DNA of 64,000 bases from Microvirga tunisiensis (GTDB lineage: Bacteria > Pseudomonadota > Alphaproteobacteria > Rhizobiales > Beijerinckiaceae), in NCBI RefSeq assembly GCF_009296175.1, contig NZ_VOSK01000012.1, positions 1 through 64,000 of the forward strand. The letters run 5' to 3'. Of the stretch, positions 1-64,000 are shown one piece after another. The notes beneath the pieces are model-generated. The model was not told the DNA's origin and did not search any database. It worked only from the letters and a program-made list of their open reading frames with translations. Every line of letters begins with the position of its first letter. Positions within the stretch are counted from its first letter, which is position 1. Both the position numbers and the translations under genes were made by a program.

Positions 1-144
1 GACTGGGTCGCCGATCAAGCCCTTCTTGTGAAGCCGATCCGTCGTTGCCCAGTCGAAGCCCTTCCAGGCACAACGCTCGTTATGCAGCGTCAGCCATAAC
101 AGCGCCAAAACGGCATCGTCGATCTTGTCCTCATCGATCTCCAT
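1..144 (-). CDS. DUF6429-type small protein, N-terminal part only
   Basis: The minus strand opens with ATG at 144 and reads 48 codons without a stop to the window edge, so the C-terminus lies outside. The visible peptide begins MEIDEDKIDDAVLALLWLTL and continues with a WKGFDW segment and an HKKGLIGDP segment. This matches my memory of the DUF6429 family, a short conserved protein of unknown function in proteobacteria. It is head-to-head with the GGDEF/EAL gene, and its start codon sits only about 60 bases from the point where that gene's first PAS domain begins abruptly. The two may therefore have been brought together by a rearrangement. The family call is from memory; the reading frame is directly visible. 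Confidence 0.72.
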   Translation of the reverse strand, partial: MEIDEDKIDDAVLALLWLTLHNERCAWKGFDWATTDRLHKKGLIGDPV

Positions 145-204
145 GAACCGACGTTACCACGCGCGGCACCCAAAATCCCGCGGCCCCGCTCGGATGGATA
201 CGAT

Positions 205-2400
205 GTGGTTGTTACTCCCATCATCACTCGGAATGGCAGCCCTCAAGGCTTTCTGTGCATCTCTCGTGACATCACGGAGTTTCGACAGACGGAGCAGAGC
301 TTGCGCAGAAGCGAGAAGCGTCTCCGTACACTTGTCGATGTCATGCCGCTCTCCTTCACATCGCCGCAGGTGGTCTGGTTCAGCGATCCGGATGGCGAGT
401 TCACGTACTGCAACGATGTCTGGTACGAGTACACGGGCCTACGATCCGACACAGGAAGCAAGGAATGGCTCACGGTCGTCCATCCTCTCCACCGCGAACG
501 GGTTCTGGAGCTATGGAAGGGGGCTCTTGGAAAGGGCATTTCCTTTGAAATGGAAATGCTCTTTCGCCGTGCATCCGATGGAATGCATCGCTGGTTCATC
601 GTCCGGGGACAGCCGCTCAAAAATGAGCAAGGCAAGGTTGAACAATGGTTCGGCATTGCAATGGATATCCATGAGCGTAAGCAATCCGAGCAGGCTCTAA
701 GCGAGAGCGAGGAGCGCCTTCAGCTTGCGCTAAAGGCAGCGCGTATGATCGCGTGGGAGTTCAATCCACAATCAGGCGCCACGACGCGGTCCGAAAACTC
801 GCTTGCGCTCCTGGGCATCACGCCCGGAGCCGACAAGACCTTCATGACCGACATCCATCCGGATGATCGTCAAAAGGTGAAAGATTTTCTTCAGCGGATA
901 CAGATCAGTGGCTCCGACTCGATAGAATGTCGCTATGTGATGCCGAGCGGCGAGATTCGATGGCTCAGAGCGCGAGCCGAACAGGCGGGGCACGACCGAA
1001 TCGTAGGAGTGACGTTCGACATCAGCGAGCAGAAGGAAGCGGAAGAAGAGATCTGGCGTTCGGCCAATCACGATGCGCTCACGGGTCTTCCCAATCGCAA
1101 TCTCTTCCAGCGTCGGCTCGAGATGGCCCTAACCGCGGCAAAGCAGAGCGGCACGAGCGTGAGCCTGCTGCTGATCGATCTAGATGATTTCAAAGACATC
1201 AACGATACCCTCGGCCATGACGCGGGCGATGCCTTGCTGCATGAGACGGCGCGCCGGCTCTCCGGCATGGTACGGGGCTGCGATACCGTGGCCCGAATCG
1301 GCGGCGACGAATTTGCTGTGCTCGTTGTCGATCCGCTCAAACTTGAGAATGCCACGCGCCTGGGCACTCTGATCGCGGATATGCTTCGCCAGCCTTTTAC
1401 TTATCAGAAGCGAACTCTCGTCAGCCGGGTGAGCATCGGTATCGCGGCTTTCCCAGATCATGACGGGACGCCGGCGGAACTGGTCAAGGACGCGGACATT
1501 GCGATGTACCAAGCAAAGTCTCAGGGCCGCAACCGGGTCATCACCTACTCGCCCGAGATGCGTAGGGTCATTGAGCAGCGCGTTTCCCTGGGACGGGGAA
1601 TGCGTGAGGCGATCGCCAACGATGAGGTCCTCCCATTTTACCAGCCGAAGGTGAGCCTCTCGACAGGCGAGATCGTCGGTCTCGAAGCGCTGGCGCGCTG
1701 GAAGCATCCGACCAAAGGCATTTTGACGCCGAGCTTCTTCGGAGCCGTTTTTGAGGACCATGAAATTGCAGCCTCTATCGGGAAGCTTCTGACCTCGAAG
1801 ATCGCGGCAGATGTTCGTCAATGGCTTGACGATGATCTTCCGTTCGGCCGCATCGCACTCAACCTGTCTCCGGCTGAATTCGGTCAAACGGGTCTCGTCG
1901 ATAACATGTTGAGAACTCTAGACTGGCTTAAGGTTCCTCCAACAGTCTTTGAAGTCGAAGTCACGGAGACCGTCCTCCTCGGAAGGAACTCCAACAATGT
2001 CTCCTCCGCTCTTGCACAGTTTCGCGAGCATGGCGTCCAAATCGCTCTCGACGATTTCGGCACCGGTTATGCCTCGCTGACCCATTTGAAACAGTTTCCG
2101 GTCGATCACATCAAGATCGACCGCAGCTTCGTGCGGGATCTGGAGCAGGATTCCGACGATGAGGCGATCATCGCCGCTGTTATCGGCCTTGGCAGAAGCC
2201 TTCAACTCCAAGTGACGGCAGAAGGCGTGGAAACTCACGGCCAGGCGCGGCGTCTGCGTGAGTTGGGCTGCGACCATGCACAGGGTTACCTCTATGCGAA
2301 GCCGATGGCCGCATCACAGATCCCGGATCTCTTGACACGATGGAGTGCGATGCTGGTGAAGCCTCGGCACGAGAAGAATGTAAAACTGCTGGGTATCTAG
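205..2400 (+). CDS. PAS-PAS-GGDEF-EAL cyclic-di-GMP signalling protein, 5' end truncated
   Basis: A bifunctional c-di-GMP protein of 731 residues from a GTG start. Residues about 1-25 are only the tail of a PAS domain (ending ISRDITEFR). Two complete PAS domains follow (about 31-155 and 165-278), then GGDEF (about 279-440, intact RIGGDEF near 364-370), then EAL (about 460-710, intact E494-A-L, DDFGTGYASL and the TAEGVET end). Both catalytic motifs are intact, so cyclase and phosphodiesterase activities are both possible. There is no transmembrane segment, so it should be cytosolic. The frame stays open upstream of 205 but soon runs into the opposing DUF6429-type gene, and the core of the first PAS is missing. 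I read this as a 5'-deleted gene; whether it is expressed is unclear. Confidence 0.85.
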   Translation: MVVTPIITRNGSPQGFLCISRDITEFRQTEQSLRRSEKRLRTLVDVMPLSFTSPQVVWFSDPDGEFTYCNDVWYEYTGLRSDTGSKEWLTVVHPLHRERVLELWKGALGKGISFEMEMLFRRASDGMHRWFIVRGQPLKNEQGKVEQWFGIAMDIHERKQSEQALSESEERLQLALKAARMIAWEFNPQSGATTRSENSLALLGITPGADKTFMTDIHPDDRQKVKDFLQRIQISGSDSIECRYVMPSGEIRWLRARAEQAGHDRIVGVTFDISEQKEAEEEIWRSANHDALTGLPNRNLFQRRLEMALTAAKQSGTSVSLLLIDLDDFKDINDTLGHDAGDALLHETARRLSGMVRGCDTVARIGGDEFAVLVVDPLKLENATRLGTLIADMLRQPFTYQKRTLVSRVSIGIAAFPDHDGTPAELVKDADIAMYQAKSQGRNRVITYSPEMRRVIEQRVSLGRGMREAIANDEVLPFYQPKVSLSTGEIVGLEALARWKHPTKGILTPSFFGAVFEDHEIAASIGKLLTSKIAADVRQWLDDDLPFGRIALNLSPAEFGQTGLVDNMLRTLDWLKVPPTVFEVEVTETVLLGRNSNNVSSALAQFREHGVQIALDDFGTGYASLTHLKQFPVDHIKIDRSFVRDLEQDSDDEAIIAAVIGLGRSLQLQVTAEGVETHGQARRLRELGCDHAQGYLYAKPMAASQIPDLLTRWSAMLVKPRHEKNVKLLGI

Positions 2401-2496
2401 CCCTCTCAATCAATCGTGTCCGCGTCTCTCAATCCCGCATCGGCTTTAACCAACACTTCGTGCTAGGATCGGGATGACAGGCAAGGATTCGTCCGA

Positions 2497-3372
2497 ATGA
2501 GCGTTTCCATTTCGAGCCCACATCTGCAGGCCCAGGTCTCCGAGAACGGCGCCGAACTCGTTAGGCTCCAGGACGGCGTAGGCCTGGATCTTTTGTGGGA
2601 CGGCAACCCAGCCTTCTGGACCGGGCGCTCGCCTCTACTCTTTCCTATCGTCGGTCGTGTGAGAAACGATCGGATAAGAGTAGACGGATCAGAGTATGAG
2701 TTACCGAAGCACGGCTTTGCACGCACCTCCCGGTTCGAAATCGATGAGGTCGGCCCCTCCCAATGCCGCTTTCATCTACGCTCCGACGAGACCACGCTTG
2801 AGCGATATCCATTCCCGTTCGCGCTCAATATTTCCTACAGGATCGAGGACGCTACGCTGACGATCACGGCCTCGGTGACCAATACCGGCTCTACCGTCAT
2901 GCCGGTCTCATTCGGCTTTCACCCGGCCTTTCGCTGGCCGCTGCCTTTTGGGGCACCGCGGGAAGCGCACACAATCCGCTTCGATCGCGAAGAAACGGCC
3001 CCCATCCGTCGGCCCGTCGACGGCCTAATCAGCCGGGATGCTGAGACGAGTCCCGTTCACGGGCGAACACTTCCATTGCACGACGGCCTTTTCGAGACGG
3101 ACGCCATCGTCTTCGACCGCATCGAGAGCAGCACTGTCACATATGGAGCGCCAAGTGGCGGTTCGATCCGTGTCGATTTTCCGGAAATGCCGCATCTCGG
3201 TATTTGGACCAAACCCGGAGCTGGCTTCATCTGTATCGAGCCTTGGCAGGGCCACGCCGATCCGGAAGACTTCGACGGCGATTTTGCCGCCAAGCCAGGC
3301 GTTCTTCTTATCCAGCCAGGCGACACGCGAAGCTTCACAATGGGGATCACCGTTAGCAGCGCCGGCCTGTGA
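2497..3372 (+). CDS. aldose 1-epimerase family protein (LacX/YeaD-like)
   Basis: A 291-residue galactose-mutarotase fold protein, expected to interconvert alpha and beta anomers of a sugar or sugar phosphate in the cytosol. The family's active-site features can be placed: KHGF (H72), the SFGFHPAF motif (H142, general acid) and IEPWQG (E248, general base). The length fits the shorter LacX/YeaD branch better than classical GalM (about 340 residues). The gene stands alone, 96 bases after the GGDEF/EAL gene and convergent with the response regulator, so the context does not give the substrate. Confidence 0.85.
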   Translation: MSVSISSPHLQAQVSENGAELVRLQDGVGLDLLWDGNPAFWTGRSPLLFPIVGRVRNDRIRVDGSEYELPKHGFARTSRFEIDEVGPSQCRFHLRSDETTLERYPFPFALNISYRIEDATLTITASVTNTGSTVMPVSFGFHPAFRWPLPFGAPREAHTIRFDREETAPIRRPVDGLISRDAETSPVHGRTLPLHDGLFETDAIVFDRIESSTVTYGAPSGGSIRVDFPEMPHLGIWTKPGAGFICIEPWQGHADPEDFDGDFAAKPGVLLIQPGDTRSFTMGITVSSAGL

Positions 3373-3431
3373 ATTTTCTGGAATAGTTCTTGACTATGCC
3401 GCGTCGGGTCGTCCCGATGCTTGAGTGTGGG

Positions 3432-3818
3432 TCAATGGCTCGTCACGAGTTCGCGGATGTGCTGGACCACATCTTCGCTGGAATATGGCTTCGGTACGAA
3501 GCGCCCCTCATCCGGTATCTGCCCGGGACGCAGTTTGTGATAGGCGGAGGAGATCAACAGCGAAATATGCGGCCAGCGCTGCTGAACATTTTCGGCAAGG
3601 TCAAGGCCGTTCATGGACCCAGGCATGTCGATATCTGTGAAGAGCACCTGTACGTCATGGGAGCAGATTTCCAGCACGGCAAGGGCCACATCGGCATTGG
3701 CCGCTTCGAGCACATGAAAGCCGGCATCCTGCAGATCGTCAGCTGCCGCCATCCGCACCAGGAGCTCATCCTCGACGAGCAGAACGACTGGCGTGTCATC
3801 TGAATAATTGTTCATCAT
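3432..3818 (-). CDS. single-domain response regulator (CheY-like receiver)
   Basis: 128 residues comprising just a receiver domain: acidic pair E16/D17, phospho-acceptor D62 in VLFTDIDMPG, a Ser at 90, and conserved K110 in FVPKPYSS. There is no output domain, so it acts by protein contact, as a phosphate sink or as a partner of a histidine kinase. The start is ATG at 3818 or the next ATG at 3815. Neither has a clear ribosome binding site, and an EcfG-type promoter ends only about 10 bases upstream, so the transcript may be nearly leaderless. Single-domain regulators controlled by the general stress sigma factor are known in alphaproteobacteria; a stress-signalling role here is inferred from the promoter. 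Confidence 0.88.
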   Translation of the reverse strand: MMNNYSDDTPVVLLVEDELLVRMAAADDLQDAGFHVLEAANADVALAVLEICSHDVQVLFTDIDMPGSMNGLDLAENVQQRWPHISLLISSAYHKLRPGQIPDEGRFVPKPYSSEDVVQHIRELVTSH

Positions 3819-3825
3819 AAGGCAT

Positions 3826-3852
3826 GGAACGAAACTAACTTATGTTAGTTCC
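3826..3852. promoter_or_regulatory. overlapping two-way EcfG-type promoter
   Basis: Minus strand: GGAAC (3852-3848), 16 bases, CGTT (3831-3828), an exact match to the alphaproteobacterial EcfG consensus, pointing at the response regulator. Plus strand: GGAAC (3826-3830), 16 bases, AGTT (3847-3850), pointing at the 78-residue gene. The two sites share the same 27 bases, helped by an inverted repeat (AACTAAC / GTTAGTT at 3833-3839 and 3844-3850). The sigma assignment is inferred from consensus only. Confidence 0.68.
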
Positions 3853-3888
3853 TACTGCTCAGGTAGTTTTTTAAGGGTGGACCAAGCG

Positions 3889-4125
3889 ATGGCGTCGCAC
3901 AAATTCAAGCTTGGAGATCAGATGCGATTGGTCAAGCTTGCGAGCGCGAACACTGTTGAGGCCTTTCTCAACATGGTGACGACCATCGATGTCACAAGGC
4001 CGGAGGATACATGGGAGGTGACTCGCCTCCTTCCGGCAGACAGCAACGGCTTCCAGTATCACATCAGGGGAAGTCAGGAAGGTCCAGAGCGCCTTGTACG
4101 GGAAGAACAGCTCCATCCCGTCTGA
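3889..4125 (+). CDS. conserved small protein of unknown function
   Basis: 78 residues from ATG 3889, chosen because AAGGGTGG lies just upstream; the frame is open further 5' but has no better ribosome site. The protein is soluble and starts MASHKFKLGDQMRLVKL. Its C-terminal half, with RLLPAD, FQYHIRG and ERLVREEQL, resembles a short SH3-like basic protein I recall as common but uncharacterised in Rhizobiales. It shares the two-way EcfG-like promoter with the divergent response regulator, which hints at a general-stress role. No function can be assigned. Confidence 0.7.
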   Translation: MASHKFKLGDQMRLVKLASANTVEAFLNMVTTIDVTRPEDTWEVTRLLPADSNGFQYHIRGSQEGPERLVREEQLHPV

Positions 4126-4218
4126 CAAAACGGCCTCGACTGAATCAGGGCCATAAGCACCGCCTGGTGACTTCGCTGTCGGCGATGCTTCCCCTTAAAC
4201 ATCATGGCAACGGTCGGT

Positions 4219-4428
4219 TCAGCCAGCCTTGCGAAGCGGACTTTCAGCAACCTGATCGGCCGCAGGCTGGTTCCTACGGTGAAAGTCATGCAGTTCCTGT
4301 CGAACCGTCTCGAGAACCGGATTGAAAGTCGGCCCGTGCTCCTTCGCAATCTCGACGAGCACATCGATTGCCCGGAGCAGACGCTCCTCGGTCACAGGTT
4401 CCCACTTGCGTCCTGACCACTCGTCCAT
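4219..4428 (-). CDS. hypothetical protein, 69 residues
   Basis: I do not recognise this protein. It begins MDEWSGRKWEPVTEERLLRA and is charged, probably helical and soluble. It is supported by a strong ribosome site (GAGGAGGG) seven bases before ATG 4428. It stands alone, convergent with the 78-residue gene. The 94 bases between them show no clear terminator. The 250 bases between this gene and the YihY gene hold only a possible promoter at 4598-4623. Confidence 0.55.
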   Translation of the reverse strand: MDEWSGRKWEPVTEERLLRAIDVLVEIAKEHGPTFNPVLETVRQELHDFHRRNQPAADQVAESPLRKAG

Positions 4429-4597
4429 CTCAGACCCTCCTCGTGGATTGAGAGAGACACTGGCCCAGAGAATCTTGCATCCGGGTTAAAGCCGGCGATC
4501 AAAATGAGGGCATGCACAGGCCGCTGGACTGCCTCTGTTTCCGAGGCTGGAGTCTCGCGTGAGGGAGCGCAAGAACCGCTTGTGCCCATAAGTGCGT

Positions 4598-4623
4598 GGA
4601 ACCGCTGCGTTATTCGGAAGGTT
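4598..4623 (+). promoter_or_regulatory. possible EcfG-type promoter before the YihY gene
   Basis: GGAAC at 4598-4602, 17 bases, then GGTT at 4620-4623. This is one base off the CGTT consensus, with correct spacing. It would give a leader of about 50 bases before ATG 4679. Its weight comes mainly from the stricter EcfG site before the paralogous YihY gene at 31401. Confidence 0.4.
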
Positions 4624-4678
4624 TACGGTTGAACCGGGTCTTTTGGCCGGCAACCGATAAACGAGGCTGTATCCGACT

Positions 4679-5869
4679 ATGGCAGATAATCCGGCTATCC
4701 AGCAACCTGGAGCGCGGCAATCCTCCTCATCCTCGACTGTCACGACCATGTGGGCCGTGGTTCTCGGATGGGCCCTCGTGCGGCTCGTTGTTGGCGGGGA
4801 GCGTTCCACTCCGACCCAGGCCGGACGACCATCGTCAGACCCGGCACAGGCCAGGGGGCAGGCACGGAACGCCGATTCAGACTTTGCGGAAAAGCAGCAT
4901 GCGTCACCGCAGGCGGCTGCCGAGAAGGGACGCGGGCGAAGCGCCGACGCGCCGACGGAGATCCCGGCACGCGGATGGAAAGACATCCTGTGGCGCACCT
5001 ATGAAGAGTTCAACAAAGACCGTATCATGTCGGTTGCGGCCGGCGTCACTTACTATGCCTTGCTTGCTGTATTCCCCGCGATTGCGGCTCTTGTCTCTAT
5101 CTATGGTCTCTTCGCCGATCCAGGCACGATTCAAGAGCATCTGAACACCCTGTCAGGCGTTTTGCCCGGCGGTGCGCTCGACATCATCCGCGAGCAGGTC
5201 GTACGTATAGCATCGCAGGGAGGCGGCACACTCGGGTTCGGATTCATCTTCGGATTAGGATTGTCGCTCTGGAGTTCCAATGCTGGGATGAAAGCCATCT
5301 TCGACGCCCTCAACATCGTCTATGGTGAGGAGGAGAAGAGAAGCTTCATTAAACTGAACTTGCTGTCCCTCTCCTTCACGCTTGGCGCCATCGCATTCAT
5401 TCTTATCGCTCTCGCCGGAATCATCGTTCTGCCGATCGTCCTTAATTTTATCGGCCTGGGCTCAGGAACCGAGTGGCTGGTGTCTCTTGCACGATGGCCC
5501 ATACTCCTGATCGGCGTCATATTTGGCTTGTCGCTCATCTATCGTTTCGGACCCAGCCGTGACAAAGCGGAGTGGCGCTGGGTGACACCTGGAGGAATTG
5601 TGGCTGCCGTCCTGTGGCTTGCCGTTTCCATGCTCTTTTCATGGTATGTCGCGAACTTCGGAAGCTACAATGAGACTTACGGTTCACTCGGTGCCGTCAT
5701 CGGCTTCATGACATGGATCTGGCTGTCGACGATTGTGGTTCTGCTTGGTGCCGAGATAAACGCTGAGATGGAACATCAAACTGCCAAAGATACGACCGAA
5801 GGGAATCATCAGCCCATGGGAACTCGCGGCGCAAGGATGGCTGATACGATTGGCGTGGCAAAAAGCTGA
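4679..5869 (+). CDS. YihY/BrkB-family inner membrane protein with long N-terminal extension
   Basis: 396 residues. A first hydrophobic stretch (about 24-40) is followed by a polar, Ala/Gln-rich linker (about 41-98). The YihY/UPF0761 domain then runs from about 100 to 370 with six or so membrane segments; family landmarks are the AAGVTYYALLAVFPAIAAL entry segment, the LWSSNAGMKAIFDALNIVY loop and a final helix with WIWLSTIVVLLGAEINAE. The family was once called ribonuclease BN in error; its function is unknown. The N-terminal membrane segment plus linker is unusual compared with the second YihY protein at 31401. An EcfG-like site lies upstream and a hairpin follows the stop. Confidence 0.88.
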   Translation: MADNPAIQQPGARQSSSSSTVTTMWAVVLGWALVRLVVGGERSTPTQAGRPSSDPAQARGQARNADSDFAEKQHASPQAAAEKGRGRSADAPTEIPARGWKDILWRTYEEFNKDRIMSVAAGVTYYALLAVFPAIAALVSIYGLFADPGTIQEHLNTLSGVLPGGALDIIREQVVRIASQGGGTLGFGFIFGLGLSLWSSNAGMKAIFDALNIVYGEEEKRSFIKLNLLSLSFTLGAIAFILIALAGIIVLPIVLNFIGLGSGTEWLVSLARWPILLIGVIFGLSLIYRFGPSRDKAEWRWVTPGGIVAAVLWLAVSMLFSWYVANFGSYNETYGSLGAVIGFMTWIWLSTIVVLLGAEINAEMEHQTAKDTTEGNHQPMGTRGARMADTIGVAKS

Positions 5870-5891
5870 ATCGCACCAGATATGTCATCAT

Positions 5892-5918
5892 AAAGGGCGC
5901 TCCATGGGGGCGCCCTTT
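5892..5918 (+). terminator. hairpin after the YihY gene
   Basis: Perfect 9-base arms (AAAGGGCGC / GCGCCCTTT) around a 9-base loop, 23 bases after the YihY stop. There is no long T run, but the right arm ends in TTT. Confidence 0.65.
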
Positions 5919-6003
5919 GTCTTGCATGGCCGAGGACAAACTTGTCGAGGGGCTTTATGAATGAGTTGAGATCCGGTCGGATCAGCTTATCGAGCTAACG
6001 AAA

Positions 6004-6027
6004 ATGCGCTGGTCATGGCCAGCGCAT
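6004..6027 (-). terminator. hairpin at the end of the leftward glycan operon
   Basis: Perfect 9-base arms (ATGCGCTGG / CCAGCGCAT) with a 6-base loop, 33 bases past the stop of the UDP-xylose-synthase-like gene. Read on the minus strand the stem runs into a TTTT stretch, as expected for an intrinsic terminator of the leftward operon. Confidence 0.6.
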
Positions 6028-6059
6028 CATTCATCCTTTTGCACGTCTTGTATCCAGCT

Positions 6060-7094
6060 TCAGACCCGGCCGGCCGAGACTGCACCTCCCAAAGTCGCTA
6101 CTTTACGGGCTGCCTTATTGTCATCAGATTGATCTTCCGCGAACCAAGCAATTGTCGCCTTTAGACCGGCGTCCAGAGATGTGCGTGGCGCCCAGCCAAG
6201 CAGTTTTTTGGCGAGGGAAATGTCGGGGCGACGGCGACGTGGGTCGTCGACCGGCAGTGGTCGCGTGACAATGCGGGATGAAGACCCCGTCATAGCCAAG
6301 ACCTTTTCGGCCAGATCACCGACAGTGAGTTCAACCGGATTACCGAGGTTCACGGCGCCAGGGAATGATTCGTCATAGGCCATGAGACGCACGAAGCCAT
6401 CGACGAGATCTGACACATAGCAGAACGACCGCGTCTGGCTTCCATCTCCATAGACTGTAATGTCGTCACCTGCGAGAGCTTGGCAGATAACATTCGAAAC
6501 CACACGTCCGTCGTCAGCTCGCATGCGCGGACCATAGGTATTGAAGATCCGCGCCACGCGGACATCAGCTCGCCGTGAACGGTCAAAATCGAACGTCAGC
6601 GTCTCCGCGGCCCGCTTGCCTTCATCATAGCAGGCACGTGGGCCTGTAGGATTGACATTGCCCCAATAGCTCTCCGTTTGTGGATGAACCTCGGGATCGC
6701 CATAGATCTCGCTTGTAGAGGCGAGAAAGAAGCGGGCACCTGTCGCTTCAGCGAGGGTGAGAAGGCTATGTGTACCGACGACGCTCGTCAGCATGGTATG
6801 CTCGGGATCTGCCTGATAATGCGGAGGAGAGGCTGCACAGGCAAGATTGAAGATTTCATCGATCTTCACGCGTTTGGAACGCAGCCGAGCTGGCAGTGGC
6901 TTGATGATATCGCTGTCAATGATATCGAAGCGCGGCTCACGCTCTAGATGACGAATATTCTGCTTTCGTCCCGTTTGAAAATTGTCCAGAGCGATCACAT
7001 GAGCGCCTTCACTGAGAAGAGCATCGCAGAGGTGAGACCCGAGGAATCCGGCCCCACCTGCTACGAGAACATGCTTACTATTGCCATTCTTCAT
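6060..7094 (-). CDS. UDP-glucuronate decarboxylase (UDP-xylose synthase) family SDR
   Basis: 344 residues, an extended SDR with the Rossmann motif GGAGFLGSH (13-21), [14 protein letters not shown] (from 126) and catalytic Y156-x3-K160 in CYDEGK, followed by IFNTYGPRM. These segments are those of UDP-xylose synthase, which oxidises and decarboxylates UDP-glucuronate to UDP-xylose in the cytosol; dTDP-glucose dehydratases lack the CYDEGK signature. It is the last gene of the leftward glycan operon, 110 bases after the CgeB-like glycosyltransferase. UDP-xylose or a related sugar is therefore a likely donor for the neighbouring transferases. The substrate is inferred from motifs alone. Confidence 0.85.
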
Positions 7095-7204
7095 GAGACG
7101 CTCTCCTTCTCAGACCCGCAAAGGGCCTCAAGGTACAAACCTACTCTGCCCAACATCGAAGCGTGGCATTTGTTCAATGCCATCTTTAGAATCTATTCAT
7201 AGGA

Positions 7205-8314
7205 TCAGGATTCAACTGCCAAAGCGAGCGGCTGTTCCTGACGTCGATGTCGAATGGCTTCAAAAAGGACCTGCTCCATCGACGCTGCACGATGGGCGGA
7301 CGTATGCTGCTTGAGAATGCGATGCCGGGCGCGCGTGCCCAGAGCTCTTCTCTGATCATCGGACCATGTACCGAGTACTCTGAGAACATCGTCAGGGGTG
7401 CGAGCGAGGAGGATCTCGCGATCCGGTTCAAGAAGCGTTTCGATTCCTTCCCATGTGTCGGAAATTATCGGCGTTCCACAGGCAGCGGCTTCGAAAAGAC
7501 GAACACTTGGGCTGTATCCCGCCCGGATCATGTCGGCCCGTGTGACATTGAGGGTGTACCGGCTCCGGGCATAGAAGGCTGGATGATCGTTTGGCGGCAC
7601 GTGATCGATACGCTCAACATTGCCCGGCCACTCAATTCCTATCGGATACTGCGGGCCAGCCACCGCGAAACGCAGATGAGGTGCTTTTCGGGCCGGCTCG
7701 ATCAGGAGCCGTTCTAGCGTCGGCTGTCGATCCGGACTGTAAGTGCCGAGGTAACTGAGATCCCACCGCTTCTCTCGATCACGCGTCGGATATGCCTCGG
7801 GATCGACGGAGCAGTACAGAGCTCTTGCGGCCGGCGAGCCATACCGCTCTATGAGCAGATTGAGGGTCGGTCCGCCGGTGAAGGAAAAATAGACATCGTA
7901 GTGAGGAATCAGGTTCGGCGTGAGATATTCGTAATCGCCTCTCTCCAGCTTCGCGAGTGTTACGGGCGTATCGATGTCATAGAATGCCACCACACCATTT
8001 GCCACCCGCTGAACGTAGCGACCGACATCCACACCTTGTGGCACATAGGAGCCGACGATAACTGCATCGGCACCTTTGATTGTCTCTCGATACCGCTCAA
8101 GATCCTTCAGATTGGAATAGAACTCCAGACGGCAAAAATCAGGATCCTGCAGATCGCGATGGGAGGCATACCAGGGCACGTCGCGCTCAAGGAACAGTAC
8201 ATCATGCCCGCGCGCTGCGAAGGCCCTCAATAACGCACGGAAGGTTGTCGCATGACCGTTTCCCCACGAGGAGGACAAACTCAACCCCAAAACGACGACG
8301 CGGAGCTTGGTCAC
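7205..8314 (-). CDS. CgeB-like GT-B glycosyltransferase (paralogue A)
   Basis: 369 residues. The N-terminus has the signature SSSWGNGHATTFRALLRAF, and the C-terminal donor-side half carries SPSVRLFEAAACGTPIISD and a following acidic WEGIE segment, as in the CgeB / Glyco_trans_1_2 family. Four proteins of this type lie in the cluster (also 8311, 9402 and 16023); this one is closest to the one at 16023, and both contain a VFYDLDTPVT- or VAFYDIDTPVT-type motif. It starts with ATGA overlapping the upstream gene by four bases, so the two are translationally coupled. It is cytosolic; donor and acceptor are unknown. Confidence 0.85.
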   Translation of the reverse strand: MTKLRVVVLGLSLSSSWGNGHATTFRALLRAFAARGHDVLFLERDVPWYASHRDLQDPDFCRLEFYSNLKDLERYRETIKGADAVIVGSYVPQGVDVGRYVQRVANGVVAFYDIDTPVTLAKLERGDYEYLTPNLIPHYDVYFSFTGGPTLNLLIERYGSPAARALYCSVDPEAYPTRDREKRWDLSYLGTYSPDRQPTLERLLIEPARKAPHLRFAVAGPQYPIGIEWPGNVERIDHVPPNDHPAFYARSRYTLNVTRADMIRAGYSPSVRLFEAAACGTPIISDTWEGIETLLEPDREILLARTPDDVLRVLGTWSDDQRRALGTRARHRILKQHTSAHRAASMEQVLFEAIRHRRQEQPLALAVES

Positions 8315-9405
8315 GCCACGCTCCTTTCATGCTTCTGGGAGGCCTCCTCGCGCAGGATAACATCCACCTCGGCACCACGGCGGGTATAGGTATGCTCGGC
8401 CATGATGCGCGCCCGAGCGGCCTCGCCGATAGCGCGAGCTCGCTCCGGTGTCAGGGCCTCGACATGGTCGGCCACGTCCTTGCCGTCGCGCGCCACCAGA
8501 ACCTCCTCTCCATCCTTCAGGAAGATTTCCAGCCCGACCCAGGCATCGGTGATCAGGCATGCACCGGCTCCCGCGGCCTCGAAGACGCGGGTTGCGGGTG
8601 AGTAGCCCGTACTCGCCATCGAATCACGGGCAATGTTGAGAACGGCCAGCGGGCTCGTGTTGAAAGCGTTATGATCACGCGTATAGACATGGCCGATATG
8701 GCGTACGTTCGACGGCATATCTTTTGTTTCCCAGCCATTGCCTCCGATCAGGAAGCTGCGATCCGGCAGACGCGCAGCTGGTTCCAGGAAGAACTGCTCC
8801 ACGCGCGCCTCACGATCGGGCAGGCGATTGCCGAGGAAGGACAGATCCACCTTGAAGCGTTCATCTGCTGGGACCGGATGATGGGTTATCGGATCGCAGG
8901 CATTGTAGATCGGGATGCAACGGCGGGCGCCGAAACCCTCATAGGATTCGATCACCGGCGGACCGCCGCCATAGGTGAGCACAAGATCGAGAGCCGGCAT
9001 CGTGCGATGAAGCGGATGGTCGGGGCTTTCGCGCATTTCGGCCAGGGTTGCAGGTGCATCCACGTCCCAGAAGATGCGGATGGCATCGGGACGCGAGGCA
9101 GCGACGATCCCTTCCAGCAGTTCGCTATCGAATACACCGACACCGGAGGCCTTCACCACCACATCGGCTTTTGCTGCCTCGGCCACAACACCGCGCATGG
9201 CCTCTGCCGTCGCGGGGTAGACCTTCACCTCCGCCCAATCCGGTTGCTCGATGTCCCGGTGCTTCTGGCGATCGAAAGCATCGGGTTCATAGAAAGTGAT
9301 GCTGTAGCCGCGCCGAGCGAGATCGCTGAGGAGACCGCGATAGTAGGTAGCAGCCCCATTCCAATACGAGGACAGAAGGCTGGAGCCGTAGAAGGCGATC
9401 TTCAT
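8311..9405 (-). CDS. CgeB-like GT-B glycosyltransferase (paralogue B)
   Basis: 364 residues from ATG 9405, which overlaps the upstream gene's stop by four bases; a longer open frame to 9639 merely runs antiphase inside that gene. The N-terminus (IAFYGSSLLSSYWNGAATYY) aligns with the SSSWGNGHA motif of its neighbours, and the C-terminus carries SPATRVFEAAGAGACLITD. IRIFWDVDAPATLAEM corresponds to the YDIDTPVTLAKL motif of paralogue A. It is a predicted cytosolic sugar transferase in a chain of tightly overlapping genes, probably making successive linkages of one glycan. Confidence 0.84.
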   Translation of the reverse strand: MKIAFYGSSLLSSYWNGAATYYRGLLSDLARRGYSITFYEPDAFDRQKHRDIEQPDWAEVKVYPATAEAMRGVVAEAAKADVVVKASGVGVFDSELLEGIVAASRPDAIRIFWDVDAPATLAEMRESPDHPLHRTMPALDLVLTYGGGPPVIESYEGFGARRCIPIYNACDPITHHPVPADERFKVDLSFLGNRLPDREARVEQFFLEPAARLPDRSFLIGGNGWETKDMPSNVRHIGHVYTRDHNAFNTSPLAVLNIARDSMASTGYSPATRVFEAAGAGACLITDAWVGLEIFLKDGEEVLVARDGKDVADHVEALTPERARAIGEAARARIMAEHTYTRRGAEVDVILREEASQKHERSVA

Positions 9406-10514
9406 GCGGGTATCTCCATCGGCGTCGAGGCGCCGTGATTTGCAAGAATGACGAGGAGTTGATCGGCCCGATGAGCACAGGAATGACGGCTCTGGATAGC
9501 CTTGAGTCCATTCTCTATCAACGCGCTGCGCAGATTGGGATCGTTGAGAACCGCTTTCATGTGGCGCTCCATCTGCACCTCGTCCTGGGCAACCAGATAA
9601 TCCGTCCCGGGACTGAACAAGCCTTCTGAATCGCTCCACGGTGCGGAGATCAGCGGGATGCCGCAGGCGAGAGCTTCAAATACCCTGATGGTGGGAATAC
9701 CCGGGAGTATGTCGACATAAAACCGCCGCGGCACATGCACAGTCGCCAGATGTCTTGCAAAAACCTCAGGTGCACGAGCGTTCGGCAGCCAGCCACGATA
9801 GGTCACACCATAGCGGGCGAGTGTTTCAAGAGCATCTTCCGGGTAACGGACACCATAGATATCAAGAGGCAGACCGACGGTCTGCGCAGGGCGGAAGAGG
9901 AAGCTTTCCAGTTCCACACCGCGCTCGTCGTCGCCCCAGTTGCCGATCCACACCACGCCCTTCCGTTCTGTCTCCTGCGCAGGAGGGTGAAAGAGCCGGG
10001 TATCGGCGGCCTCGTGCCAAACATGGACGCGCTCGCCCCAGCCCCAACGGCGGTATACCTCCGCGAGCGCTTCGCCAAAGGCGAGGACGCCGTCATAGCC
10101 GTTGAGATCGAACTGGCGGATGGCGTTGGGATCGCTCACCGCCCTGTGGTGCGTGTCGTGGAAGAGGAGCCTGAACCGGCCGCCCTGCCGCCGCACCTTC
10201 CCGATGGCAGCAACCAACCAGGGATCGCTCCATTCGTGCACGATGACCACGTCGGCATCGGCAAGCACTTCTTCGAGATCGAGGTCGGGATCAAAGACTG
10301 TCGAGGACAATTCAGGGTAAAGGCTGCGATAAGCGTCGAGTCCTGCCTCTCCGTGATCCTTCAGGAGGTTCTCCAGGCTCCAGGCTCCCCGCGGCTCATA
10401 GGCGATGACTGCATGTCCACGGTGAGCGAGTTCACGCAGAACTCCACGCAGGAAATGCGCGTTCCCATGGTTCCAGCATGAGGCAAGGGAATGCGTGAAA
10501 TAGATAAACTTCAT
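9402..10514 (-). CDS. CgeB-like GT-B glycosyltransferase (paralogue C)
   Basis: 370 residues beginning MKFIYFTHSLASCWNHGNAH, a diverged form of the N-terminal signature of the two downstream transferases. The C-terminal half has PTIRVFEALACGIPLISAPW, the usual donor-binding segment. It lacks the YDIDTPVT-like motif; instead LLFHDTHHRAVS sits at about that place, so its acceptor or donor may differ. It overlaps both neighbours by four bases (ATGA), so the glycosyltransferases from 11644 down to 7205 form one coupled unit. Confidence 0.83.
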   Translation of the reverse strand: MKFIYFTHSLASCWNHGNAHFLRGVLRELAHRGHAVIAYEPRGAWSLENLLKDHGEAGLDAYRSLYPELSSTVFDPDLDLEEVLADADVVIVHEWSDPWLVAAIGKVRRQGGRFRLLFHDTHHRAVSDPNAIRQFDLNGYDGVLAFGEALAEVYRRWGWGERVHVWHEAADTRLFHPPAQETERKGVVWIGNWGDDERGVELESFLFRPAQTVGLPLDIYGVRYPEDALETLARYGVTYRGWLPNARAPEVFARHLATVHVPRRFYVDILPGIPTIRVFEALACGIPLISAPWSDSEGLFSPGTDYLVAQDEVQMERHMKAVLNDPNLRSALIENGLKAIQSRHSCAHRADQLLVILANHGASTPMEIPA

Positions 10515-11644
10515 GCCGCAGCTCCCTCAGGGGAGGACATCAGAGATCTCTGACACAGGACCGAATGGTAGGTGTTCAGAACACCCGCGCTCATGGCATC
10601 GACAGTGTAGGCATCAGCCCGTTCTCGGGCAGCGCGTCCCAGAGCCGCGCGGCCTTCAGGATCCTGCAAAAGGTGGTCGATCACTTCAACAGTTGCACTC
10701 TCATCGCTCGGATCAACGAAGAGTGCGGCACCCTCCCACAGTTCACGGAAAGTTGGAATGTCAGACAGGACCAGGGCACATTCCATCTGAGCGGCTTCCA
10801 GCACCGCGAGACCGAAGGGTTCATAACGAGCCATCGAGATGAAGATCGGCCTTGCGCTCAGATGCTGCGCAATCTCCGCGTCGCTTAACCGACCAAGCAC
10901 TTTGGCGTGGGCAGCCTCAACATGCGTACCGTTTGGCCCTTCAAGAGACCCGGCGGCGAGAACCGGAACAGTGAGGTGAGATGCGACTCGATCAATGACT
11001 GCGAAATTCTTGCCTTCGTCCCAGAGGCGCCCAGCCGTGAAGATGATATGTTCATCGGGTACGCTTCTGCCCACCGGCATAGAACGTCTGCCATTACTGA
11101 CGACTGTGGGTGTCTGCGCAAGACCGTATGCCTGAGCCGTAGCTTGAGCGAATGCCAGCGTTGGCGCGAGGAGCCGGTCGGAAGAGCCATACCCTTTCGC
11201 GACGAGCTCCGTCCGCCAGGCGAATTCTTCTGGCAGCGATCCGCCTTTGACTGCCTGCCACCAGGTTGCGACGCAGGAGTGACAGACCGCCACGACAGGA
11301 ACGTCGAACGGAGCATTGGCCGCCAGAGCTGGGGAATTGAGATGAAGAAGATCCGGTCGGATTTGCGCTGCAATATGGGCAATCGTTCGGCTGGTCTCCT
11401 CAACCTCGCATCGATTGCGAGCCGTCCAATCTAGTGGAAGACCAGTTAGGATAAGCTTTGCACCAGTGCTTTCGGCCATAGCTAGCTGATCTGCAGAGGG
11501 GGAAGGCCCCAGCACTGCGATTGTCGTCGTGACACTGTGCGCACGCAGACCCTCCGAGAGATCCAGCGCATATTGCCAGACCCCACCGACTGCATCTGCT
11601 GTCATAAGCACATGCAGATCTGTTTTCTCGTCAGGCCATGCCAT
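10511..11644 (-). CDS. GT4-type glycosyltransferase
   Basis: 377 residues, a classical GT-B retaining transferase: an acceptor-side N-terminal half with the glycine-rich entry ADAVGGVWQYALDLSEGL, and a donor side with FTAGRLWDEGKN (the usual G-R-x-x-x-x-K) and YEPFGLAVLEAAQM (E-x7-E). These are GT4 hallmarks. Unlike the three CgeB-like genes downstream, this one may add the first sugar to the acceptor. It lies 42 bases after the SDR gene at 11687 and overlaps the next gene by four bases. Confidence 0.86.
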   Translation of the reverse strand: MAWPDEKTDLHVLMTADAVGGVWQYALDLSEGLRAHSVTTTIAVLGPSPSADQLAMAESTGAKLILTGLPLDWTARNRCEVEETSRTIAHIAAQIRPDLLHLNSPALAANAPFDVPVVAVCHSCVATWWQAVKGGSLPEEFAWRTELVAKGYGSSDRLLAPTLAFAQATAQAYGLAQTPTVVSNGRRSMPVGRSVPDEHIIFTAGRLWDEGKNFAVIDRVASHLTVPVLAAGSLEGPNGTHVEAAHAKVLGRLSDAEIAQHLSARPIFISMARYEPFGLAVLEAAQMECALVLSDIPTFRELWEGAALFVDPSDESATVEVIDHLLQDPEGRAALGRAARERADAYTVDAMSAGVLNTYHSVLCQRSLMSSPEGAAA

Positions 11645-11686
11645 GGTTGCTCTCGATGTTACGCAACTTGAAAACGGAATGGGCCC

Positions 11687-12805
11687 TCATGACAGAGCCT
11701 CTGCATTCTGCAGGCTAGAAGGCGACGAACTCAGACGCGCGAGGCCCCTCTCCTCCTGCAGCCATTCCGCCAGCGTTGCCACACCCTTGAGCCACGAAAT
11801 CGGCTGCTTCAGCCCGAGCTCCTGAGTCGCGAGGCGGGTATCGGAGACGTAATAGCGCTGATCGCCGGCGCGCCAATCGGCATAGATCGTCTCGACTGGA
11901 TGGCCGATGACATTTTCAATATGGGTGATGAGCTGACGGAGACTGATGGCATTTGCCGGGCCGCCGCCAAGGTTGAAGGCCCGCCCCTGAACTGCCTCGA
12001 TAAGTTTCCATGCGGAAGCATAAGCAGCGACGGCATCGGAAATATCGAGCACATCGCGGACCTGACAGCCATCGCCGTAGATGGTAATCGGCTCGCCCTG
12101 AAGAGCTCGGATCAGGAAATGAGCCACCCAGCCCTGATCCTCGGTTCCCATTTGTCGCTGACCATAGATGCAACTCATCCGCATGACGCAGGTCGGAAGC
12201 CCAAAGGAACGGGCATAATCCAGAACATATTGATCCGCCGCTCCCTTCGAGCAGCCATAGGGTGTGTGGAAGTCGAGAGGCCGATTTTCGCCAATTCCCG
12301 TATTCCTGATTGCAGGGTCACGGGGTTTGTAGGCATCGTTCGTTTTCTCCAACTCCACATCCCCAAGGTCCCCATAGACCTTGTTCGTGGAGGCAAAGAT
12401 CAACGGCACCCTCTCGCCACGCTGTCTGAGCGCATCGAGCATATTCAGGGTGCCGCGAATATTGATCTCGAAGTCCTCGCGGGGATCAATAAGGCTGGTC
12501 GTTACCGCAACCTGAGCCGCCATGTGAAACACGGCCTGCGCTTCGCAGGCGGCATCGGCGACAGACGTCTCATCGCGGATATCACCGATCACAGTGGAGA
12601 TCTTGCTCGGATGCCGTTTCTTGAGCCATTCGAGGTTGCGGTCGACGCCGGATCGGGCCAAGGCGTCATAGATCAGAACATCGTGTCCCTCGCTGGCAAA
12701 ATGGTCGGCGAGATTGGAACCAATGAAGCCAGCGCCACCTGTCACCAGAACGGGTCGATGGCGAAGTACGGCTGGCGCAGCAGCCGATGTGTCTGATGCT
12801 TTCAT
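11687..12805 (-). CDS. NAD-dependent sugar epimerase (CDP-paratose 2-epimerase-like SDR)
   Basis: 372 residues, an extended SDR with GGAGFIGSN near residue 23, FASTNKVYGDL, and a YGCSK motif giving the catalytic Y-x3-K. STNKVYGD followed by a long insertion before PYGCSKGAADQY is typical of the CDP-paratose/CDP-tyvelose 2-epimerase branch, though UDP-sugar epimerases are not excluded. It should use bound NAD to epimerise a nucleotide sugar in the cytosol. Start and stop overlap the neighbouring SDR by four bases, making this the second gene of the leftward operon. Confidence 0.82.
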   Translation of the reverse strand: MKASDTSAAAPAVLRHRPVLVTGGAGFIGSNLADHFASEGHDVLIYDALARSGVDRNLEWLKKRHPSKISTVIGDIRDETSVADAACEAQAVFHMAAQVAVTTSLIDPREDFEINIRGTLNMLDALRQRGERVPLIFASTNKVYGDLGDVELEKTNDAYKPRDPAIRNTGIGENRPLDFHTPYGCSKGAADQYVLDYARSFGLPTCVMRMSCIYGQRQMGTEDQGWVAHFLIRALQGEPITIYGDGCQVRDVLDISDAVAAYASAWKLIEAVQGRAFNLGGGPANAISLRQLITHIENVIGHPVETIYADWRAGDQRYYVSDTRLATQELGLKQPISWLKGVATLAEWLQEERGLARLSSSPSSLQNAEALS

Positions 12806-13914
12806 GCCACCAAACCTCGTGCTTCCAGCTCCCTTCGGGCTTCGTTAACGAGATCCTTGGCTTCCTGCTTGGCTACCCATTCGGCAAGTTCCGCCAAGCC
12901 TTCCGCGAAGTCTTTTCCTGGCTGATAGCTCAATTCCTGCTGGATCTTGCTGATGTCGGCGATGCAATGGCGAATGTCACCAATGCGTGCCTTGCCGGCA
13001 ATCTCCGGCGCCATCGGCCGATTCATCGCCTGAGACAGGAGCTCCGCGACTTCGGAGACGGTACGGTCCTGCCCGCTTCCAACGTTGTAGACGCCGCCCG
13101 GCGCCTTTTCGTGCTCTAGCGCCAGAACAAATGCCTGCGCGACATCCTCCACATGAACGAAGTCGCGACGCTGTTGGCCGTCCTCGAAGATCATCGGCGG
13201 CTGGCCATTGTGGAGCCGCGACGCGAAGATGGCGAGAACGCCTGTATAGGGATTGGACAGAGCTTGTCCTGGTCCGTAGGCGTTCCAGAGCCGGAGCGCC
13301 ACACCCTCCATGCCATAAGCGGGGCACAGTGTCAGCGTCAGTCGCTCTTGAACGTATTTCGAGAGCGCGTAGACCGAGGCGAGCGCGGGCTTCTTCCACT
13401 CGGGCGTCGGCACCGGGATCAGAGAGCGCCCCTGTTCGTCCAATGGATCCCAAGGATCGCTCTCATTCGCGCGTGGCGTTCGAACAACATCCTCTCGGAT
13501 TCTCCCATCCGGATCCTTATAGAGGCCCTCGCCATAGATGCTCATGGACGAGGCGACAACCACCCGCTTCACCGGATTGTCGATGAGCTGCTGGAACAGC
13601 ACAGCTGTGCCGTAATCGTTGACGGACACGTAGCGGTCGACCGCATACATGCTCTGACCGACGCCAACCTCGGCTGCAAGGTGGACTACCTTCGTGGCCC
13701 CCTTGAGCGCCCGCAGGAGTGCTGCCTCATCGCGGACGTCCCCTACGACGACCTCGACGTCCGGACCGAGCCCGTCGGCCTGCGTCCTGTCACCGTGCAC
13801 CTGCTCGATGAGACTGTCGAGCACGCGCACCTTGTGTCCACGCTCCAAGCAGGCGCGCGCAACATAGCGCCCGATAAAACCTGCCCCGCCGGTAATAAGG
13901 ATCGTATCCGTCAC
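12802..13914 (-). CDS. NAD-dependent epimerase/dehydratase (UDP-glucose 4-epimerase-like), first gene of the leftward operon
   Basis: 370 residues from GTG 13914, chosen because GGAGA lies about 7 bases upstream and the protein then opens directly with the Rossmann strand (TILITGGAGFIGRYVA). The frame continues to 14370 but that part shows no homology to the fold. Other landmarks are ASSMSIYGEG, a catalytic YALSKY (Y-x3-K), LWNAYGPGQ and RDFVHVEDVAQAF. It is an extended SDR probably converting one UDP- or CDP-sugar into another. It leads the operon running to 6060 and is divergent from inositol-phosphate synthase. Confidence 0.83.
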   Translation of the reverse strand: MTDTILITGGAGFIGRYVARACLERGHKVRVLDSLIEQVHGDRTQADGLGPDVEVVVGDVRDEAALLRALKGATKVVHLAAEVGVGQSMYAVDRYVSVNDYGTAVLFQQLIDNPVKRVVVASSMSIYGEGLYKDPDGRIREDVVRTPRANESDPWDPLDEQGRSLIPVPTPEWKKPALASVYALSKYVQERLTLTLCPAYGMEGVALRLWNAYGPGQALSNPYTGVLAIFASRLHNGQPPMIFEDGQQRRDFVHVEDVAQAFVLALEHEKAPGGVYNVGSGQDRTVSEVAELLSQAMNRPMAPEIAGKARIGDIRHCIADISKIQQELSYQPGKDFAEGLAELAEWVAKQEAKDLVNEARRELEARGLVA

Positions 13915-14104
13915 AAGATGTCTCCAGATTGGCTTCTGGCCCAAGCGCCGATGAATCAGACAGGAGACGACAACCCATTCCGCAACCGGAAATGTGACGC
14001 AGAACATGCACATATTCCAGCTTAGGAGCAGGCATTTCAGCAGACCTCGCCAAACGAGGACTGCGCCATAGATCTCCCTCACAAGCTTGAGTTTGCGTTC
14101 AGGA

Positions 14105-14129
14105 AACTCCGAGGGATCATCTTTGTTCC
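14105..14129 (-). promoter_or_regulatory. possible EcfG-type promoter for the leftward glycan operon
   Basis: On the minus strand, GGAAC (14129-14125), 16 bases, then AGTT (14108-14105). This is one base off the CGTT consensus. It would give a leader of about 185 bases before GTG 13914. Taken alone the match is weak; a good site on the opposite strand nearby strengthens it. Confidence 0.33.
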
Positions 14130-14195
14130 TGACTTCGAAGCAGTAGTTTGGGCGCTCGGCTGTGAAGACAAGAGTCACAGGTGCGGAATCTGAGC

Positions 14196-14221
14196 GGAAC
14201 AACCAACCTTCTTCAAACGTT
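14196..14221 (+). promoter_or_regulatory. EcfG-type promoter for the inositol/glycan operon
   Basis: GGAAC at 14196-14200, exactly 17 bases, then CGTT at 14218-14221, a full match to the alphaproteobacterial general-stress consensus. Transcription would begin near 14228, about 100 bases before ATG 14327. Confidence 0.66.
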
Positions 14222-14326
14222 GAAGGCCAAGCTTTTTGGGAAAGTTCAGGTCGGATGCCTGCGGCCTGCCGGTGTCTTTTTGTCTGAAAAGAGAGCATCC
14301 GTCCGGCCATACATGGGAGATCCGTC

Positions 14327-15409
14327 ATGAGTTCGAGGAAGGTCCGCGTCGGGATCGTAGGCGTCGGCAATTGTGCCTCGTCCTTCGTGCAGGGCCTCTC
14401 CTACTACAAGGATGCGAAAGGCAACGAGCCGGTCCCTGGACTGATGAATGTTGAGCTCGGCGGATATCATATCAGTGACGTCGAAGTGTCTGCGGCCTTC
14501 GACGTGAATGCTTCAAAGGTGGGGTGCGATGTTGCCGAGGCAATCTTCGCGGAGCCTAACAATACGCAGCGGTTTGCCACAGTCCCGCAGAGTGGGATTA
14601 TCGTCAACCGGGGCAGGACACTTGACGGGCTTGGCAAGTATTTGCGCGAGACGATCGAGGAGTCGCCCGACGATGAGGCCGACGTCGCGGCGATTCTGCG
14701 GCAGTCAAAAACGGATGTCCTCGTCTCTTACCTTCCTGTCGGTTCACAGAAAGCCACCGAGTGGTATGCCGAGCGGGCGCTTGAGGCGGGATGCGCATTC
14801 GTGAACTGCATCCCGGTCTTCATTGCCTCAAATCCGGAATGGCGTAAGCGGTTTGAGGAGCGCGGGCTCCCCATCATCGGCGATGACATCAAGAGCCAGG
14901 TGGGCGCCACCATCGTTCACCGCGTACTCGCCAATCTCTTTCGTGAACGTGGCGTGCGACTCGATCGCACTTATCAGCTTAATTTCGGCGGCAATACCGA
15001 CTTCCAGAACATGCTGGAGCGCGAGCGCCTCGAGTCGAAGAAGATATCCAAAACGCAGGCCGTCTCAAGTCAGCTCGACATTCCCCTGCCCGCAAGCGAC
15101 ATCCATGTGGGGCCGAGCGATCACGTGCCGTGGCTCACCGATCGTAAATGGGCCTACATCCGGCTCGAAGGCACGACCTTCGGGGGCGTGCCGCTGAACA
15201 TGGAAGTGAAGCTCGAAGTCTGGGACTCCCCGAATTCCGCTGGCATCGTGATCGATGCAGTGCGCTGCGCGAAGCTCGCCATGGATCGTAAAATCGGAGG
15301 TGCACTCACTGGTCCGTCCAGCTACTTCATGAAGTCTCCGCCACAGCAATTCACCGATAACGAAGCCCGCGATAGAACCATCCGCTTCATCAACGGTGAT
15401 GAAGATTAG
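14327..15409 (+). CDS. ino1: inositol-3-phosphate synthase
   Basis: 360 residues of the short actinobacterial/archaeal type. It converts glucose 6-phosphate to 1D-myo-inositol 3-phosphate using bound NAD. Seen: Rossmann start [61 protein letters not shown] and [14 protein letters not shown], all signature blocks of the family; the catalytic lysines fall in the DDIKSQ and DRKIGGAL regions. Ribosome site GGGAGA precedes ATG. This is the first gene of the rightward operon under a good EcfG-type promoter. Inositol synthesis is uncommon in alphaproteobacteria, so the product probably feeds the neighbouring glycan or phospholipid chemistry. Confidence 0.93.
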
Positions 15410-15426
15410 GGCGCAGGAGGGTCAAG

Positions 15427-16026
15427 GTGACCACCACGTTCTTTCTCGTGCGCCATGCAGCCCATGATCGGGTCGGCACTATTCTGTGCGGACGCATGGC
15501 GGGAGTGAATCTCGGCTCCGTCGGGAAAGTTCAAGCAGAACGCCTGGCTCAACGCTTTGCCAGCGAGAACGTGGCCTGCATTCGTACAAGTCCTCTTGAG
15601 CGGGCGCTGGAGACGGCACAGCCTATTGCATCCCGCCTCGGACAGCCTTTCCAGATTTGCGAGGCCATCAACGAAATCAATTTCGGCAGATGGTCCGGTA
15701 CGAGCTTCGACGCGCTGAGTCGGGATCCGCACTGGTCCTCGTGGAACAGCGCGCGCAGCACCAATCGTCCCCCTGAGGGCGAGACGATGCTGGAGGCGCA
15801 AGGACGCATTGTCGGAGCCATGGAACAATTGCGCAGCCTTTACGCTGAACGTTCGATCATCCTTGTGAGCCACGGCGATGTGATCAAGGCTGCCCTCCTT
15901 TACTATCTCGGCATGCCAATCGATGCCTATTGCCGCTTTGAGGTGGAGCCCGCCTCGATCTGCACTCTCGTCGTGGGCGGCTGGGGTTCCAAGGTTCTGC
16001 GGTTGAACGAAGTGGTGGCCGCATGA
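15427..16026 (+). CDS. histidine phosphatase superfamily protein
   Basis: 199 residues from GTG 15427 after a strong AGGAGGG site. The RHG-type motif is RHA (H10 nucleophile); the second catalytic histidine is H149 in LVSHGD, and RTSPLERALETA is the usual R-x-x-S-x-x-x-R-A-x-x-T-A block. Such enzymes dephosphorylate sugar phosphates and other small molecules. Lying between inositol-phosphate synthase and a glycosyltransferase, it could release free inositol or trim a pathway intermediate; that is inference. It overlaps the next gene by four bases (ATGA). Confidence 0.87.
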   Translation: MTTTFFLVRHAAHDRVGTILCGRMAGVNLGSVGKVQAERLAQRFASENVACIRTSPLERALETAQPIASRLGQPFQICEAINEINFGRWSGTSFDALSRDPHWSSWNSARSTNRPPEGETMLEAQGRIVGAMEQLRSLYAERSIILVSHGDVIKAALLYYLGMPIDAYCRFEVEPASICTLVVGGWGSKVLRLNEVVAA

Positions 16027-17132
16027 AGATCATCATATTCGGCCTGACCATCTCCTCATCTTGGGGCAACGGCCACGCGACCCTCTGGCGTGGCTTGTGT
16101 CGGGCGCTCGCGAAGCGGGGGCATAGGGTCGTGTTCTTCGAGAAGGACATGCCCTATTATGCGGCCAACCGGGACTTTTTCGAGCTTCCGGGCGGCGATC
16201 TCATTCTCTACCAGGATTGGGACGGCATTCGCCTCCAGGCTGAGATGGAGCTCAAGGATGCGGACGTGGCCATGGTGACGTCCTATTGCCCGGACGGCAT
16301 CGCCGCCGGCGATCTCCTGTTGACTGCACCACGCGCCACCCGCGTTTTCTACGATCTCGACACTCCGGTGACCTTCTCGCGTCTGGATGCAGGCGAGCCG
16401 ATCACCTACATCGGCCCTCATGGTCTTGGCAATTTCGACTTGGTCTTGAGTTACACGGGAGGCCAAGCTCTTGGGAAGCTACAGGCCGAGCTTGGGGCAA
16501 GACGCGTTGCTCCCCTTTACGGTCATGTGGACCCGGATGTGCATCGCCCGGTGCACATCATCCAGCATTACGTCTCCGATCTTACCTACCTCGGCACCTA
16601 TGCGGCGGATCGTCAGGATGCTCTGCAGCGTCTCTTCATCGATCCTGCCGCTCGCCGGCCGGATCAGCGCTTCCTGATCGGTGGGGCGCAGTATCCGGAC
16701 ACATTTCCCTGGCAGCCCAACATTCATTTCGTGCGGCATCTTCCTCCGCCAGAGCACCCCGCCTTCTTCTCGTCCTCACGCCTGACGCTCAATATCACGC
16801 GGCAGGCCATGGCGGAGATGGGCTGGTGCCCCTCCGGGCGCCTGTTCGAGGCAGCGGCTTGTGGTGTGCCCATTCTCTCGGATTGCTGGGAAGGCCTCGA
16901 TAGCTTCTTCGAGCCTGGCAAGGAGATCCTGATTGCGGGGAGGACGGAGGATGTGGTCGCAGCTCTCGACCTCACGGACACCGAGTTGAAGCGTATTGCC
17001 AAGGCAGCCCTGGAGAGGGCGCTCGAAGAGCATACGTCGGAGCGCAGGGCAATGGAGCTTGAGATCTTGCTCGAAGGCTCCAGTTCCCTCTCGCCCTCGA
17101 CCGGCGGCCGCGCCGCCATGATGGAGGCCTGA
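16023..17132 (+). CDS. CgeB-like GT-B glycosyltransferase (paralogue D)
   Basis: 369 residues. It opens IIIFGLTISSSWGNGHATLW and carries RVFYDLDTPVTFSRLDAGEP and PSGRLFEAAACGVPILSDCW. It is the same length as, and collinear with, the protein at 7205 in the leftward arm, so the two look like an old duplication split across the divergent operons. It is a predicted cytosolic transferase; donor and acceptor are unknown. It is coupled to the phosphatase gene upstream by a four-base overlap and followed after two bases by the nucleotidyltransferase. Confidence 0.86.
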   Translation: MKIIIFGLTISSSWGNGHATLWRGLCRALAKRGHRVVFFEKDMPYYAANRDFFELPGGDLILYQDWDGIRLQAEMELKDADVAMVTSYCPDGIAAGDLLLTAPRATRVFYDLDTPVTFSRLDAGEPITYIGPHGLGNFDLVLSYTGGQALGKLQAELGARRVAPLYGHVDPDVHRPVHIIQHYVSDLTYLGTYAADRQDALQRLFIDPAARRPDQRFLIGGAQYPDTFPWQPNIHFVRHLPPPEHPAFFSSSRLTLNITRQAMAEMGWCPSGRLFEAAACGVPILSDCWEGLDSFFEPGKEILIAGRTEDVVAALDLTDTELKRIAKAALERALEEHTSERRAMELEILLEGSSSLSPSTGGRAAMMEA

Positions 17133-17134
17133 TC

Positions 17135-17947
17135 ATGTGGGGAATCATACCTGCGGCAGGGATCGGTAGCCGCATCCAGCCGCTGGCGTTCTCGAAGGAG
17201 CTTCTGCCCGTGGGAAGCCGTCTCGACAATGGCGTCGAGCGTCCCTGCGCCGTCAGTGAATACCTTGTCGAGCGCATGATTCATGGCGGGGCGGACAAGA
17301 TCTGCATCGTCATTTCCCCCGGCAAGTCTGACATCATGGAATATTATGGAGCAAGCTACGGCAGCGCGTCCATCGCCTATGTGGTCCAACCGCAGGCTCG
17401 TGGCTTGTGCGATGCGATCTTCCAGGCGGCTCCGCTCATTTCCGCCGACGAAAGCGTGGTCGTCGGCCTGCCCGATACGGTCTGGTTCCCTGAGAAAGCG
17501 CTGGCGGAACTGCCGGAAGAATCTCTCTCGTTCCTTCTCTTTCCTGTCGACAATCCGGAGGTCTTCGACGCGGTGATCCTGGACGAAACGATGCACGTCC
17601 AGGAGATCCAGGTGAAGCAGGCGGATGCCGCCTCGCGCTGGATCTGGGGTGCTTTCAAGATGCCGGGCCATGTTCTGGAAGAGCTCCGTCAGCTTTGGAT
17701 TTCACGCAATCACGAGGACGAGTATTTCGGCACGCTCGTGAATGCCTATCTGGCTGAAGGAGGCAAGGCTATCGGCGTGAAGGCCGGCGAATCCTATGTC
17801 GATGTTGGAACCTTGCACGGCTACCGCGCCGCCATCGGACTGCTGAGCGAAGCGGCCCAGCACGACACCATGACCGGCGCCCGCGTAGCCCTTGGCTGGC
17901 CGGCGGGTCGGCTACCGCGCGGACTTCATGACTTGAACAGGGAGTAA
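17135..17947 (+). CDS. sugar-phosphate nucleotidyltransferase (RmlA/GalU-like)
   Basis: 270 residues with the nucleotidyltransferase entry GIIPAAGIGSRIQPLAFSKE, a variant of G-x-G-x-R-x2-P-x5-P-K in which S-K replaces P-K, then VVGLPDTVWF (metal-binding D) and a late SYVDVGTLHGY block. It should activate a sugar 1-phosphate, or possibly inositol phosphate, with an NTP; substrate and nucleotide are not readable. Activated sugar from this gene could feed the transferases. It follows the glycosyltransferase by two bases and precedes the methyltransferase by eight. Confidence 0.82.
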   Translation: MWGIIPAAGIGSRIQPLAFSKELLPVGSRLDNGVERPCAVSEYLVERMIHGGADKICIVISPGKSDIMEYYGASYGSASIAYVVQPQARGLCDAIFQAAPLISADESVVVGLPDTVWFPEKALAELPEESLSFLLFPVDNPEVFDAVILDETMHVQEIQVKQADAASRWIWGAFKMPGHVLEELRQLWISRNHEDEYFGTLVNAYLAEGGKAIGVKAGESYVDVGTLHGYRAAIGLLSEAAQHDTMTGARVALGWPAGRLPRGLHDLNRE

Positions 17948-17955
17948 TCGTCACG

Positions 17956-18729
17956 ATGAATGCCATCGATCCCACGCCGCCTGACGAAATCCGCCGGAAA
18001 GCCGAAGCGCTTGGGCCCTGGTTTCACAACATCGAGCTGAAGGGAGGCGTCTGGACCGCACCCAACCATTTCCTCGGCAATTATCCCGCCATTAAATGGC
18101 AGCGATTTGCCGACGCCATTCCGCAGGATCTCACCGGCAAAAGTGTGCTCGACATCGGCTGCAACGGCGGTTTCTATTCCATGGAGATGAAGAAGCGCGG
18201 TGCGGAGCGCGTGCTCGGAATCGACTTCGACGAAGCTTATCTCGCGCAAGCCCGTTTCGCTGCGCAGACGATGGACTACGACATCGAGTTCCGCAAACTC
18301 TCCGTCTATGATCTAGGGCAGCTCGGCGAGCGCTTCGACGTCGTGCTTTTCATGGGCGTTCTCTACCACCTGCGCCATCCCTTGCTGGCACTCGACCTGA
18401 TTCACGAGCACGTCGCCAAGGACCTCCTCGTGTTCCAGTCGATGCAGCGTGGATCAACTGATGTCATGCCTGTCGAGGAGAACTATACTTTTTGGCAGAC
18501 GGAACACTTCGACGATCCACGCTATCCGAAGATGCACTTCATCGAGCATCGCTACGCCGACGATCCTACGAACTGGTGGGCGCCGAATACCGCCTGCGTC
18601 GAAGCCATGCTCCGCAGCGCCGGGTTCGAGATCGTCCAGCATCCGGAAACCGAAGTTTACATCTGCCGCCGTGTCGATGCCCCACCCGGGGCGGGCGCCG
18701 TCTATCCGGCCCAAGGGAGAAATGCATGA
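17956..18729 (+). CDS. SAM-dependent methyltransferase (Rta_06860-like family)
   Basis: 257 residues. The class I SAM motif VLDIGCNGGFYSMEMKKRGA begins near residue 65, with the acidic motif II (IDFDEAYL) and FDVVLFMGVLYHLRHPL after it. From memory this matches a family named after Rta_06860 of Ramlibacter tataouinensis, a desiccation-tolerant desert bacterium; that should be checked. It probably O-methylates a sugar or cyclitol of the cluster product. It overlaps the glycosidase gene by four bases (ATGA at 18726). Confidence 0.82.
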   Translation: MNAIDPTPPDEIRRKAEALGPWFHNIELKGGVWTAPNHFLGNYPAIKWQRFADAIPQDLTGKSVLDIGCNGGFYSMEMKKRGAERVLGIDFDEAYLAQARFAAQTMDYDIEFRKLSVYDLGQLGERFDVVLFMGVLYHLRHPLLALDLIHEHVAKDLLVFQSMQRGSTDVMPVEENYTFWQTEHFDDPRYPKMHFIEHRYADDPTNWWAPNTACVEAMLRSAGFEIVQHPETEVYICRRVDAPPGAGAVYPAQGRNA

Positions 18730-19655
18730 TCGAAGCTGCAATGATCTGGAACGAGCCCAACAACAAGTCCCATTGGGACCCGGAGATCGATCCGGATTGG
18801 AAGCTCTTCTCCGAGATGGCGATTGCCGCAGGTCAGGCGATCAAGGCCGAGAATACCAATCTGCCGCGCGTGCTCGGTGGCATCTCACCCATCGATCCAG
18901 GCTTCATCAAGAAGCTGGAAGACCATGGTGCCATGGATCACCTGGATGTCGTGGCCGTCCACGGGTTCCCACTCGACTGGAATCTGTGGCAGATCCACGA
19001 TTGGCCTGCGAAGATCGACGAAATTAGCACGGTGACGGACAAGCCCATCTGGGTCAGCGAGGTCGGCATCTCGACCTTCGGTGCCGAGGAGGTTCAGGTT
19101 TGGGGTTTGAACCGGACTGCCGAACTCCTGATAGGCAAGGTGCCGAAGATCCATTGGTATAGCCTGTACGATCTTCCCCGCGCCTGGGAGGCCACGACGC
19201 GTCACAGGGAGGCCGAAGGCTCATCCTATTACAGGCATTTTTACATGGGCCTTCTGCGCGAGGACGGCTCGCCGAAGCCCGCTCTCGAGGAGTTCGCGAA
19301 GTACACGCCGCAGATGGGCTTGTGCCAATGGTTCCACTATGAAGACCACCGCCTCGACGATGCAGTAACCTGGATGAAGCGCCTGGGCGTGAAATACCTG
19401 CGCACCGGCCTATCCTGGGCCGACAGCTTCCGCCCGAATGCGCTGGACTGGTTCGACCGTCAGATGGAAGCGCTTGCGGATTTCGATGTGACGGTGACCT
19501 TCTGCTTCACGCCGGAGCATCGTGGAATTGCGCCACATCACACCAGCGCACCGCAGGCAAAAGAAGAATTTGCGGAATTCTGCGCCAGCATGATCCGACG
19601 CTATGCACCTTCGAACCGGTCAGCTCAATCGGACAAGATTTTGGAAGTTCTCTGA
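18726..19655 (+). CDS. clan GH-A glycosidase (beta-xylosidase-like), apparently circularly permuted
   Basis: 309 residues from ATG 18726 (GGGAGA upstream, four-base overlap with the methyltransferase). The acid/base motif WNEPNN sits at the very start (E10), and the nucleophile motif PIWVSEVGIS follows (E112), then KIHWYSLYDLP (about 141-151). The segment normally found before WNEP in this (beta/alpha)8 clan, LGVKYLRTGLSW then FDVTVTFCFTPEH, comes last (about 220-265). Strand order thus reads 4-8 then 1-3. There is no signal peptide, so it should be cytosolic. It may trim or transglycosylate the cluster's product, possibly at xylose. A strong terminator follows. Confidence 0.75.
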   Translation: MIEAAMIWNEPNNKSHWDPEIDPDWKLFSEMAIAAGQAIKAENTNLPRVLGGISPIDPGFIKKLEDHGAMDHLDVVAVHGFPLDWNLWQIHDWPAKIDEISTVTDKPIWVSEVGISTFGAEEVQVWGLNRTAELLIGKVPKIHWYSLYDLPRAWEATTRHREAEGSSYYRHFYMGLLREDGSPKPALEEFAKYTPQMGLCQWFHYEDHRLDDAVTWMKRLGVKYLRTGLSWADSFRPNALDWFDRQMEALADFDVTVTFCFTPEHRGIAPHHTSAPQAKEEFAEFCASMIRRYAPSNRSAQSDKILEVL

Positions 19656-19681
19656 ACCTGTTTTAAGCGGCTCCATAGGAA

Positions 19682-19710
19682 AGGCGACCGAACCTGGGGT
19701 TCGGTCGCCT
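19682..19710. terminator. strong bidirectional terminator
   Basis: A 13-base perfect stem (AGGCGACCGAACC / GGTTCGGTCGCCT) with a 3-base loop lies between the convergent glycosidase and Gfo/Idh/MocA genes, so it can end both transcripts. Confidence 0.8.
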
Positions 19711-19741
19711 CAGTATTTCTAGGATCAATTAGAACGGCGCC

Positions 19742-20755
19742 CTATCGGCCATAGATCCGATCGAGCACTCTTGCGACATCCACCAGATGCTCCGCAGCCG
19801 GATCGAAGCGTTCACCCGCCGCCAAGCGTGAGGCCCAGTCCGTAGCCGCCCGCCCGCCCCACTCATCTGGCGGCGCAGCCAACGTCTCGCGCGACGTGCC
19901 GCGATAGCGCTCCGCAATGAAGTCATAGAAAGATCCGTTCACGTTGCGCAGTGACAAGCCACCCTGTGTCCCATAGAACGTGGCTGAAATCATCGCATCG
20001 CATCCTGCCTGAAGCCGCCAGGAGCAGGCGAGTTGCATCACAGCACCCGTCTTCAGCTCCACGGTCGCGACGGCATAATCCTCCACCTGCGATGCGGTAT
20101 CCGTCAGCGGCGCACCGCCTGTGAAGAGCTTGCCCGTGACACTCGCGATATCTGGATTGTTCAATGTCCACAGAGCGAGATCGACAAGATGAACGCCAAG
20201 ATCCATCACGCAGCCGCCGCCGGAGAGATCCGGATCATAGAACCACGGCTTGTCTGGCCCATAGGCGTTGTGGAATACGAGATCCACCGCGTAGACGTGT
20301 CCCAGTTCGCCTGAATCGACGATTTCGCGGATGCGGCGCATCCCTTCCGTAAAGCGGTAAGAGAGATCGACGCTTAACAGCCGGTCGGCGTTGCGTGCGG
20401 CATCGACCACCGCCTGCACCTCTGCCACCGTCCGGCCAAGTGGCTTTTGGCAGAAAACGGCGACGCCACGCTCCAGAGCCAGGATCGACTGTTCTGCATG
20501 CATGGCGCTTGGGGTCGCAATGACAACACCATCAACTCCGAGATCCAGGATCTCATCGAGTGTCGAGACCAGCTTCGCGGCGGGAGCGAGCTTCCCGGCC
20601 TCCGCGGCCATATCCGGCGACGGATCGGCGATAGCGGCGACATCGATGGCTCCAGTACCGAGGATCGCCTGCATGCGGTTCCGACCGATCCAGCCGACAC
20701 CGAGAAAGCCGAGACGCGGGCGAGCGGGCGAGACTTCAGGAGGCGTCCCGTGCAA
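19742..20755 (-). CDS. Gfo/Idh/MocA-family oxidoreductase
   Basis: 337 residues with an N-terminal Rossmann fold (RLGFLGVGWIGRNRMQAIL), the family's K-P motif as FCQKPLGRT (the usual E is Q), and a C-terminal half with GGGCVMDLGVHLVDLALW, where the second catalytic His sits. Such enzymes oxidise or reduce sugars or inositols with NAD(P). Next to an inositol-phosphate synthase operon, an inositol or inosose substrate is tempting but unproven. The start is uncertain: TTG 20755 has no clear ribosome site and probably relies on coupling to the dehydrogenase ending 14 bases upstream. Confidence 0.82.
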   Translation of the reverse strand: MHGTPPEVSPARPRLGFLGVGWIGRNRMQAILGTGAIDVAAIADPSPDMAAEAGKLAPAAKLVSTLDEILDLGVDGVVIATPSAMHAEQSILALERGVAVFCQKPLGRTVAEVQAVVDAARNADRLLSVDLSYRFTEGMRRIREIVDSGELGHVYAVDLVFHNAYGPDKPWFYDPDLSGGGCVMDLGVHLVDLALWTLNNPDIASVTGKLFTGGAPLTDTASQVEDYAVATVELKTGAVMQLACSWRLQAGCDAMISATFYGTQGGLSLRNVNGSFYDFIAERYRGTSRETLAAPPDEWGGRAATDWASRLAAGERFDPAAEHLVDVARVLDRIYGR

Positions 20756-20769
20756 AATCTGTTGCGTTA

Positions 20770-21807
20770 TCAGAACGTCACCAGAGCTTTGAGGAAACCG
20801 TCCGGCCGGTCGCGCGTGGCATTAAGCGCCTCGTCGAGCCTTTCCAAAGGATAGCGGTGCGTATAGAGAAAACTCGGATCGAGGCGCCCGGACGCGATGG
20901 CATCCACCGCCTCGTGCAGGCCCTGGACATAGACGTTCGAATCGCGTTCATGGGCATTGATCACATCGATGCCACGCCAGTTCCAGAGCCACATATTGAC
21001 CTGTCGTGGACCATCCTGATGGTAACCAGCGACGATGAGCTTTCCGCGTTCACGGGTCAGTTCGCCCGCGAGATCGAGCGGCCATTGCTTTCCGACGGCC
21101 TCGATCACCCGGTCGCAGAATGTGCCACCGGTCAGTTCCTTGACCTGCTCAATGATCGCGGAGTGATCCTCCATCGGAATCGTCTCGGCTGCGCCCATGC
21201 GGCGGGCGAGATCAAGCGAGTATGGCCGCCGCGAGATCGCAATCACGCGCGCACCGGCGTCTGTTGCAAGCTTCGTCAGGATCGCGCCGAGAAAGCCGAT
21301 GCCGATGATTGCGACTGTTTGCCCAGTCTCGATTTCGCTGCGATGGAAGATATTCATAGCGCAGCCGAGCGGCTCGCCGGGAAAAGGCTGGCCTGCGAGA
21401 GCATCCGGCAGGCGCACCACCGCATCGGCCTCGGCCAGATCGTATTCGGCATAGGATTTATAGGAGAGTGCCGCCACTCGGTCGCCGATCGACAGCCCTT
21501 TGACACCCTCGCCGATAGCATCCACGAAGCCCCAGGCCTCGTGGCCGAGGGCGCCTGGCTCGGTGGGATACTGCATCCATTCGGGGCCGGCCCAAGGCGT
21601 CAGGTTCGAAGCGCACACGCCGCAACCTTCCAAGCGTAGCCGTACCTGACCGGGTCCCGGTTCCGGACGTGCAACCTCGCTGATCTGGATCTGACCAGGT
21701 CCCGTGACAATGGCGGCTCGCATGGTTCCTGGAACCCCGGCTTGCCCGTCGCTCCTCTTGGTCAAAGAAGCGGAAATGTCGCTGCTCGCACCATTCTCGT
21801 TCAGCAA
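20770..21807 (-). CDS. zinc-type medium-chain dehydrogenase
   Basis: 345 residues, or 317 from ATG 21723. I prefer TTG 21807 because GGAGGG stands at good spacing, but ATG 21723 also has AGGA. Catalytic zinc ligands are visible (GCGVCASN and GHEAWG), and the Rossmann motif is VAIIGIGFLGAILTKLA. The structural four-cysteine zinc lobe of classical alcohol dehydrogenases is absent. It is a predicted NAD(P)-dependent oxidation of a polyol or sugar alcohol. It forms a two-gene unit with the Gfo/Idh/MocA protein, so the pair may act on one sugar or cyclitol in sequence. Confidence 0.83.
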   Translation of the reverse strand: MLNENGASSDISASLTKRSDGQAGVPGTMRAAIVTGPGQIQISEVARPEPGPGQVRLRLEGCGVCASNLTPWAGPEWMQYPTEPGALGHEAWGFVDAIGEGVKGLSIGDRVAALSYKSYAEYDLAEADAVVRLPDALAGQPFPGEPLGCAMNIFHRSEIETGQTVAIIGIGFLGAILTKLATDAGARVIAISRRPYSLDLARRMGAAETIPMEDHSAIIEQVKELTGGTFCDRVIEAVGKQWPLDLAGELTRERGKLIVAGYHQDGPRQVNMWLWNWRGIDVINAHERDSNVYVQGLHEAVDAIASGRLDPSFLYTHRYPLERLDEALNATRDRPDGFLKALVTF

Positions 21808-21914
21808 GTTTGTCCCTCCACGCTACAGCCCGAGCAATTAGGGACGGGGGCGGGGACTTCAAGGCTTGGCTGTTTGTGTCATGATGCTGCCCGTTCCGTA
21901 GCAGCGCTCCCGGA

Positions 21915-22205
21915 TCATGCCGTGGTCTGGGCACTTATTTCAGCAACGTATTTGATGCGCGCTGCGCTGTCAGGCTCCAAACCCTTTTCCGTACACCACT
22001 TCGCGAAGGTATCGGGTTCAATCATGATGCGCGAGATCTGAAGACCGGCCTGGCGGCCGACATTCTCGTTGTTCTCGGCCGCTGCCAGCCAGGTATCATA
22101 GGTGGAGGCAAGATTGTGCCGGTCGGTCATCATATCGCGGATGCCGAGATAATCCTCTCGCCTGTACCAGGGCAGGCCGATCCGGCGAGGCGGCGCATCC
22201 GTCAT
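21915..22205 (-). CDS. small conserved hypothetical protein, 96 residues
   Basis: It starts MTDAPPRRIGLPWYRREDYL and contains MMTDRHNLASTYDTWLAAAE and IMIEPDTFAKWCTEKG. It is soluble, without a signal or membrane segment. The ribosome site GGAG lies before ATG 22205. I recall similar proteins of unknown function in Rhizobiales, probably carrying a small helical domain. It lies 65 bases from the next leftward gene; both are on the minus strand near the SpoVR triad. Confidence 0.7.
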   Translation of the reverse strand: MTDAPPRRIGLPWYRREDYLGIRDMMTDRHNLASTYDTWLAAAENNENVGRQAGLQISRIMIEPDTFAKWCTEKGLEPDSAARIKYVAEISAQTTA

Positions 22206-22270
22206 TCACGGTCTCCAGACAATGGGCACCGGGCCCGATTCATCACAGGGCTCGGTGCCGCAGCATTCCT

Positions 22271-22732
22271 TCAGCTCAACAGGTAGAACACCGCCGGTGC
22301 GGCCGTAAGAAGGCCAGCCGTCGTGAGCAGCATGAGCCGATGATCGGGATTCGCAATGCGATGAACCTTCCGCGCCGTGGAGCCGGCTTCCATGCTCCAG
22401 CCATTCATGCAGGAACAGAGAAGACGATGGGAGGCTCCCTCGGACAGTTCGAAGAACTCCATGGCATCCCCGAGCGTGTCGCCCTTGAGGCCGGCAGCCC
22501 GCAGGACGGGATCCTCGAAGGCCACCGTGATGGGAGATTCGTCGGACCGCAGCTCCGGTCGCTTGTCCTTGGGAACGAACTCGATCTCACCCAGAGACCT
22601 CAAGCGCCGTTTCGGCTGGCGCTCCAACACTTCGGCCCAACGCTCAAGGCGTTCGCGCCGGGACAGGAAACCTTGCTTGAACTCATGCACTTCAGCGACG
22701 CTACGCAGCTTCTCTACAGGCTTGTGTTCCAT
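22271..22732 (-). CDS. hypothetical protein with C-terminal membrane anchor, 153 residues
   Basis: I do not recognise the family. Residues 1-70 are charged, with repeated Arg/Glu heptad-like spacing (FKQGFLSRRERLERWAEVLE). The middle part includes LGDAMEFFELSEGASHRLLC, and the last 25 residues are hydrophobic (MLLTTAGLLTAAPAVFYLLS), so it is probably tail-anchored in the inner membrane with its bulk in the cytosol. CAGGAGAATACCT before ATG supports the start. The 214 bases upstream hold only a palindromic repeat. Confidence 0.62.
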   Translation of the reverse strand: MEHKPVEKLRSVAEVHEFKQGFLSRRERLERWAEVLERQPKRRLRSLGEIEFVPKDKRPELRSDESPITVAFEDPVLRAAGLKGDTLGDAMEFFELSEGASHRLLCSCMNGWSMEAGSTARKVHRIANPDHRLMLLTTAGLLTAAPAVFYLLS

Positions 22733-22825
22733 AGGTATTCTCCTGCAAGGGAGCCGACCCTCGAAACCAGGGCCGAGCCCAGGGAACCTATGATCGCGTG
22801 AATCCCTGGCTTTTTTGCGTCAAAC

Positions 22826-22945
22826 GAGCGCATCGTGCGGAAAAGTGGATCTGGTTTTCCGCTCGAACCGATGCGCTCTTCAAAGAGTGGAGCATCGGAA
22901 TGGATCCCAAAAGTGGGGCGCACTTTCGGGTCCGATTCTCTAGCT
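22826..22945. repeat. intergenic palindromic repeat, copy 1
   Basis: Outer arms GAGCGCATCG (22826-22835) and CGATGCGCTC (22869-22878) enclose inner arms GCGGAAAA (22837-22844) and TTTTCCGC (22855-22862). A second half with GGATCCCAAAAGTGGG runs to the SpoVR stop. Related degenerate copies lie at 31200 and 40535. It has the look of the abundant Rhizobiales intergenic palindromes and could also act as the SpoVR terminator. Confidence 0.7.
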
Positions 22946-22946
22946 C

Positions 22947-24491
22947 TCAGAAGAGCGTTTCGTGCGGGTGGGCCACGTGCTCCTGGAAGATCGCTCCGGT
23001 GGCCGGCTCCACCTCTTTCAGCACGACCGCATAGCCCCAAAGATTGGCCACCATCTGAAGGACCCGCTGGGCGTCGTCCTTGTGCAGCAGGGTCCGGTTG
23101 AGGACGTGATGGTGCAGGATCAGGCGCCGGTCCCCGGCGAGATCCACATCGATCACCTGGATGTCGGGGTCGCTCCAGCCGACATCGTAATGGCGCGACA
23201 GTGAGCGCCGCAGGCGCCGGTAGCCCCGCTCGTCATGGATCGCCTCGATCATGAGCTCCGGCCGGTCCGGATCGTCGACGAGATGGAACATGCGCCATTT
23301 CCGGATCAGGTGCGGGCTCAAGAATTGCGAGATGAAGCTCTCGTCACGGTAATTCGCCCACACATCCCGCAGAACCGCCATGGCATTGCCGTTGCCGGCG
23401 ATGTCGGGGAACCATTCCCGGTCTTCCGCGGTCGGCTTCGTGCAGATGCGCTCGATGTCCTGCATCATGCCGAAGCCAAGCGCATAAGGATTGATGCCGC
23501 CGTAGTGCGGATCGTCGAATTCGGGCTGCCGGGTCACGTTGGTGTGCGATTGCAGGAATTCGAGGAAGGCGCCGTCGCTGATCTGCCCTGTCTCGTGCAG
23601 GCGGGTCATGATGCGGTAATGGCAATAGGTGGCGCAGCCTTCGTTCATCACCTTGGTCTGACGCTGCGGATAGAAATACTGCGCGATCTGGCGCACGATG
23701 CGCAGGATCTCGCGCTGCCAGAGCTGCAGGCGCGGCGCGGACTTTTCGAGAAAGTACAGGAGGTTTTCCTGCGGCAATTCGAGAAGCGCGCGGCGGCGCT
23801 CCTCGCTCAATTGCGGCTTGGCGGCAGCTCCCTTGGTCGGCACCGTGCGCCACAGATCGTTGAAGGTCTGCTCCTGATGAAGCTGGCGCTCCCGCTCCCG
23901 GCGCTCCTCCGAGCGCAGGTCGGGCCGCTTCTTGCGCGGATAGCGGTGAACGCCGTGGGACATCAGGGCATGGGCGGCATCGAGCATGCGCTCCACGGCC
24001 GCGTGCCCGTAACGCTCCTCGCAGCGCGTGATGTAGCCCTTGGCGAATTCGAGATAGTCGAGGATCCCATCGGCGTCGGTCCATTCCTTGAACAGGTAGT
24101 TGTTCTTGAAGAAATGGTTATGGCCGTAAGCCGCATGGGCGATCACGAGGGTCTGCATCGTCGCCGTGTTCTCCTCCATGATATAGGAGATGCACGGGTT
24201 CGAGTTGATGACGATCTCATAGGCGAGGCCCATGAGCCCTTGGCGGTAGCTCGATTCATGCAGGGCAAAGCGCTTGCCGAAGGACCAGTGCTTGTAGAAC
24301 AGGGGCATGCCGATGGAGGCATAGGCATCGAGCATCTGCTCGGCGGTGATCACCTCGATCTGGTTGGGATAGACGTCGAGTCCCAGCTCGCCGACGCCGA
24401 TGGCCTCGACGGCATCATGAATGCGCTGGATCGTCCCGAAATCCCAATCGGGCCCATGGAAGAGCAGGTTGTCTTGCTCGATCACGCTCAT
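22947..24491 (-). CDS. SpoVR family protein
   Basis: 514 residues, typical full length. Seen: the N-terminal block with FYKHWSFGKRF, a MEENTATMQTLVIAHAAYGHNHFFKNN segment read here as its two halves, EGCATYCHYRIMTRLHE and GGINPYALGFGMMQDIERIC, all conserved in SpoVR/YcgB proteins. The molecular function is unknown; in Bacillus it affects the spore cortex, while in Gram-negatives its genes travel with those of PrkA and YeaH. It overlaps the DUF444 gene by four bases and closes the three-gene operon. The product is cytosolic. Confidence 0.92.
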   Translation of the reverse strand: MSVIEQDNLLFHGPDWDFGTIQRIHDAVEAIGVGELGLDVYPNQIEVITAEQMLDAYASIGMPLFYKHWSFGKRFALHESSYRQGLMGLAYEIVINSNPCISYIMEENTATMQTLVIAHAAYGHNHFFKNNYLFKEWTDADGILDYLEFAKGYITRCEERYGHAAVERMLDAAHALMSHGVHRYPRKKRPDLRSEERRERERQLHQEQTFNDLWRTVPTKGAAAKPQLSEERRRALLELPQENLLYFLEKSAPRLQLWQREILRIVRQIAQYFYPQRQTKVMNEGCATYCHYRIMTRLHETGQISDGAFLEFLQSHTNVTRQPEFDDPHYGGINPYALGFGMMQDIERICTKPTAEDREWFPDIAGNGNAMAVLRDVWANYRDESFISQFLSPHLIRKWRMFHLVDDPDRPELMIEAIHDERGYRRLRRSLSRHYDVGWSDPDIQVIDVDLAGDRRLILHHHVLNRTLLHKDDAQRVLQMVANLWGYAVVLKEVEPATGAIFQEHVAHPHETLF

Positions 24492-25792
24492 GGAACTCTC
24501 GCCCCGGCTTCCGCTTCGCGCCGGCGGAAGAGTTCGCGGAAGACGGGATAGATCTCCCGGCGGTGGTTCACCTTGCGCATGGCGAGATTGGCCCCCTCCT
24601 CCTGGAGCGTCTCATAGGTCTGCCACAGAGACGTCTTGTGATTGATGAACCCGGTCTGCATCCGGTCGCTGTCGCTGCCGACTTCGAGATAGGCATAATA
24701 CTGGCAAACCGGCAGGATCACGTCGCGCAGCAGGGTCGCGCTGGTGGTGCCATCATTGGGCGAATTGTCGCCGTCGGAGGCCTGGGCCGCATAGATGTTC
24801 CACGCATCCGGCGAATAGCGCTCTTCCACGATCCGTTGCATCTCCCGCAAGGCCGAGGACACCACCGTTCCGCCGGTCTCTGGGCTGTTGAAGAAGGTCT
24901 CCTCGTCCACCTCCTTGGCCTCATGCGTGTGGCGGATGAAGACGATCTCGACGTGCTTGTAGCGCCGCGTCAGGAAGATGTAGAGCAGCATGTAGAAGCG
25001 CTTGGCGAGGTCCTTCATATGCTCGGTCATGGAACCGGACACGTCCATGAGGCAGAACATCACCGCCTGGGCGACAGGCTTCGCGACCGGCTCGAAGCGG
25101 CGATAGCGCAGATCGATGGGATCGATGTAAGGGAACCGTTTGGTGCGCAGCTGCAGCTGTTCGAGTTCGAGCCGCAGCGCGGCCAGGCGCTCTGACGGCC
25201 CCTCCTGCTCCTCGAGACGGTCGATCTCTTCCTGAAGGCGGAGCAGGTCCTCGGATTTAGGCCGCCGCATGGCGATACGGCGGGACAAGGCGTTGCGCAT
25301 GGAGCGCAACAGGGCGAGGTTTACGGGAGAACCGGTAACGGTATAGCCTGCCCGGCGGAGCCCTTGCGTCTCCACCGTCGCGACGCGCCGCTTTGCCAAA
25401 TCGGGCAGTTCCAGGTCGTCGAGGAAAAGATCGAGAAACTCGTCGCGGGTCAGGACGAAGCGGAAATCGTCCTCGCCCTCTCCGTTGTCGCCGCCGGCCG
25501 CACTACCGCCACCGCCGGGCGGCCGGTCGACGGTGTCGCCTTCCACGAAGCGCTTGTTGCCGGGAAGGATGTGATCATGCACCCCGCCCTCGCCGGACCG
25601 CCGGAAGCTGGGCTCTCGAACACCGTCGGCCGGGATCGAGACCTCCCCTCCCCGTTCGAGATCGGTGATGTCCCGATCGCCTGCAGTCTGGCGTACGGCC
25701 CTCTGAATCTGCGCCTTGGCTCGGCGAAGAAAACGTTGGCGGTTTGCCAGACTCTTGCCCCCTGGGTTGAGGCGCCGGTCGATGATGTACAT
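24488..25792 (-). CDS. YeaH/YhbH family protein (DUF444, von Willebrand A-like)
   Basis: 434 residues from ATG 25792 (MYIIDRRLNPGGKSLANRQ), where family members begin; an upstream GTG at 25852 would run into the PrkA gene. A metal-binding motif DVSGSMTEH sits near residue 248, followed by IVFIRHTHEAKEVDEETFF and SPETGGTVVSSAL. The N-terminal third has a charged region with a Gly-rich stretch (PPGGGGSAAGG). Its role is unknown, but it is always linked with PrkA and SpoVR. It lies 29 bases after the kinase gene and overlaps SpoVR by four. Confidence 0.92.
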   Translation of the reverse strand: MYIIDRRLNPGGKSLANRQRFLRRAKAQIQRAVRQTAGDRDITDLERGGEVSIPADGVREPSFRRSGEGGVHDHILPGNKRFVEGDTVDRPPGGGGSAAGGDNGEGEDDFRFVLTRDEFLDLFLDDLELPDLAKRRVATVETQGLRRAGYTVTGSPVNLALLRSMRNALSRRIAMRRPKSEDLLRLQEEIDRLEEQEGPSERLAALRLELEQLQLRTKRFPYIDPIDLRYRRFEPVAKPVAQAVMFCLMDVSGSMTEHMKDLAKRFYMLLYIFLTRRYKHVEIVFIRHTHEAKEVDEETFFNSPETGGTVVSSALREMQRIVEERYSPDAWNIYAAQASDGDNSPNDGTTSATLLRDVILPVCQYYAYLEVGSDSDRMQTGFINHKTSLWQTYETLQEEGANLAMRKVNHRREIYPVFRELFRRREAEAGARVP

Positions 25793-25821
25793 AGGAACGC
25801 CTGATCTGCCTCCGTCCTCTG

Positions 25822-27768
25822 TCAGCCCGCCTGCTTCACACGCATGTACCACTCCACCAGGCGCCGGACCTGACGCTCGGTGTAGCCGCGCTCCATCATC
25901 CGCAGCACGAACTCGCCGTGCTTCTTCTCGGTCTCGCTGTCCTTCTTGGAGCCGAAGCTGATAACGGGCAGCAATTCCTCGACCTGCGAGAACATACGGC
26001 GCTCGATCACGTCGCGGATCTTCTCATAGCTCGTCCAGGACGGGTTGCGGCCATGATTGCCGGCCCTGGCGCGAAGCGAGAACTTCACCACCTCGTTGCG
26101 GAAATCCTTTGGATTGGCGATGCCTGCCGGCTTCTCGATCTTGGTCAGCTCCTGGTTCAGGAGCTCCCGGTTCAGGAGCTGGCCGGTATCGGGGTCCTTG
26201 AAGTCCTGATCCTCGATCCAGGCATCGGCATAGGCTACGTAGCGGTCGAAGAGATTCTGGCCGTAATCGTGGTAGGATTCGAGATAGGCCTTCTGGATCT
26301 CGTGGCCGATGAAATCGGCATAGCGCGGGGCCAGCTCGGCCTTGATGAACTCCAGATACCGCCGCTCCACATCCTGGGGCAGCTGCTCGCGCCGCAGGGA
26401 TTGTTCGAGCACGTACATCAGATGGACCGGATCGGCCGCAACCTCGATGGTGTCGTGGTTGAAGGTGGCAGAGAGAACCTTGAAGGCAAAGCGGGTCGAG
26501 ACACCGTCCATGCCTTCGTCGACGCCGGCGGAATCCTTGTATTCCTGCAGGCTACGCGCACGGGGATCGACCTCGCGCAGACTCTCACCGTCATAGACCC
26601 GCATCTTAGAGTAGAAATTCGAGTTCTCGTGCGCCCGGAGCCGCGACAGAACCGAGAACCGTGCCAGCATTTCCAGCGTAGCTGGAGCGCAGGGCGAACC
26701 CGCAAGTTCCGAGCCGCGGATCAGCTTCTCGTAGATCTTCTGCTCTTCCGTGACCCGCAGGCAATAAGGCACTTTGATCACGTAGATGCGATCAATGAAG
26801 GCCTCGTTGTTCTTGTTGGCCCGGAAAGTCTGCCATTCCGCCTCGTTGGAATGGGCCAGAATGATGCCGGTGAATGGTATGGACCCGATATTCTCCGTGC
26901 CGACGTAGTTCCCCTCCTGTGTAGCCGTCAAAAGGGGATGAAGCATCTTGATCGGCGCCTTGAACATCTCGACGAATTCGAGAATGCCCTGGTTGGCGCG
27001 GTTCAGGCCGCCGGAATAGCTGTAGGCATCGGGATCGGCCTGGGACAGAGTCTCGAGCTTGCGGATGTCGACCTTGCCGACGAGGGACGAAATATCCTGG
27101 TTGTTCTCGTCGCCCGGCTCCGTCTTGGCAACGGCGATCTGCCGCATGCGGGACGGATTGATCTTCACCACACGGAATTTGGAAATGTCGCCCCGGAACT
27201 CATCGAGCCGCTTGATGGCCCAAGGACTCAGAAGATTGGTCAGGCGCCGTTGGGGAATGCCATAGCGCTCCTCCAGCACGGAACCCATATGTTCCGGGTC
27301 GAAGAGCCCGAGCGGACTCTCGAAGACCGGGCTGATCTCGTCGCCCGCCTTCAGAACATAGATGGGATTAACCTCCATCAGAGATTTCAGGCGCTCGGCG
27401 AGGGAGGACTTGCCGCCGCCGACGGGGCCCAGCAGGTAGAGGATCTGCTTGCGTTCTTCCAGGCCTTGAGCGGCGTGGCGGAAGAAGCTCACGATCATCT
27501 CGATCGTCTCTTCCATTCCGTAGAATTCGGAAAAGGCCGGATAAACCCGGATCGTGCGGTTCATGAAGATGCGGCCGAGGCGCGCGTCCTTTGACGTATC
27601 GACAAGCTGGGGCTCGCCGATGGCTGCCAAGATGCGCTCGGGAGCGCTCGCATACATCATGGGATCGTTGCGGCACCCTTCCAGGTAGTCCGCCAGGGAC
27701 ATCTCCGCCTCGCGGCGGTTTTCATAGGTCTTCAAGAAACTCGAGAACAGGTCGTCGGAATGAAGCAT
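25822..27768 (-). CDS. prkA: PrkA-family serine protein kinase (YeaG-like)
   Basis: 648 residues from ATG 27768; a TTG six codons earlier is possible, but alignment with the remembered start of E. coli YeaG favours the ATG. An AAA-like N-terminal part has Walker A GPVGGGKSS (residues 114-122), followed by EDIGSIPFTG-type loops and the C-terminal PrkA kinase domain. E. coli YeaG-YeaH is a stationary-phase, nitrogen-starvation stress unit. Here it heads the prkA-DUF444-spoVR operon. I find no EcfG consensus upstream, so its stress control, if any, is different. Confidence 0.93.
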   Translation of the reverse strand: MLHSDDLFSSFLKTYENRREAEMSLADYLEGCRNDPMMYASAPERILAAIGEPQLVDTSKDARLGRIFMNRTIRVYPAFSEFYGMEETIEMIVSFFRHAAQGLEERKQILYLLGPVGGGKSSLAERLKSLMEVNPIYVLKAGDEISPVFESPLGLFDPEHMGSVLEERYGIPQRRLTNLLSPWAIKRLDEFRGDISKFRVVKINPSRMRQIAVAKTEPGDENNQDISSLVGKVDIRKLETLSQADPDAYSYSGGLNRANQGILEFVEMFKAPIKMLHPLLTATQEGNYVGTENIGSIPFTGIILAHSNEAEWQTFRANKNNEAFIDRIYVIKVPYCLRVTEEQKIYEKLIRGSELAGSPCAPATLEMLARFSVLSRLRAHENSNFYSKMRVYDGESLREVDPRARSLQEYKDSAGVDEGMDGVSTRFAFKVLSATFNHDTIEVAADPVHLMYVLEQSLRREQLPQDVERRYLEFIKAELAPRYADFIGHEIQKAYLESYHDYGQNLFDRYVAYADAWIEDQDFKDPDTGQLLNRELLNQELTKIEKPAGIANPKDFRNEVVKFSLRARAGNHGRNPSWTSYEKIRDVIERRMFSQVEELLPVISFGSKKDSETEKKHGEFVLRMMERGYTERQVRRLVEWYMRVKQAG

Positions 27769-28352
27769 GGCGCCACCGAAATCCAATCCCTCTCAGAGAC
27801 AACTATTGTGCACCGCTAAGGTTGCCCAGACCATGCGATACTATGATGCGGTCGAAATGATGCGGCGTACTCCTTTTGTCATGGCGGAGAAAAAGCAGGT
27901 CGCGACAGGCTCGGTTCTGTTCGGGTTGAACCGTGCGACTTGAAACTATGCCCGCCCTCAACAACTAGCCTCGCGGATTGCGGGCATGACAGCAAGTTAA
28001 AGTTGCTCACAGATACTCGAAATCCACTGTGCCGCATTGCCGCCTACGCATGATGTGATGATCTGCTGCGGGGGGCTGCAAGGCTTTCACCGGCAGGCAA
28101 TCCATCAATTGAGCGTTACCGTCATTAAATCGCAGCGGTTCTTAACCAAGGCTGAATCCGGCTCCGCATTCATTGGAAAAGCCGATTCAAAGCCCCTGCT
28201 CGGCCGACCTTCCCGAACAAACATTCGGTCCATCGGTTGACGCCGGCCTGATCGAACCTATCGTCTGTTGCGCTTGAGTGCTCGGCAGGGTCATCGCGCT
28301 GTGGCAAGACCTGCTCCGTCCCACCACGACCGACAATTCGGAGAACTTTCCC
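27769..28352. other. 584-base region between divergent prkA and dehydrogenase genes
   Basis: No gene is supported. Promoters for both neighbours must lie here, but I see no strong consensus and no GGAAC-N16/17-CGTT. A loose hairpin (ATGCCCGC at 27948-27955, GCGGGCAT at 27980-27987, 24-base loop) stands in the middle. GGAG at 28341-28344 serves GTG 28353. Confidence 0.45.
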
Positions 28353-29417
28353 GTGATCAAAGCTTTCGGCTACGCCGCCCAGGATGCGGCCACCCCTCTG
28401 GCCCCCTTCAGCTTCGAGCGTCGGGACCCCCGCGAAACCGACGTTCAGATCGAGATTCTTTACTGCGGCGTCTGCCATTCCGATCTGCACACCGCCCGTG
28501 CAGAATGGGGTGGCACTCTCTACCCCTGTGTGCCAGGGCACGAGATCGTCGGCCGCGTCACGCGCGTCGGACCGGGTGTGCAGAAGTTCAAGGAGGGCGA
28601 TCTTGTCGGCGTCGGCTGCATGGTCGATTCCTGCCGCACCTGCCGCAGTTGTCGCGAGGGCTTGGAGCAGTACTGCGAGGTCGGCTTCACCGGCACCTAT
28701 AACGGCCCGGAGCAGGGCACGGGCGCCAATACCTATGGCGGATACTCGAACACCGTCGTTGTCGACGAGAGCTTTGTCCTGAAGGTGCCGGAGGGAATGG
28801 ACCTGGCCGCCGCAGCGCCTCTTTTATGTGCAGGGATTACCACCTTTTCCCCCCTGCGCCGCTGGCGCGTGCAGCCTGGCCACAAGGTGGGCGTAGTCGG
28901 CCTCGGCGGCCTCGGCCATATGGCCGTCAAGCTCGCCCGGGCCATGGGCGCGCATGTGGTGCTGTTCACCACCTCGCCCAACAAGCGGGAGGACGCACTC
29001 GCCCTCGGCGCGCATGAGGTGGTCGTGTCCAAGGATCCGGAGGCCATGAGCGCGCACCGGAACAGCTTCGACTTCATTCTCGACACCGTTGCCGCGCCGC
29101 ACGACCTCGACAGCTACCTCGTACTTCTTGCCCGCGACGGGGCCATGGTGCTGGTGGGCGCTCCGGCCGAGCCGCACCCTGCCACGACGGTGTTCAACCT
29201 GATCATGAAGCGACGCCAGCTCGCCGGCTCTTTGATCGGCGGCATCGCCGAGACGCAGGAAATGCTCGATTTCTGCGCCCAGCACGGCATCACCGCGGAG
29301 ATCGAGATCATCCCGATCCAGCAGATCAACGAAGCCTATGAACGGATGCTCAAGAGCGATGTGAAGTACCGCTTCGTCATCGATATGGCGTCGCTGAATC
29401 AGGAGGCAGCGGCTTAA
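28353..29417 (+). CDS. zinc-dependent alcohol dehydrogenase (YahK/cinnamyl-type aldehyde reductase)
   Basis: 354 residues from GTG 28353, chosen for GGAG upstream and because the protein then begins VIKAFGYAAQ like its relatives; the frame is open to 28278. Catalytic zinc ligands CGVCHSDLH and GHEIVG, and structural zinc cysteines in CMVDSCRTCRSCREGLEQYC, are all present. The Rossmann segment is GVVGLGGLGHMAVKLARAMG, and the following SPNK favours NADPH. The expected reaction is reduction of aldehydes to alcohols, for detoxification or fermentation. It lies 19 bases before the fusion gene and may be cotranscribed. Confidence 0.9.
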   Translation: MIKAFGYAAQDAATPLAPFSFERRDPRETDVQIEILYCGVCHSDLHTARAEWGGTLYPCVPGHEIVGRVTRVGPGVQKFKEGDLVGVGCMVDSCRTCRSCREGLEQYCEVGFTGTYNGPEQGTGANTYGGYSNTVVVDESFVLKVPEGMDLAAAAPLLCAGITTFSPLRRWRVQPGHKVGVVGLGGLGHMAVKLARAMGAHVVLFTTSPNKREDALALGAHEVVVSKDPEAMSAHRNSFDFILDTVAAPHDLDSYLVLLARDGAMVLVGAPAEPHPATTVFNLIMKRRQLAGSLIGGIAETQEMLDFCAQHGITAEIEIIPIQQINEAYERMLKSDVKYRFVIDMASLNQEAAA

Positions 29418-29436
29418 GCCTCACGGCACGCTTTCG

Positions 29437-31179
29437 ATGCTGGTCTACGGGGATGTCGAGCACACCGAGACGGTAGGAGCCAAGCAGGCTTCAATCCGGG
29501 ACGTCCTGTCGGAGATCCATTCCATGCCGCCCGGAATCGAGCGGCATGGAACGCTTGTGACGGCGTTCATCGGTACCGGCGAACTCGTCCAGGGTTTGAT
29601 CGACGCCGAGTTTCAGGCGCGCGGCTTCGATACGCTCTCCGACGCCCATCAAAATGGCATGGAATGCCTCTCCCTTCTTGCCTCTGCCATCGAGCGATCG
29701 TGGCGAAGCGAGTTCAAGGAAGGCTCCTTGCCGCAGGATTTCCTCGAAAAGCTCCTCAGTTTCGATCCATCCCGTACAATCTGCACCAGGCAGGCGGAAG
29801 GCTATGCCTTCTACGCTCTCTATCCGGAATGCTATCTGGAAGCGGCCAAGGCTTCGGGTTTGGGCGCGAATACCCGGGTCGTCGGCATCCGCAGCATCGG
29901 CACGGGCCTCAGCACCCTCGTCGCCGCCGCCATCGGCGCTCCGGCCCCTTTCACGCTTCGCCCGATCGGTCATCCTTTCAAGCGCGAGGTGAAGGTCGAT
30001 TCGACACTTACGAAGACGCTGGCGGCAGACCCGGACAGGTCCTTCGCCATCGTCGACGAGGGGCCCGGCCTATCCGGCAGCTCGTTCGGGGCTGTGGCCG
30101 ACTGGCTCGAAGGGGCCGGTGTGGCGCGCCAGAGGATTCATTTCTTCCCAAGCCACGATGGCCCGCTCGGACCACAGGCCGGCACCCGCCATCGGGAGCG
30201 ATGGAGCAGTGCTCCACGCCACATCCATACCATGGATGACCTCCTGCTTCGCGGATTGCCCCCTCACCATCTTGCCGCCTGGGTGGAAGACCTGATCGGC
30301 CCGCTGGACGGACCGCTCGAGGACCTTTCGGGCGGGGCATGGCGTTGGCATCGCTATCAGGACGAGGCGAGTTGGCCGCCGTCCAATCCCCAGCAAGAGC
30401 GCCGGAAATTCCTGGTGTCGACCGATGGCGCGCCGTGGCTGGTGAAATTTGCAGGCTTGGGAGAGACCGGGACCAGGAAGCTCTGGATGGCCCGGCACCT
30501 GCACGAGGCAGGCTTCGCACCGGAAGTCGCGGGCTACCGCCATGGCTTTCTCGTGCACCGCTGGCATGAAGATGCGCGAAGCCTCGACCAGGTAGCTTTC
30601 GATCGCGATCAACTTATCGATCAGGTCGGAGCGTATCTGGGTTTTCGCGGCCGTCATTGTCCCGCATCCGGGCATCAGGGCGCATCCTTGGGCGAGTTGC
30701 GCCACATGGCGGTCTACAACACCCGGCAGGCTCTGGGGGACGATCCAGGCTCAGCCCTGGACCGATCCTTGCCGCATCCAGACGATCTGGATGGCAAAGT
30801 ACGCCGGGTCTGCACCGACAACCGGATGCACGCATGGGAGTGGCTGGTTTACGACCACCGCCTCATCAAGACCGACGCGCTGGATCACAGCGCAGCCCAT
30901 GACCTGATCGGATATCAGGACATCGGCTGGGACATTGCCGGAGCCATCGTCGAGTTGGGTCTCTCGGAGGAGGAAGCCACCCGGCTTTGCGCCATCGTCG
31001 AGCGGACGAGCGGTCACCCCGTTTCCCGCGAACTGCTGGCCTTCCTGCTTCCCTGTTATTGCGCCTTCCAAATGGGCGCTCACCTCATGGCTGCAGCCGC
31101 GCTTGGAGGTGAGGAAGAGGCTCGCCTGCGCAAGGCAGCCAATCGCTACGGCCGCCTTCTGCAGCGGTATGAGGACTGA
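29437..31179 (+). CDS. phosphoribosyltransferase-like / kinase-like fusion protein
   Basis: 580 residues, unusual architecture. Residues about 30-290 look like a type I phosphoribosyltransferase, with a PRPP-binding loop FAIVDEGPGLSGSSFGAV at about 203-220 in place of the common DDG-x-x-T-G. Residues about 320-560 resemble an aminoglycoside-phosphotransferase/kinase fold: WLVKFAGLG (possible ATP lysine near 335), LHEAGFAPEV, and a late D-rich block ending QDIGWDIAGA near 495. Similar PRTases occur in tellurite-type Ter stress clusters, but no Ter gene is here. It might make or phosphorylate a nucleoside-like compound; this is inference. It is downstream of the alcohol dehydrogenase by 19 bases. 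Confidence 0.72.
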   Translation: MLVYGDVEHTETVGAKQASIRDVLSEIHSMPPGIERHGTLVTAFIGTGELVQGLIDAEFQARGFDTLSDAHQNGMECLSLLASAIERSWRSEFKEGSLPQDFLEKLLSFDPSRTICTRQAEGYAFYALYPECYLEAAKASGLGANTRVVGIRSIGTGLSTLVAAAIGAPAPFTLRPIGHPFKREVKVDSTLTKTLAADPDRSFAIVDEGPGLSGSSFGAVADWLEGAGVARQRIHFFPSHDGPLGPQAGTRHRERWSSAPRHIHTMDDLLLRGLPPHHLAAWVEDLIGPLDGPLEDLSGGAWRWHRYQDEASWPPSNPQQERRKFLVSTDGAPWLVKFAGLGETGTRKLWMARHLHEAGFAPEVAGYRHGFLVHRWHEDARSLDQVAFDRDQLIDQVGAYLGFRGRHCPASGHQGASLGELRHMAVYNTRQALGDDPGSALDRSLPHPDDLDGKVRRVCTDNRMHAWEWLVYDHRLIKTDALDHSAAHDLIGYQDIGWDIAGAIVELGLSEEEATRLCAIVERTSGHPVSRELLAFLLPCYCAFQMGAHLMAAAALGGEEEARLRKAANRYGRLLQRYED

Positions 31180-31199
31180 ATCCGCAGACCTGAATCCTA

Positions 31200-31312
31200 G
31201 CGCATCCTGCGGACAAGCGGCCCGGCCTCCCTGCCGAACGATGGACCATTGAAGGGACTGAGCACCGGACGGATCCCAAGAGCGGTGTCCTCTTTGGGTT
31301 CGGGACTCCGGC
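31200..31312. repeat. intergenic palindromic repeat, degenerate copy 2
   Basis: It aligns by eye with copy 1 at 22826: GCGCATC-TGCGGA-AAG at the left, then GGATCCCAAGAGCGG and TTTGGGTTCGGGA at the right. The arms have decayed so the hairpin is weak. The EcfG-type site of the next gene begins directly after it. Confidence 0.55.
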
Positions 31313-31313
31313 A

Positions 31314-31339
31314 GGAACAAGGGAAAGTTCCTGCCCGTT
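31314..31339 (+). promoter_or_regulatory. EcfG-type promoter before the second YihY gene
   Basis: GGAAC at 31314-31318, exactly 17 bases, CGTT at 31336-31339, a full consensus match. It would start transcription near 31346, about 55 bases before ATG 31401. Confidence 0.68.
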
Positions 31340-31400
31340 AACGGCCAAGTCAACACTTCAGCGGTGGCGGGACGTTTCACCCGTCAGGATTGGTCCTTGC

Positions 31401-32303
31401 ATGTTCTCCGAGACAGGGCGGCTTTTGAAGGCGGCATTCGCAGGCTGGTGGAACGACCGCGCCATGAGCCTTGGCGCCTCCATCGCCTTCTTCACCGTCT
31501 TCTCCCTTGCCCCCATGCTGCTAGCTGCCATTGCCGTTGCAGGACTGGCTTTCGGGCGGGACGCGGCACAGGGTGCCATCGTCGGCGAGCTCGGCGGCCT
31601 GATCGGAACCAATGAGGCGTCAGCCCTTGAAGCGATGATCGCCAGCGCCAGCAATGTGGGCTCCGGCATCCTCGGCACCGCAATCGGCATCGTGACCTTT
31701 CTTCTGCTGGTCACCGGAGCCGTAGTGGAACTGCAGGACAACCTGAACATCATCTGGAAGGCAAAGCCGCCGGCGAATTTCGGCATCCTGAGCTTCGTCC
31801 GCACCAGGCTCGTCAGCCTCGCTCTGGTGCTGGGAATCGGCTTTCTGCTGCTGGTGTCGCTCGTCATTGATACAGGCCTGACGGCTGTCGGACACTATCT
31901 CGAGGCGAATTTCTCGGGTGCCACCATCATCCTGCGCTTCCTAAACAGTCTCGTCGCCTTCGCCGTCGCGACCCTTCTGTTTGCGATGATGTTCAAGCTC
32001 CTGCCGGCCGTGGACCTGCGATGGAGCGATGTGTGGACCGGCTCCCTGGTCACCGCCCTCCTGTTCACCCTCGGCAAGTTTCTGATCGGGTATTATCTCG
32101 GCAAGAGCAACGTCGCGTCGAGCTACGGTGCCGCCGCCTCCATCATCACGATCCTGCTCTGGATCTATTATTCGTCCCTGATCCTGCTCTTCGGCGCCGA
32201 ATTCACGAAGGCCTATGCCGAGAGCCGCGGGAGTCTGGGCTCGGGGCACAGCACGGAGCCTCGACAAGAAACGAGCCAGGAGATCCCGGCTCGTTCCCTG
32301 TAG
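31401..32303 (+). CDS. YihY/BrkB-family inner membrane protein (second copy)
   Basis: 300 residues; a compact YihY domain with about six membrane segments, starting directly with the MSLGASIAFFTVFSLAPML helix and ending in an IITILLWIYYSSLILLFGAE helix, then a polar tail. The GAxIAFFTVFSLAP entry and SVxSYGAAASI motif are typical. Function is unknown. It lacks the N-terminal membrane segment and linker of the copy at 4679. It lies after a consensus EcfG site, which fits a stress-induced membrane protein, and ends 15 bases before the opposing catalase gene. Confidence 0.9.
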   Translation: MFSETGRLLKAAFAGWWNDRAMSLGASIAFFTVFSLAPMLLAAIAVAGLAFGRDAAQGAIVGELGGLIGTNEASALEAMIASASNVGSGILGTAIGIVTFLLLVTGAVVELQDNLNIIWKAKPPANFGILSFVRTRLVSLALVLGIGFLLLVSLVIDTGLTAVGHYLEANFSGATIILRFLNSLVAFAVATLLFAMMFKLLPAVDLRWSDVWTGSLVTALLFTLGKFLIGYYLGKSNVASSYGAAASIITILLWIYYSSLILLFGAEFTKAYAESRGSLGSGHSTEPRQETSQEIPARSL

Positions 32304-32318
32304 GCGATGGCTTGAGGC

Positions 32319-34034
32319 CTACTCGGCCGCCTGCTCCATGGCGGGGGCGGTCGGGACATCGCGCATGCCGCCCAAAACCTCCTCGGCCGAGGCCTTGTAG
32401 TTCTTCACGGAGCTCGTCCACTGGCCCCAGACATTCGGGTCGATCTTGTCGCCGTTCCTGCCGAGGTTCTGCAGGCGGCGCTTATCCTCGTCGGTCAGGA
32501 CTTGCTTCGGCAGCGGCGGGAGGCTGCGGACATCGTCGGCCGTGATGCCGAGAATCTCTCCGACGCGGTTCCCATAATCGTCATGCACCATCAGGAAATG
32601 CCACACCATGCGCTCCTGCACGTCATGCTCGCACTGGCTTAAGAGCGTGCCCATGTTGAGGACGAGATCGTCACGCTCCCAGTCCATCATGGTGCAGTAG
32701 CGCCCCCTTGCATGGATGTAGTCGTTGCGCCGCTCGATGACGCTGCGGGTCAGCCGTCCGCGGATCTCGGGCGGGTTGTTCGGCTCCTCTCGGGACGCCT
32801 CATGCAGGCCGTTATGGATCGATGGCTCGAAGTTCACGTGCGGGTTCTGCCCCGGCGCCAGATCGCGGCGGAAGGACATCTGCCCACCGTTCAGGTTGGT
32901 GGACACCTTGGCGTTCTTGGCTTGGTTCACCGGCAGCTGCAAGTAGTTCGTGCCAACGCGATAGCGCTGCGTGTCGGAATAGGAGAAGGTACGGCCCACC
33001 AGCATCTTGTCGTCGGAGAAGTCGAGCCCGTCCACCAGCACGCCGGTGCCCATGGCGATCTGCTCATTCTCGTTGAAGTGATCCTCCACATTGCGGTTCA
33101 GGGTCATGACGCCCACGTGCCTTAAGGGAAAATCCTTCTCCGGCCAGATCTTGGTGTCATCCAGCGGATCCCATTCGAGTTCCGGGTGATCGTGGTCTTC
33201 CATGATCTGCACGGACATGTCCCATTGGGGATACTCGCCACGCTCGATCGCCTCATAGAGGTCCTTGGAAGCCGAGCCGAGATCCTGCCCCTGCACCCTG
33301 GCCGCCTCCTCCGCCGTCAGGCTGGCCAACCCGCAACGCGGATGGAAGTGATATTTCACTAGGACGGTGTCACCCTGGGCGTTGACCATCTTGTAGGTGT
33401 TGACGCCAAAGCCTTCCATATGCCGGTAGCTCGCCGGGATGCCGCGCGGGCTGAACAGATGGGTCAGCATGTGCATGGATTCGGGCGTCTGGCTCATGAA
33501 GTCGAAAATGCGGTTCGGCTCCTGACGGAAGGTGATGGGATCCGGCTTCAGGGAGTGGATGACATCTGGAAACTTGATGGCATCGCGAATGAAGAAAACT
33601 GCCAGGTTGTTACCAACCAGATCCCAATTGCCGTCCTCCGTGTAGAACTTCACCGCAAAGCCGCGCGGATCGCGTGCAACCTCGGAGGAATCGCGCCCGC
33701 CGATCACGGTCGAGAAGCGGATGGCGAGTGGAGTCTTCTTGCCGGCGGTCTGGAACAGCTTGGCCCTTGTGTACTTGGAGGCCGGCTCGTCACCGATCTT
33801 TCCGGTGACCTCGAGCTCGCCATAGCACACGAAGCCGCGGGCATGGACGACGCGCTCAGGAATACGCTCACGGTCGAAATGGGTGATCTTCTCGAGGAAT
33901 TGGTAGTTCTCCAGCGTGGCCGGGCCGCGACTTCCCACGGTGCGCTGGGACTGATTGTCGGTGATGGGATGACCCTGCCTGTTCGTCAGGACTCGATCGG
34001 ACGTTCCCGACGGTGCGTTAGGGTTCTTGGCCAT
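32319..34034 (-). CDS. monofunctional haem catalase
   Basis: 571 residues from ATG 34034 (GGGAGA before it; an upstream frame to 34112 is not needed). It dismutates hydrogen peroxide. Distal H64 in RVVHARG, N142 in VGNNLAVFF, and haem-ligand Y352 in [12 protein letters not shown] are all in place. It is about 90 residues longer than small-subunit catalases, mainly in a C-terminal tail, and shorter than KatE-type enzymes. The 297 bases upstream contain a short inverted repeat (ATCAGA / TCTGAT, 34134-34148) but no EcfG site. Confidence 0.94.
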
Positions 34035-34331
34035 GGCGATCTCCCTTGAATGACCGGATGATTGCAACGCGCCCCCGACCACATCGTAAGGACCTACGGC
34101 AATCAGCGCCAATCGATAATCTTGCGATGCATGATCAGATTATCTGATTGAGAGCTGCTCGCGGAAAGGAGCGTGTTTGCGGAGGCAACATCCGTAAAAG
34201 GCAATGGTTGCGCGTCTCACACAGATGTGGCGCGGGAACCGGTTCGATGCGGCTCAGGCCAGGGGATCGGTTTTCTCAAATACACTCGGTCGAGTCCATT
34301 GCCCTGGCTAGCACCGGTTGAGAGCAGGCTT

Positions 34332-34631
34332 TCAGCGAAAGATACGGTCGCCCTGCTCGTCGATGATCTGCTTGCCCTTGGTAATCGCGAAATTGGCGGC
34401 CTCGTCCTTGCTGGGATGGGTCTCGGCCCGTACGAAGCGATGCTCCTTCATGCCGGTCTCGAAATCCTTTTCGATCATGCCCGCCGTCTGGTATCCGCCC
34501 TTGGCGGAGTAAGGCGCCGGCCGGATCCGAAACCCCTTGTATTCCACGGCCTCGGCAACGGGCTCCTCACGCTCGCCTGCACTGCCTCCGCCTGCTAGAC
34601 GGCTCCAGAGGTCTTTTAGGATCGATGCCAT
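34332..34631 (-). CDS. HlyU family protein
   Basis: 99 residues from ATG 34631; GTG 34640 is an alternative. The conserved core reads EAVEYKGFRIRPAPY then YQTAGMIEKDF and HRFVRAETHPSKDEAANF, which I recognise as the HlyU-like family. Vibrio HlyU is unrelated in mechanism; here the small beta-rich protein is cytosolic and of unknown role, although often annotated as a transcriptional regulator. It stands alone between catalase and the small envelope genes. The ribosome site is weak. Confidence 0.8.
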   Translation of the reverse strand: MASILKDLWSRLAGGGSAGEREEPVAEAVEYKGFRIRPAPYSAKGGYQTAGMIEKDFETGMKEHRFVRAETHPSKDEAANFAITKGKQIIDEQGDRIFR

Positions 34632-34821
34632 TGCTGCCACTGAACTAAGGTTGATTCGTGAAGCCGCAGCATAGCCGGGACAACGCAGAGGAGCGAATCC
34701 TCCAGGCGGTCCATCACGATCCGATGATCTGAGCGAGCTCCGCTTGCAAACGCCTTGACGCCATGCCTCCCGCAGCCAACTCTGACCGCCTGGTCTGGCT
34801 CAAGAGATACAGGGGTCCATC

Positions 34822-35175
34822 ATGAAACTTCCTCTGTTCGCATTATGCCTCTCCGGGGCGCTCCTGACCGGCGGCATCGCCTTCGCCCATCATGGATGGG
34901 GCAACTATGATGCGGCCCGGCTCATGACGATCACCGGCAATGTCGAGCGGGCCGACTGGGAGAATCCCCATGTTATGCTGGCCGTGGCCTTCCAGGGCAA
35001 AAACTGGGATGCGGTGCTCGCGCCCCCGTTCCGCATGAGCGCTCGCGGGCTCGATCCCGACATGATCAAGCCTGGAACGCAGGTCAGGCTCGAAGGCTAT
35101 CCCTCCACCCGCACAGAGACGGAAATGAGAGCGGAACGGATTGTCGTGAGCGGCAAGACCTACGAACTGCGCTAG
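34822..35175 (+). CDS. DUF6152-family periplasmic protein
   Basis: 117 residues. A signal peptide (about 1-22, ending AFAHHG, with cleavage probably after IAFA) precedes a small beta domain with ITGNVERADWENPHVML and GYPSTRTETEMRAERIVV. DUF6152 proteins are small secreted proteins of unknown function. HHGW right after the signal is notable as a possible metal site. Six bases separate it from the membrane gene downstream, so the two form an operon. Confidence 0.78.
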   Translation: MKLPLFALCLSGALLTGGIAFAHHGWGNYDAARLMTITGNVERADWENPHVMLAVAFQGKNWDAVLAPPFRMSARGLDPDMIKPGTQVRLEGYPSTRTETEMRAERIVVSGKTYELR

Positions 35176-35181
35176 GCCACC

Positions 35182-35649
35182 ATGTATCTCGATCTCCTTG
35201 CCGCACTGGAGAGCTCCTGGCTCGGCCATGCGGGGCGTCATTCCGCGTGGCTGTACACGATCGCGAACCTGCTGCACGTCCTGGGAGCAGCCTTCGTCGT
35301 TGGCGGTATCGCGGTCTTCGACCTGAAGGTTCTGGCAGAGCACGGAAAGCACGCATGGCAGGTCGGGCGCTATGCCATTCCCCTGGCTGCCGCCGGTCTC
35401 GCGCTTCAGATTCCAACAGGAACGCTCCTCCTCGCGGTGGAGGCCCGTGCGCTCGGAGTGAACCCGGCTTTCTACCTGAAGCTCGCCTGCATTGCCCTGG
35501 GGCTCATCAACGTCGCCCTCTTTCACGCCCGCTTCGGAACGACCCTGCGCGCAGGCGCCTTGCCGCCGGAAGCCCGTGTCTATGCCCTTGTCTCCCTCAT
35601 CGCCTGGATCGTCGCGCTCTTGGCAGGACGAATGATCGCCTATTTGTAG
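35182..35649 (+). CDS. small four-helix membrane protein (DUF2214/DUF6644-like)
   Basis: 155 residues with four predicted membrane helices. The first two contain HVLGAAFVVGGIAVFDLKVL, with a His that might bind haem or metal in related DUF families. The last helix is SLIAWIVALLAGRMIAYL. Function is unknown, but it is frequently paired with a small periplasmic DUF6152 protein, as here. It starts six bases after that gene and is probably translated with it. Confidence 0.72.
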   Translation: MYLDLLAALESSWLGHAGRHSAWLYTIANLLHVLGAAFVVGGIAVFDLKVLAEHGKHAWQVGRYAIPLAAAGLALQIPTGTLLLAVEARALGVNPAFYLKLACIALGLINVALFHARFGTTLRAGALPPEARVYALVSLIAWIVALLAGRMIAYL

Positions 35650-35703
35650 CTTGGCACGTGGCTTTCATTCATTTGATCATCCGCCCTTTCAGTGAGGTCC
35701 TTC

Positions 35704-36543
35704 ATGCGCTTGCGGCTGGCGCTTTGCGGAATTGCCCTCTGCTGCGGCACCGCCTGGGCCAATCCGGGGGCGTCAACGGAGACCGTCGAGCAGGCCCTGT
35801 GCCGACTGATCGAGGGAGCCGCACGCACCCAGCAGATTCCACACGATCTGCTCACCAAGCTGATTTGGCAGGAAAGCTCGTTTCGCCCGCGCGTCGTCAG
35901 TCCGGCGGGCGCGCAGGGCATCGCTCAGTTCATGCCGGGCACGGCCCGGGAACGGGGCTTGGCCGATCCGTTCGACCCCGAGCAGGCCATTCCAAAGGCC
36001 GCTGAATTCATTGCCCATCTGGCAGAGCAATTCGGCAATCTCGGGCTTGCGGCGGCCGCCTATAACGGAGGGCCCGCACGGGTGACGTCCTGGCTCGCAG
36101 GCCAGGGAGGATTGCCTGCCGAGACCAGGAATTACGTGATCGCGGTAACGGGCCGATCCGCCGAGGAATGGGCAGCCGATGCCAAGGAGCAGAGAAATGC
36201 CGGCACCCGGAGTTCATCCGGGCAAAGCTGCCAGCAGATCGTCGCCACGCTCCGTATCCCCGGGCGTGGCGACACCCTCGAAGCGCCCTTTGCACCCTGG
36301 GGTGTTCAGCTTGCTGGCAACTTCTCGAAAGACCGAGCTCTCGCCACGTTCAGGCGCACGAGCCAAGCCTATGCTTCGCTCCTGAAGGATGTGCGGCCGA
36401 TGATCATCGGAACGCGGCTGCGCTATCGCGGCACACGCACGTTCTATCGTGTCCGCGCACCGGCAGAAACGCGGCAGGCGGCGGAGCAATTATGCCGGAA
36501 TATTCGCACGGCGGGCGGCAGCTGCATCGTACTGCCGAGTTAA
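35704..36543 (+). CDS. lytic transglycosylase with SPOR-like tail
   Basis: 279 residues from ATG 35704 (GAGG six bases before; GTG 35692 is possible). A signal peptide (about 1-19, GTAWA) precedes an SLT domain with catalytic E57 in LIWQESSFRP, GAQGIAQFMPGTA and AYNGGPARV. It cuts peptidoglycan to form 1,6-anhydro products in the periplasm. The C-terminal part (about 200-279) has FRRTSQAYASLL and FYRVRAPAETRQAAEQLC, which suggest a SPOR-type peptidoglycan binding domain. A terminator follows directly. Confidence 0.9.
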   Translation: MRLRLALCGIALCCGTAWANPGASTETVEQALCRLIEGAARTQQIPHDLLTKLIWQESSFRPRVVSPAGAQGIAQFMPGTARERGLADPFDPEQAIPKAAEFIAHLAEQFGNLGLAAAAYNGGPARVTSWLAGQGGLPAETRNYVIAVTGRSAEEWAADAKEQRNAGTRSSSGQSCQQIVATLRIPGRGDTLEAPFAPWGVQLAGNFSKDRALATFRRTSQAYASLLKDVRPMIIGTRLRYRGTRTFYRVRAPAETRQAAEQLCRNIRTAGGSCIVLPS

Positions 36544-36577
36544 AAAAGCCTGCACCACGCGAATGGTGCAGGCTTTT
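36544..36577. terminator. bidirectional terminator
   Basis: A perfect 14-base stem (AAAAGCCTGCACCA / TGGTGCAGGCTTTT) with a 6-base loop directly after the transglycosylase stop, flanked by A and T runs on both sides. It serves both the transglycosylase and the convergent CYTH-like gene. Confidence 0.85.
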
Positions 36578-36604
36578 CTCGGAAGATCCTAAAGAGAACG
36601 CATG

Positions 36605-37393
36605 TCAGCGACGCTGGGGCCGGAGCGAACGAGCAAGCTCGCGGATGACGTTGTCCTCGATGTTGAGGTTCAGATCGTTGTCATCGCCGGCGTCGTCATC
36701 GCCCAGATCCGCATCGACCGGAGCAGCAGGCCTCGACAGAACGCCCCGTTGAGGCTGCGCCGTTCTCTCGTTGGCTTGCGCAGGAGCGGCCGGTGGCGCA
36801 TTGCGCTGTCCTGTCCCGGCTTCTGCCGAGGCACGAGCGGGTGCATGCGGAGTATAACCGCGTGGGGCGGAGTACCGATTTTCGAGCGTATCGAGCAGGC
36901 TGTTGAGAGCCGCGTTCGACATCGGAACATCGGGCGCTTGGGGTGCGCCTTCCAACGCGATGGACCGATTCTGATAGGCCACTTCCGTCGTTACATCCGG
37001 ACCGAACCAGGACAGAGGACGGAAATCCCTGGCCTCTTCGTCGCTCTCGAACGGGACAGAGATCAGGTCCAAGGGTCCCGGCGTCACGAAGCGGACGATC
37101 TGAATGTCCCGTGTGCCGACAGTGAGATGGGTGAGCAGATAATCAAGCTTGCCGGGCGTGACATCGAGAAGCGCCTCGGCGTGAGCGCGCGGGACCTCTG
37201 TGCGCTCCTCGGTTGGCCCATTGGGTCCCGCATGAAGCAGAACGAGACTGCCCTTGTCGCCCTCCACAACCACGAAGGAGCTACGGTCAGCCTGATTGGG
37301 GAAGTGGCCTTCCGTGACACGATTGCCTCCTCTGTCCTTGCGGATCAGACGCGCAAGCGAAGAAGCAATAAAATAACGTCGGGAAGTAACCAT
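36605..37393 (-). CDS. CYTH-like domain protein with disordered C-terminus
   Basis: 262 residues from ATG 37393, where the sequence MVTSRRYFIASSLARLIRKD begins; the frame opens further upstream without support. Residues about 1-165 resemble a CYTH-like phosphate-binding barrel as seen in many uncharacterised Methylobacteriaceae proteins (TEGHFP, FVVVEGDKGSLVLL, RFVTPGPLDLISVPFE). Residues about 190-262 are Pro/Ala/Gln and Asp-rich, probably disordered. The gene is single and convergent with the transglycosylase. Function is unknown; the domain call is from memory. Confidence 0.6.
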   Translation of the reverse strand: MVTSRRYFIASSLARLIRKDRGGNRVTEGHFPNQADRSSFVVVEGDKGSLVLLHAGPNGPTEERTEVPRAHAEALLDVTPGKLDYLLTHLTVGTRDIQIVRFVTPGPLDLISVPFESDEEARDFRPLSWFGPDVTTEVAYQNRSIALEGAPQAPDVPMSNAALNSLLDTLENRYSAPRGYTPHAPARASAEAGTGQRNAPPAAPAQANERTAQPQRGVLSRPAAPVDADLGDDDAGDDNDLNLNIEDNVIRELARSLRPQRR

Positions 37394-37810
37394 ATTAAGT
37401 TCTCTACTAATGAAGGAGCGCCACTCACCGGCTCGCAGAACTAGCAGCATTCATTTTCAATAGAACGAAGTTGCAATTCATTTTTCCGCGCCGACAAGCA
37501 TGGACTTGAACGCAACAATGTTTTGCCGCTGCAGGAGTTTGAGCCTGTAAGTATAAGTTCTCTTGGATGCCTATGATGGCGTTCCCATGGCAAAGTTCAA
37601 TGGACAGAACAAAAAGCTGCCCGGGTTTTGTCGATAAAGTTAACGCTGGTTCGGAGTGCTATGCTGGCAGTGCTCTAGAATCTGAAAACATGCACCACTG
37701 CATTTCAGCAGGATCGTCGATCGCACGAATTCAGCTATTACATAAATTAATGGCCTCAGCATCTCGCAAATTGAGATGCTGAGGCCATGCGACGCGCATG
37801 AGTAATTGAA
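37394..37810. other. 417-base gene-free region, less GC-rich
   Basis: No credible gene. The region is visibly richer in A and T than its surroundings (for example around 37440-37560 and 37740). Apart from a terminator at its right end (37751-37787) I see no motif. An open frame at 37567-37782 runs into that terminator and is rejected. Confidence 0.5.
37751..37787 (-). terminator. terminator of the aldehyde dehydrogenase operon
   Basis: A 15-base perfect stem (TGGCCTCAGCATCTC / GAGATGCTGAGGCCA) with a 7-base loop, 24 bases beyond the dehydrogenase stop. On the minus strand it is followed by ATTAATTTATG. Confidence 0.82.
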
Positions 37811-39286
37811 TTACTCGCTCGACTTGGTCTTCGGCACATAAGGGCCGTTTCCGTCGAAGGTGTAGGCTGTCTTCACCGTGGTGTAGAATTCCTGCGCATA
37901 GCGGCCCTGTTCGCGCGGGCCATAGGACGAGCCCTTCCGGCCGCCAAACGGCACATGGTAGTCCACGCCCGCGGTCGGCAGGTTCACCATCACCATGCCG
38001 GCTTCCGCATTGCGCTTGAAATGAGAAGCGTATTTCAGGCTTGTGGTGCAGATGCCGGACGACAGACCGAACGGCGTGTCGTTGGAGAGCTCGAGCGCCT
38101 CGTCATAATCCTTCGCCCGGGTCACGGTCGCCACCGGTCCGAAGATCTCCTCACGCGCCACGCGCATCTGGTTGCTCACCTCCGTGAACAGCGCAGGTGC
38201 GAGATAGAAGCCGGGAGTGTCGCGCTTCAGGAGTTCGCCGCCGGCCACGAGCTTGGCGCCTTCCTCCTGGCCGATGCGGATATACTTCAGATCCTGATCG
38301 AGCTGGCTCTGGTCGACCACCGGGCCGATATGCGTGCCCGCCTTCAAGGCGTCATCGATGACGAGCCCTTGCATCCGCTCCTGCATGGCGGCCACAAACC
38401 GGTCGTGAATGCCGTCCGTGACGATCAGACGCGAGGAGGCGGTGCAGCGCTGGCCGGTGGAGAAGAACGCGCTGTTGACGGCACATTCCACAGCTACCTT
38501 CAGGTCGGCGTCGTCGAGCACCACCATCGGGTTCTTGCCGCCCATCTCCAGCTGAACCTTCTTCATCGGATCGGCGGTGATGCAGGTCTGGGCAACCTTG
38601 CGACCCGTCGGCACGGATCCGGTAAAGGAGATGGCGGAGACCTTGGGGCTGTTCAGCATGGCCTCACCCACCACGGAGCCGCGGCCCATCACCAGGTTGA
38701 ACACGCCCGCGGGGACACCGGCCCGGATGATGATCTCGGAGAGCGCATGGGCCGAACCCGGCACGAGGTCGGCAGGCTTGAACACCACCGTGTTGCCGTA
38801 AGCGAGCGCCGGCGCGATCTTCCATGCCGGAATCGCGATGGGAAAGTTCCACGGCGTAATCAGGCCGACGACGCCCACCGGCTCGCGGGTGATCTCCACA
38901 TCGACGAAGGGCCGCACGGACGGGACCTTCTCGCCGGCCATCCGGAGGCATTCGCCGGAGAAGAAGAGGAAGATCTGCCCGGCGCGGGTGACCTCGCCGA
39001 TGCCTTCGGGCAGGGTCTTGCCCTCCTCGCGCGAGAGCAGGCGGCCGAGTTCCTCCTTGCGGGCGAGGATTTCGTCCCCGACAGCCTTGAGAATGTCGTG
39101 GCGCTGCTGGATCGAGGAACGCGACCAGGCCGGGAAAGCTTCATAAGCCGCGTCGATCGCTCGCTCAGCCTCCGCTACTGAGGCGCGGGCATATTCACCC
39201 ACCACGTCGTTGGTGTTCGATGGATTGACGTTGGCCGATGCTTCCGTCGCCGAGAGCCACTCGCCCGCAATATAGTTCTTTGTCAT
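37811..39286 (-). CDS. NAD(P)-dependent aldehyde dehydrogenase (alpha-ketoglutaric semialdehyde type)
   Basis: 491 residues from ATG 39286. Catalytic C281 in STGQRCTASSRL and E247 in LEMGGKNP are present, as is ITPWNFPIAIP for cofactor binding. It resembles the aldehyde dehydrogenases that oxidise alpha-ketoglutaric semialdehyde (2,5-dioxopentanoate) to 2-oxoglutarate. Only two bases separate it from the upstream fumarylacetoacetase-fold gene, a pairing typical of the oxidative pentose (Weimberg-like) and sugar-acid pathways. Succinate semialdehyde is an alternative substrate. Confidence 0.87.
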   Translation of the reverse strand: MTKNYIAGEWLSATEASANVNPSNTNDVVGEYARASVAEAERAIDAAYEAFPAWSRSSIQQRHDILKAVGDEILARKEELGRLLSREEGKTLPEGIGEVTRAGQIFLFFSGECLRMAGEKVPSVRPFVDVEITREPVGVVGLITPWNFPIAIPAWKIAPALAYGNTVVFKPADLVPGSAHALSEIIIRAGVPAGVFNLVMGRGSVVGEAMLNSPKVSAISFTGSVPTGRKVAQTCITADPMKKVQLEMGGKNPMVVLDDADLKVAVECAVNSAFFSTGQRCTASSRLIVTDGIHDRFVAAMQERMQGLVIDDALKAGTHIGPVVDQSQLDQDLKYIRIGQEEGAKLVAGGELLKRDTPGFYLAPALFTEVSNQMRVAREEIFGPVATVTRAKDYDEALELSNDTPFGLSSGICTTSLKYASHFKRNAEAGMVMVNLPTAGVDYHVPFGGRKGSSYGPREQGRYAQEFYTTVKTAYTFDGNGPYVPKTKSSE

Positions 39287-39288
39287 CG

Positions 39289-40485
39289 TTAACCTGCCTG
39301 TCTGGTGTTGATGAGGCCCCGTTGGGCCAGGTTGGACATGAGAGCGCTGATGCCGAAGGTCCAAGGCTCGCATTCGGAGCTCGGCTTCATGCGGTTCACC
39401 AGCGCCCCAAGCTTCGGAGCGGCAATGGTAACGATGTCGCCCCGCTTGTGCGTGAACCCCATGCCGGAATCGTCCCGATCCTGTGTGGGTGCGAACATTG
39501 TTCCAAGGAAGAGTACGAACCCATCCGGGTACTGATGGTGGGGACCGACGGTTTGAGCGACAAGGTCCTCAGGATCGCGGCTGATCTTCGTGATCGACGA
39601 CGAGCCTTCGAGCTTGAACCCGTCCTCGCCTTCCACCGTCAGCGTCACATTGGTCTGGCGCACATCGTCGAGGGAGAAGGTCTCGTCGAAGAACCGGATG
39701 AAGGGACCCACGGAGCAGGATGCGTTGTTGTCTTTCGCCTTCGAGAGAAGCAGAGCGGAGCGCCCTTCGAAATCGCGCAGGTTCACATCGTTGCCGAGCG
39801 TGGCGCCGACGATCTTGCCTTGAGCAGTGACGATCACCACCACCTCTGGCTCGGGATTGTTCCAGGTGGATTTGGGGTGAAGGCCGGCATCCATGAAGGC
39901 TCCGACAGCCGAGAGAGTTGGCGCCTTGGTGAACACCTCCGCATCCGGACCGATTCCGACCTCGAGATACTGGCTCCACGCTCCTTGAGCGACGAGAACG
40001 TCCTTCAGGGCCATAGCTTCGGGTGACCCGGGCTTGAGCCGGCTCAGGTCGTCGCCCACGAGCCGCAGAACCTCGGCCCGGATAGCTGCTGCGGCGCTGG
40101 CATCGCCCCGCGCTCGCTCCTCGATAACACGCTCCAGCATGGAAACTGCAAAGGTGACGCCGGCCGCCTTGATGACCTGAAGATCGATAGGAGCCAGAAG
40201 CCATGGCTTTGACCCGTCCCGACTGTCCGGCGCGGTATTACCCACGATCTCTTCGAGAGATCCGATTCTCTCGCCTCGAGCCGACCTCACCATGCCGGCT
40301 GGATTATCCTTGGCGGCAAGCCCGCTCACCGTTGAACAGGTGGAGGAAATATCGAAGAGACCATCCTCCCGAACTGCGGCCACGGAAGGTCCGATTCCAG
40401 GGCGCCAGACGCGCCCGACAAGGGCTCCTTGGAACCCGTCGGCTGGCAGGATTCGGGCAATGTTCGTCGAAGACAGATGGTCCAT
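39289..40485 (-). CDS. fumarylacetoacetate-hydrolase-fold protein (2-keto-3-deoxy sugar-acid dehydratase candidate)
   Basis: 398 residues from ATG 40485; the frame is open to 41085 but only this part resembles the family. The C-terminal FAH domain shows FTKAPTLSAVGAFMD, LGNDVNLRDFEGRSALLLSK and VRIPRG-like VTIAAPKLGALVN ends. Paired with the aldehyde dehydrogenase, the best hypothesis is dehydration of 2-keto-3-deoxy-pentonate to alpha-ketoglutaric semialdehyde. The missing first steps (sugar dehydrogenase, lactonase, first dehydratase) are not in this window. No good ribosome site is seen. Confidence 0.82.
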   Translation of the reverse strand: MDHLSSTNIARILPADGFQGALVGRVWRPGIGPSVAAVREDGLFDISSTCSTVSGLAAKDNPAGMVRSARGERIGSLEEIVGNTAPDSRDGSKPWLLAPIDLQVIKAAGVTFAVSMLERVIEERARGDASAAAAIRAEVLRLVGDDLSRLKPGSPEAMALKDVLVAQGAWSQYLEVGIGPDAEVFTKAPTLSAVGAFMDAGLHPKSTWNNPEPEVVVIVTAQGKIVGATLGNDVNLRDFEGRSALLLSKAKDNNASCSVGPFIRFFDETFSLDDVRQTNVTLTVEGEDGFKLEGSSSITKISRDPEDLVAQTVGPHHQYPDGFVLFLGTMFAPTQDRDDSGMGFTHKRGDIVTIAAPKLGALVNRMKPSSECEPWTFGISALMSNLAQRGLINTRQAG

Positions 40486-40534
40486 CGGCTGGCGCTCACT
40501 TTCCGTTGAGGGCCGCTTCCCGCCCTCTTCCCTA

Positions 40535-40615
40535 GAGCATCGCCCCGACGGGTCCGATGCTCCTTCTTTTGAAGGACGCGTCGTGCGGAAAGCCGGATCC
40601 CCTTTTCCCGCACGA
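40535..40615. repeat. intergenic palindromic repeat, copy 3
   Basis: Two successive hairpins: GAGCATCG (40535-40542) with CGATGCTC (40555-40562), and TCGTGCGG (40581-40588) with CCGCACGA (40608-40615). The second hairpin corresponds to the TGCGGAAA / TTTTCCGC core of copy 1 at 22826. Confidence 0.62.
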
Positions 40616-40692
40616 TGCCCTCGTGCGCCCTTGATATAGCCACCAAGACGCGAGCGGCTATAGGGAAAATGACTTTCGACCGGGGAAAGCTC

Positions 40693-40718
40693 GGAACAAA
40701 CCTCGTCCGTCGTCCGTT
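40693..40718 (+). promoter_or_regulatory. EcfG-type promoter before the LOG gene
   Basis: GGAAC at 40693-40697, exactly 17 bases, CGTT at 40715-40718, a full consensus match. The leader would be about 140 bases before ATG 40867. Confidence 0.64.
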
Positions 40719-40866
40719 GCGCAGCGCGGCTGAGAGGCCTCCATCCCTCGGAATCGGTGGGTGATCCACCTCTTGGACCGCAAGAGGTTCCGTTCCCGTC
40801 GACGAGGGAGTTAATCCGGCTTCGAAAGTGTGCTTTGTGCAGGCTGCGTGAAAGGAGTCCTATTCC

Positions 40867-41655
40867 ATGGATGACCGCAAGCCTTCGAAAGCAGCAAGCC
40901 TCGACTCGCCGTCCTATCGACTGGCCGCAATGGACCAGGATTTTCTCCTCGGCGATTCCATGCGGGGCGTTCGGTTCATGCTGGAATATGCCAAGGCCGA
41001 GGAGAGCCTGCGTACCTGGGGTGTTCGCTCCACCATCGTCGTCTTCGGCAGCGCCCGGGTTCATGAGGACGGGCCGGGGAAGCACCCTTTCTGGTACGAG
41101 CAGGCCCGTGGCTTCGGCGCCATCGCGTCACAGCGGGGCGGCGCCCTGACCGTTACCAGCGGAACCCGGGACAACGTGATCGCCACCGGCGGCGGCCCCG
41201 GCATCATGGAGGCAGCCAACAGGGGCGCGTTCGATGTCGGTGCCCCCTCCATCGGCTTCAACATCACCCTGCCCCATGAGCAGGAACCCAATGCCTATTC
41301 GACCCCGGACCTGACCTTCCGCTTCCATTACTTCGCCATGCGCAAGATGCACCTGGCAATGCGGGCCAACGCCCTCGTGGTGTTTCCTGGCGGGTTCGGA
41401 ACCCTGGATGAATTGTTCGAGATCCTGACCCTGCGCCAGACCGGTAAGGCCCCTCCCCTGCCGATCGTCCTCTTCGACAAGGCCTACTGGCAATCGGTCA
41501 TCAAGTTCGATGCCTTGCTCGAACATGGCATGGTGAGCGAGCACGACCGCAAACTCGTCAATTTTGCCGACAGCGCCGAGGACGTGTGGACCGCCCTCAT
41601 TGAGAACGGTCTCGTCGTGCAGACTCTGGAAAGAGATTCCGAGCAGGATTTCTGA
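40867..41655 (+). CDS. LOG-family nucleotide 5'-monophosphate phosphoribohydrolase
   Basis: 262 residues with both LOG signatures: GGGPGIMEAANRGAF and PGGFGTLDELFEIL. LOG proteins cleave ribose 5-phosphate from cytokinin nucleotides or AMP-like nucleotides; in bacteria they range from true cytokinin activators to nucleotide scavengers. The N-terminal 45 residues are an extension beyond the Rossmann core. Ribosome site AAAGGAGT and an EcfG-type promoter upstream suggest induction by stress. The product is cytosolic and the gene is single. Confidence 0.88.
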   Translation: MDDRKPSKAASLDSPSYRLAAMDQDFLLGDSMRGVRFMLEYAKAEESLRTWGVRSTIVVFGSARVHEDGPGKHPFWYEQARGFGAIASQRGGALTVTSGTRDNVIATGGGPGIMEAANRGAFDVGAPSIGFNITLPHEQEPNAYSTPDLTFRFHYFAMRKMHLAMRANALVVFPGGFGTLDELFEILTLRQTGKAPPLPIVLFDKAYWQSVIKFDALLEHGMVSEHDRKLVNFADSAEDVWTALIENGLVVQTLERDSEQDF

Positions 41656-41789
41656 TCGAGGCGGCCCTGTCGAATTGAGTTGACAAAACCGGAGGGTTGA
41701 ATTGTGATCGGTCCCATGGGGATTGCGATCTCCCCACGAGGCGACATGCCCAAGCATCGCATCCGCTCTGAACCATTACGGATGCAACC

Positions 41790-42620
41790 ATGTCGTCGTT
41801 CAACACCATCTCGCCTGAAAAACTCGCGCGCCTTATCGGCATGCCGAAACGCCCTCTCCTCATCGATGTGCGCACCGATGATGACTTTGCCAGCGATCCT
41901 CGCCTGATCCCTGGTTCCAGCCGCCGATCATTCGAGACCGTTGCGGAATGGGCGCATGAACTTGCGGGCCATTCCGTTGTCGTGATCTGCCAGAAAGGCC
42001 TGAAGCTCAGCCACGGCGTGGCAGCTTGGCTGCGCCACGCCGGATCCTCGGCTGATTCCCTCGAAGGCGGAACGCTGGCCTGGGCGCAGGCCGGCTTGCC
42101 CATGGTCCCGGCAGACCGGATTCCAGCGCTCGATCGCCAAGGACGGACGATCTGGGTCACGCGCTCGCGCCCCAAGATCGACCGGATTGCCTGCCCCTGG
42201 CTGATCCGTCGCTTCGTCGACCCCGATGCCGTTTTCCTGTTCGTCCCGACCTCGGAGGTCCAGGGCGTGGCGGCACGCTTTTCAGCCACGCCTTTCGATA
42301 TCGAAGGCGACGATGCCTTCTGGAGCCATCGTGGCGAGCTTTGTACCTTCGATGTCATGGTCGAGGAGTTCGGCCTCTCTACCGCTCCCCTGAAGCGCCT
42401 CGCCACCATCGTCCGTGGAGCCGATACGGCCCGGCCCGACCTGGCGCCGGAGGTGCCCGGGTTACTCGCCGCCTCGCTGGGCTTGTCACGGATGTACGCG
42501 GACGATCTCGCGCAGCTCGAGGCCGGGCTCATGCTCTACGATGCCTTCTATCGCTGGTGCCGCGATGCGACAGAAGAAACGCACAACTGGCCCTCGAAGA
42601 AGCCGGGGGGTCTGACGTGA
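41790..42620 (+). CDS. chrB: chromate resistance protein ChrB with rhodanese domain
   Basis: 276 residues. An N-terminal rhodanese domain (about 1-110) includes LLIDVRTDDDF and the active-site cysteine in VVVICQKGLKLSHG. A C-terminal ChrB domain starts near 120 with WVTRSRPKIDRIACPWLIRR and includes FLFVPTSEVQGVAARF. ChrB proteins regulate or assist chromate export. It overlaps the transporter gene by four bases (GTGA), a standard chrB-chrA pair. The 134 bases upstream contain a TTGACA near 41680 but no clear -10 box. Confidence 0.86.
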   Translation: MSSFNTISPEKLARLIGMPKRPLLIDVRTDDDFASDPRLIPGSSRRSFETVAEWAHELAGHSVVVICQKGLKLSHGVAAWLRHAGSSADSLEGGTLAWAQAGLPMVPADRIPALDRQGRTIWVTRSRPKIDRIACPWLIRRFVDPDAVFLFVPTSEVQGVAARFSATPFDIEGDDAFWSHRGELCTFDVMVEEFGLSTAPLKRLATIVRGADTARPDLAPEVPGLLAASLGLSRMYADDLAQLEAGLMLYDAFYRWCRDATEETHNWPSKKPGGLT

Positions 42621-44014
42621 GCGAGACTCTGCAGAACTCAGACCAGCCTATCGCTCAGGCCTTGCCCAGCCATGGAGTCTCGCTGGGTGAGGCCTTTCGC
42701 GTCTGGCTGCGTGTCGCGGCCCTGAGCTTCGGCGGGCCGGCTGGGCAGATCGCCGTGATGCATCGGATCCTGGTTGAGGAAAAGCGCTGGATTTCCGAGA
42801 GCCGGTTCCTCCACGCCCTCAACTACTGCATGCTGCTGCCGGGGCCGGAGGCGCAGCAGCTTGCCACCTATGTGGGCTGGCTCATGCACCGCACCCTCGG
42901 CGGCATCATGGCGGGCGGGCTGTTCATCCTGCCCGGCATCGTGGCCATCATGGGGTTGAGTTGGATTTATGCCCTCTACGGCAAGATCGGCATCGTTGCG
43001 GCGCTCTTCTTCGGCCTGAAGGCCGCCGTGCTCGCCATTGTGCTCGAGGCGGTCGTGCGGATCGGCAAGCGGGCGCTGAAGAACCGCATCCTGATCGGGA
43101 TCGCTGCGGCAGCCTTCGTGGCGATCTTCTTTCTCGATGCGCCGTTTCCGTTGATCATTCTCGCTGCCGGGCTGATCGGCTTTTTCGGCGGGCGAGCGGG
43201 TCTCCCGCAGTTCCAAGCCGGCAACCATGGTAATGACGCGCAGGATAACGACAATCTCCTGGGGGAGCATCTTCCCGCCCACGCTTCTCCGAACATGGGA
43301 CGAAGTGTACGTGTCGCCGCGATCTGGCTGACGCTCTGGCTCGTGCCGGTTTTGGCTCTCGTGCTGATCCTCGGGCGAGACTACGTCTTCAGCCAGATCG
43401 CGATCTTCTTCTCCAAGATGGCGATGGTCACCTTCGGCGGAGCTTACGCCGTTCTGGCCTATGTGGCTCAGCAGGCGGTCGAGACCTATGGCTGGCTGCA
43501 GCCCGGCGAGATGCTCGATGGCCTCGGCATGGCCGAGACCACACCGGGCCCGTTGATCATGGTGCTGCAATTCGTTGGCTTCATGGCCGCGTTCCGGGAT
43601 GCCGGTGCGCTCCCGCCGCTTCTGGCGGGCACGCTCGGCGGACTCCTCGCCACATGGGTGACCTTCGCACCCTGCTTTCTCTGGATCTTCCTGGGGGCAC
43701 CCTACATCGAGGTGCTCCGCGGCAACAGAGCCTTGAGCGGTGCCCTGTCCGCCATCACGGCCGCCGTCGTCGGTGTCATCCTGAACCTTGCGATCTGGTT
43801 CGGCATTCACACGATCTTCGGCAATGTTCAGGCGGTGGAATGGGGGCCGTTCAGTCTCGATGCGCCGGTATGGGAGAGCGTCAACGGATGGGCGCTGCTT
43901 CTCTCAGGAGCAGCCATCCTTGCCATGTTCCGTTTTCACGTCGGGATGCTGCCGACGCTTGCGGCAACATCCATTGCGGGACTTGTCCTTTACTGGACGG
44001 GGGTGATCGCTTGA
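42617..44014 (+). CDS. chrA: chromate transporter ChrA (two-domain)
   Basis: 465 residues from GTG 42617, overlapping chrB by four bases; the frame's longer upstream part lies inside chrB. Two homologous CHR domains are present, the first opening LRVAALSFGGPAGQIAVMHR and the second KMAMVTFGGAYAVLAYVAQQ, each with the FGG motif, together with about ten or twelve membrane segments. It expels chromate from the cytosol across the inner membrane. A GC-rich hairpin follows. Confidence 0.92.
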   Translation: MSETLQNSDQPIAQALPSHGVSLGEAFRVWLRVAALSFGGPAGQIAVMHRILVEEKRWISESRFLHALNYCMLLPGPEAQQLATYVGWLMHRTLGGIMAGGLFILPGIVAIMGLSWIYALYGKIGIVAALFFGLKAAVLAIVLEAVVRIGKRALKNRILIGIAAAAFVAIFFLDAPFPLIILAAGLIGFFGGRAGLPQFQAGNHGNDAQDNDNLLGEHLPAHASPNMGRSVRVAAIWLTLWLVPVLALVLILGRDYVFSQIAIFFSKMAMVTFGGAYAVLAYVAQQAVETYGWLQPGEMLDGLGMAETTPGPLIMVLQFVGFMAAFRDAGALPPLLAGTLGGLLATWVTFAPCFLWIFLGAPYIEVLRGNRALSGALSAITAAVVGVILNLAIWFGIHTIFGNVQAVEWGPFSLDAPVWESVNGWALLLSGAAILAMFRFHVGMLPTLAATSIAGLVLYWTGVIA

Positions 44015-44018
44015 AGAG

Positions 44019-44040
44019 GTGAGGCGGCCTCCCGCCTCAC
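44019..44040. terminator. hairpin between chrA and the SDR gene
   Basis: Arms GTGAGGCGG (44019-44027) and CCGCCTCAC (44032-44040) with a 4-base loop, right after chrA and before the convergent SDR stop. There is no T run. Confidence 0.6.
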
Positions 44041-44058
44041 GCTCGTATCGAATCCGGC

Positions 44059-44838
44059 TCAGGTCGTAGAAGAAATCTGCCCGCCATCGACGCGCAGGAT
44101 CGAGCCGGTCATGAACGAGGCCTTCTCGCTCGCGAGGAAGACGGCCGCTGCCGCGAATTCCTCGATCTCACCGTAGCGTCCTGCCGGAATGCCGGCGCGG
44201 GCGGCCTTCGCCACATCCTCAACGGAGCGACCGGTGCGCTCCGCATTGGCGGCATCGAGCTGCTTCAGGCGATCGGTGGCGATGCGGCCCGGCGCGATGG
44301 CGTTCACGGTGACGCCCGAGGACGCCACCTCGCTCGCCAGGGTCTTGCCCCAGCCTACGAGCGCGGGCCGAATGGCATTCGAGATTGCGAGATTGGGGAT
44401 CGGCTGGATCACACCGGAGGAGATCACGGAAATGATGCGGCCGAACTTGCGCTCGATCATGCCGGGGAGAAGCTGATCGGCAATCCGCACGAGATTGACG
44501 AACATGGCCTCGAATGACTGGCGCCATTGGTCGGACGACACTCCTTGCGCCTTGCCGGGTGGCGGGCCACCGCTGTTGAGGACGAGGATGTCGACGCCGC
44601 CAAGCGCTCCCGTCACATCCTTGACCAACGCATCGACCTGATCGACCTTGCCGGTATCGCAGATGAAGGCCAGGACGTCCTTGCCGATCTTGTCGGCGGC
44701 AGCCTTCGAACCTCCCATCGTGCGGCTGGCAAGGGAGACGCGTGCGCCCTCCTCCGCCAAGCCTTGAGCGATCCCGAAGCCCAGCCCCTTGCTCGCGCCG
44801 AGAACGAGCGCGCGCTTTCCTTTCAACCCTGTTTCCAT
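44059..44838 (-). CDS. SDR-family protein lacking the catalytic Tyr/Lys pair
   Basis: 259 residues. The NAD-binding LVLGASKGLGFGIAQGL and a serine pair (140-141 in VISSG) are present, but the Y-x-x-x-K site aligns to S153-x3-R157 in NLAISNAIRPAL. The fold is FabG-like, yet the canonical proton-transfer residues are missing, so either a different residue works or catalysis is lost. I recall a branch of SDRs with this feature in proteobacteria. It forms a two-gene unit with the DapA-family gene (22 bases apart), with GGGGAG before ATG. Confidence 0.85.
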   Translation of the reverse strand: METGLKGKRALVLGASKGLGFGIAQGLAEEGARVSLASRTMGGSKAAADKIGKDVLAFICDTGKVDQVDALVKDVTGALGGVDILVLNSGGPPPGKAQGVSSDQWRQSFEAMFVNLVRIADQLLPGMIERKFGRIISVISSGVIQPIPNLAISNAIRPALVGWGKTLASEVASSGVTVNAIAPGRIATDRLKQLDAANAERTGRSVEDVAKAARAGIPAGRYGEIEEFAAAAVFLASEKASFMTGSILRVDGGQISSTT

Positions 44839-44860
44839 ACGTGAAACTCCCCTTGTTGCA

Positions 44861-45772
44861 TTACGAGCGCTCGATGCGCTCCATCAGCCATTCGATATCG
44901 GCAATGGTTTCCGGGCTCAGCTTCGGCCCGGGCTTGCGCAACGTGTCGGACGCGATGATGCCGCGTCGCTTCAAGACATACTTGCGTACGGCGAGACCGA
45001 CTCCGGGCTGCGTCTCGTAGCGCACCAGCGGCAGGTGACGGTCGAAGAGATCGTGCGCCTCCTTCCGCTTGCCCTGATTGATGAGATTGACCACCCCCAC
45101 CAGCATTTCGGGATAGGCGTAGCCGGTCATGGCGCCGTCGGCGCCGCGCTCCATCTCGAAGGGGAGGAACATGCCACCGTTACCGCAGAGAATCGACACG
45201 CGGCGCGCCTGACCGGCATCGCTCGCACGGCGCAGGGTCGTGATCTTGTCGAGTCCCGGCCAGTCCTCATGCTTGAGCATCACGCAGGAGGGATGCTGCT
45301 CGATGATCCGCAGGATCACCTTCGGCGTCATGACCACATTGGTCGTGAGCGGGTAATCCTGGATCACGAAGGGCACGTCCGTGCCGATGGCTTCCACCGC
45401 ATCGGCGTAATAAGAGACGATCTGGTCGTCGGTCTTCAGGGTGGAGGGCGGCGCGATCATGACGCCGGCGGCGCCCGCATCCATCACCTTGGAGGAGAGG
45501 CCCGACATGGCGGCAAAGCCCGCGGCTGACACGCCGACGATCACGGGAACGCGTCCTGCCACCGTGGCGATCACCTGACGGGCAAAGGCAAGAGCTTCAT
45601 CCGCCGCCAGCTTGGGCGCTTCGCCCATGATGCCGAGAATCGTCAGCCCGGTGGCACCGGCTTTCAGATAGGCTTCGACCATTCGGTCGGTCGAGGCAAC
45701 ATCCACGCGCCCGTCGCTCTCGAAGGGCGTGGGGCAGATGACATAGACGCCGGCGGCAGAACTCGTGAGCAA
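44861..45772 (-). CDS. dihydrodipicolinate-synthase family aldolase
   Basis: 303 residues, a DapA/N-acetylneuraminate-lyase type (beta/alpha)8 enzyme. The Schiff-base lysine is K167 in CVMLKHEDWPG and the catalytic tyrosine Y140 in IQDYPLTT. The GIMGEAPKL motif replaces the usual GTTGE near residue 50, so this is probably not the lysine-pathway enzyme but a 2-keto-acid or hydroxy-acid aldolase or dehydratase. It is paired with the SDR gene in the same direction; together they might work on one sugar-acid-like substrate. Confidence 0.87.
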   Translation of the reverse strand: MLTSSAAGVYVICPTPFESDGRVDVASTDRMVEAYLKAGATGLTILGIMGEAPKLAADEALAFARQVIATVAGRVPVIVGVSAAGFAAMSGLSSKVMDAGAAGVMIAPPSTLKTDDQIVSYYADAVEAIGTDVPFVIQDYPLTTNVVMTPKVILRIIEQHPSCVMLKHEDWPGLDKITTLRRASDAGQARRVSILCGNGGMFLPFEMERGADGAMTGYAYPEMLVGVVNLINQGKRKEAHDLFDRHLPLVRYETQPGVGLAVRKYVLKRRGIIASDTLRKPGPKLSPETIADIEWLMERIERS

Positions 45773-45870
45773 GGCTTCCTCCGTGACAAAGCGGGGCGAG
45801 AGGTCAGGGCCCCTCCATACACCCGCTTTCCGCCCGGCGCACTACCTTAGCTGCTGCCGACGATACATCT

Positions 45871-46044
45871 TTAGCCGCGTCCGGAACCGCTCTTCTTGCC
45901 GCCGCCGTCCTGCTTGTTGACGGTGGCCCAGGCGCGCCGCTCGGCCTCCTTCTCAGAAACGCCACGGTTCTCGTAGCCTTCCTCGATATGCTCGGCCTTG
46001 CGTTTCTGCTTGTCGGTATAGGTAGACTTGTCGCCACGAGACAT
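45871..46044 (-). CDS. small charged protein (often called plasmid stabilisation protein)
   Basis: 57 residues from ATG 46044 with GAGGAGA upstream. It reads MSRGDKSTYTDKQKRKAEHI, then an EKEAERRAWATVNKQ segment and a GGGKKSGSGRG tail; the frame is open to 46632, but that part lies in PEP carboxylase antisense. Such proteins are widespread in Rhizobiales and annotated as plasmid stabilisation or KGG-like, without proven function. An EcfG-like site stands about 50 bases upstream. Confidence 0.72.
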   Translation of the reverse strand: MSRGDKSTYTDKQKRKAEHIEEGYENRGVSEKEAERRAWATVNKQDGGGKKSGSGRG

Positions 46045-46092
46045 GGTGTTCTCCTCTCGAGCTGAGACCTTGGGATGCGCTCTCCAAGGCTT

Positions 46093-46117
46093 AACCGAGA
46101 AGCCCGAACACGGTTCC
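46093..46117 (-). promoter_or_regulatory. possible EcfG-type promoter for the 57-residue gene
   Basis: On the minus strand, GGAAC (46117-46113), 16 bases, then GGTT (46096-46093), one base off CGTT. It would start transcription near 46084, about 40 bases before ATG 46044. The site lies between the PEP carboxylase stop and this gene. Confidence 0.4.
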
Positions 46118-46130
46118 GAAACTCTGTTTC

Positions 46131-48917
46131 CTAGCCGCTGTTGCGCAATCCGGCCGCGATGCCGTTGATGGAGAGATGAATGCCCTGCACGACCTGCTCG
46201 TCCGCATCGCCAGACCGGTGACGCTTCAACAGTTCGATCTGCAGGTGATTCAACGGATCGAGATAAGGGAAGCGGTTGCGGATTGATCGGGCCAAGAGGG
46301 GATTGTCGTCGAGCAGGGATTGCTGCTGCATGATGGCGAGCAGTTGCCTGATCGAATCCTCCCACTCGTGGCGCAGGCGCGGGAAGATGGCCTCGCGCAG
46401 CGCCTCGTCCTCGACGAGCTTCGCATAGCGTGAAGCGATCGCGATGTTGCTCTTCGCCAGCACCATGTCCATGTTCGAGAGCAGCGCCTGAAAGAAGGGC
46501 CATTCGCGGTACATTTCCTGCAGAAGCGCCAAACCGGTATCGGGCCGCTTCTCGAGCCATTCGTTGACGGCGGATCCGAAGCCGTACCAGCCCGGCAGCA
46601 TGAGGCGGCACTGCGCCCAGCCGAACACCCACGGGATGGCGCGCAGATCCTCGATGCGCCGCGAGTTCGTTCGCGACGCGGGCCGGCTGCCGATGTTCAG
46701 ATTGGCGATCTCGCTGATTACCGTCGATTCCCAGAAGTAGCGCTCGAATCCTTCGGTCTCATAGACGAGCGCCCGATAGGCCTTGAAGGCGCTGTTCGAG
46801 AGTTCCTCCATGGCCTTCAGGTACTCCTCGTTTGGAGCGGGCTGGCCGGAATGCAGGAGGGAGGCTTCGAGAGTCGCGGAGGCCAGGATTTCGAGGTTGC
46901 GACGGCCGAGATCCGGGTTCGAGTATTTTCCAGCGATCACCTCGCCCTGTTCCGTGATGCGGATCGCGCCCTGCACCGCCCCGCCCGGCTGCGCCAGGAT
47001 CGCCTGATAGCTCGGCCCGCCGCCACGGCCCACGGATCCGCCGCGACCGTGGAAGAGCCGAAGGGCAACACCGTGGCGCTTGAAGACGTCGATCAGCTCG
47101 ATCTCCGCCTTGTAGAGTTCCCACCCCGACGTGAGGAAGCCGCCGTCCTTGTTGCTGTCGGAATAGCCGAGCATCACCTCCTGCGCCTGACCGCGGCTGC
47201 GCAACAGCCGTATGTAATCTGGCAGCGCGAAAAGCGCATCCATCACACCGCTGCAATGGCGCAGGTCCGCGATGGTTTCGAAAAGCGGGATGATGTTCAC
47301 ATCCATCTCGCCTTCGCGTGGACGCAACAGACCCGCTTCCTTCAGGAGAAGAGCCACTTCCAGTATATCGGACGGATCGCTCGCCTTGGAGATGACGTAG
47401 TTCGGCACGGCCGCACGGCCATAGCGTCGATGGGCTTCAGCGGCTTCGTGAACGATGGCTAGCTCGGATGTGGTTTCCGGCGAGTACTCAACATAGGGCG
47501 ATGTGAGGAGCCGCGGCGTACGGAGCTCTTCGAGGAGCAGGGCGACACGCTTCTCCTCCGGCAGCCCTTCGTAATCGGTGCCGGGAATCGCTTTCTCGAA
47601 GAGCTCGGCAACCACACGCTGATGAACATCGGAGTTCTGGCGCATGTCGAGGCTTGCCAAGTGGAAGCCGAACACGTCGACGGCGCGGCGCAGTTTGCGC
47701 AGGCGGCCTCGTGACAGGGAGCCCGATCCGTTCGACCGCAGGGAACGGTGCAGGATCAGGAGATCGCCTTCGAATTCCTCGACGCTGTCATAGGCCCGTG
47801 CCTCGCCCACCGCATGACGTGCCACGTCTCCATGCCCCAACCGGGTGGCGGTTGCCGCGAGGCGCGCGTAGATGCCCGTGATCGCCCGGCGATAGGGCTC
47901 GTCCTGGCGATGAGGCGAAAGATCTGGAGACGCCTTGGCGAGCTCCTGGGCCTCGTCGGAAATGTTCACATAGCGCCCATCGAGCGACAGTTCGGCGCCC
48001 AGGCAATGGAGTTCCTCGAGATAGAAGCCGAGCGCGTGCTTGCTTTGCAGCAGTAGGGCCTGTCGCAATGCGTCCGCCGTCACGAAGGGATTGCCGTCGC
48101 GATCGCCGCCGATCCAGCTTCCCATGCGCAGGAACGAGGGAACCTCCACCGTCCCCCAGGTGGGATCCATGGCCGCGAGCTGATCCTCCAGGGAGGCATA
48201 AACCCGCGGCAGTTCCTTGAAGAAAGTGTAGTCGTAATAAGAGAGGCCGTTCATGACCTCGTCGATCACCTTCAGCCTGTTGCGTCGCAGGATGCTCGTC
48301 TGCCAGAGAGTGAGAATGGCGCGGCGAAGAGCCTCCTGGCAGGTTACCTCCTCCTCTGGGGTGAGGTGCTGCCGGTCACGCTGCGCCAGGATTTGGGAGA
48401 TCTCCATCTCGCGGTCGATGGTGCTCTTGCGGCGCACTTCCGTCGGATGCGCCGTCAGGACCGGGCAGACAAGGGCGGAAGCAAAGAAGGCCTGCAGGGC
48501 CGTATGGCTGATGCCCGCCTCCTGGATGAGCTTGAGGGCTCGGGCCAGCGTTCCTTCACGCGGCGCCGCCGCCTCCATGGCATGAGCGCCCGCCATCGCA
48601 TGGGCGCGGGAGCGGCGGACATGGTGCTGGTCCTCGGCAAGGTTCGCCAGATGCGAAAAGTAGCTGTAGGCCCGGATGATCTGGTTGGTGCGTCCCCGCG
48701 AGAGGCTGTTCAGGATCGTCTCGAGCTCGCGGCGGGCGATTTCGTCCTCATCGCGATGAAAGCGGATCGAGGTCTGGCGGATGCGCTCGACGATCTCGAA
48801 GGTCGCCTCGCCCTCCTGCTCGCGAATCGTGTCGCCGAGGATTCGCCCCAGAAGCCGGATGTCGTCGCGAAGAGGAAAATCCTTTTCAGGCGTGACGTCG
48901 GGATTGATCACGGACAT
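46131..48917 (-). CDS. ppc: phosphoenolpyruvate carboxylase
   Basis: 928 residues, slightly longer than E. coli Ppc (883). It carboxylates phosphoenolpyruvate with bicarbonate to oxaloacetate, replenishing the TCA cycle. Catalytic H157 in [12 protein letters not shown] is present, as are [28 protein letters not shown] and [20 protein letters not shown]. The C-terminal end reads [10 protein letters not shown], close to the usual NTG. The extra length is mainly in the N-terminal 80 residues. It is a single gene; the region upstream (48918-49008) shows no clear promoter. Confidence 0.95.
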
Positions 48918-49008
48918 GGGAGGGCTCCCGCTTCAGTCGCGTTTGCTGCACTGCGAAATAAAACCCTTTGTCACTGGACGGCAAGCGTAATTTTATTTTA
49001 ATTTTCGC

Positions 49009-50319
49009 CTAATTCGTGACGGCCCAACGCTCCGGCGCCTCCGTTTGGCCGATGAGTGCCAATCCATAGGCGATGGACTCGAACTGATCTGCGGATGTCA
49101 GGCGGGTCTCACCGAAGCGATCCACGAACAGGCGGCGGATGGCGGGGACAAAGGACGTGCCACCCGTGAGGAAGACTCTCTCAATCTCTCCCGGTTTCAC
49201 GTCGGCCTTGGAAAGGGCCTCATCGATCGTTCCAGCGATCCGGTCAACGTCCTCCGCGATCCATGACTCGAAATCGGCGCGCGCGATCCGGGCCTTGATG
49301 TCCACGCCTTCGCCCTGGAAGCGGAAGTCCGTTTCCTCGTTGCTCGAGAGTGCAACCTTCGCCGATGACACGGCGCGGTAGAGGGCAAACCCGAGATCGT
49401 ACTCGACGATATCGATGAACTTTTCGAGCGGCTCTGGCTCGAGGGCGACGCGGGCCAGCTCGCGCAATTCCTTCAGATCGCCGCTGCCCTTCATCATCGC
49501 GAGCTGGTTCCACCGTGCGAAATTGGCGTAGTAGTGGTTGGGGATCGACAGGATCTTGTCCATCGAGCGATAGAGCCCGCCCTTGCCGAGACGTGGCGAG
49601 ACGACCTTATCGACGATCCGGTAATCGAAGGCATCTCCCGCGAGGCCGATACCGGCATGCCCCAGCGGCTCGGCCCGTAGGACGCCGCCGGCTTTCAAGA
49701 ACCTCATCACCGAGAAATCGCTGGTGCCGCCGCCGAAATCCGCCACGAGCACTGTGGCATCGTGATCGAGCTGCCGCGCATAGAAGAAGGCCGCCCCAAC
49801 CGGCTCATAGACATAGCGGGCCTGCTCCGCCCCGAGCCTGCCAAAGGCGGTCCGGTAACGCCGCATGGCGAGATCGTCGTCCGGATTGTAGCCGGCGAAT
49901 CGGACCGGCCGGCCGATGACGACGTTTCTCGTCCCCCAATCCAGCCGGGAGCCGCCATGACGCGCGAGCGTGCGCAGGAACGCGCTCAACAGGTCCTCGA
50001 AGCCGTACCGTTCGCGAAAGATCCGGGTTTCCTTGAAGGTGGCGCTGGCCGCGAAGGTCTTGAACGACTGGATGAAGCGGTGGGCATGGAGCCCTTCCAG
50101 GAACTGCTCGATAGCCCAGGGACCGCCCTCGACCTCGGTGCGAAGGCCGTTGCCGTGCCGCTCGTCCCAGAAGCAGAGCGCCGTGACATAGACTTTGAGA
50201 CGCTCTCCGCCATGATCGAAGGTCAGCGCCTCCACGTGCCCGTTCGGATCCGCAATGGCCACGACCGTGTTGCTGGTTCCGAAATCGATGCCGATGGAAA
50301 AATCGTGGGACGGGGGCAT
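49009..50319 (-). CDS. Hsp70-like ATPase (YegD type)
   Basis: 436 residues containing only an actin/Hsp70 nucleotide-binding domain: [16 protein letters not shown] at the start (phosphate 1), [14 protein letters not shown] (like EPTAAA), [16 protein letters not shown] (phosphate 2) and [18 protein letters not shown]. There is no substrate-binding domain, as in E. coli YegD, so it is an atypical chaperone or a regulator with unknown client. It is single, divergent from tex, whose start lies about 185 bases away. Confidence 0.88.
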
Positions 50320-50503
50320 GGGGACCTCGGAGGACGGCTTGGAGGGCCGGACGGTCTATACGCCAAGGCTTCCCGAGCCAAGAGGAATCGTCAGAAATTC
50401 GCCTTCCCTATCGGCACTGCGACCCTGGCGCTGTGGGCGGGCCGTTGACCCGGTGGCATCGCGCACCGTAGAAGCCGCGCCTTATGCTTCTTCGGAGACT
50501 TTC

Positions 50504-52849
50504 ATGCTATCCATCGGTCAGCGCATTGCGAACGAACTGAATGTTCAGGAATGGCAGGTCAAGGCAGCCGTCGAGCTGCTCGACGGCGGTTCCACCGTTC
50601 CCTTCATCGCGCGCTACCGCAAGGAAGTCACAGGCACGCTAGACGATGCCCAGCTGCGCACCCTCGACGAGCGCCTGCGCTACCTCCGCGAGCTGGAGGA
50701 CCGCCGCAAGACGATCCTCGACAGTATCCGCGAGCAGGGCAAGCTGACCGACGAACTGGCGCTTCAGATCAACACCGCCGACACCAAGGCTCGCCTCGAA
50801 GATCTCTACCTGCCCTATAAGCCCAAGCGGCGCACCAAGGCTCAGATCGCCAAGGAAGTGGGCCTTGAACCCCTGGCCGACCTGCTCCTGAGCGACCCGG
50901 CCCGCCAGCCGAAGGAGGCAGCCGCGGCTTTCGTGAATGCGGAGAAGGAGGTTGCCACGCCCGAGGCCGCGCTGGAGGGCGCCCGCTCGATTCTGGTCGA
51001 GCGCTTCGCGGAGAATGCGGAGCTCCTGGGGGCTTTGCGCGAAACCTATTGGGAGCGCGGCAGCCTGACCTCGAAGGTGCGCGACGGCAAGGCAACGGAT
51101 GGCGCGAAATTCGCCGACTATTTCGACTTTGCCGAGCCGCTGACGAAGCTTCCCTCTCATCGAATCCTCGCGCTCTTCCGCGGCGAGAAGGAAGAGATCC
51201 TCGATCTTCGCATGGAAGAGGACAAGGACAGCGCCGAACCCGGCTATATCAGCCGCTACGAGGGCCGCACGGCGCTCGCCTTCGGCATCGTCGATCAGGG
51301 TCGTCCCGGCGACAAGTGGCTTCTGGAGACGGTCCGCTGGGCTTGGCGCACGAAGCTGCGTTTCTCCATCGAGCTCGACATGAAGATGCGCCTCTGGCAG
51401 CTCGCCGAGGACGAGGCGGTGAAGGTGTTCGCGGGCAACCTGCGCGACCTGCTGCTCGCCGCTCCTGCCGGCGCCCGCCCGACGCTCGGCCTCGATCCGG
51501 GCTTCCGCACCGGTGTAAAGGTCGCCGTGGTGGATGCAACCGGAAAGGTAGTGGCAACCGATACCATCTACCCGCATGAGCCAAAGCGCCAATGGGATGA
51601 GTCCGTTGCAACGCTGGCGCGGCTCTGCCGCGTGCACAAGGTCGAGCTCGTCGCCATCGGCAACGGCACGGCTTCGCGCGAGACCGACAAGCTCGCGGGC
51701 GAGCTGGTCACGAAGCACCCGGATTTGAAGCTCACCAAGATCATGGTCTCGGAAGCAGGCGCGTCCGTCTATTCCGCCTCCGCCTTTGCCAGCCAGGAGC
51801 TGCCGGACCTCGACGTGTCCATCCGCGGCGCCGTCTCCATCGCGCGCCGCCTGCAGGACCCACTGGCTGAACTCGTGAAGATCGACCCCAAGTCCATCGG
51901 CGTCGGGCAGTATCAGCACGATCTCGCGGAATTTAAGCTCTCCCGCTCCCTCGACGCGGTGGTGGAGGATTGCGTCAACGCGGTCGGCGTCGACCTCAAT
52001 ACCGCCTCGGCCCCACTGCTCGCCCGCGTCTCAGGCCTCGGCGATTGGGTGGCACAGAACATCGTGACCCACCGCGACGCCAACGGTCCCTTCAAGACCC
52101 GCAAGGCGCTGACCAAGGTTTCAGGCCTAGGCCCGAAAACGTTCGAGCAGGCCGCGGGCTTCCTGCGCATTCCGAACGGCGATGATCCGCTCGATGCTTC
52201 CGGCGTCCATCCTGAGGCCTATCCGGTCGTGCGTCGAATTCTCGAGGCCACGAAGAGCGACATCAAGGTCGTGATCGGCAACGGCGCCGTGTTGAAGAAG
52301 CTTAACCCGCAGAGCTTCACGGACGAGAAGTTCGGTGTGCCGACGGTGAAGGACATTCTGAGCGAACTGGAAAAACCTGGCCGCGATCCCCGCCCCGAGT
52401 TCAAGACCGCCACCTTCATGGAGGGCGTGGAGAAAATCGGCGATCTGAAGCCGGGCATGATGCTGGAAGGTGTTGTCACCAACGTGGCCGCCTTCGGCGC
52501 CTTCGTCGATGTGGGCGTGCACCAGGACGGGCTCGTGCACATCTCGGCGCTCGCCGACACCTTCGTGAAGGATCCGCGCAGCGTCGTGAAGCCGGGCGAC
52601 ATCGTGAAGGTGAAGGTGCTCGAGGTCGACGTTCCGAGGAAGCGCATCTCGCTCACCATGCGCATGAGCGATCCGGCCGAGAAGCGGTCGGCGGGCCGCC
52701 AGGACGACAACCGGGCGGCCTTCCAGAAGCATCGGGCTCAGAACGAGCGCAACCCGGCGGCCCAAGCCCCCTCATCCGGTGGCGCCCTTGCCGATGCCCT
52801 GCGCCGGGCTGCGATGTCCAATGGCAAGGACAAGGGCAGCAGGAAGTAG
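50504..52849 (+). CDS. tex: Tex-family RNA-binding transcription accessory protein
   Basis: 781 residues from ATG 50504 (GGAG upstream); the frame is open to 50255 but overlaps the Hsp70 gene. The N-terminal helical domain begins at residue 1, YqgF-like and helix-hairpin-helix parts follow ([36 protein letters not shown]), and an S1 domain covers about 645-715 ([20 protein letters not shown]). Tex binds RNA and is linked with transcription fidelity or toxin expression elsewhere. A short Ser/Arg-rich tail ends the protein. A hairpin follows the stop. Confidence 0.93.
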
Positions 52850-52857
52850 CCGTATTT

Positions 52858-52878
52858 GGGGCGGCTTGTCGCCGCCCC
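52858..52878 (+). terminator. hairpin after tex
   Basis: Perfect 8-base arms (GGGGCGGC / GCCGCCCC) with a 5-base loop, nine bases beyond the tex stop. It separates tex from the thiamine riboswitch. There is no T run. Confidence 0.6.
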
Positions 52879-52903
52879 TGAACTGATCTAGAAGCAAAGC
52901 GTC

Positions 52904-52990
52904 TCACGGGGAGCCTCAAACGAGGCTGAGAGGTGGCAAGGCCGCCGACCCGTCGAACCTGATCCGGGTCATGCCGGCGGAGGGAATGAG
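52904..52990 (+). promoter_or_regulatory. TPP riboswitch (THI box) for thiBPQ
   Basis: The conserved segments are in order: CGGGGAGCCTC, the CUGAGA box (GAGGCTGAGAGG), the ACCTGATCC segment and GCCGGCGGAGGGA at the end. GGTCATGCC replaces the more common GGTAATGCC. The terminal GGAGGGA can itself serve as a ribosome binding site for the short ORF starting at 52992, so ligand binding probably blocks translation rather than transcription. Confidence 0.9.
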
Positions 52991-52991
52991 C

Positions 52992-53072
52992 ATGCGACAT
53001 CGCCACAAAAGCCATGCCCCGTGCAATCTGCGCCGCCTGTCCGGCCTGCCTCATGCATGGGAGCGCCACTGA
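52992..53072 (+). CDS. short leader ORF between the riboswitch and thiB
   Basis: 26 codons from ATG 52992 to a TGA at 53070-53072 whose A is the first base of thiB's ATG (TGATG). The ribosome site is the GGAGGGA at the 3' end of the aptamer, about nine bases upstream. The peptide is rich in His and Arg. It lies in a different frame from thiB. Reading the ORF would carry ribosomes directly to the thiB start, so the riboswitch could control thiB by translational coupling. Whether it is translated is unproven. Confidence 0.42.
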   Translation: MRHRHKSHAPCNLRRLSGLPHAWERH

Positions 53073-54076
53073 TGCTACGCCGATTCCTTCTCACCCTCGT
53101 TTCGCTCGGGCTCGCCGCAGGCCTTGCCCAGGCTCAGACCAAGCCGACGCTGACCGTTTACACCTACAGCTCCTTCGCGGGGAAATACGGTCCCGGCAAG
53201 CCGGTCAAGGAACGCTTCGAGGCCACCTGCGGCTGCGAGCTGAACTGGGTCACGGCCGAGGATGCCGGCAGCCTGCTCGGGCGCCTGCGTCTCGAAGGCG
53301 AGAACACCAAGGCGGATGCGGTCGTCGGGCTTGACATGAACCTCGTGGCCGAGGCCAAGTCGCTCAATCTCTTTGCGCCGCACGGTGCGGATGTGAAGGA
53401 TCTGACACTTCCTATCCAATGGAATGATGAGACCTTCATCCCATTCGACTGGGGCTACTACGCCTTCGTCTACGATGCGAACAAGCTGCCCAACCCACCC
53501 AAGAGCCTGAAAGAACTGGTCGACAATCCCAACGGGCCGAAGGTCGTCCTGCAGGATCCCCGCACCAGCGCACCGGGTCTCGGCCTCCTGCTCTGGATGC
53601 AGAAGGTCTATGGCGACAAGGCCGGCGAGGCCTGGGGCAAGCTGAAACCACGCATCGTCACCTTCACCAAGGGCTGGTCGGAAGCCTATGGCCTGTTCCT
53701 GAAGGGCGAAGCCGACATGGTGATGTCCTACACCACGTCTCCCGCCTATCACATCGTCGCGGAGAAGAAGGACAACTACAAGGCCGCCGCCTTCACGGAG
53801 GGCCACTACCTCCATGTGGAGCTTGCCGGCATGACCCGCACGACGAAGCAGCCGGACCTCGCCAAGAAGTTCATGGCCTTCATCCTCAGCGAGCCGTTCC
53901 AGTCCACCATTCCTGAGACCAACTGGATGTATCCGGCGAAGAACCCGCCCTCCGGCACGCCGGCGGCCCTCAAAGGCATGATCGAGCCGAGCCAAGCGCT
54001 CCTGTTCACGCCGGAGGAGGTGCAGCAGAACCGCCGCACTTTCACCGATGCCTGGCTCAACGCCACGGCACGCTGA
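53072..54076 (+). CDS. thiB: thiamine ABC transporter, substrate-binding protein
   Basis: 334 residues from ATG 53072, with GGGAG about ten bases upstream and a one-base overlap with the leader ORF. A signal peptide (about 1-22, ending AQAQ) precedes LTVYTYSSFAGKYGPG and IPFDWGYYAFVYD, blocks shared with ThiB/TbpA. It binds thiamine, TMP or TPP in the periplasm and passes it to ThiPQ. It is controlled by the TPP riboswitch upstream. Confidence 0.93.
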   Translation: MLRRFLLTLVSLGLAAGLAQAQTKPTLTVYTYSSFAGKYGPGKPVKERFEATCGCELNWVTAEDAGSLLGRLRLEGENTKADAVVGLDMNLVAEAKSLNLFAPHGADVKDLTLPIQWNDETFIPFDWGYYAFVYDANKLPNPPKSLKELVDNPNGPKVVLQDPRTSAPGLGLLLWMQKVYGDKAGEAWGKLKPRIVTFTKGWSEAYGLFLKGEADMVMSYTTSPAYHIVAEKKDNYKAAAFTEGHYLHVELAGMTRTTKQPDLAKKFMAFILSEPFQSTIPETNWMYPAKNPPSGTPAALKGMIEPSQALLFTPEEVQQNRRTFTDAWLNATAR

Positions 54077-54085
54077 TTGCACATC

Positions 54086-55660
54086 ATGACGATGAAGCTG
54101 CCGCATCCCGGAAGCCTGGTGGCCTTTGCCATCCTGGGTCTGGTTGCGGGCGGCTTCATCGCTCTTGCCACCTTCGATGAGGGGACGCCGACGCTTCTCC
54201 CCATCGGCCCCTATCTCTGGCGCGTCCTGGCCTTCTCGGTGATCCAGGCCCTTCTCTCGACCGTCCTGTCCCTCGTTCTCGGGATCGGTCTGGCGCTCGC
54301 GCTCGCACGCCGCAGGTTTCCCGGGCGCGATCTCGTTCTGGCGATCCTCGGCACCACGATGGTGATGCCGACCATCGTGGCCGTCTTCGCGGTCTTTGCC
54401 GTCTATGGCCGGAGCGGGTGGCTCGCCGAAGGGCTCGCGCTCCTCGGTTGGGAAGGCGGCTTCAGCATCTTCGGCTATCCCGGCATTCTGATTGCCCATG
54501 TGTTCCTGAACGGGCCCTTCGTCGCGCGGATCACCCTGGACGGGTTGAACCAGGTGCCTGCGGAGCACTGGCGCCTCGCTACCGCCTTCGGCTTCACGCC
54601 GTTCCAGATCTTCCGCCATCTCGACTGGCCGGTGCTGCGCGCGGAGTTGCCCGGCATTGCCGGCCTCATCTTCCTGATGTGCTTCAAGAGCTTCGCCATC
54701 GTGCTGGCGCTCGGCGGGGGCCCCAGTCGCTCCACCCTTGAAGTCGCGATCTTCGAAGCGCTCAAGATCGATCTCGATTTCGGCCGCGTCGCCTGGCTCG
54801 CCCTGATCCAGCTCGCGATCTGCCTGTCGATGACGGCTCTTCTTCATTGGGCCTTCACGCGACCGCCGGTCGGCCACACGATCCGCAGCCTCGTTCGCCG
54901 GCCGGATGCAAAGAACGACGGCCTGAAAGTCCTCGACACCGTCGTGCTCGCCGTCAGCGCCCTCTTCATCGCGCCCCTCGCCTTCAGCGTGCTGACGGGC
55001 ATCCGGAACATGCTCGATGTGATCGATGTCGATCTTCTTCAGGCTTTTGCCACGAGCCTTGCCGTCGCGGCCGCCGCCGCCATCCTGGCCTGCATCCTGG
55101 CCCTTGCCTTGGCTTCCGCGGCGCGACGACGGCGCATCGTGCTACGTTCCCCGCGCATGGCCGCCTTCTACAACTTCCTGCCCGATACCCTCCTCGCGGT
55201 GCCGCCCTTTGCCCTGACCGCGGGCCTGTTCCTGATGATCCAGCGCTTCGGTGATCCGTCGACGGCAGGTCTCATTCTCCTGCCGCTCATCAACGGACTG
55301 GCCGCCGTGCCCTTCGCCTATCGCTATGTGGCGCCTCATCTGCTGACCACGGAGGAGCGCTACGGCCGCGTCGCGGCGTCCCTCGGTATCACTGGCTGGT
55401 CGAAGCTGACGATCATGGACTGGCCCGCTCTCAAGCGACCGCTTGCGGCGGGCTTCGCGTTGGCCATGGCCCTGTCCTTCGGCGATTTCGGCATCATCGC
55501 CCTCTTCGGCGGCACGGAACTGGTGACCCTGCCCTACCTTCTCTATGAGCGCCTTGGCGCCTACCGGCTTGACGAAGCAGCGGCCATCGGCCTCGTCATC
55601 GTCCTCTTCGCCGTTCTCCTTGCGCACGCTTCAGGTCGATTGTCCCATGCTGGTGATTGA
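54086..55660 (+). CDS. thiP: thiamine ABC transporter, permease
   Basis: 524 residues from ATG 54086; TTG 54077, directly after the thiB stop, and ATG 54092 are alternatives. About 12 membrane segments in two homologous halves, each with a permease coupling loop (EHWRLATAFGFTPFQIFRHL and EERYGRVAASLGITGWSKLT), as for the fused FbpB/ThiP type. It forms the channel of ThiBPQ in the inner membrane. It overlaps thiQ by 14 bases, so thiB, thiP and thiQ are one operon. Confidence 0.92.
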   Translation: MTMKLPHPGSLVAFAILGLVAGGFIALATFDEGTPTLLPIGPYLWRVLAFSVIQALLSTVLSLVLGIGLALALARRRFPGRDLVLAILGTTMVMPTIVAVFAVFAVYGRSGWLAEGLALLGWEGGFSIFGYPGILIAHVFLNGPFVARITLDGLNQVPAEHWRLATAFGFTPFQIFRHLDWPVLRAELPGIAGLIFLMCFKSFAIVLALGGGPSRSTLEVAIFEALKIDLDFGRVAWLALIQLAICLSMTALLHWAFTRPPVGHTIRSLVRRPDAKNDGLKVLDTVVLAVSALFIAPLAFSVLTGIRNMLDVIDVDLLQAFATSLAVAAAAAILACILALALASAARRRRIVLRSPRMAAFYNFLPDTLLAVPPFALTAGLFLMIQRFGDPSTAGLILLPLINGLAAVPFAYRYVAPHLLTTEERYGRVAASLGITGWSKLTIMDWPALKRPLAAGFALAMALSFGDFGIIALFGGTELVTLPYLLYERLGAYRLDEAAAIGLVIVLFAVLLAHASGRLSHAGD

Positions 55661-56348
55661 GAATTGCCGCCTGACCTGGCCCGACTTCGAGGCGGATTAC
55701 TCGCTGTCGGTGAAGACCGGAACTTTGTGCGCCGTGATCGGCCCATCCGGCGGCGGCAAGACCACCCTGCTCCACATGGTCGCCGGCTTCGAGCGGCCTG
55801 AAGGCGGCACGCTGAGCTTCAACGGACAGAACCTCCTGCCGCTTGAACCGGCGAAGCGCCCGGCCGCCATCGTGTTCCAGGACCACAACCTGTTTCCGCA
55901 CCTGAGCGTAGCGGAGAATGTGGCGCTGGGTCTGCGCCCCTCTTTGCGGCTGAGTGCAGATGAGAAGCTTCTCGTGGGCGACATGCTGGACGCGGTCGGC
56001 CTCGCAGGCTTCGATGATCGCAAGCCAGGCGAGATGTCGGGAGGCCAGCGTCAGCGCGTGGCGCTGGCACGCGCTCTGATTTCCGGCCGCCCGTTGATCC
56101 TGCTCGACGAACCGTTCAGCAGTCTCGACCCCAGCCTGCGCCGCGACATGATCCTGCTCGTCGACGAGTTGCGGCGCAAACGCCCGGTCACCATTGTCAT
56201 GACGATTCATACGCCGGAGGACGTGGCGGATGTGGCCGACCAGATGGCGTTTGTTGCAAGCGGCAGGGTCGTGGCATCGGGACGACCTGCGGACATTCTC
56301 AACAGTACGCTCGCGCCCAGGATTGCGGCGGCCGTCTCGGATTCGTGA
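55647..56348 (+). CDS. thiQ: thiamine ABC transporter, ATP-binding protein
   Basis: 233 residues from ATG 55647, within the end of thiP. Walker A GPSGGGKTT (32-40), signature [15 protein letters not shown], Walker B PLILLDEPF with the following SSLDPS, and the H-loop MTIHTPEDV are all present. It powers thiamine uptake by ThiBP. The short length and lack of a C-terminal regulatory domain agree with ThiQ. Confidence 0.92.
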   Translation: MLVIENCRLTWPDFEADYSLSVKTGTLCAVIGPSGGGKTTLLHMVAGFERPEGGTLSFNGQNLLPLEPAKRPAAIVFQDHNLFPHLSVAENVALGLRPSLRLSADEKLLVGDMLDAVGLAGFDDRKPGEMSGGQRQRVALARALISGRPLILLDEPFSSLDPSLRRDMILLVDELRRKRPVTIVMTIHTPEDVADVADQMAFVASGRVVASGRPADILNSTLAPRIAAAVSDS

Positions 56349-56370
56349 AACGCATAAATTTCTACCTGTC

Positions 56371-56452
56371 ATCACCGGCCTCGTGCCGGTGATCCGGATT
56401 AGAAGAGTGCCGCGCTTCAACTAATCGAGATGGCCGGGACGAGCCCGGCCAT
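56371..56452. repeat. REP-like double hairpin
   Basis: Two hairpins, ATCACCGGC / GCCGGTGAT (56371-56393) and ATGGCCGGG / CCCGGCCAT (56430-56452), each with a 5-base loop, flank a short spacer between the convergent thiQ and sugar-ABC genes. I recall similar GC-rich elements scattered in alphaproteobacterial genomes. It may also work as a bidirectional terminator. Confidence 0.66.
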
Positions 56453-56466
56453 GACGTGAGAGCGTG

Positions 56467-57558
56467 TCACCCCCGCTCAGCGAGAACCGACACACCGGAT
56501 GCGTCGAAGACATGCAAGGCGCGCGTTGGGACGTGGGCGCTGTAGGATCCGCCCGGCACCGCATCGGTCTCTCCGGGAGCGCGGACGATCACGTCGTCAC
56601 CGCTTGCGAGCTTCATATAGACATAGCTCGACTCGCCCAATTGCTCGACGGCATCGATGGTGCCTCGCAGGGAGGCCGTGTCGGCCCCACCCTCTTCCAT
56701 GTGCTCGGGCCTGATGCCGACCGTCACGTGGTCGCCCGCCGCCACGCCAGCGGATCGCACATTCACCGCCGCTTCCGTACCTGCGAAGCCGATGGTCGCG
56801 CTGGTGCCCTCGAGGCGCAGAACCTGCCCCTTGATGAAGTTCATCCTAGGGGAACCTATGAAGCCGGCGACGAATAGGTTGCGTGGGTGACGATAGAGCT
56901 CCAGCGGCGCGCCGACCTGCTCGATCCGGCCATGGTTCATCACCACGATCTTGGACGCGAGCGTCATCGCCTCGACCTGATCGTGGGTGACATAGATCAT
57001 CGTCGCGCCGAGATCCCGGTGGAGCTTGGCGATCTCGAGCCGCGTGTTGACGCGGAGCGCCGCATCGAGATTCGAGAGCGGTTCGTCGAAGAGGAAGACG
57101 CTCGGGTTGCGCACGATGGCCCGGCCGATCGCCACGCGCTGCCTCTGACCGCCCGAGAGCTCCCGCGGCTTGCGGTCGAGGAGCGGCGTGAGCTTCAGGA
57201 TCTCCGCCGCCTGACGCACGCGGCGTTCCACCTCCGCCTTGTTGGTCTTGGCGAATTTGAGGCCGAAGGCCATGTTCTTGTAGACGTTCATATGCGGATA
57301 GAGCGCATAGGACTGGAACACCATGGCGATCTTGCGATCCGCCGGCGGCAACTCGTTGACCCTCCGGCTGCCGATCCTGATCTCGCCGCCGCTGACCGTC
57401 TCGAGACCGGCGATGATGCGAAGCAGGGTGGACTTGCCGCAACCGGACGGGCCGACGAAGACGACGAATTCCCCGTCCTCGACGGAAAGATTGATATCGC
57501 GCAGGATCTCCGTCGCCCCGAAGGATTTGGCGATACCGTGCAGGGAAACGTCAGCCAT
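56467..57558 (-). CDS. sugar ABC transporter, ATP-binding protein (UgpC/MsmK type)
   Basis: 363 residues from ATG 57558; a TTG at 57567 is also in frame but leaves no room for the AGGAA site. Walker [10 protein letters not shown], signature [17 protein letters not shown], Walker [15 protein letters not shown] and a C-terminal TOBE/OB part ([11 protein letters not shown]) are typical of MalK/UgpC. It is probably the last gene of the minus-strand transporter operon. The divergent kinase, GntR and NagA genes make amino sugars (GlcNAc or chitooligosaccharide) the likely cargo. Confidence 0.9.
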
Positions 57559-57583
57559 TGCGGTCAATTCCTGTAGTAGGGCG

Positions 57584-58411
57584 TTACTTCACGGCGCCGG
57601 CCGTCAGGCCGCGCACGAGATAGCGCGAGAAGAGAAGATAGAGAACGAGGACGGGCGCGATCGCCAGCGTCAGCGAGGCGAGCACGGCGTTCCAGTCCGT
57701 CACATACTGGCCGATGAATTGCTGCACCCCGAGGGTGATCGTCTGCTTGCCATCTCCGGGAGCCAGGATCAGCGGGAACCAGAGATCGTTCCAGACCGGC
57801 ACCATCGTGAACACGGCGACCGTCGCGATGGCTGGGCTGATCAGGGGCAGGATGATGCTGAAGAAAATCCGGTACTCGCTGACCCCATCGCACCGGGCGG
57901 CATCGCGCAGATCCTTCGGGATCTGCTGGATGAACTCGCCCAGGATCAGGATGGCAAGCGGCAATCCTTGCGCCACATAGACGAGGATCAGCGCCGTCAA
58001 GGTGTTGACGAGATTCAGCTCCACCATCATGCGCAGGATGCTGACGCTGCCCAACCTGATCGGCACCATGATTCCGATAGCGAGACAAAGCCCGATCAGC
58101 GTATTGCCGCGAAACTTGTACTCCGTCAGCGCCCAGGCGGCCATCGCTCCGATCAGCACGATCAGCACGAGGGAGACCACTGTCACTGTCAGACTGTTGA
58201 AGAAGTAAAGGCCGAAGTCGGAATTGGCGAAGACCCGGTCGAACCCGATGGTCGTAAACGTCTGTCCGTTGGGAAAGCCGAGCGGGTCGGCGAAGATCGC
58301 CCGCCGCGTCTTGAACGCGTTGATCAGGATCAGAAGAATCGGACCGAGCGCCAGGATCGTATAGAGGATCAGGGCGATGTGAACGGCGATGCGGCCGGGC
58401 CTGATGGTCAT
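57584..58411 (-). CDS. carbohydrate ABC transporter permease (MalG type)
   Basis: 275 residues with about six membrane segments. The coupling loop is [20 protein letters not shown], with the usual E-A-A-x3-G replaced by D-A-A-R-C-D-G. The N-terminal motif [20 protein letters not shown] and the late [12 protein letters not shown] are found in MalG-like permeases. It pairs with the permease gene 13 bases upstream to form the inner-membrane channel of an amino-sugar transporter. Confidence 0.9.
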
Positions 58412-58424
58412 GTCCCGGTCTCCC

Positions 58425-59387
58425 TTAGAAGCTATGCCGCTGCAGCCGCCGCTGCACGCCGAAGAGATAGATCAGCACGCCCACCAGGATGATGACGAGC
58501 ATGGCGGTCGCGACCGCCGCCCCCATGGTCGGGCTGCCGACCTGGAGCTGGAAGCCGAAGAAGGTGCGATAGAAGAAGGTGCCGAGGATGTCGGTCGAGA
58601 AATTCGGACCCGCGAGCGCGCCCTTGATGGCATAGATCAGATCGAAGGCGTTGAAGTTGGCAACGAAGGTCAGGATCGACACGACACCCAGGGTCGGCAG
58701 GATCAGGGGCAGGCGCACGAACCAGAACACGCTGAAGGGCCCCGCTCCGTCGACGGTGGCGGCATCGAGGAGATCATCGGGAATGTTCAGGAGCGCCGCA
58801 TAGATCAGCATCATGGGAATGCCGACGAATTGCCAGACCGAGATGAGGGAAACCGTCAGCAGGGCCGTCGATTCCTGGCCGAGCCAGGGCCCGAAGAGGC
58901 TTCCCAGGCCGACAGCCTTCAAAAGACTCGGCGCAATGCCCCAGAGCGGGTTGAGCATGAGCTGCCAGATGAAGCCGATGATAACGACGGACAGCATGGT
59001 CGGCAGGAAGATGAGCGTGCGATAGACGCTGCCGCCGATCAGACGCGGCAAGCTGAGCAGCATGGCGAGCCCCAAGCCGATGCCGTTCTGCACCACCATG
59101 TGAATCGCGAAGAAAATCAGGTTGTTGCGAAAGGCGTTCCAGAACTGGCTCGACCAGTTGGGGTCCGTCAGGAGTGTTTGGAAATTCTGGAGACCGACGA
59201 AGCTGCGCACTCCCGTCTCGTCGCCCGCATAAAGGCTCAGTCGGATCGTGTCGATCAGCGGATAGATCGAGAACAGGGTGTAGATCGCAAGCGCCGGCGC
59301 AAGGAACACAGCGATATGGACAGGGAAGCGCGAGCGGGTAGGCACCGCGTCCGCCGATTGAATCCGTGAAGCCGTAAGATCTGTCAT
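58425..59387 (-). CDS. carbohydrate ABC transporter permease (MalF type)
   Basis: 320 residues from ATG 59387 (GGAG upstream); an upstream frame to 59426 is not needed. Six membrane segments; FLAPALAIYTLFSIYPLIDT at the start and the coupling loop IPDDLLDAATVDGAGPFSVF are typical. It forms the channel with the MalG-type partner. It lies 72 bases after the solute-binding gene. Confidence 0.9.
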   Translation of the reverse strand: MTDLTASRIQSADAVPTRSRFPVHIAVFLAPALAIYTLFSIYPLIDTIRLSLYAGDETGVRSFVGLQNFQTLLTDPNWSSQFWNAFRNNLIFFAIHMVVQNGIGLGLAMLLSLPRLIGGSVYRTLIFLPTMLSVVIIGFIWQLMLNPLWGIAPSLLKAVGLGSLFGPWLGQESTALLTVSLISVWQFVGIPMMLIYAALLNIPDDLLDAATVDGAGPFSVFWFVRLPLILPTLGVVSILTFVANFNAFDLIYAIKGALAGPNFSTDILGTFFYRTFFGFQLQVGSPTMGAAVATAMLVIILVGVLIYLFGVQRRLQRHSF

Positions 59388-59459
59388 GCTGCTCCAGGCC
59401 GAAGGAGTAGGGATGGCGGGCCGCACCTCGGGAGCGGCCCGCCTCGACGTGGTCAGCGA

Positions 59460-60749
59460 TTACTTCTTGTGCGGCTCGTACCAGCTGGCAAGGCCGTCCT
59501 CGGCCTTCTTGGCCGCCTCTTCAGGCTTCATGCTGCCGTTCAACACCTGAGCGCTCACGTTCCAAAGCTCGTTCTCGAGATTCGGCGTGCCGCGCGACAG
59601 GATCTGGTAGGAGTTGCGGATCGAGCTTTCGCAGGTGCCGCGCCAGCCGACGAACTTGGCCGCCACCGGGTCCTTTACTTCGACCTTGGCCTTGGAGAGC
59701 GGGAAGAAACCCGGCAACTCGTTGGCATAGATCTCGGCAAATTCAGGCGAAGCCACCCATGACAGGAAGGTCTTGGCTGCCTCGACATTCTTCGACTTGG
59801 CGTTGATGCCGACCGCAATGTCCGTGTGGTCGCTGATGTAGCATTTGTCGCCAGCCTTCACGACAGGCGGCGCGAAGGCATCGAACTCGAAATCCGCCTG
59901 CTTGCGGAAGATCGGCACATCCCAGGAGCCGGCCGGATAGATGGCCGCACGGCCGAGCGTGAACAGGTTCTGCGTGTCCGGATATTTCTGGGACTTGTAG
60001 CCGTCGCCCATATAGGGCGCCCAGGTCGCGAGCTCCTTGAACACGTCCACATAGGCCGGATCGGTGAACTTCTGCTTGCCCTCGATGAGCGCCTTGCGGC
60101 CCTCCTCGCCCTTCCAGTAGTTCACACCGATATTCTGGAAGCCCATGGTGGCGGCCTCCCATTGATCGGCCGTGCCCATGGCAATCGGCGTGTACTTGCC
60201 GTCGGCCTTGATCTTGTCGAGCACCGCATGGAACTCGGCCACCGTCTTCGGCGGCGTGAGCTTCAGCTCGTCGAAGATCTCCTTGTTGTAGACGAAGCCG
60301 TGGATCACCGAGGCCATCGGCATGCAGAAGGTGGTCTTGCCGTCGTCCGTGGACCAGGCGCTCTTGGCAACGTCGGAGAAGTTCTCGATGCCCTTGACGT
60401 CGTTGACGGAGGTCAGGTTGCCCTTCTTGAACAGGTCGAGGGACGCATCGAACGGGCGGCAGGTGATGAGATCGCCTGCAGTGCCGCCGGCCAAGCGCGC
60501 GTTGAGGGCGGCGTTGTACTCGGTCGGCGGATCGGCCTTGAACTGAACCTTGATGTTGGGATGAGCCTTGTTGAAGGCTGGGATGATCTTGGTGTTCCAG
60601 ACATCCGCGTCGTCGTTGCGCCAGCTCTCGATGGTGAGCGTCTGGGCCGAGGCGGCATTGGCGAAAGCAAGAGCCGCCGCAGCCACCGAGGCGCTCGCGA
60701 GCAACTGTCCTGCGCGACGCAGGAACGCTCTCGAATGAAGTTTCGTCAT
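59460..60749 (-). CDS. extracellular sugar-binding protein of the ABC transporter
   Basis: 429 residues from ATG 60749 with GGAGGAC upstream; the frame's longer 5' part is unsupported. A signal peptide (about 1-35, ending ASAQ) has SRAFLRR, reminiscent of but not a perfect Tat motif. The mature part (TLTIESWRNDDADVWNTKII, FNKAHPNIKVQFK) is a family 1 solute-binding protein that captures sugar in the periplasm. It is first in the transporter operon and divergent from the kinase-nagA operon. Confidence 0.9.
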   Translation of the reverse strand: MTKLHSRAFLRRAGQLLASASVAAAALAFANAASAQTLTIESWRNDDADVWNTKIIPAFNKAHPNIKVQFKADPPTEYNAALNARLAGGTAGDLITCRPFDASLDLFKKGNLTSVNDVKGIENFSDVAKSAWSTDDGKTTFCMPMASVIHGFVYNKEIFDELKLTPPKTVAEFHAVLDKIKADGKYTPIAMGTADQWEAATMGFQNIGVNYWKGEEGRKALIEGKQKFTDPAYVDVFKELATWAPYMGDGYKSQKYPDTQNLFTLGRAAIYPAGSWDVPIFRKQADFEFDAFAPPVVKAGDKCYISDHTDIAVGINAKSKNVEAAKTFLSWVASPEFAEIYANELPGFFPLSKAKVEVKDPVAAKFVGWRGTCESSIRNSYQILSRGTPNLENELWNVSAQVLNGSMKPEEAAKKAEDGLASWYEPHKK

Positions 60750-61114
60750 TGACTTTGTCCTCCGTGATCGAGAGGCGCCTGGAAACGCCTCTGATAATGT
60801 ATTCCTCTGATTGTCCCGTGCCGATTTTATTGCATTCTGCGCTTTCCGGCGGGCCAGCCTGACTGTTCCATCGGAAAGCTTTTTGGACAAGTGACCTCAT
60901 ATTGGTATCGGCAAAATTCAAAGACAACTCTTCTTTGAAGCCGTCAGCCACAATTTGCCGGCTCTTCTTTTTCAAGCCTTTGCGCTCTTACCCCGTGAAG
61001 CTCGTCCGGGCTGTGGACAAAGCGGCTGGTTATTCCATGCCGGCGCCTCTTCCCGAACTGGACATTAAGTGGCATGGTACCTGTCCGTAAGACCGCTCCG
61101 AGATCCGTTTCCCT
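60750..61114. other. 365-base divergent control region of the amino-sugar locus
   Basis: No gene is supported. The region must hold promoters for both the transporter and the kinase operons and, by analogy with GntR-controlled amino-sugar loci, operators for the GntR regulator encoded at 61993. I see short palindromes such as GGTACC near 61076 but cannot define an operator. Confidence 0.45.
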
Positions 61115-61996
61115 ATGACCGACCTTTTGTTCCTTGGCATTGACGGCGGCGGCACCAAGTGCCGGGCCCGACTGCGCGATGCTCAAGGTACGCTGCTGGG
61201 TGAAGGAACGGGCGGGCCTTCCAACTTCCGCCTCGATCCCGATCTGGTCTGGAACTCGATTTTGACGGCCTGCCGCGAGGCTCTTGCCCAGGCAGGGCTT
61301 CACGAAAACGACCTGAAGCGGATTCATGCCGGCATGGGAGCCGCCGGCGCCGGGCAGACCAGCGCGGTCGAACGCCTTCTGTCTCGCGCCCATCCTTTCG
61401 CATCCTTCGAGATCGAGACCGATGCCCATACCGCCTGGCTCGGCGCCTTCAAGGGAGGCGACGGAGCCATCCTGATCGTCGGCACGGGCTCCTGTGGCTA
61501 TGGCGGCACCAGCGGCCAGTGCCATTATGTCGGCGGCTGGGGCTACGAGATCTCGGATGAAGGCAGTAGCGCCGCCATCGGGCGCGAACTCCTGCGCCGC
61601 TGCATCTGGGCTCATGACGGACGCGCGCCATCGACGCCGCTTTCGGATACGGTTCTCGCCGAGTTCAATGACGATCTCGAGATCCTCGTGGATTGGGTCG
61701 GCAAGGCACGCCCGGCCGATTACGGACGCTTTGCGCCGCTTGTCCTGCAGCATGCCGAACGGCGCGACCCTCTCGGCATCGCCATCATCGAGGATGCCGC
61801 CGCCGGGCTGAGTGCGATCGGCACGCGCCTCCTCGACCTCGGGGCTCCGGCCATCTGCCTCTTCGGGGGCTTGGCGGAGCCGCTCCGGCCTTGGCTTTCG
61901 CCGCCCGTGCAGCGAACCATCACGGCTCCCATGGCCGATGCGCTCGATGGCGCCATTCTCCTGGCTCGCACGGCTCTCCAGGGGAAAGCGCCATGA
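61115..61996 (+). CDS. BadF/BadG-type sugar kinase (N-acetylglucosamine kinase-like)
   Basis: 293 residues of the ASKHA fold: phosphate 1 FLGIDGGGTKCRARL, GGPSNFRLDPD, HAGMGAAGAGQ and phosphate 2 ILIVGTGSCGYGG, as in bacterial GlcNAc/glucosamine kinases. It would phosphorylate amino sugar after uptake. It overlaps the GntR gene by four bases (ATGA) and starts the plus-strand operon kinase-gntR-SIS-nagA. Confidence 0.88.
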   Translation: MTDLLFLGIDGGGTKCRARLRDAQGTLLGEGTGGPSNFRLDPDLVWNSILTACREALAQAGLHENDLKRIHAGMGAAGAGQTSAVERLLSRAHPFASFEIETDAHTAWLGAFKGGDGAILIVGTGSCGYGGTSGQCHYVGGWGYEISDEGSSAAIGRELLRRCIWAHDGRAPSTPLSDTVLAEFNDDLEILVDWVGKARPADYGRFAPLVLQHAERRDPLGIAIIEDAAAGLSAIGTRLLDLGAPAICLFGGLAEPLRPWLSPPVQRTITAPMADALDGAILLARTALQGKAP

Positions 61997-62778
61997 GCGA
62001 CCAATCCGGCGAGTCGCTCACCTTCGTTCCTCTGGATGAAGGGAATCCCACGCCGCTCTATCTCCAGCTCCAGCAATCCATCGAGGAAGCGGTCCGCAAG
62101 GGCGCGCTCAAGGCGGATGCCGCGCTTCCGGGCGAGCGGGACCTTGCCAAGCAGCTCGGCATCTCGCGCGTCACGGTGCGCAAGGCCATCACGGGGCTGG
62201 TGCAGAAGGGCGTGCTCGTCCAACGCTGGGGCTCGGGCACCTTCATCGCGCCGCAGATGCGGCTCGAACAGCCCCTCTCCCGCCTGTCGAGCTTTACCGA
62301 CGACATGTCGGCCCGCGGCCTGAAATCCTCGGCCGTGATGCTGAGCCGTTCGACGGGACCGGCTTCGACGGACGAGCTGATGGCCCTTGGACTCTCGCCA
62401 GGCGATCTGGTGAGCCGCGTCAACCGCCTGCGCCTCGCCAACGGCATTCCCATGGCGATCGAGAATGCAGTCATTCCCTCGAAGATCCTGCCCGATCCTT
62501 CCCTCGTCAGGCAATCGCTCTATGCCGTGCTGCACGACCAAGGCTTCATGCCCACGCGCGCCTTGCAGAGATTGCACGCGGTTCTGCTGAACGAGGAACA
62601 GGCCTCGCTGCTCAGCGTTCCGCCTCAGAGCCCAGCACTTTACATCGAACGCCGCTCGTTCACCGCTACGGGCGAAGTCGTCGAATTCACCTCGTCCTAT
62701 TACCGGGGCGATGCCTATGATTTCGTGGCCGAGCTGACCATCAGCCAGCCTGAACGGATGCACAATGATGATGCCTGA
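61993..62778 (+). CDS. GntR-family transcriptional regulator (HutC/NagR type)
   Basis: 261 residues from ATG 61993. A winged helix domain (about 15-85; LYLQLQQSIEEAVRKGALKA and LPGERDLAKQLGISRVTVRK) and a C-terminal UTRA ligand domain (about 100-250; LYIERRSFTATGEVVEF). The ligand is probably GlcN6P or GlcNAc6P, as in NagR, so it should control the divergent transporter and its own operon. It overlaps the kinase gene by four bases and the SIS gene by 14. Confidence 0.9.
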   Translation: MSDQSGESLTFVPLDEGNPTPLYLQLQQSIEEAVRKGALKADAALPGERDLAKQLGISRVTVRKAITGLVQKGVLVQRWGSGTFIAPQMRLEQPLSRLSSFTDDMSARGLKSSAVMLSRSTGPASTDELMALGLSPGDLVSRVNRLRLANGIPMAIENAVIPSKILPDPSLVRQSLYAVLHDQGFMPTRALQRLHAVLLNEEQASLLSVPPQSPALYIERRSFTATGEVVEFTSSYYRGDAYDFVAELTISQPERMHNDDA

Positions 62779-63817
62779 CACGAATGCCACTGCCCTGACG
62801 GCCATGCTGCGCGAGGCTCAGGAAGCGCCGCAGGTGGTCGCACATCTGCTCGCGAGCAACGCTCCCCTGTGCCGCGAGCTGGGCGAGCGCCTGCGGGCTT
62901 CGCCGCCACCTTTTGCCGTGACCTGCGCGCGCGGCAGCTCCGACAATGCGGCGACCTTCGTCAAATATCTTCTCGAAATTCATTCCGGTCTCGTGACGGC
63001 CTCCGTCGGCCCTTCGGTGACGTCCGTCTACGAGGCGCGCCCGCGCATGCGCGACGCCCTGTTCCTCGCCGTGTCGCAATCGGGCCGCAGCCCCGACATT
63101 CTCAACCTCGCCCAAGCCGGACGAGATGATGGAGCGCTGACGGTGGCGCTCGTGAACGACACGTCCTCGCCGCTCGCGTCCACCTGCGAGGTCGTGCTGC
63201 CGCTCCATGCGGGCCCCGAGAAGAGCGTGGCCGCCACGAAATCGTTCATCGCAGCGCTCGCTGCAGGACTGCAGCTCGTGGCGCATTGGTCGCAGGATCG
63301 GGAGCTTCTGGACGCTCTCGACACACTGCCGGACGTGCTCGCCAAGGCTTCCAGGACCGACTGGTCGGCCGCGCTTCCGGTTCTGTCCGAAGCGAACAAC
63401 CTGTTCGTCGTCGGCCGCGGCGTGGGGTTTGCCGTTGCGCAGGAGGCCGCACTCAAGCTCAAGGAGACATCCGGCGTTCATGCGGAGGCGATGAGCGCCG
63501 CCGAACTGATGCATGGCCCTTGGACGCTCGCAGGCGATCACTTTCCGATCCTGGTGCTCAGCCAGCGGGATGAGACCCTGAGCGGCGTCAACGATCTGGT
63601 GGCCAAGCTGAACGAACAGGGTGTTCCCGTCATCGTCGCCGGCGCCGCCGAAGGCCCCGCCACCGTGATGCTCACGCCGGTCGAGGATGCGCATCCTTAT
63701 CTCGCGCCCATCGCTCTCATCCAGAGCTTCTACCCTCTCGTGAATGCCATTGCCCTGGCGCGCGGCCGCAATCCCGACAATCCGCCGCGCCTGCGCAAGG
63801 TGACGGAGACCGTCTGA
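62765..63817 (+). CDS. double SIS-domain amino-sugar isomerase/deaminase (GlmS-like C-terminal half, NagB-II type)
   Basis: 350 residues with two SIS domains: FAVTCARGSSDNAATFVKYL in the first and LFVVGRGVGFAVAQEAALKL in the second, with SQSGRSPDIL and KLKETSGVHAEAMSAAELMH. There is no N-terminal glutaminase, so it is not a GlmS synthase; it probably converts GlcN6P to fructose 6-phosphate and ammonia (NagB-II). Three consecutive ATGs (62765, 62768, 62771) open the frame inside the GntR gene, so the exact start is open. The stop overlaps nagA (TGATG). Confidence 0.88.
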   Translation: MMMPDTNATALTAMLREAQEAPQVVAHLLASNAPLCRELGERLRASPPPFAVTCARGSSDNAATFVKYLLEIHSGLVTASVGPSVTSVYEARPRMRDALFLAVSQSGRSPDILNLAQAGRDDGALTVALVNDTSSPLASTCEVVLPLHAGPEKSVAATKSFIAALAAGLQLVAHWSQDRELLDALDTLPDVLAKASRTDWSAALPVLSEANNLFVVGRGVGFAVAQEAALKLKETSGVHAEAMSAAELMHGPWTLAGDHFPILVLSQRDETLSGVNDLVAKLNEQGVPVIVAGAAEGPATVMLTPVEDAHPYLAPIALIQSFYPLVNAIALARGRNPDNPPRLRKVTETV

Positions 63818-64000
63818 TGTCCATTGCTCTCGTGGGAGCCCGCGTCTTCGACGGCGCGCACATGCTTGACGGCCGCGCCGTCGTCATCGCGAACGGCCGC
63901 ATTCTCGGCTTGGTTCATGAACAGGATCTGGGCGCCGGAATCGAGCGCCGCCGGATCGAGGGCCTGTTGGCTCCGGGCTTCATAGACGTGCAGGTCAATG
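63817..64000 (+). CDS. nagA: N-acetylglucosamine-6-phosphate deacetylase, N-terminal part
   Basis: 61 codons from ATG 63817 to the window edge, sharing a TGATG with the preceding stop. The segment GARVFDGAHMLDGRAVVIAN is the N-terminal beta sandwich of the amidohydrolase fold, and LLAPGFIDVQVN is the start of the barrel (metal-site H-x-N variant, with Q-V-N), as in NagA. It would deacetylate GlcNAc6P, giving GlcN6P for the SIS-domain enzyme. The C-terminus lies outside the window. Confidence 0.85.
   Translation, partial: MSIALVGARVFDGAHMLDGRAVVIANGRILGLVHEQDLGAGIERRRIEGLLAPGFIDVQVN

Follow-up and report, generated by a model that had tools for sequence, protein, structure and literature searches.

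The window analysed (the whole stretch of 64,000 nucleotides, positions 1 to 64,000 of contig NZ_VOSK01000012.1 of Microvirga tunisiensis) carries a block of 15 genes between positions 6060 and 21807. The left arm, on the minus strand, comprises, in order of rising coordinates, SDR_A (6060-7094), which specifies a 344-aa protein resembling UDP-glucuronate decarboxylases (UDP-xylose synthases, UXS). This gene is followed by three coding for CgeB-like glycosyltransferases, i.e. Cge1 (7205-8314), Cge2 (8311-9405; 364 aa from the ATG at 9405) and Cge3 (9402-10514), with scores of 143, 132.8 (longer ORF) and 120 bits, respectively, against PF13524 (Glyco_trans_1_2). Next come a GT4-family glycosyltransferase (GT4, 10511-11644; PF00534/PF13439, 54 bits), SDR_B (11687-12805), resembling CDP-tyvelose 2-epimerase, and SDR_C (about 12802-13914), resembling nucleotide-sugar 4-epimerases. 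A putative GTG start at 13914 gives SDR_C 370 aa, the same length as in locus L220; the TTG at 14370 was not taken as the start since the ORF beginning there overlaps Ino1. The right arm, on the plus strand, contains genes for an inositol-3-phosphate synthase (Ino1, 14327-15409; PF01658, 126 bits), a branch 1 histidine phosphatase (HisP, 15427-16026; PF00300, 154 bits), a fourth CgeB-like glycosyltransferase (Cge4, 16023-17132; PF13524, 134 bits), a sugar-1-phosphate nucleotidyltransferase-like protein (NTP, 17135-17947; PF00483, 42.6 bits), a methyltransferase (MT, 17956-18729) and a glycosidase-type protein (GHA, 18726-19655; 309 aa from the ATG at 18726). Two further minus-strand genes, coding for a Gfo/Idh/MocA oxidoreductase (GFO, 19742-20755) and a Zn-type dehydrogenase (ADH, 20770-21807), close the block. 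The genes listed in the initial annotation, made from the sequence of the window, were all present, with the Pfam, NCBIfam and phmmer matches given here; GFO and ADH lie inside the range it covered and were missing from its list. The many four-base overlaps it mentioned amounted to six (Cge1/Cge2, Cge2/Cge3, Cge3/GT4, SDR_B/SDR_C, HisP/Cge4 and MT/GHA).

The three nucleotide-sugar SDRs expected were present, although only SDR_A is UXS-like: its closest relatives of solved structure are UXS enzymes (phmmer, 350 bits to UXS1 structures; next best, 146 bits), and it is predicted to decarboxylate UDP-glucuronate. SDR_B resembles CDP-tyvelose 2-epimerase (9rl0 and 1orr; 282 and 265 bits by phmmer) and SDR_C resembles 4-epimerases. 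Ino1 scored 553 bits against TIGR03450, the model for mycothiol-type Ino1, which is below the cut-off of 638, while MT passed the cut-off of family TIGR04290 (385 versus 300 bits). Among 65 loci found through GHA with full flanks, NTP travels with Cge4 (both in 28, one alone in 1) and ADH with GFO (both in 23, one alone in 0). The likeness of NTP to RmlA-type enzymes is weak (30 bits). Given this, and the absence of NTP from more than half of the 65 loci, a route through this protein by way of CDP-inositol or di-inositol phosphate was considered and set aside. GFO and ADH were weak candidates for inositol dehydrogenases (109 bits of the 355 required for IolG, the best NCBIfam model for GFO, and 92 of 450 bits). 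Both genes also lie beside an unpermuted relative of GHA, with no Ino1, in loci L220 and L221, and in Rhizobium etli they accompany the unpermuted form with no Ino1 in the stretch; they therefore provide no evidence for inositol chemistry.

The consensus EcfG promoter announced for this region was found at 14196-14221 on the plus strand (GGAAC-N17-CGTT), 105 bases 5′ of the Ino1 start; an imperfect site (GGAAC-N16-AGTT) precedes the left arm on the minus strand at 14105-14129. Sites were sought as GGAAC-N16/17-CGTT upstream of the operon, a form that agrees with the motif as it appears in passages of PMC3892343 and PMC4814048. The window holds seven EcfG-type sites, against a mean of 1.54 in shuffled sequences, none of 100 shuffles reaching seven. 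Of 19 Microvirga relatives, 18 had such a site within the 400 bases preceding Ino1, and 10 a full match for the left-arm site. The stress-type promoter is thus well supported within the genus, but outside Microvirga a strict site preceded Ino1 in only 9 of 65 loci. From its promoter motif, the Microvirga operon is probably activated by EcfG, the sigma factor of the general stress response; the cluster is predicted to be stress-induced and to serve under stress.

The glycosidase-type nature of GHA agreed with the earlier assignment to clan GH-A, which had not included a rearrangement of its fold. The order of its barrel strands is 4 to 8 followed by 1 to 3, rather than the standard clan GH-A order of 1 to 8. 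A profile search with GHA matched only the second half of PslG (32.5 bits, E = 5 × 10–7). With the two halves of GHA exchanged, the score against PslG rose from 14.6 to 31.7 bits, and the alignment then ran over both halves, nearly end to end (E = 8.7 × 10–7). Both halves also align, in exchanged order, with the same unpermuted proteins (E = 1 × 10–19 plus 7 × 10–9, and 7 × 10–23 plus 7 × 10–10), and in sister clusters the unpermuted homologues form fusions with SDR_B, the epimerase of the cluster itself. The AlphaFold2 model of GHA (pLDDT 81.2, pTM 0.82) has eight strands, a predicted fold in keeping with the (β/α)8 barrel of clan GH-A. The motif WNEPN (Glu10) follows the strand at residues 4-8, and WVSE (Glu112) lies in the strand at 108-113; both residues are invariant across 25 aligned relatives and are the predicted catalytic pair. 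We take the Glu of WNEPN to be the acid/base after strand 4, and that of WVSE to be the nucleophile at strand 7.

Judged by these alignments, GHA is a clan-A glycosidase barrel that has undergone natural circular permutation and begins at strand 4, and retaining glycosidase activity is predicted for it. That it might instead consist of two unrelated pieces, or be a non-catalytic barrel resembling clan GH-A by chance, would fit its failure to pass any Pfam cut-off (best scores, Glyco_hydro_cc 14.7 and GH53 14.0 bits), the lack of an assigned NCBIfam family, and the low TM-scores of its Foldseek matches. The best of the latter were mostly barrels, of many types, with no whole-length match to a GH-A enzyme; Foldseek aligns in sequence order, and its outcome was weighed neither for nor against the permutation. 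A chance resemblance is nevertheless very improbable in view of the matches of both halves to the same proteins, the nearly end-to-end alignment of the swapped sequence with PslG, the invariance of both Glu residues, and the modelled eight-stranded barrel.

The conserved synteny that had been suggested as a check was found: the full block from SDR_A to ADH was present, in one order, in 17 of the 19 other Microvirga genomes with Ino1. Sinorhizobium, Roseomonas and Azospirillum are among the other genera with related clusters. In the 65 full-flank loci, Ino1 lay within the stretch in 61, of which 52 also had at least three of six left-arm genes. When the TIGR04290 model was used as bait, a GHA relative was found in all 13 other genomes over the cut-off, with Ino1 nearby in 11. 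The arms had been proposed to cooperate, and the counts for the 65 loci show them staying together beyond the genus; the two are, however, separable. Whole-genome searches found Cge2 in 8 of 8 genomes with permuted GHA, yet in G766, G635, G584 and G022 it lay away from the inositol arm, either on a different contig or at a distance of 0.45 Mb. Within the stretch, which was the extent covered, no left-arm gene accompanied Ino1 and GHA at five loci (L075, L119, L124, L129 and L131).

Two types of cluster can be told apart in these sequences. Among 37 Microvirga genomes, 20 had both Ino1 and the permuted GHA and 17 had neither; all of the 20 possess the left arm. Two of the 37 have a left arm without Ino1, accompanied by an unpermuted GH-A fusion, and the remaining 15 have neither the permuted enzyme and Ino1 nor the fusion. 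The left arm is also present in genomes without Ino1, and seven other genomes that contain the unpermuted form gave no match to Ino1. Sinorhizobium meliloti has the permuted enzyme, on pSymB, and R. etli the unpermuted fusion. In G635 both forms coexist, so replacement of one by the other is not strict. G766 has permuted GHA and Ino1 together with a fused unpermuted domain that, by eye, lacks both catalytic Glu residues and keeps the SDR motif; in G018 and G031 the motif YGCSK persists in a separate SDR_B and is missing from the fused SDR, both Glu residues being retained. Read from these motifs, the two situations are a complementary decay of the fused domains. A relative of TIGR04295 (B12_rSAM_oligo) was detected in 24 of 83 loci; the Microvirga blocks contain no gene for a radical SAM protein. 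Our reading is that a core system for a glycan also exists in an inositol form, the glycosidase of which has been rewired.

In the pathway that we infer, the core would comprise the left arm, MT and one GH-A glycosidase. SDR_A would supply UDP-xylose, and epimerised nucleotide sugars would come from SDR_B and SDR_C; a chain would be assembled by GT4 and Cge1 to Cge3, methylated by MT, and trimmed, or transferred in part, by the GH-A enzyme. In the added inositol arm, Ino1 would produce inositol 3-phosphate, HisP would remove a phosphate, and Cge4 and NTP may add a further sugar in some lineages; inositol would form the start or the end of the chain. The inositol form would use the stand-alone permutant (strands 4-8, then 1-3), and the clusters without Ino1 an unpermuted GH-A domain fused to SDR_B. 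On balance, though with little to spare, we favour the view that a cytoplasmic system conserved among alphaproteobacteria is present here in its inositol form, its product most likely being a small O-methylated oligosaccharide containing pentose. This judgement already weighs in G040 and the genomes with Ino1 that have neither GHA nor a strong Cge3 match, and is slightly more cautious on their account. A more tentative idea, which we rate as rather doubtful, is that the glycosidase was permuted and freed from its epimerase fusion as the inositol branch joined the oligosaccharide pathway, and now serves as a transglycosidase or an editing enzyme, by which the glycan is joined or trimmed at inositol; GHA might also be degradative.

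A methylated, perhaps xylosylated, inositol-containing product had originally been envisaged. MT was present in all seven loci with the unpermuted form and without Ino1, and the UXS-like SDR_A also occurs in clusters without Ino1, so neither methylation nor xylosylation is specifically tied to inositol. G040, in which Ino1, HisP and MT lie together, speaks the other way. Methylated inositol is possible, but not specifically supported, and was not adopted as the sole product of MT.

The inositol and glycan arms might be separate pathways that share only location and regulation, with Ino1, HisP and perhaps MT producing free or methylated inositol (a solute or lipid precursor), and the other genes a glycan without inositol. 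The occurrence of the left arm without Ino1, and the distance between the arms in the four genomes in which Cge2 lies apart, fit this reading. So do the genomes from other families of the order that have Ino1: six of seven lack GHA and a strong match to Cge3. One of them, G040, keeps Ino1, HisP and MT together, lacks GHA and matches the left arm only weakly; some of the inositol arm can therefore exist independently of the left arm. Separate pathways would not, however, predict that the topology of a glycan-linked GH-A enzyme changes together with Ino1, and they sit poorly with the perfect agreement between Ino1 and permuted GHA in the 37 Microvirga genomes and with the left arm in all 20 that have Ino1; we regard them as unlikely, although they deserve serious consideration. 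Nucleotide-sugar SDRs, several glycosyltransferases and a PslG-like glycosidase are also typical of surface polysaccharide or lipopolysaccharide loci, the export and polymerisation genes of which could lie elsewhere in the genome, and a polysaccharide pyruvyl transferase-family gene is added in S. meliloti and four others of the 83 loci. In agreement with the initial annotation, no flippase, polymerase or glycan exporter was seen among the Pfam matches of the 15-gene block, nor among the annotated block genes of S. meliloti, Roseomonas, Azospirillum and R. etli, for which the gene table is incomplete. A surface glycan is accordingly a distinctly less probable product than the small cytoplasmic oligosaccharide preferred here.

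Known systems share parts of this arrangement. With mycothiol biosynthesis (MshA-D with Ino1) the cluster shares the combination of a TIGR03450-related Ino1, a GT4 enzyme and a phosphatase at a single locus, but unlike it has nucleotide-sugar SDRs, CgeB-like enzymes, MT and GHA. A mycothiol-like thiol, already discounted from the gene content, was rejected on the scores for MshA (GT4, 20 bits; cut-off 462), MshC (best in the same genome, 232 of 485 bits) and MshD (best, 29 of 163 bits), the three Msh proteins that the searches covered. PslG (4zn2, 5bx9), the best sequence relative of GHA with a solved structure, shares its catalytic motifs; its 416-residue chain has an unpermuted strand order, whereas that of GHA is permuted. 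PslG has a role in the Psl locus, and the Psl operon is not known to include Ino1. The GH70 glucansucrases are, relative to GH13, a natural circular permutation of a catalytic (β/α)8 barrel cut by strand 4, as in GHA, although they belong with GH13 to a different clan (GH-H), act on sucrose and make α-glucans. GHA, by contrast, has 309 aa, is of the clan-A type and is encoded in a biosynthetic operon. The GH70 topology is given in a passage of PMC11046441 as N-α3-β4...β8-α8-β1...β3-C.

The membership of MT in TIGR04290 and the relatives of TIGR04295 indicate that NCBI curators have modelled parts of this neighbourhood. In the open-licence literature no paper names TIGR04290, and the matches listed include neither the cluster, its two-type structure nor a permuted clan GH-A enzyme; as far as these searches reach, the system appears to be undescribed. 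Six S. meliloti SMb tags, guessed for the cluster, gave no match in that literature; SMb20231, likewise a guessed tag, is an ABC transporter gene in the part of PMC12542648 that mentions it. Conserved in the model rhizobia S. meliloti and R. etli and in other soil genera, the cluster offers a glycan system that is open to genetic tests. The permuted enzyme and its unpermuted counterpart, encoded by sister clusters within a single genus, form a natural pair for studying how a fold is rewired, and for asking whether permutation follows a change of product. If the proposed history of the glycosidase were true, a natural circular permutation in clan GH-A would be tied to a product switch, with both forms alive in one genus; if the product were a stress solute, the system would bear on the drying tolerance of soil and inoculant bacteria.

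A possible accessory gene lies at 29437-31179 on the plus strand, 9.8 kb from GHA. It codes for a 580-aa protein, phosphoribosyltransferase-like plus choline-kinase-like, with no Pfam family, and is found near Ino1 or GHA in other genera.

The genes that the initial annotation had listed for the cluster were all borne out by Pfam, NCBIfam and PDB sequence searches, which also found GFO and ADH, the two genes closing a 15-gene block running from SDR_A to ADH. The best-founded names are those of SDR_A (UDP-xylose synthase-like, 350 bits) and SDR_B (CDP-tyvelose 2-epimerase-like, 282 bits) in the left arm, both from sequence search, and of MT, a methyltransferase of the TIGR04290 family (385 bits against a cut-off of 300). 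Six four-base overlaps were evident from the gene spacing. Ino1 was present in 27 of the 61 genomes searched, M. tunisiensis among them; 20 of these were among the 37 genomes of the genus and seven among the 24 of the order's other families. The surroundings of Ino1 were examined in the other 19 Microvirga genomes (∼20 kb each) and in the seven from other families (at most 20 kb). The full 15-gene set occurred, in a single order, in 17 of the 19 genus relatives; L041 kept 13 of the 15 genes, and L040 kept six (SDR_A, Ino1, HisP, Cge4, NTP and the glycosidase gene GHA), its left arm lying on a different contig. As for the other families, L045 held a reduced cluster, L043 (G040:C22) held MT, HisP and Ino1 together on an 8-kb contig, in a genome that lacks GHA and matches the left arm only weakly, and the remaining five loci had Ino1 alone, one of them (L047) with a weak ADH match. 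A second Ino1 in M. tunisiensis (L042, G000:C175:195-1274; 93% identical) lies on a 10-kb contig without other cluster genes and is either a paralogue or contamination (genome contamination 8.78%).

The most surprising element of the cluster is its rewired glycosidase, GHA (18726-19655), a clan GH-A-type enzyme. The protein starts with MIEAAMIWNEPNN, as in the 20 loci compared, which places the predicted acid/base Glu at residue 10. When aligned in its natural order to PslG, a glycosidase of solved structure, GHA scored 14.6 bits over the second half of PslG, and its C-terminal part scored negligibly against the first half (-0.5 bits); with the halves swapped, the match covered almost the full length and scored 31.7 bits (E = 8.7e-7). 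A profile made from 25 GHA relatives matched the second half of PslG only (32.5 bits), and the AlphaFold2 model (pLDDT 81.2, pTM 0.82) has eight strands. The sequence evidence that we regard as decisive for a circular permutation is the existence of natural unpermuted fusions at L170 and L174, where proteins of 705 and 695 residues, respectively, carry a GHA-type domain in normal order fused to SDR_B; BLASTP with GHA gave two matches in each, in swapped order (E = 1e-19 and 7e-9 for L170; 7e-23 and 7e-10 for L174). Of 128 loci scanned, 120 contained the permuted gene, the leftover eight being by subtraction L170, L174 and L200-L205, all without it. Both catalytic Glu were present in all 120 (119 by pattern, L175 by eye), a count in which many loci share genomes and which is not independent as regards the first Glu, since that residue is part of the pattern and of the bait scan. 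A tree built from sequences rearranged in silico placed 47 permuted sequences, a set reduced by similarity from 139 loci, to one side of a branch (96/92) and eight unpermuted rows to one side of another (100/99). This split is consistent with a single origin; deeper rooting is unsafe because of long branches, above all those of the outgroup and the decayed L196 row. GH70 enzymes, as far as described in PMC11046441, show a barrel cut of the same kind, but belong to a different clan.

Two types of cluster could be told apart. Among 385 alphaproteobacterial genomes, 15 had a GHA match: eight continuous and permuted, six as two matches in unpermuted order, and one (G534) single and weak. The unpermuted-form loci were L200-L204 (five of these six genomes), L174 (the sixth, G373) and L170 (from G323). 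At each of these seven loci, SDR_B and the unpermuted domain lie in a single open frame, MT and SDR_A are present, and Ino1, HisP, Cge4 and NTP gave no match within the stretch. An Ino1 query matched none of these seven genomes nor G534 (0/8); the same query had picked up Ino1 in 27 of the 61 genomes searched before, at identities as low as 50%. Of the 37 Microvirga genomes, 20 combined Ino1 and permuted GHA with a strong match to Cge3, two (G018 and G031) had the left arm and the unpermuted fusion with neither Ino1 nor permuted GHA, and 15 had none of Ino1, either GHA form or the left arm, save weak Cge3 hits in four. A Fisher test of Ino1 against permuted GHA, which ignores relatedness, gave P = 6e-11; Ino1 without GHA in six other-family genomes counts against a strict link. 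The inositol arm is most plausibly an add-on to a core glycan system.

Decay is complementary in three genomes. G766 has permuted GHA and Ino1, with a left arm 0.45 Mb away in which SDR_B carries an unpermuted domain as a fusion; this domain has lost both catalytic Glu (by eye), and the SDR motif is kept. Loss of both Glu is likewise the state of the SDR_B-fused, unpermuted GH-A domain at L215 (5835-7784), whose genome has the permuted enzyme. Conversely, the fusions of the Ino1-less G018 (L220, 12997-15060) and G031 (L221, 14092-16155) keep both glycosidase Glu and have an altered SDR catalytic motif (LDCSS or YGCSR), accompanied by a separate SDR_B with YGCSK intact. A simple reading of these three genomes is that the pathway would need one functional copy each of GH-A and SDR_B, whichever way they are linked. 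G635 is an exception: both glycosidase forms are present, the fused one being cut by the contig end.

We infer the product, activity and stress role of the cluster. The proposal that its two arms cooperate was strengthened, short of proof. With GHA as bait in named genomes, at least 473 relatives were confirmed; the best 80, plus three plasmid loci, gave 83 loci, in which MT (76), HisP (75), Ino1 (72), Cge2 (62), Cge3 (60), GT4 (59) and SDR_A (27) were counted, figures that do not measure the genes' general frequency because the loci were picked by similarity to the window's GHA. Of 65 loci with full flanks, 61 had Ino1, 53 had three or more of the six left-arm genes and 52 had both; the corresponding values outside Microvirga (n = 52) were 48, 41 and 40. 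Nine Ino1 loci had fewer than three left-arm genes, three with Cge1 and Cge2 and six with none, as judged within the stretch (genome-wide for L065 only). A search of 398 Pseudomonadota genomes with the methyltransferase model put 14 above its cut-off, M. tunisiensis included; the other 13 all had a GHA relative (11 permuted, two unpermuted), with Cge1 nearby in 13 and Ino1 and HisP in 11 each. That the arms are separate pathways is favoured by the G040 locus, where Ino1, HisP and MT occur without GHA and with weak left-arm matches; because of it we slightly lowered our estimate for a joint product and raised that for separate pathways by a similar step. The latter still seems rather unlikely, and a single inositol-containing glycan made by both arms is slightly more likely than not.

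In 18 of the 19 genus relatives, the 400 bases before Ino1 contain a GGAAC-N15..18-CGTT site, which matches EcfG motifs in the published material of PMC3892343 and PMC4814048. Overall it was found there in 40 of 99 loci, duplicates from the same genomes included (shuffle mean 0.62, maximum 4), and outside Microvirga in 9 of 65; an opposite-strand site facing the left arm was present in 22 of the 99. A strict scan of eight whole stretches from other genera yielded no site in five (S. meliloti L050, Roseomonas L051, L206, L207 and L209) and sites in L052, L083 and L214, those of L052 and L214 not being seen at a cluster operon start, judged by position. In the window, a BrkB-family gene (4679-5869) flanks one side of the cluster, and a second (31401-32303), closely preceded by an EcfG-like site (31314-31339), lies on the other.

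The PrkA, YhbH and SpoVR genes (22947-27786, reverse strand) adjoin the cluster; SpoVR and YhbH also do so in the 17 full-block genus relatives. A candidate accessory gene (29437-31179, forward strand) encodes a 580-residue protein without a Pfam family. A relative is present at 40 of the 83 loci, and at 21 of them it lies no more than 1.5 kb from Ino1 or GHA. The model of the 580-residue protein (pLDDT 85.7, pTM 0.87) resembles kinases of choline and hexosamines and, more weakly, uracil phosphoribosyltransferases, and predicts a phosphoribosyltransferase-like plus choline-kinase-like fold. The gene is optional, since it was found in none of the seven unpermuted-form genomes and in 3 of 12 others tested (10 of these 12 with permuted GHA). 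A TIGR04295 B12-binding radical SAM gene (B12_rSAM_oligo) or relatives, absent from the Microvirga block, occurs at L052 (7706-8998) and in 23 others of the 83 loci. At L050 (14876-17351) and four others of the 83, which come from Sinorhizobium, Devosia and a further Rhizobiales genome, genes of the pyruvyl transferase family and of F420 hydrogenase type are attached to the cluster.
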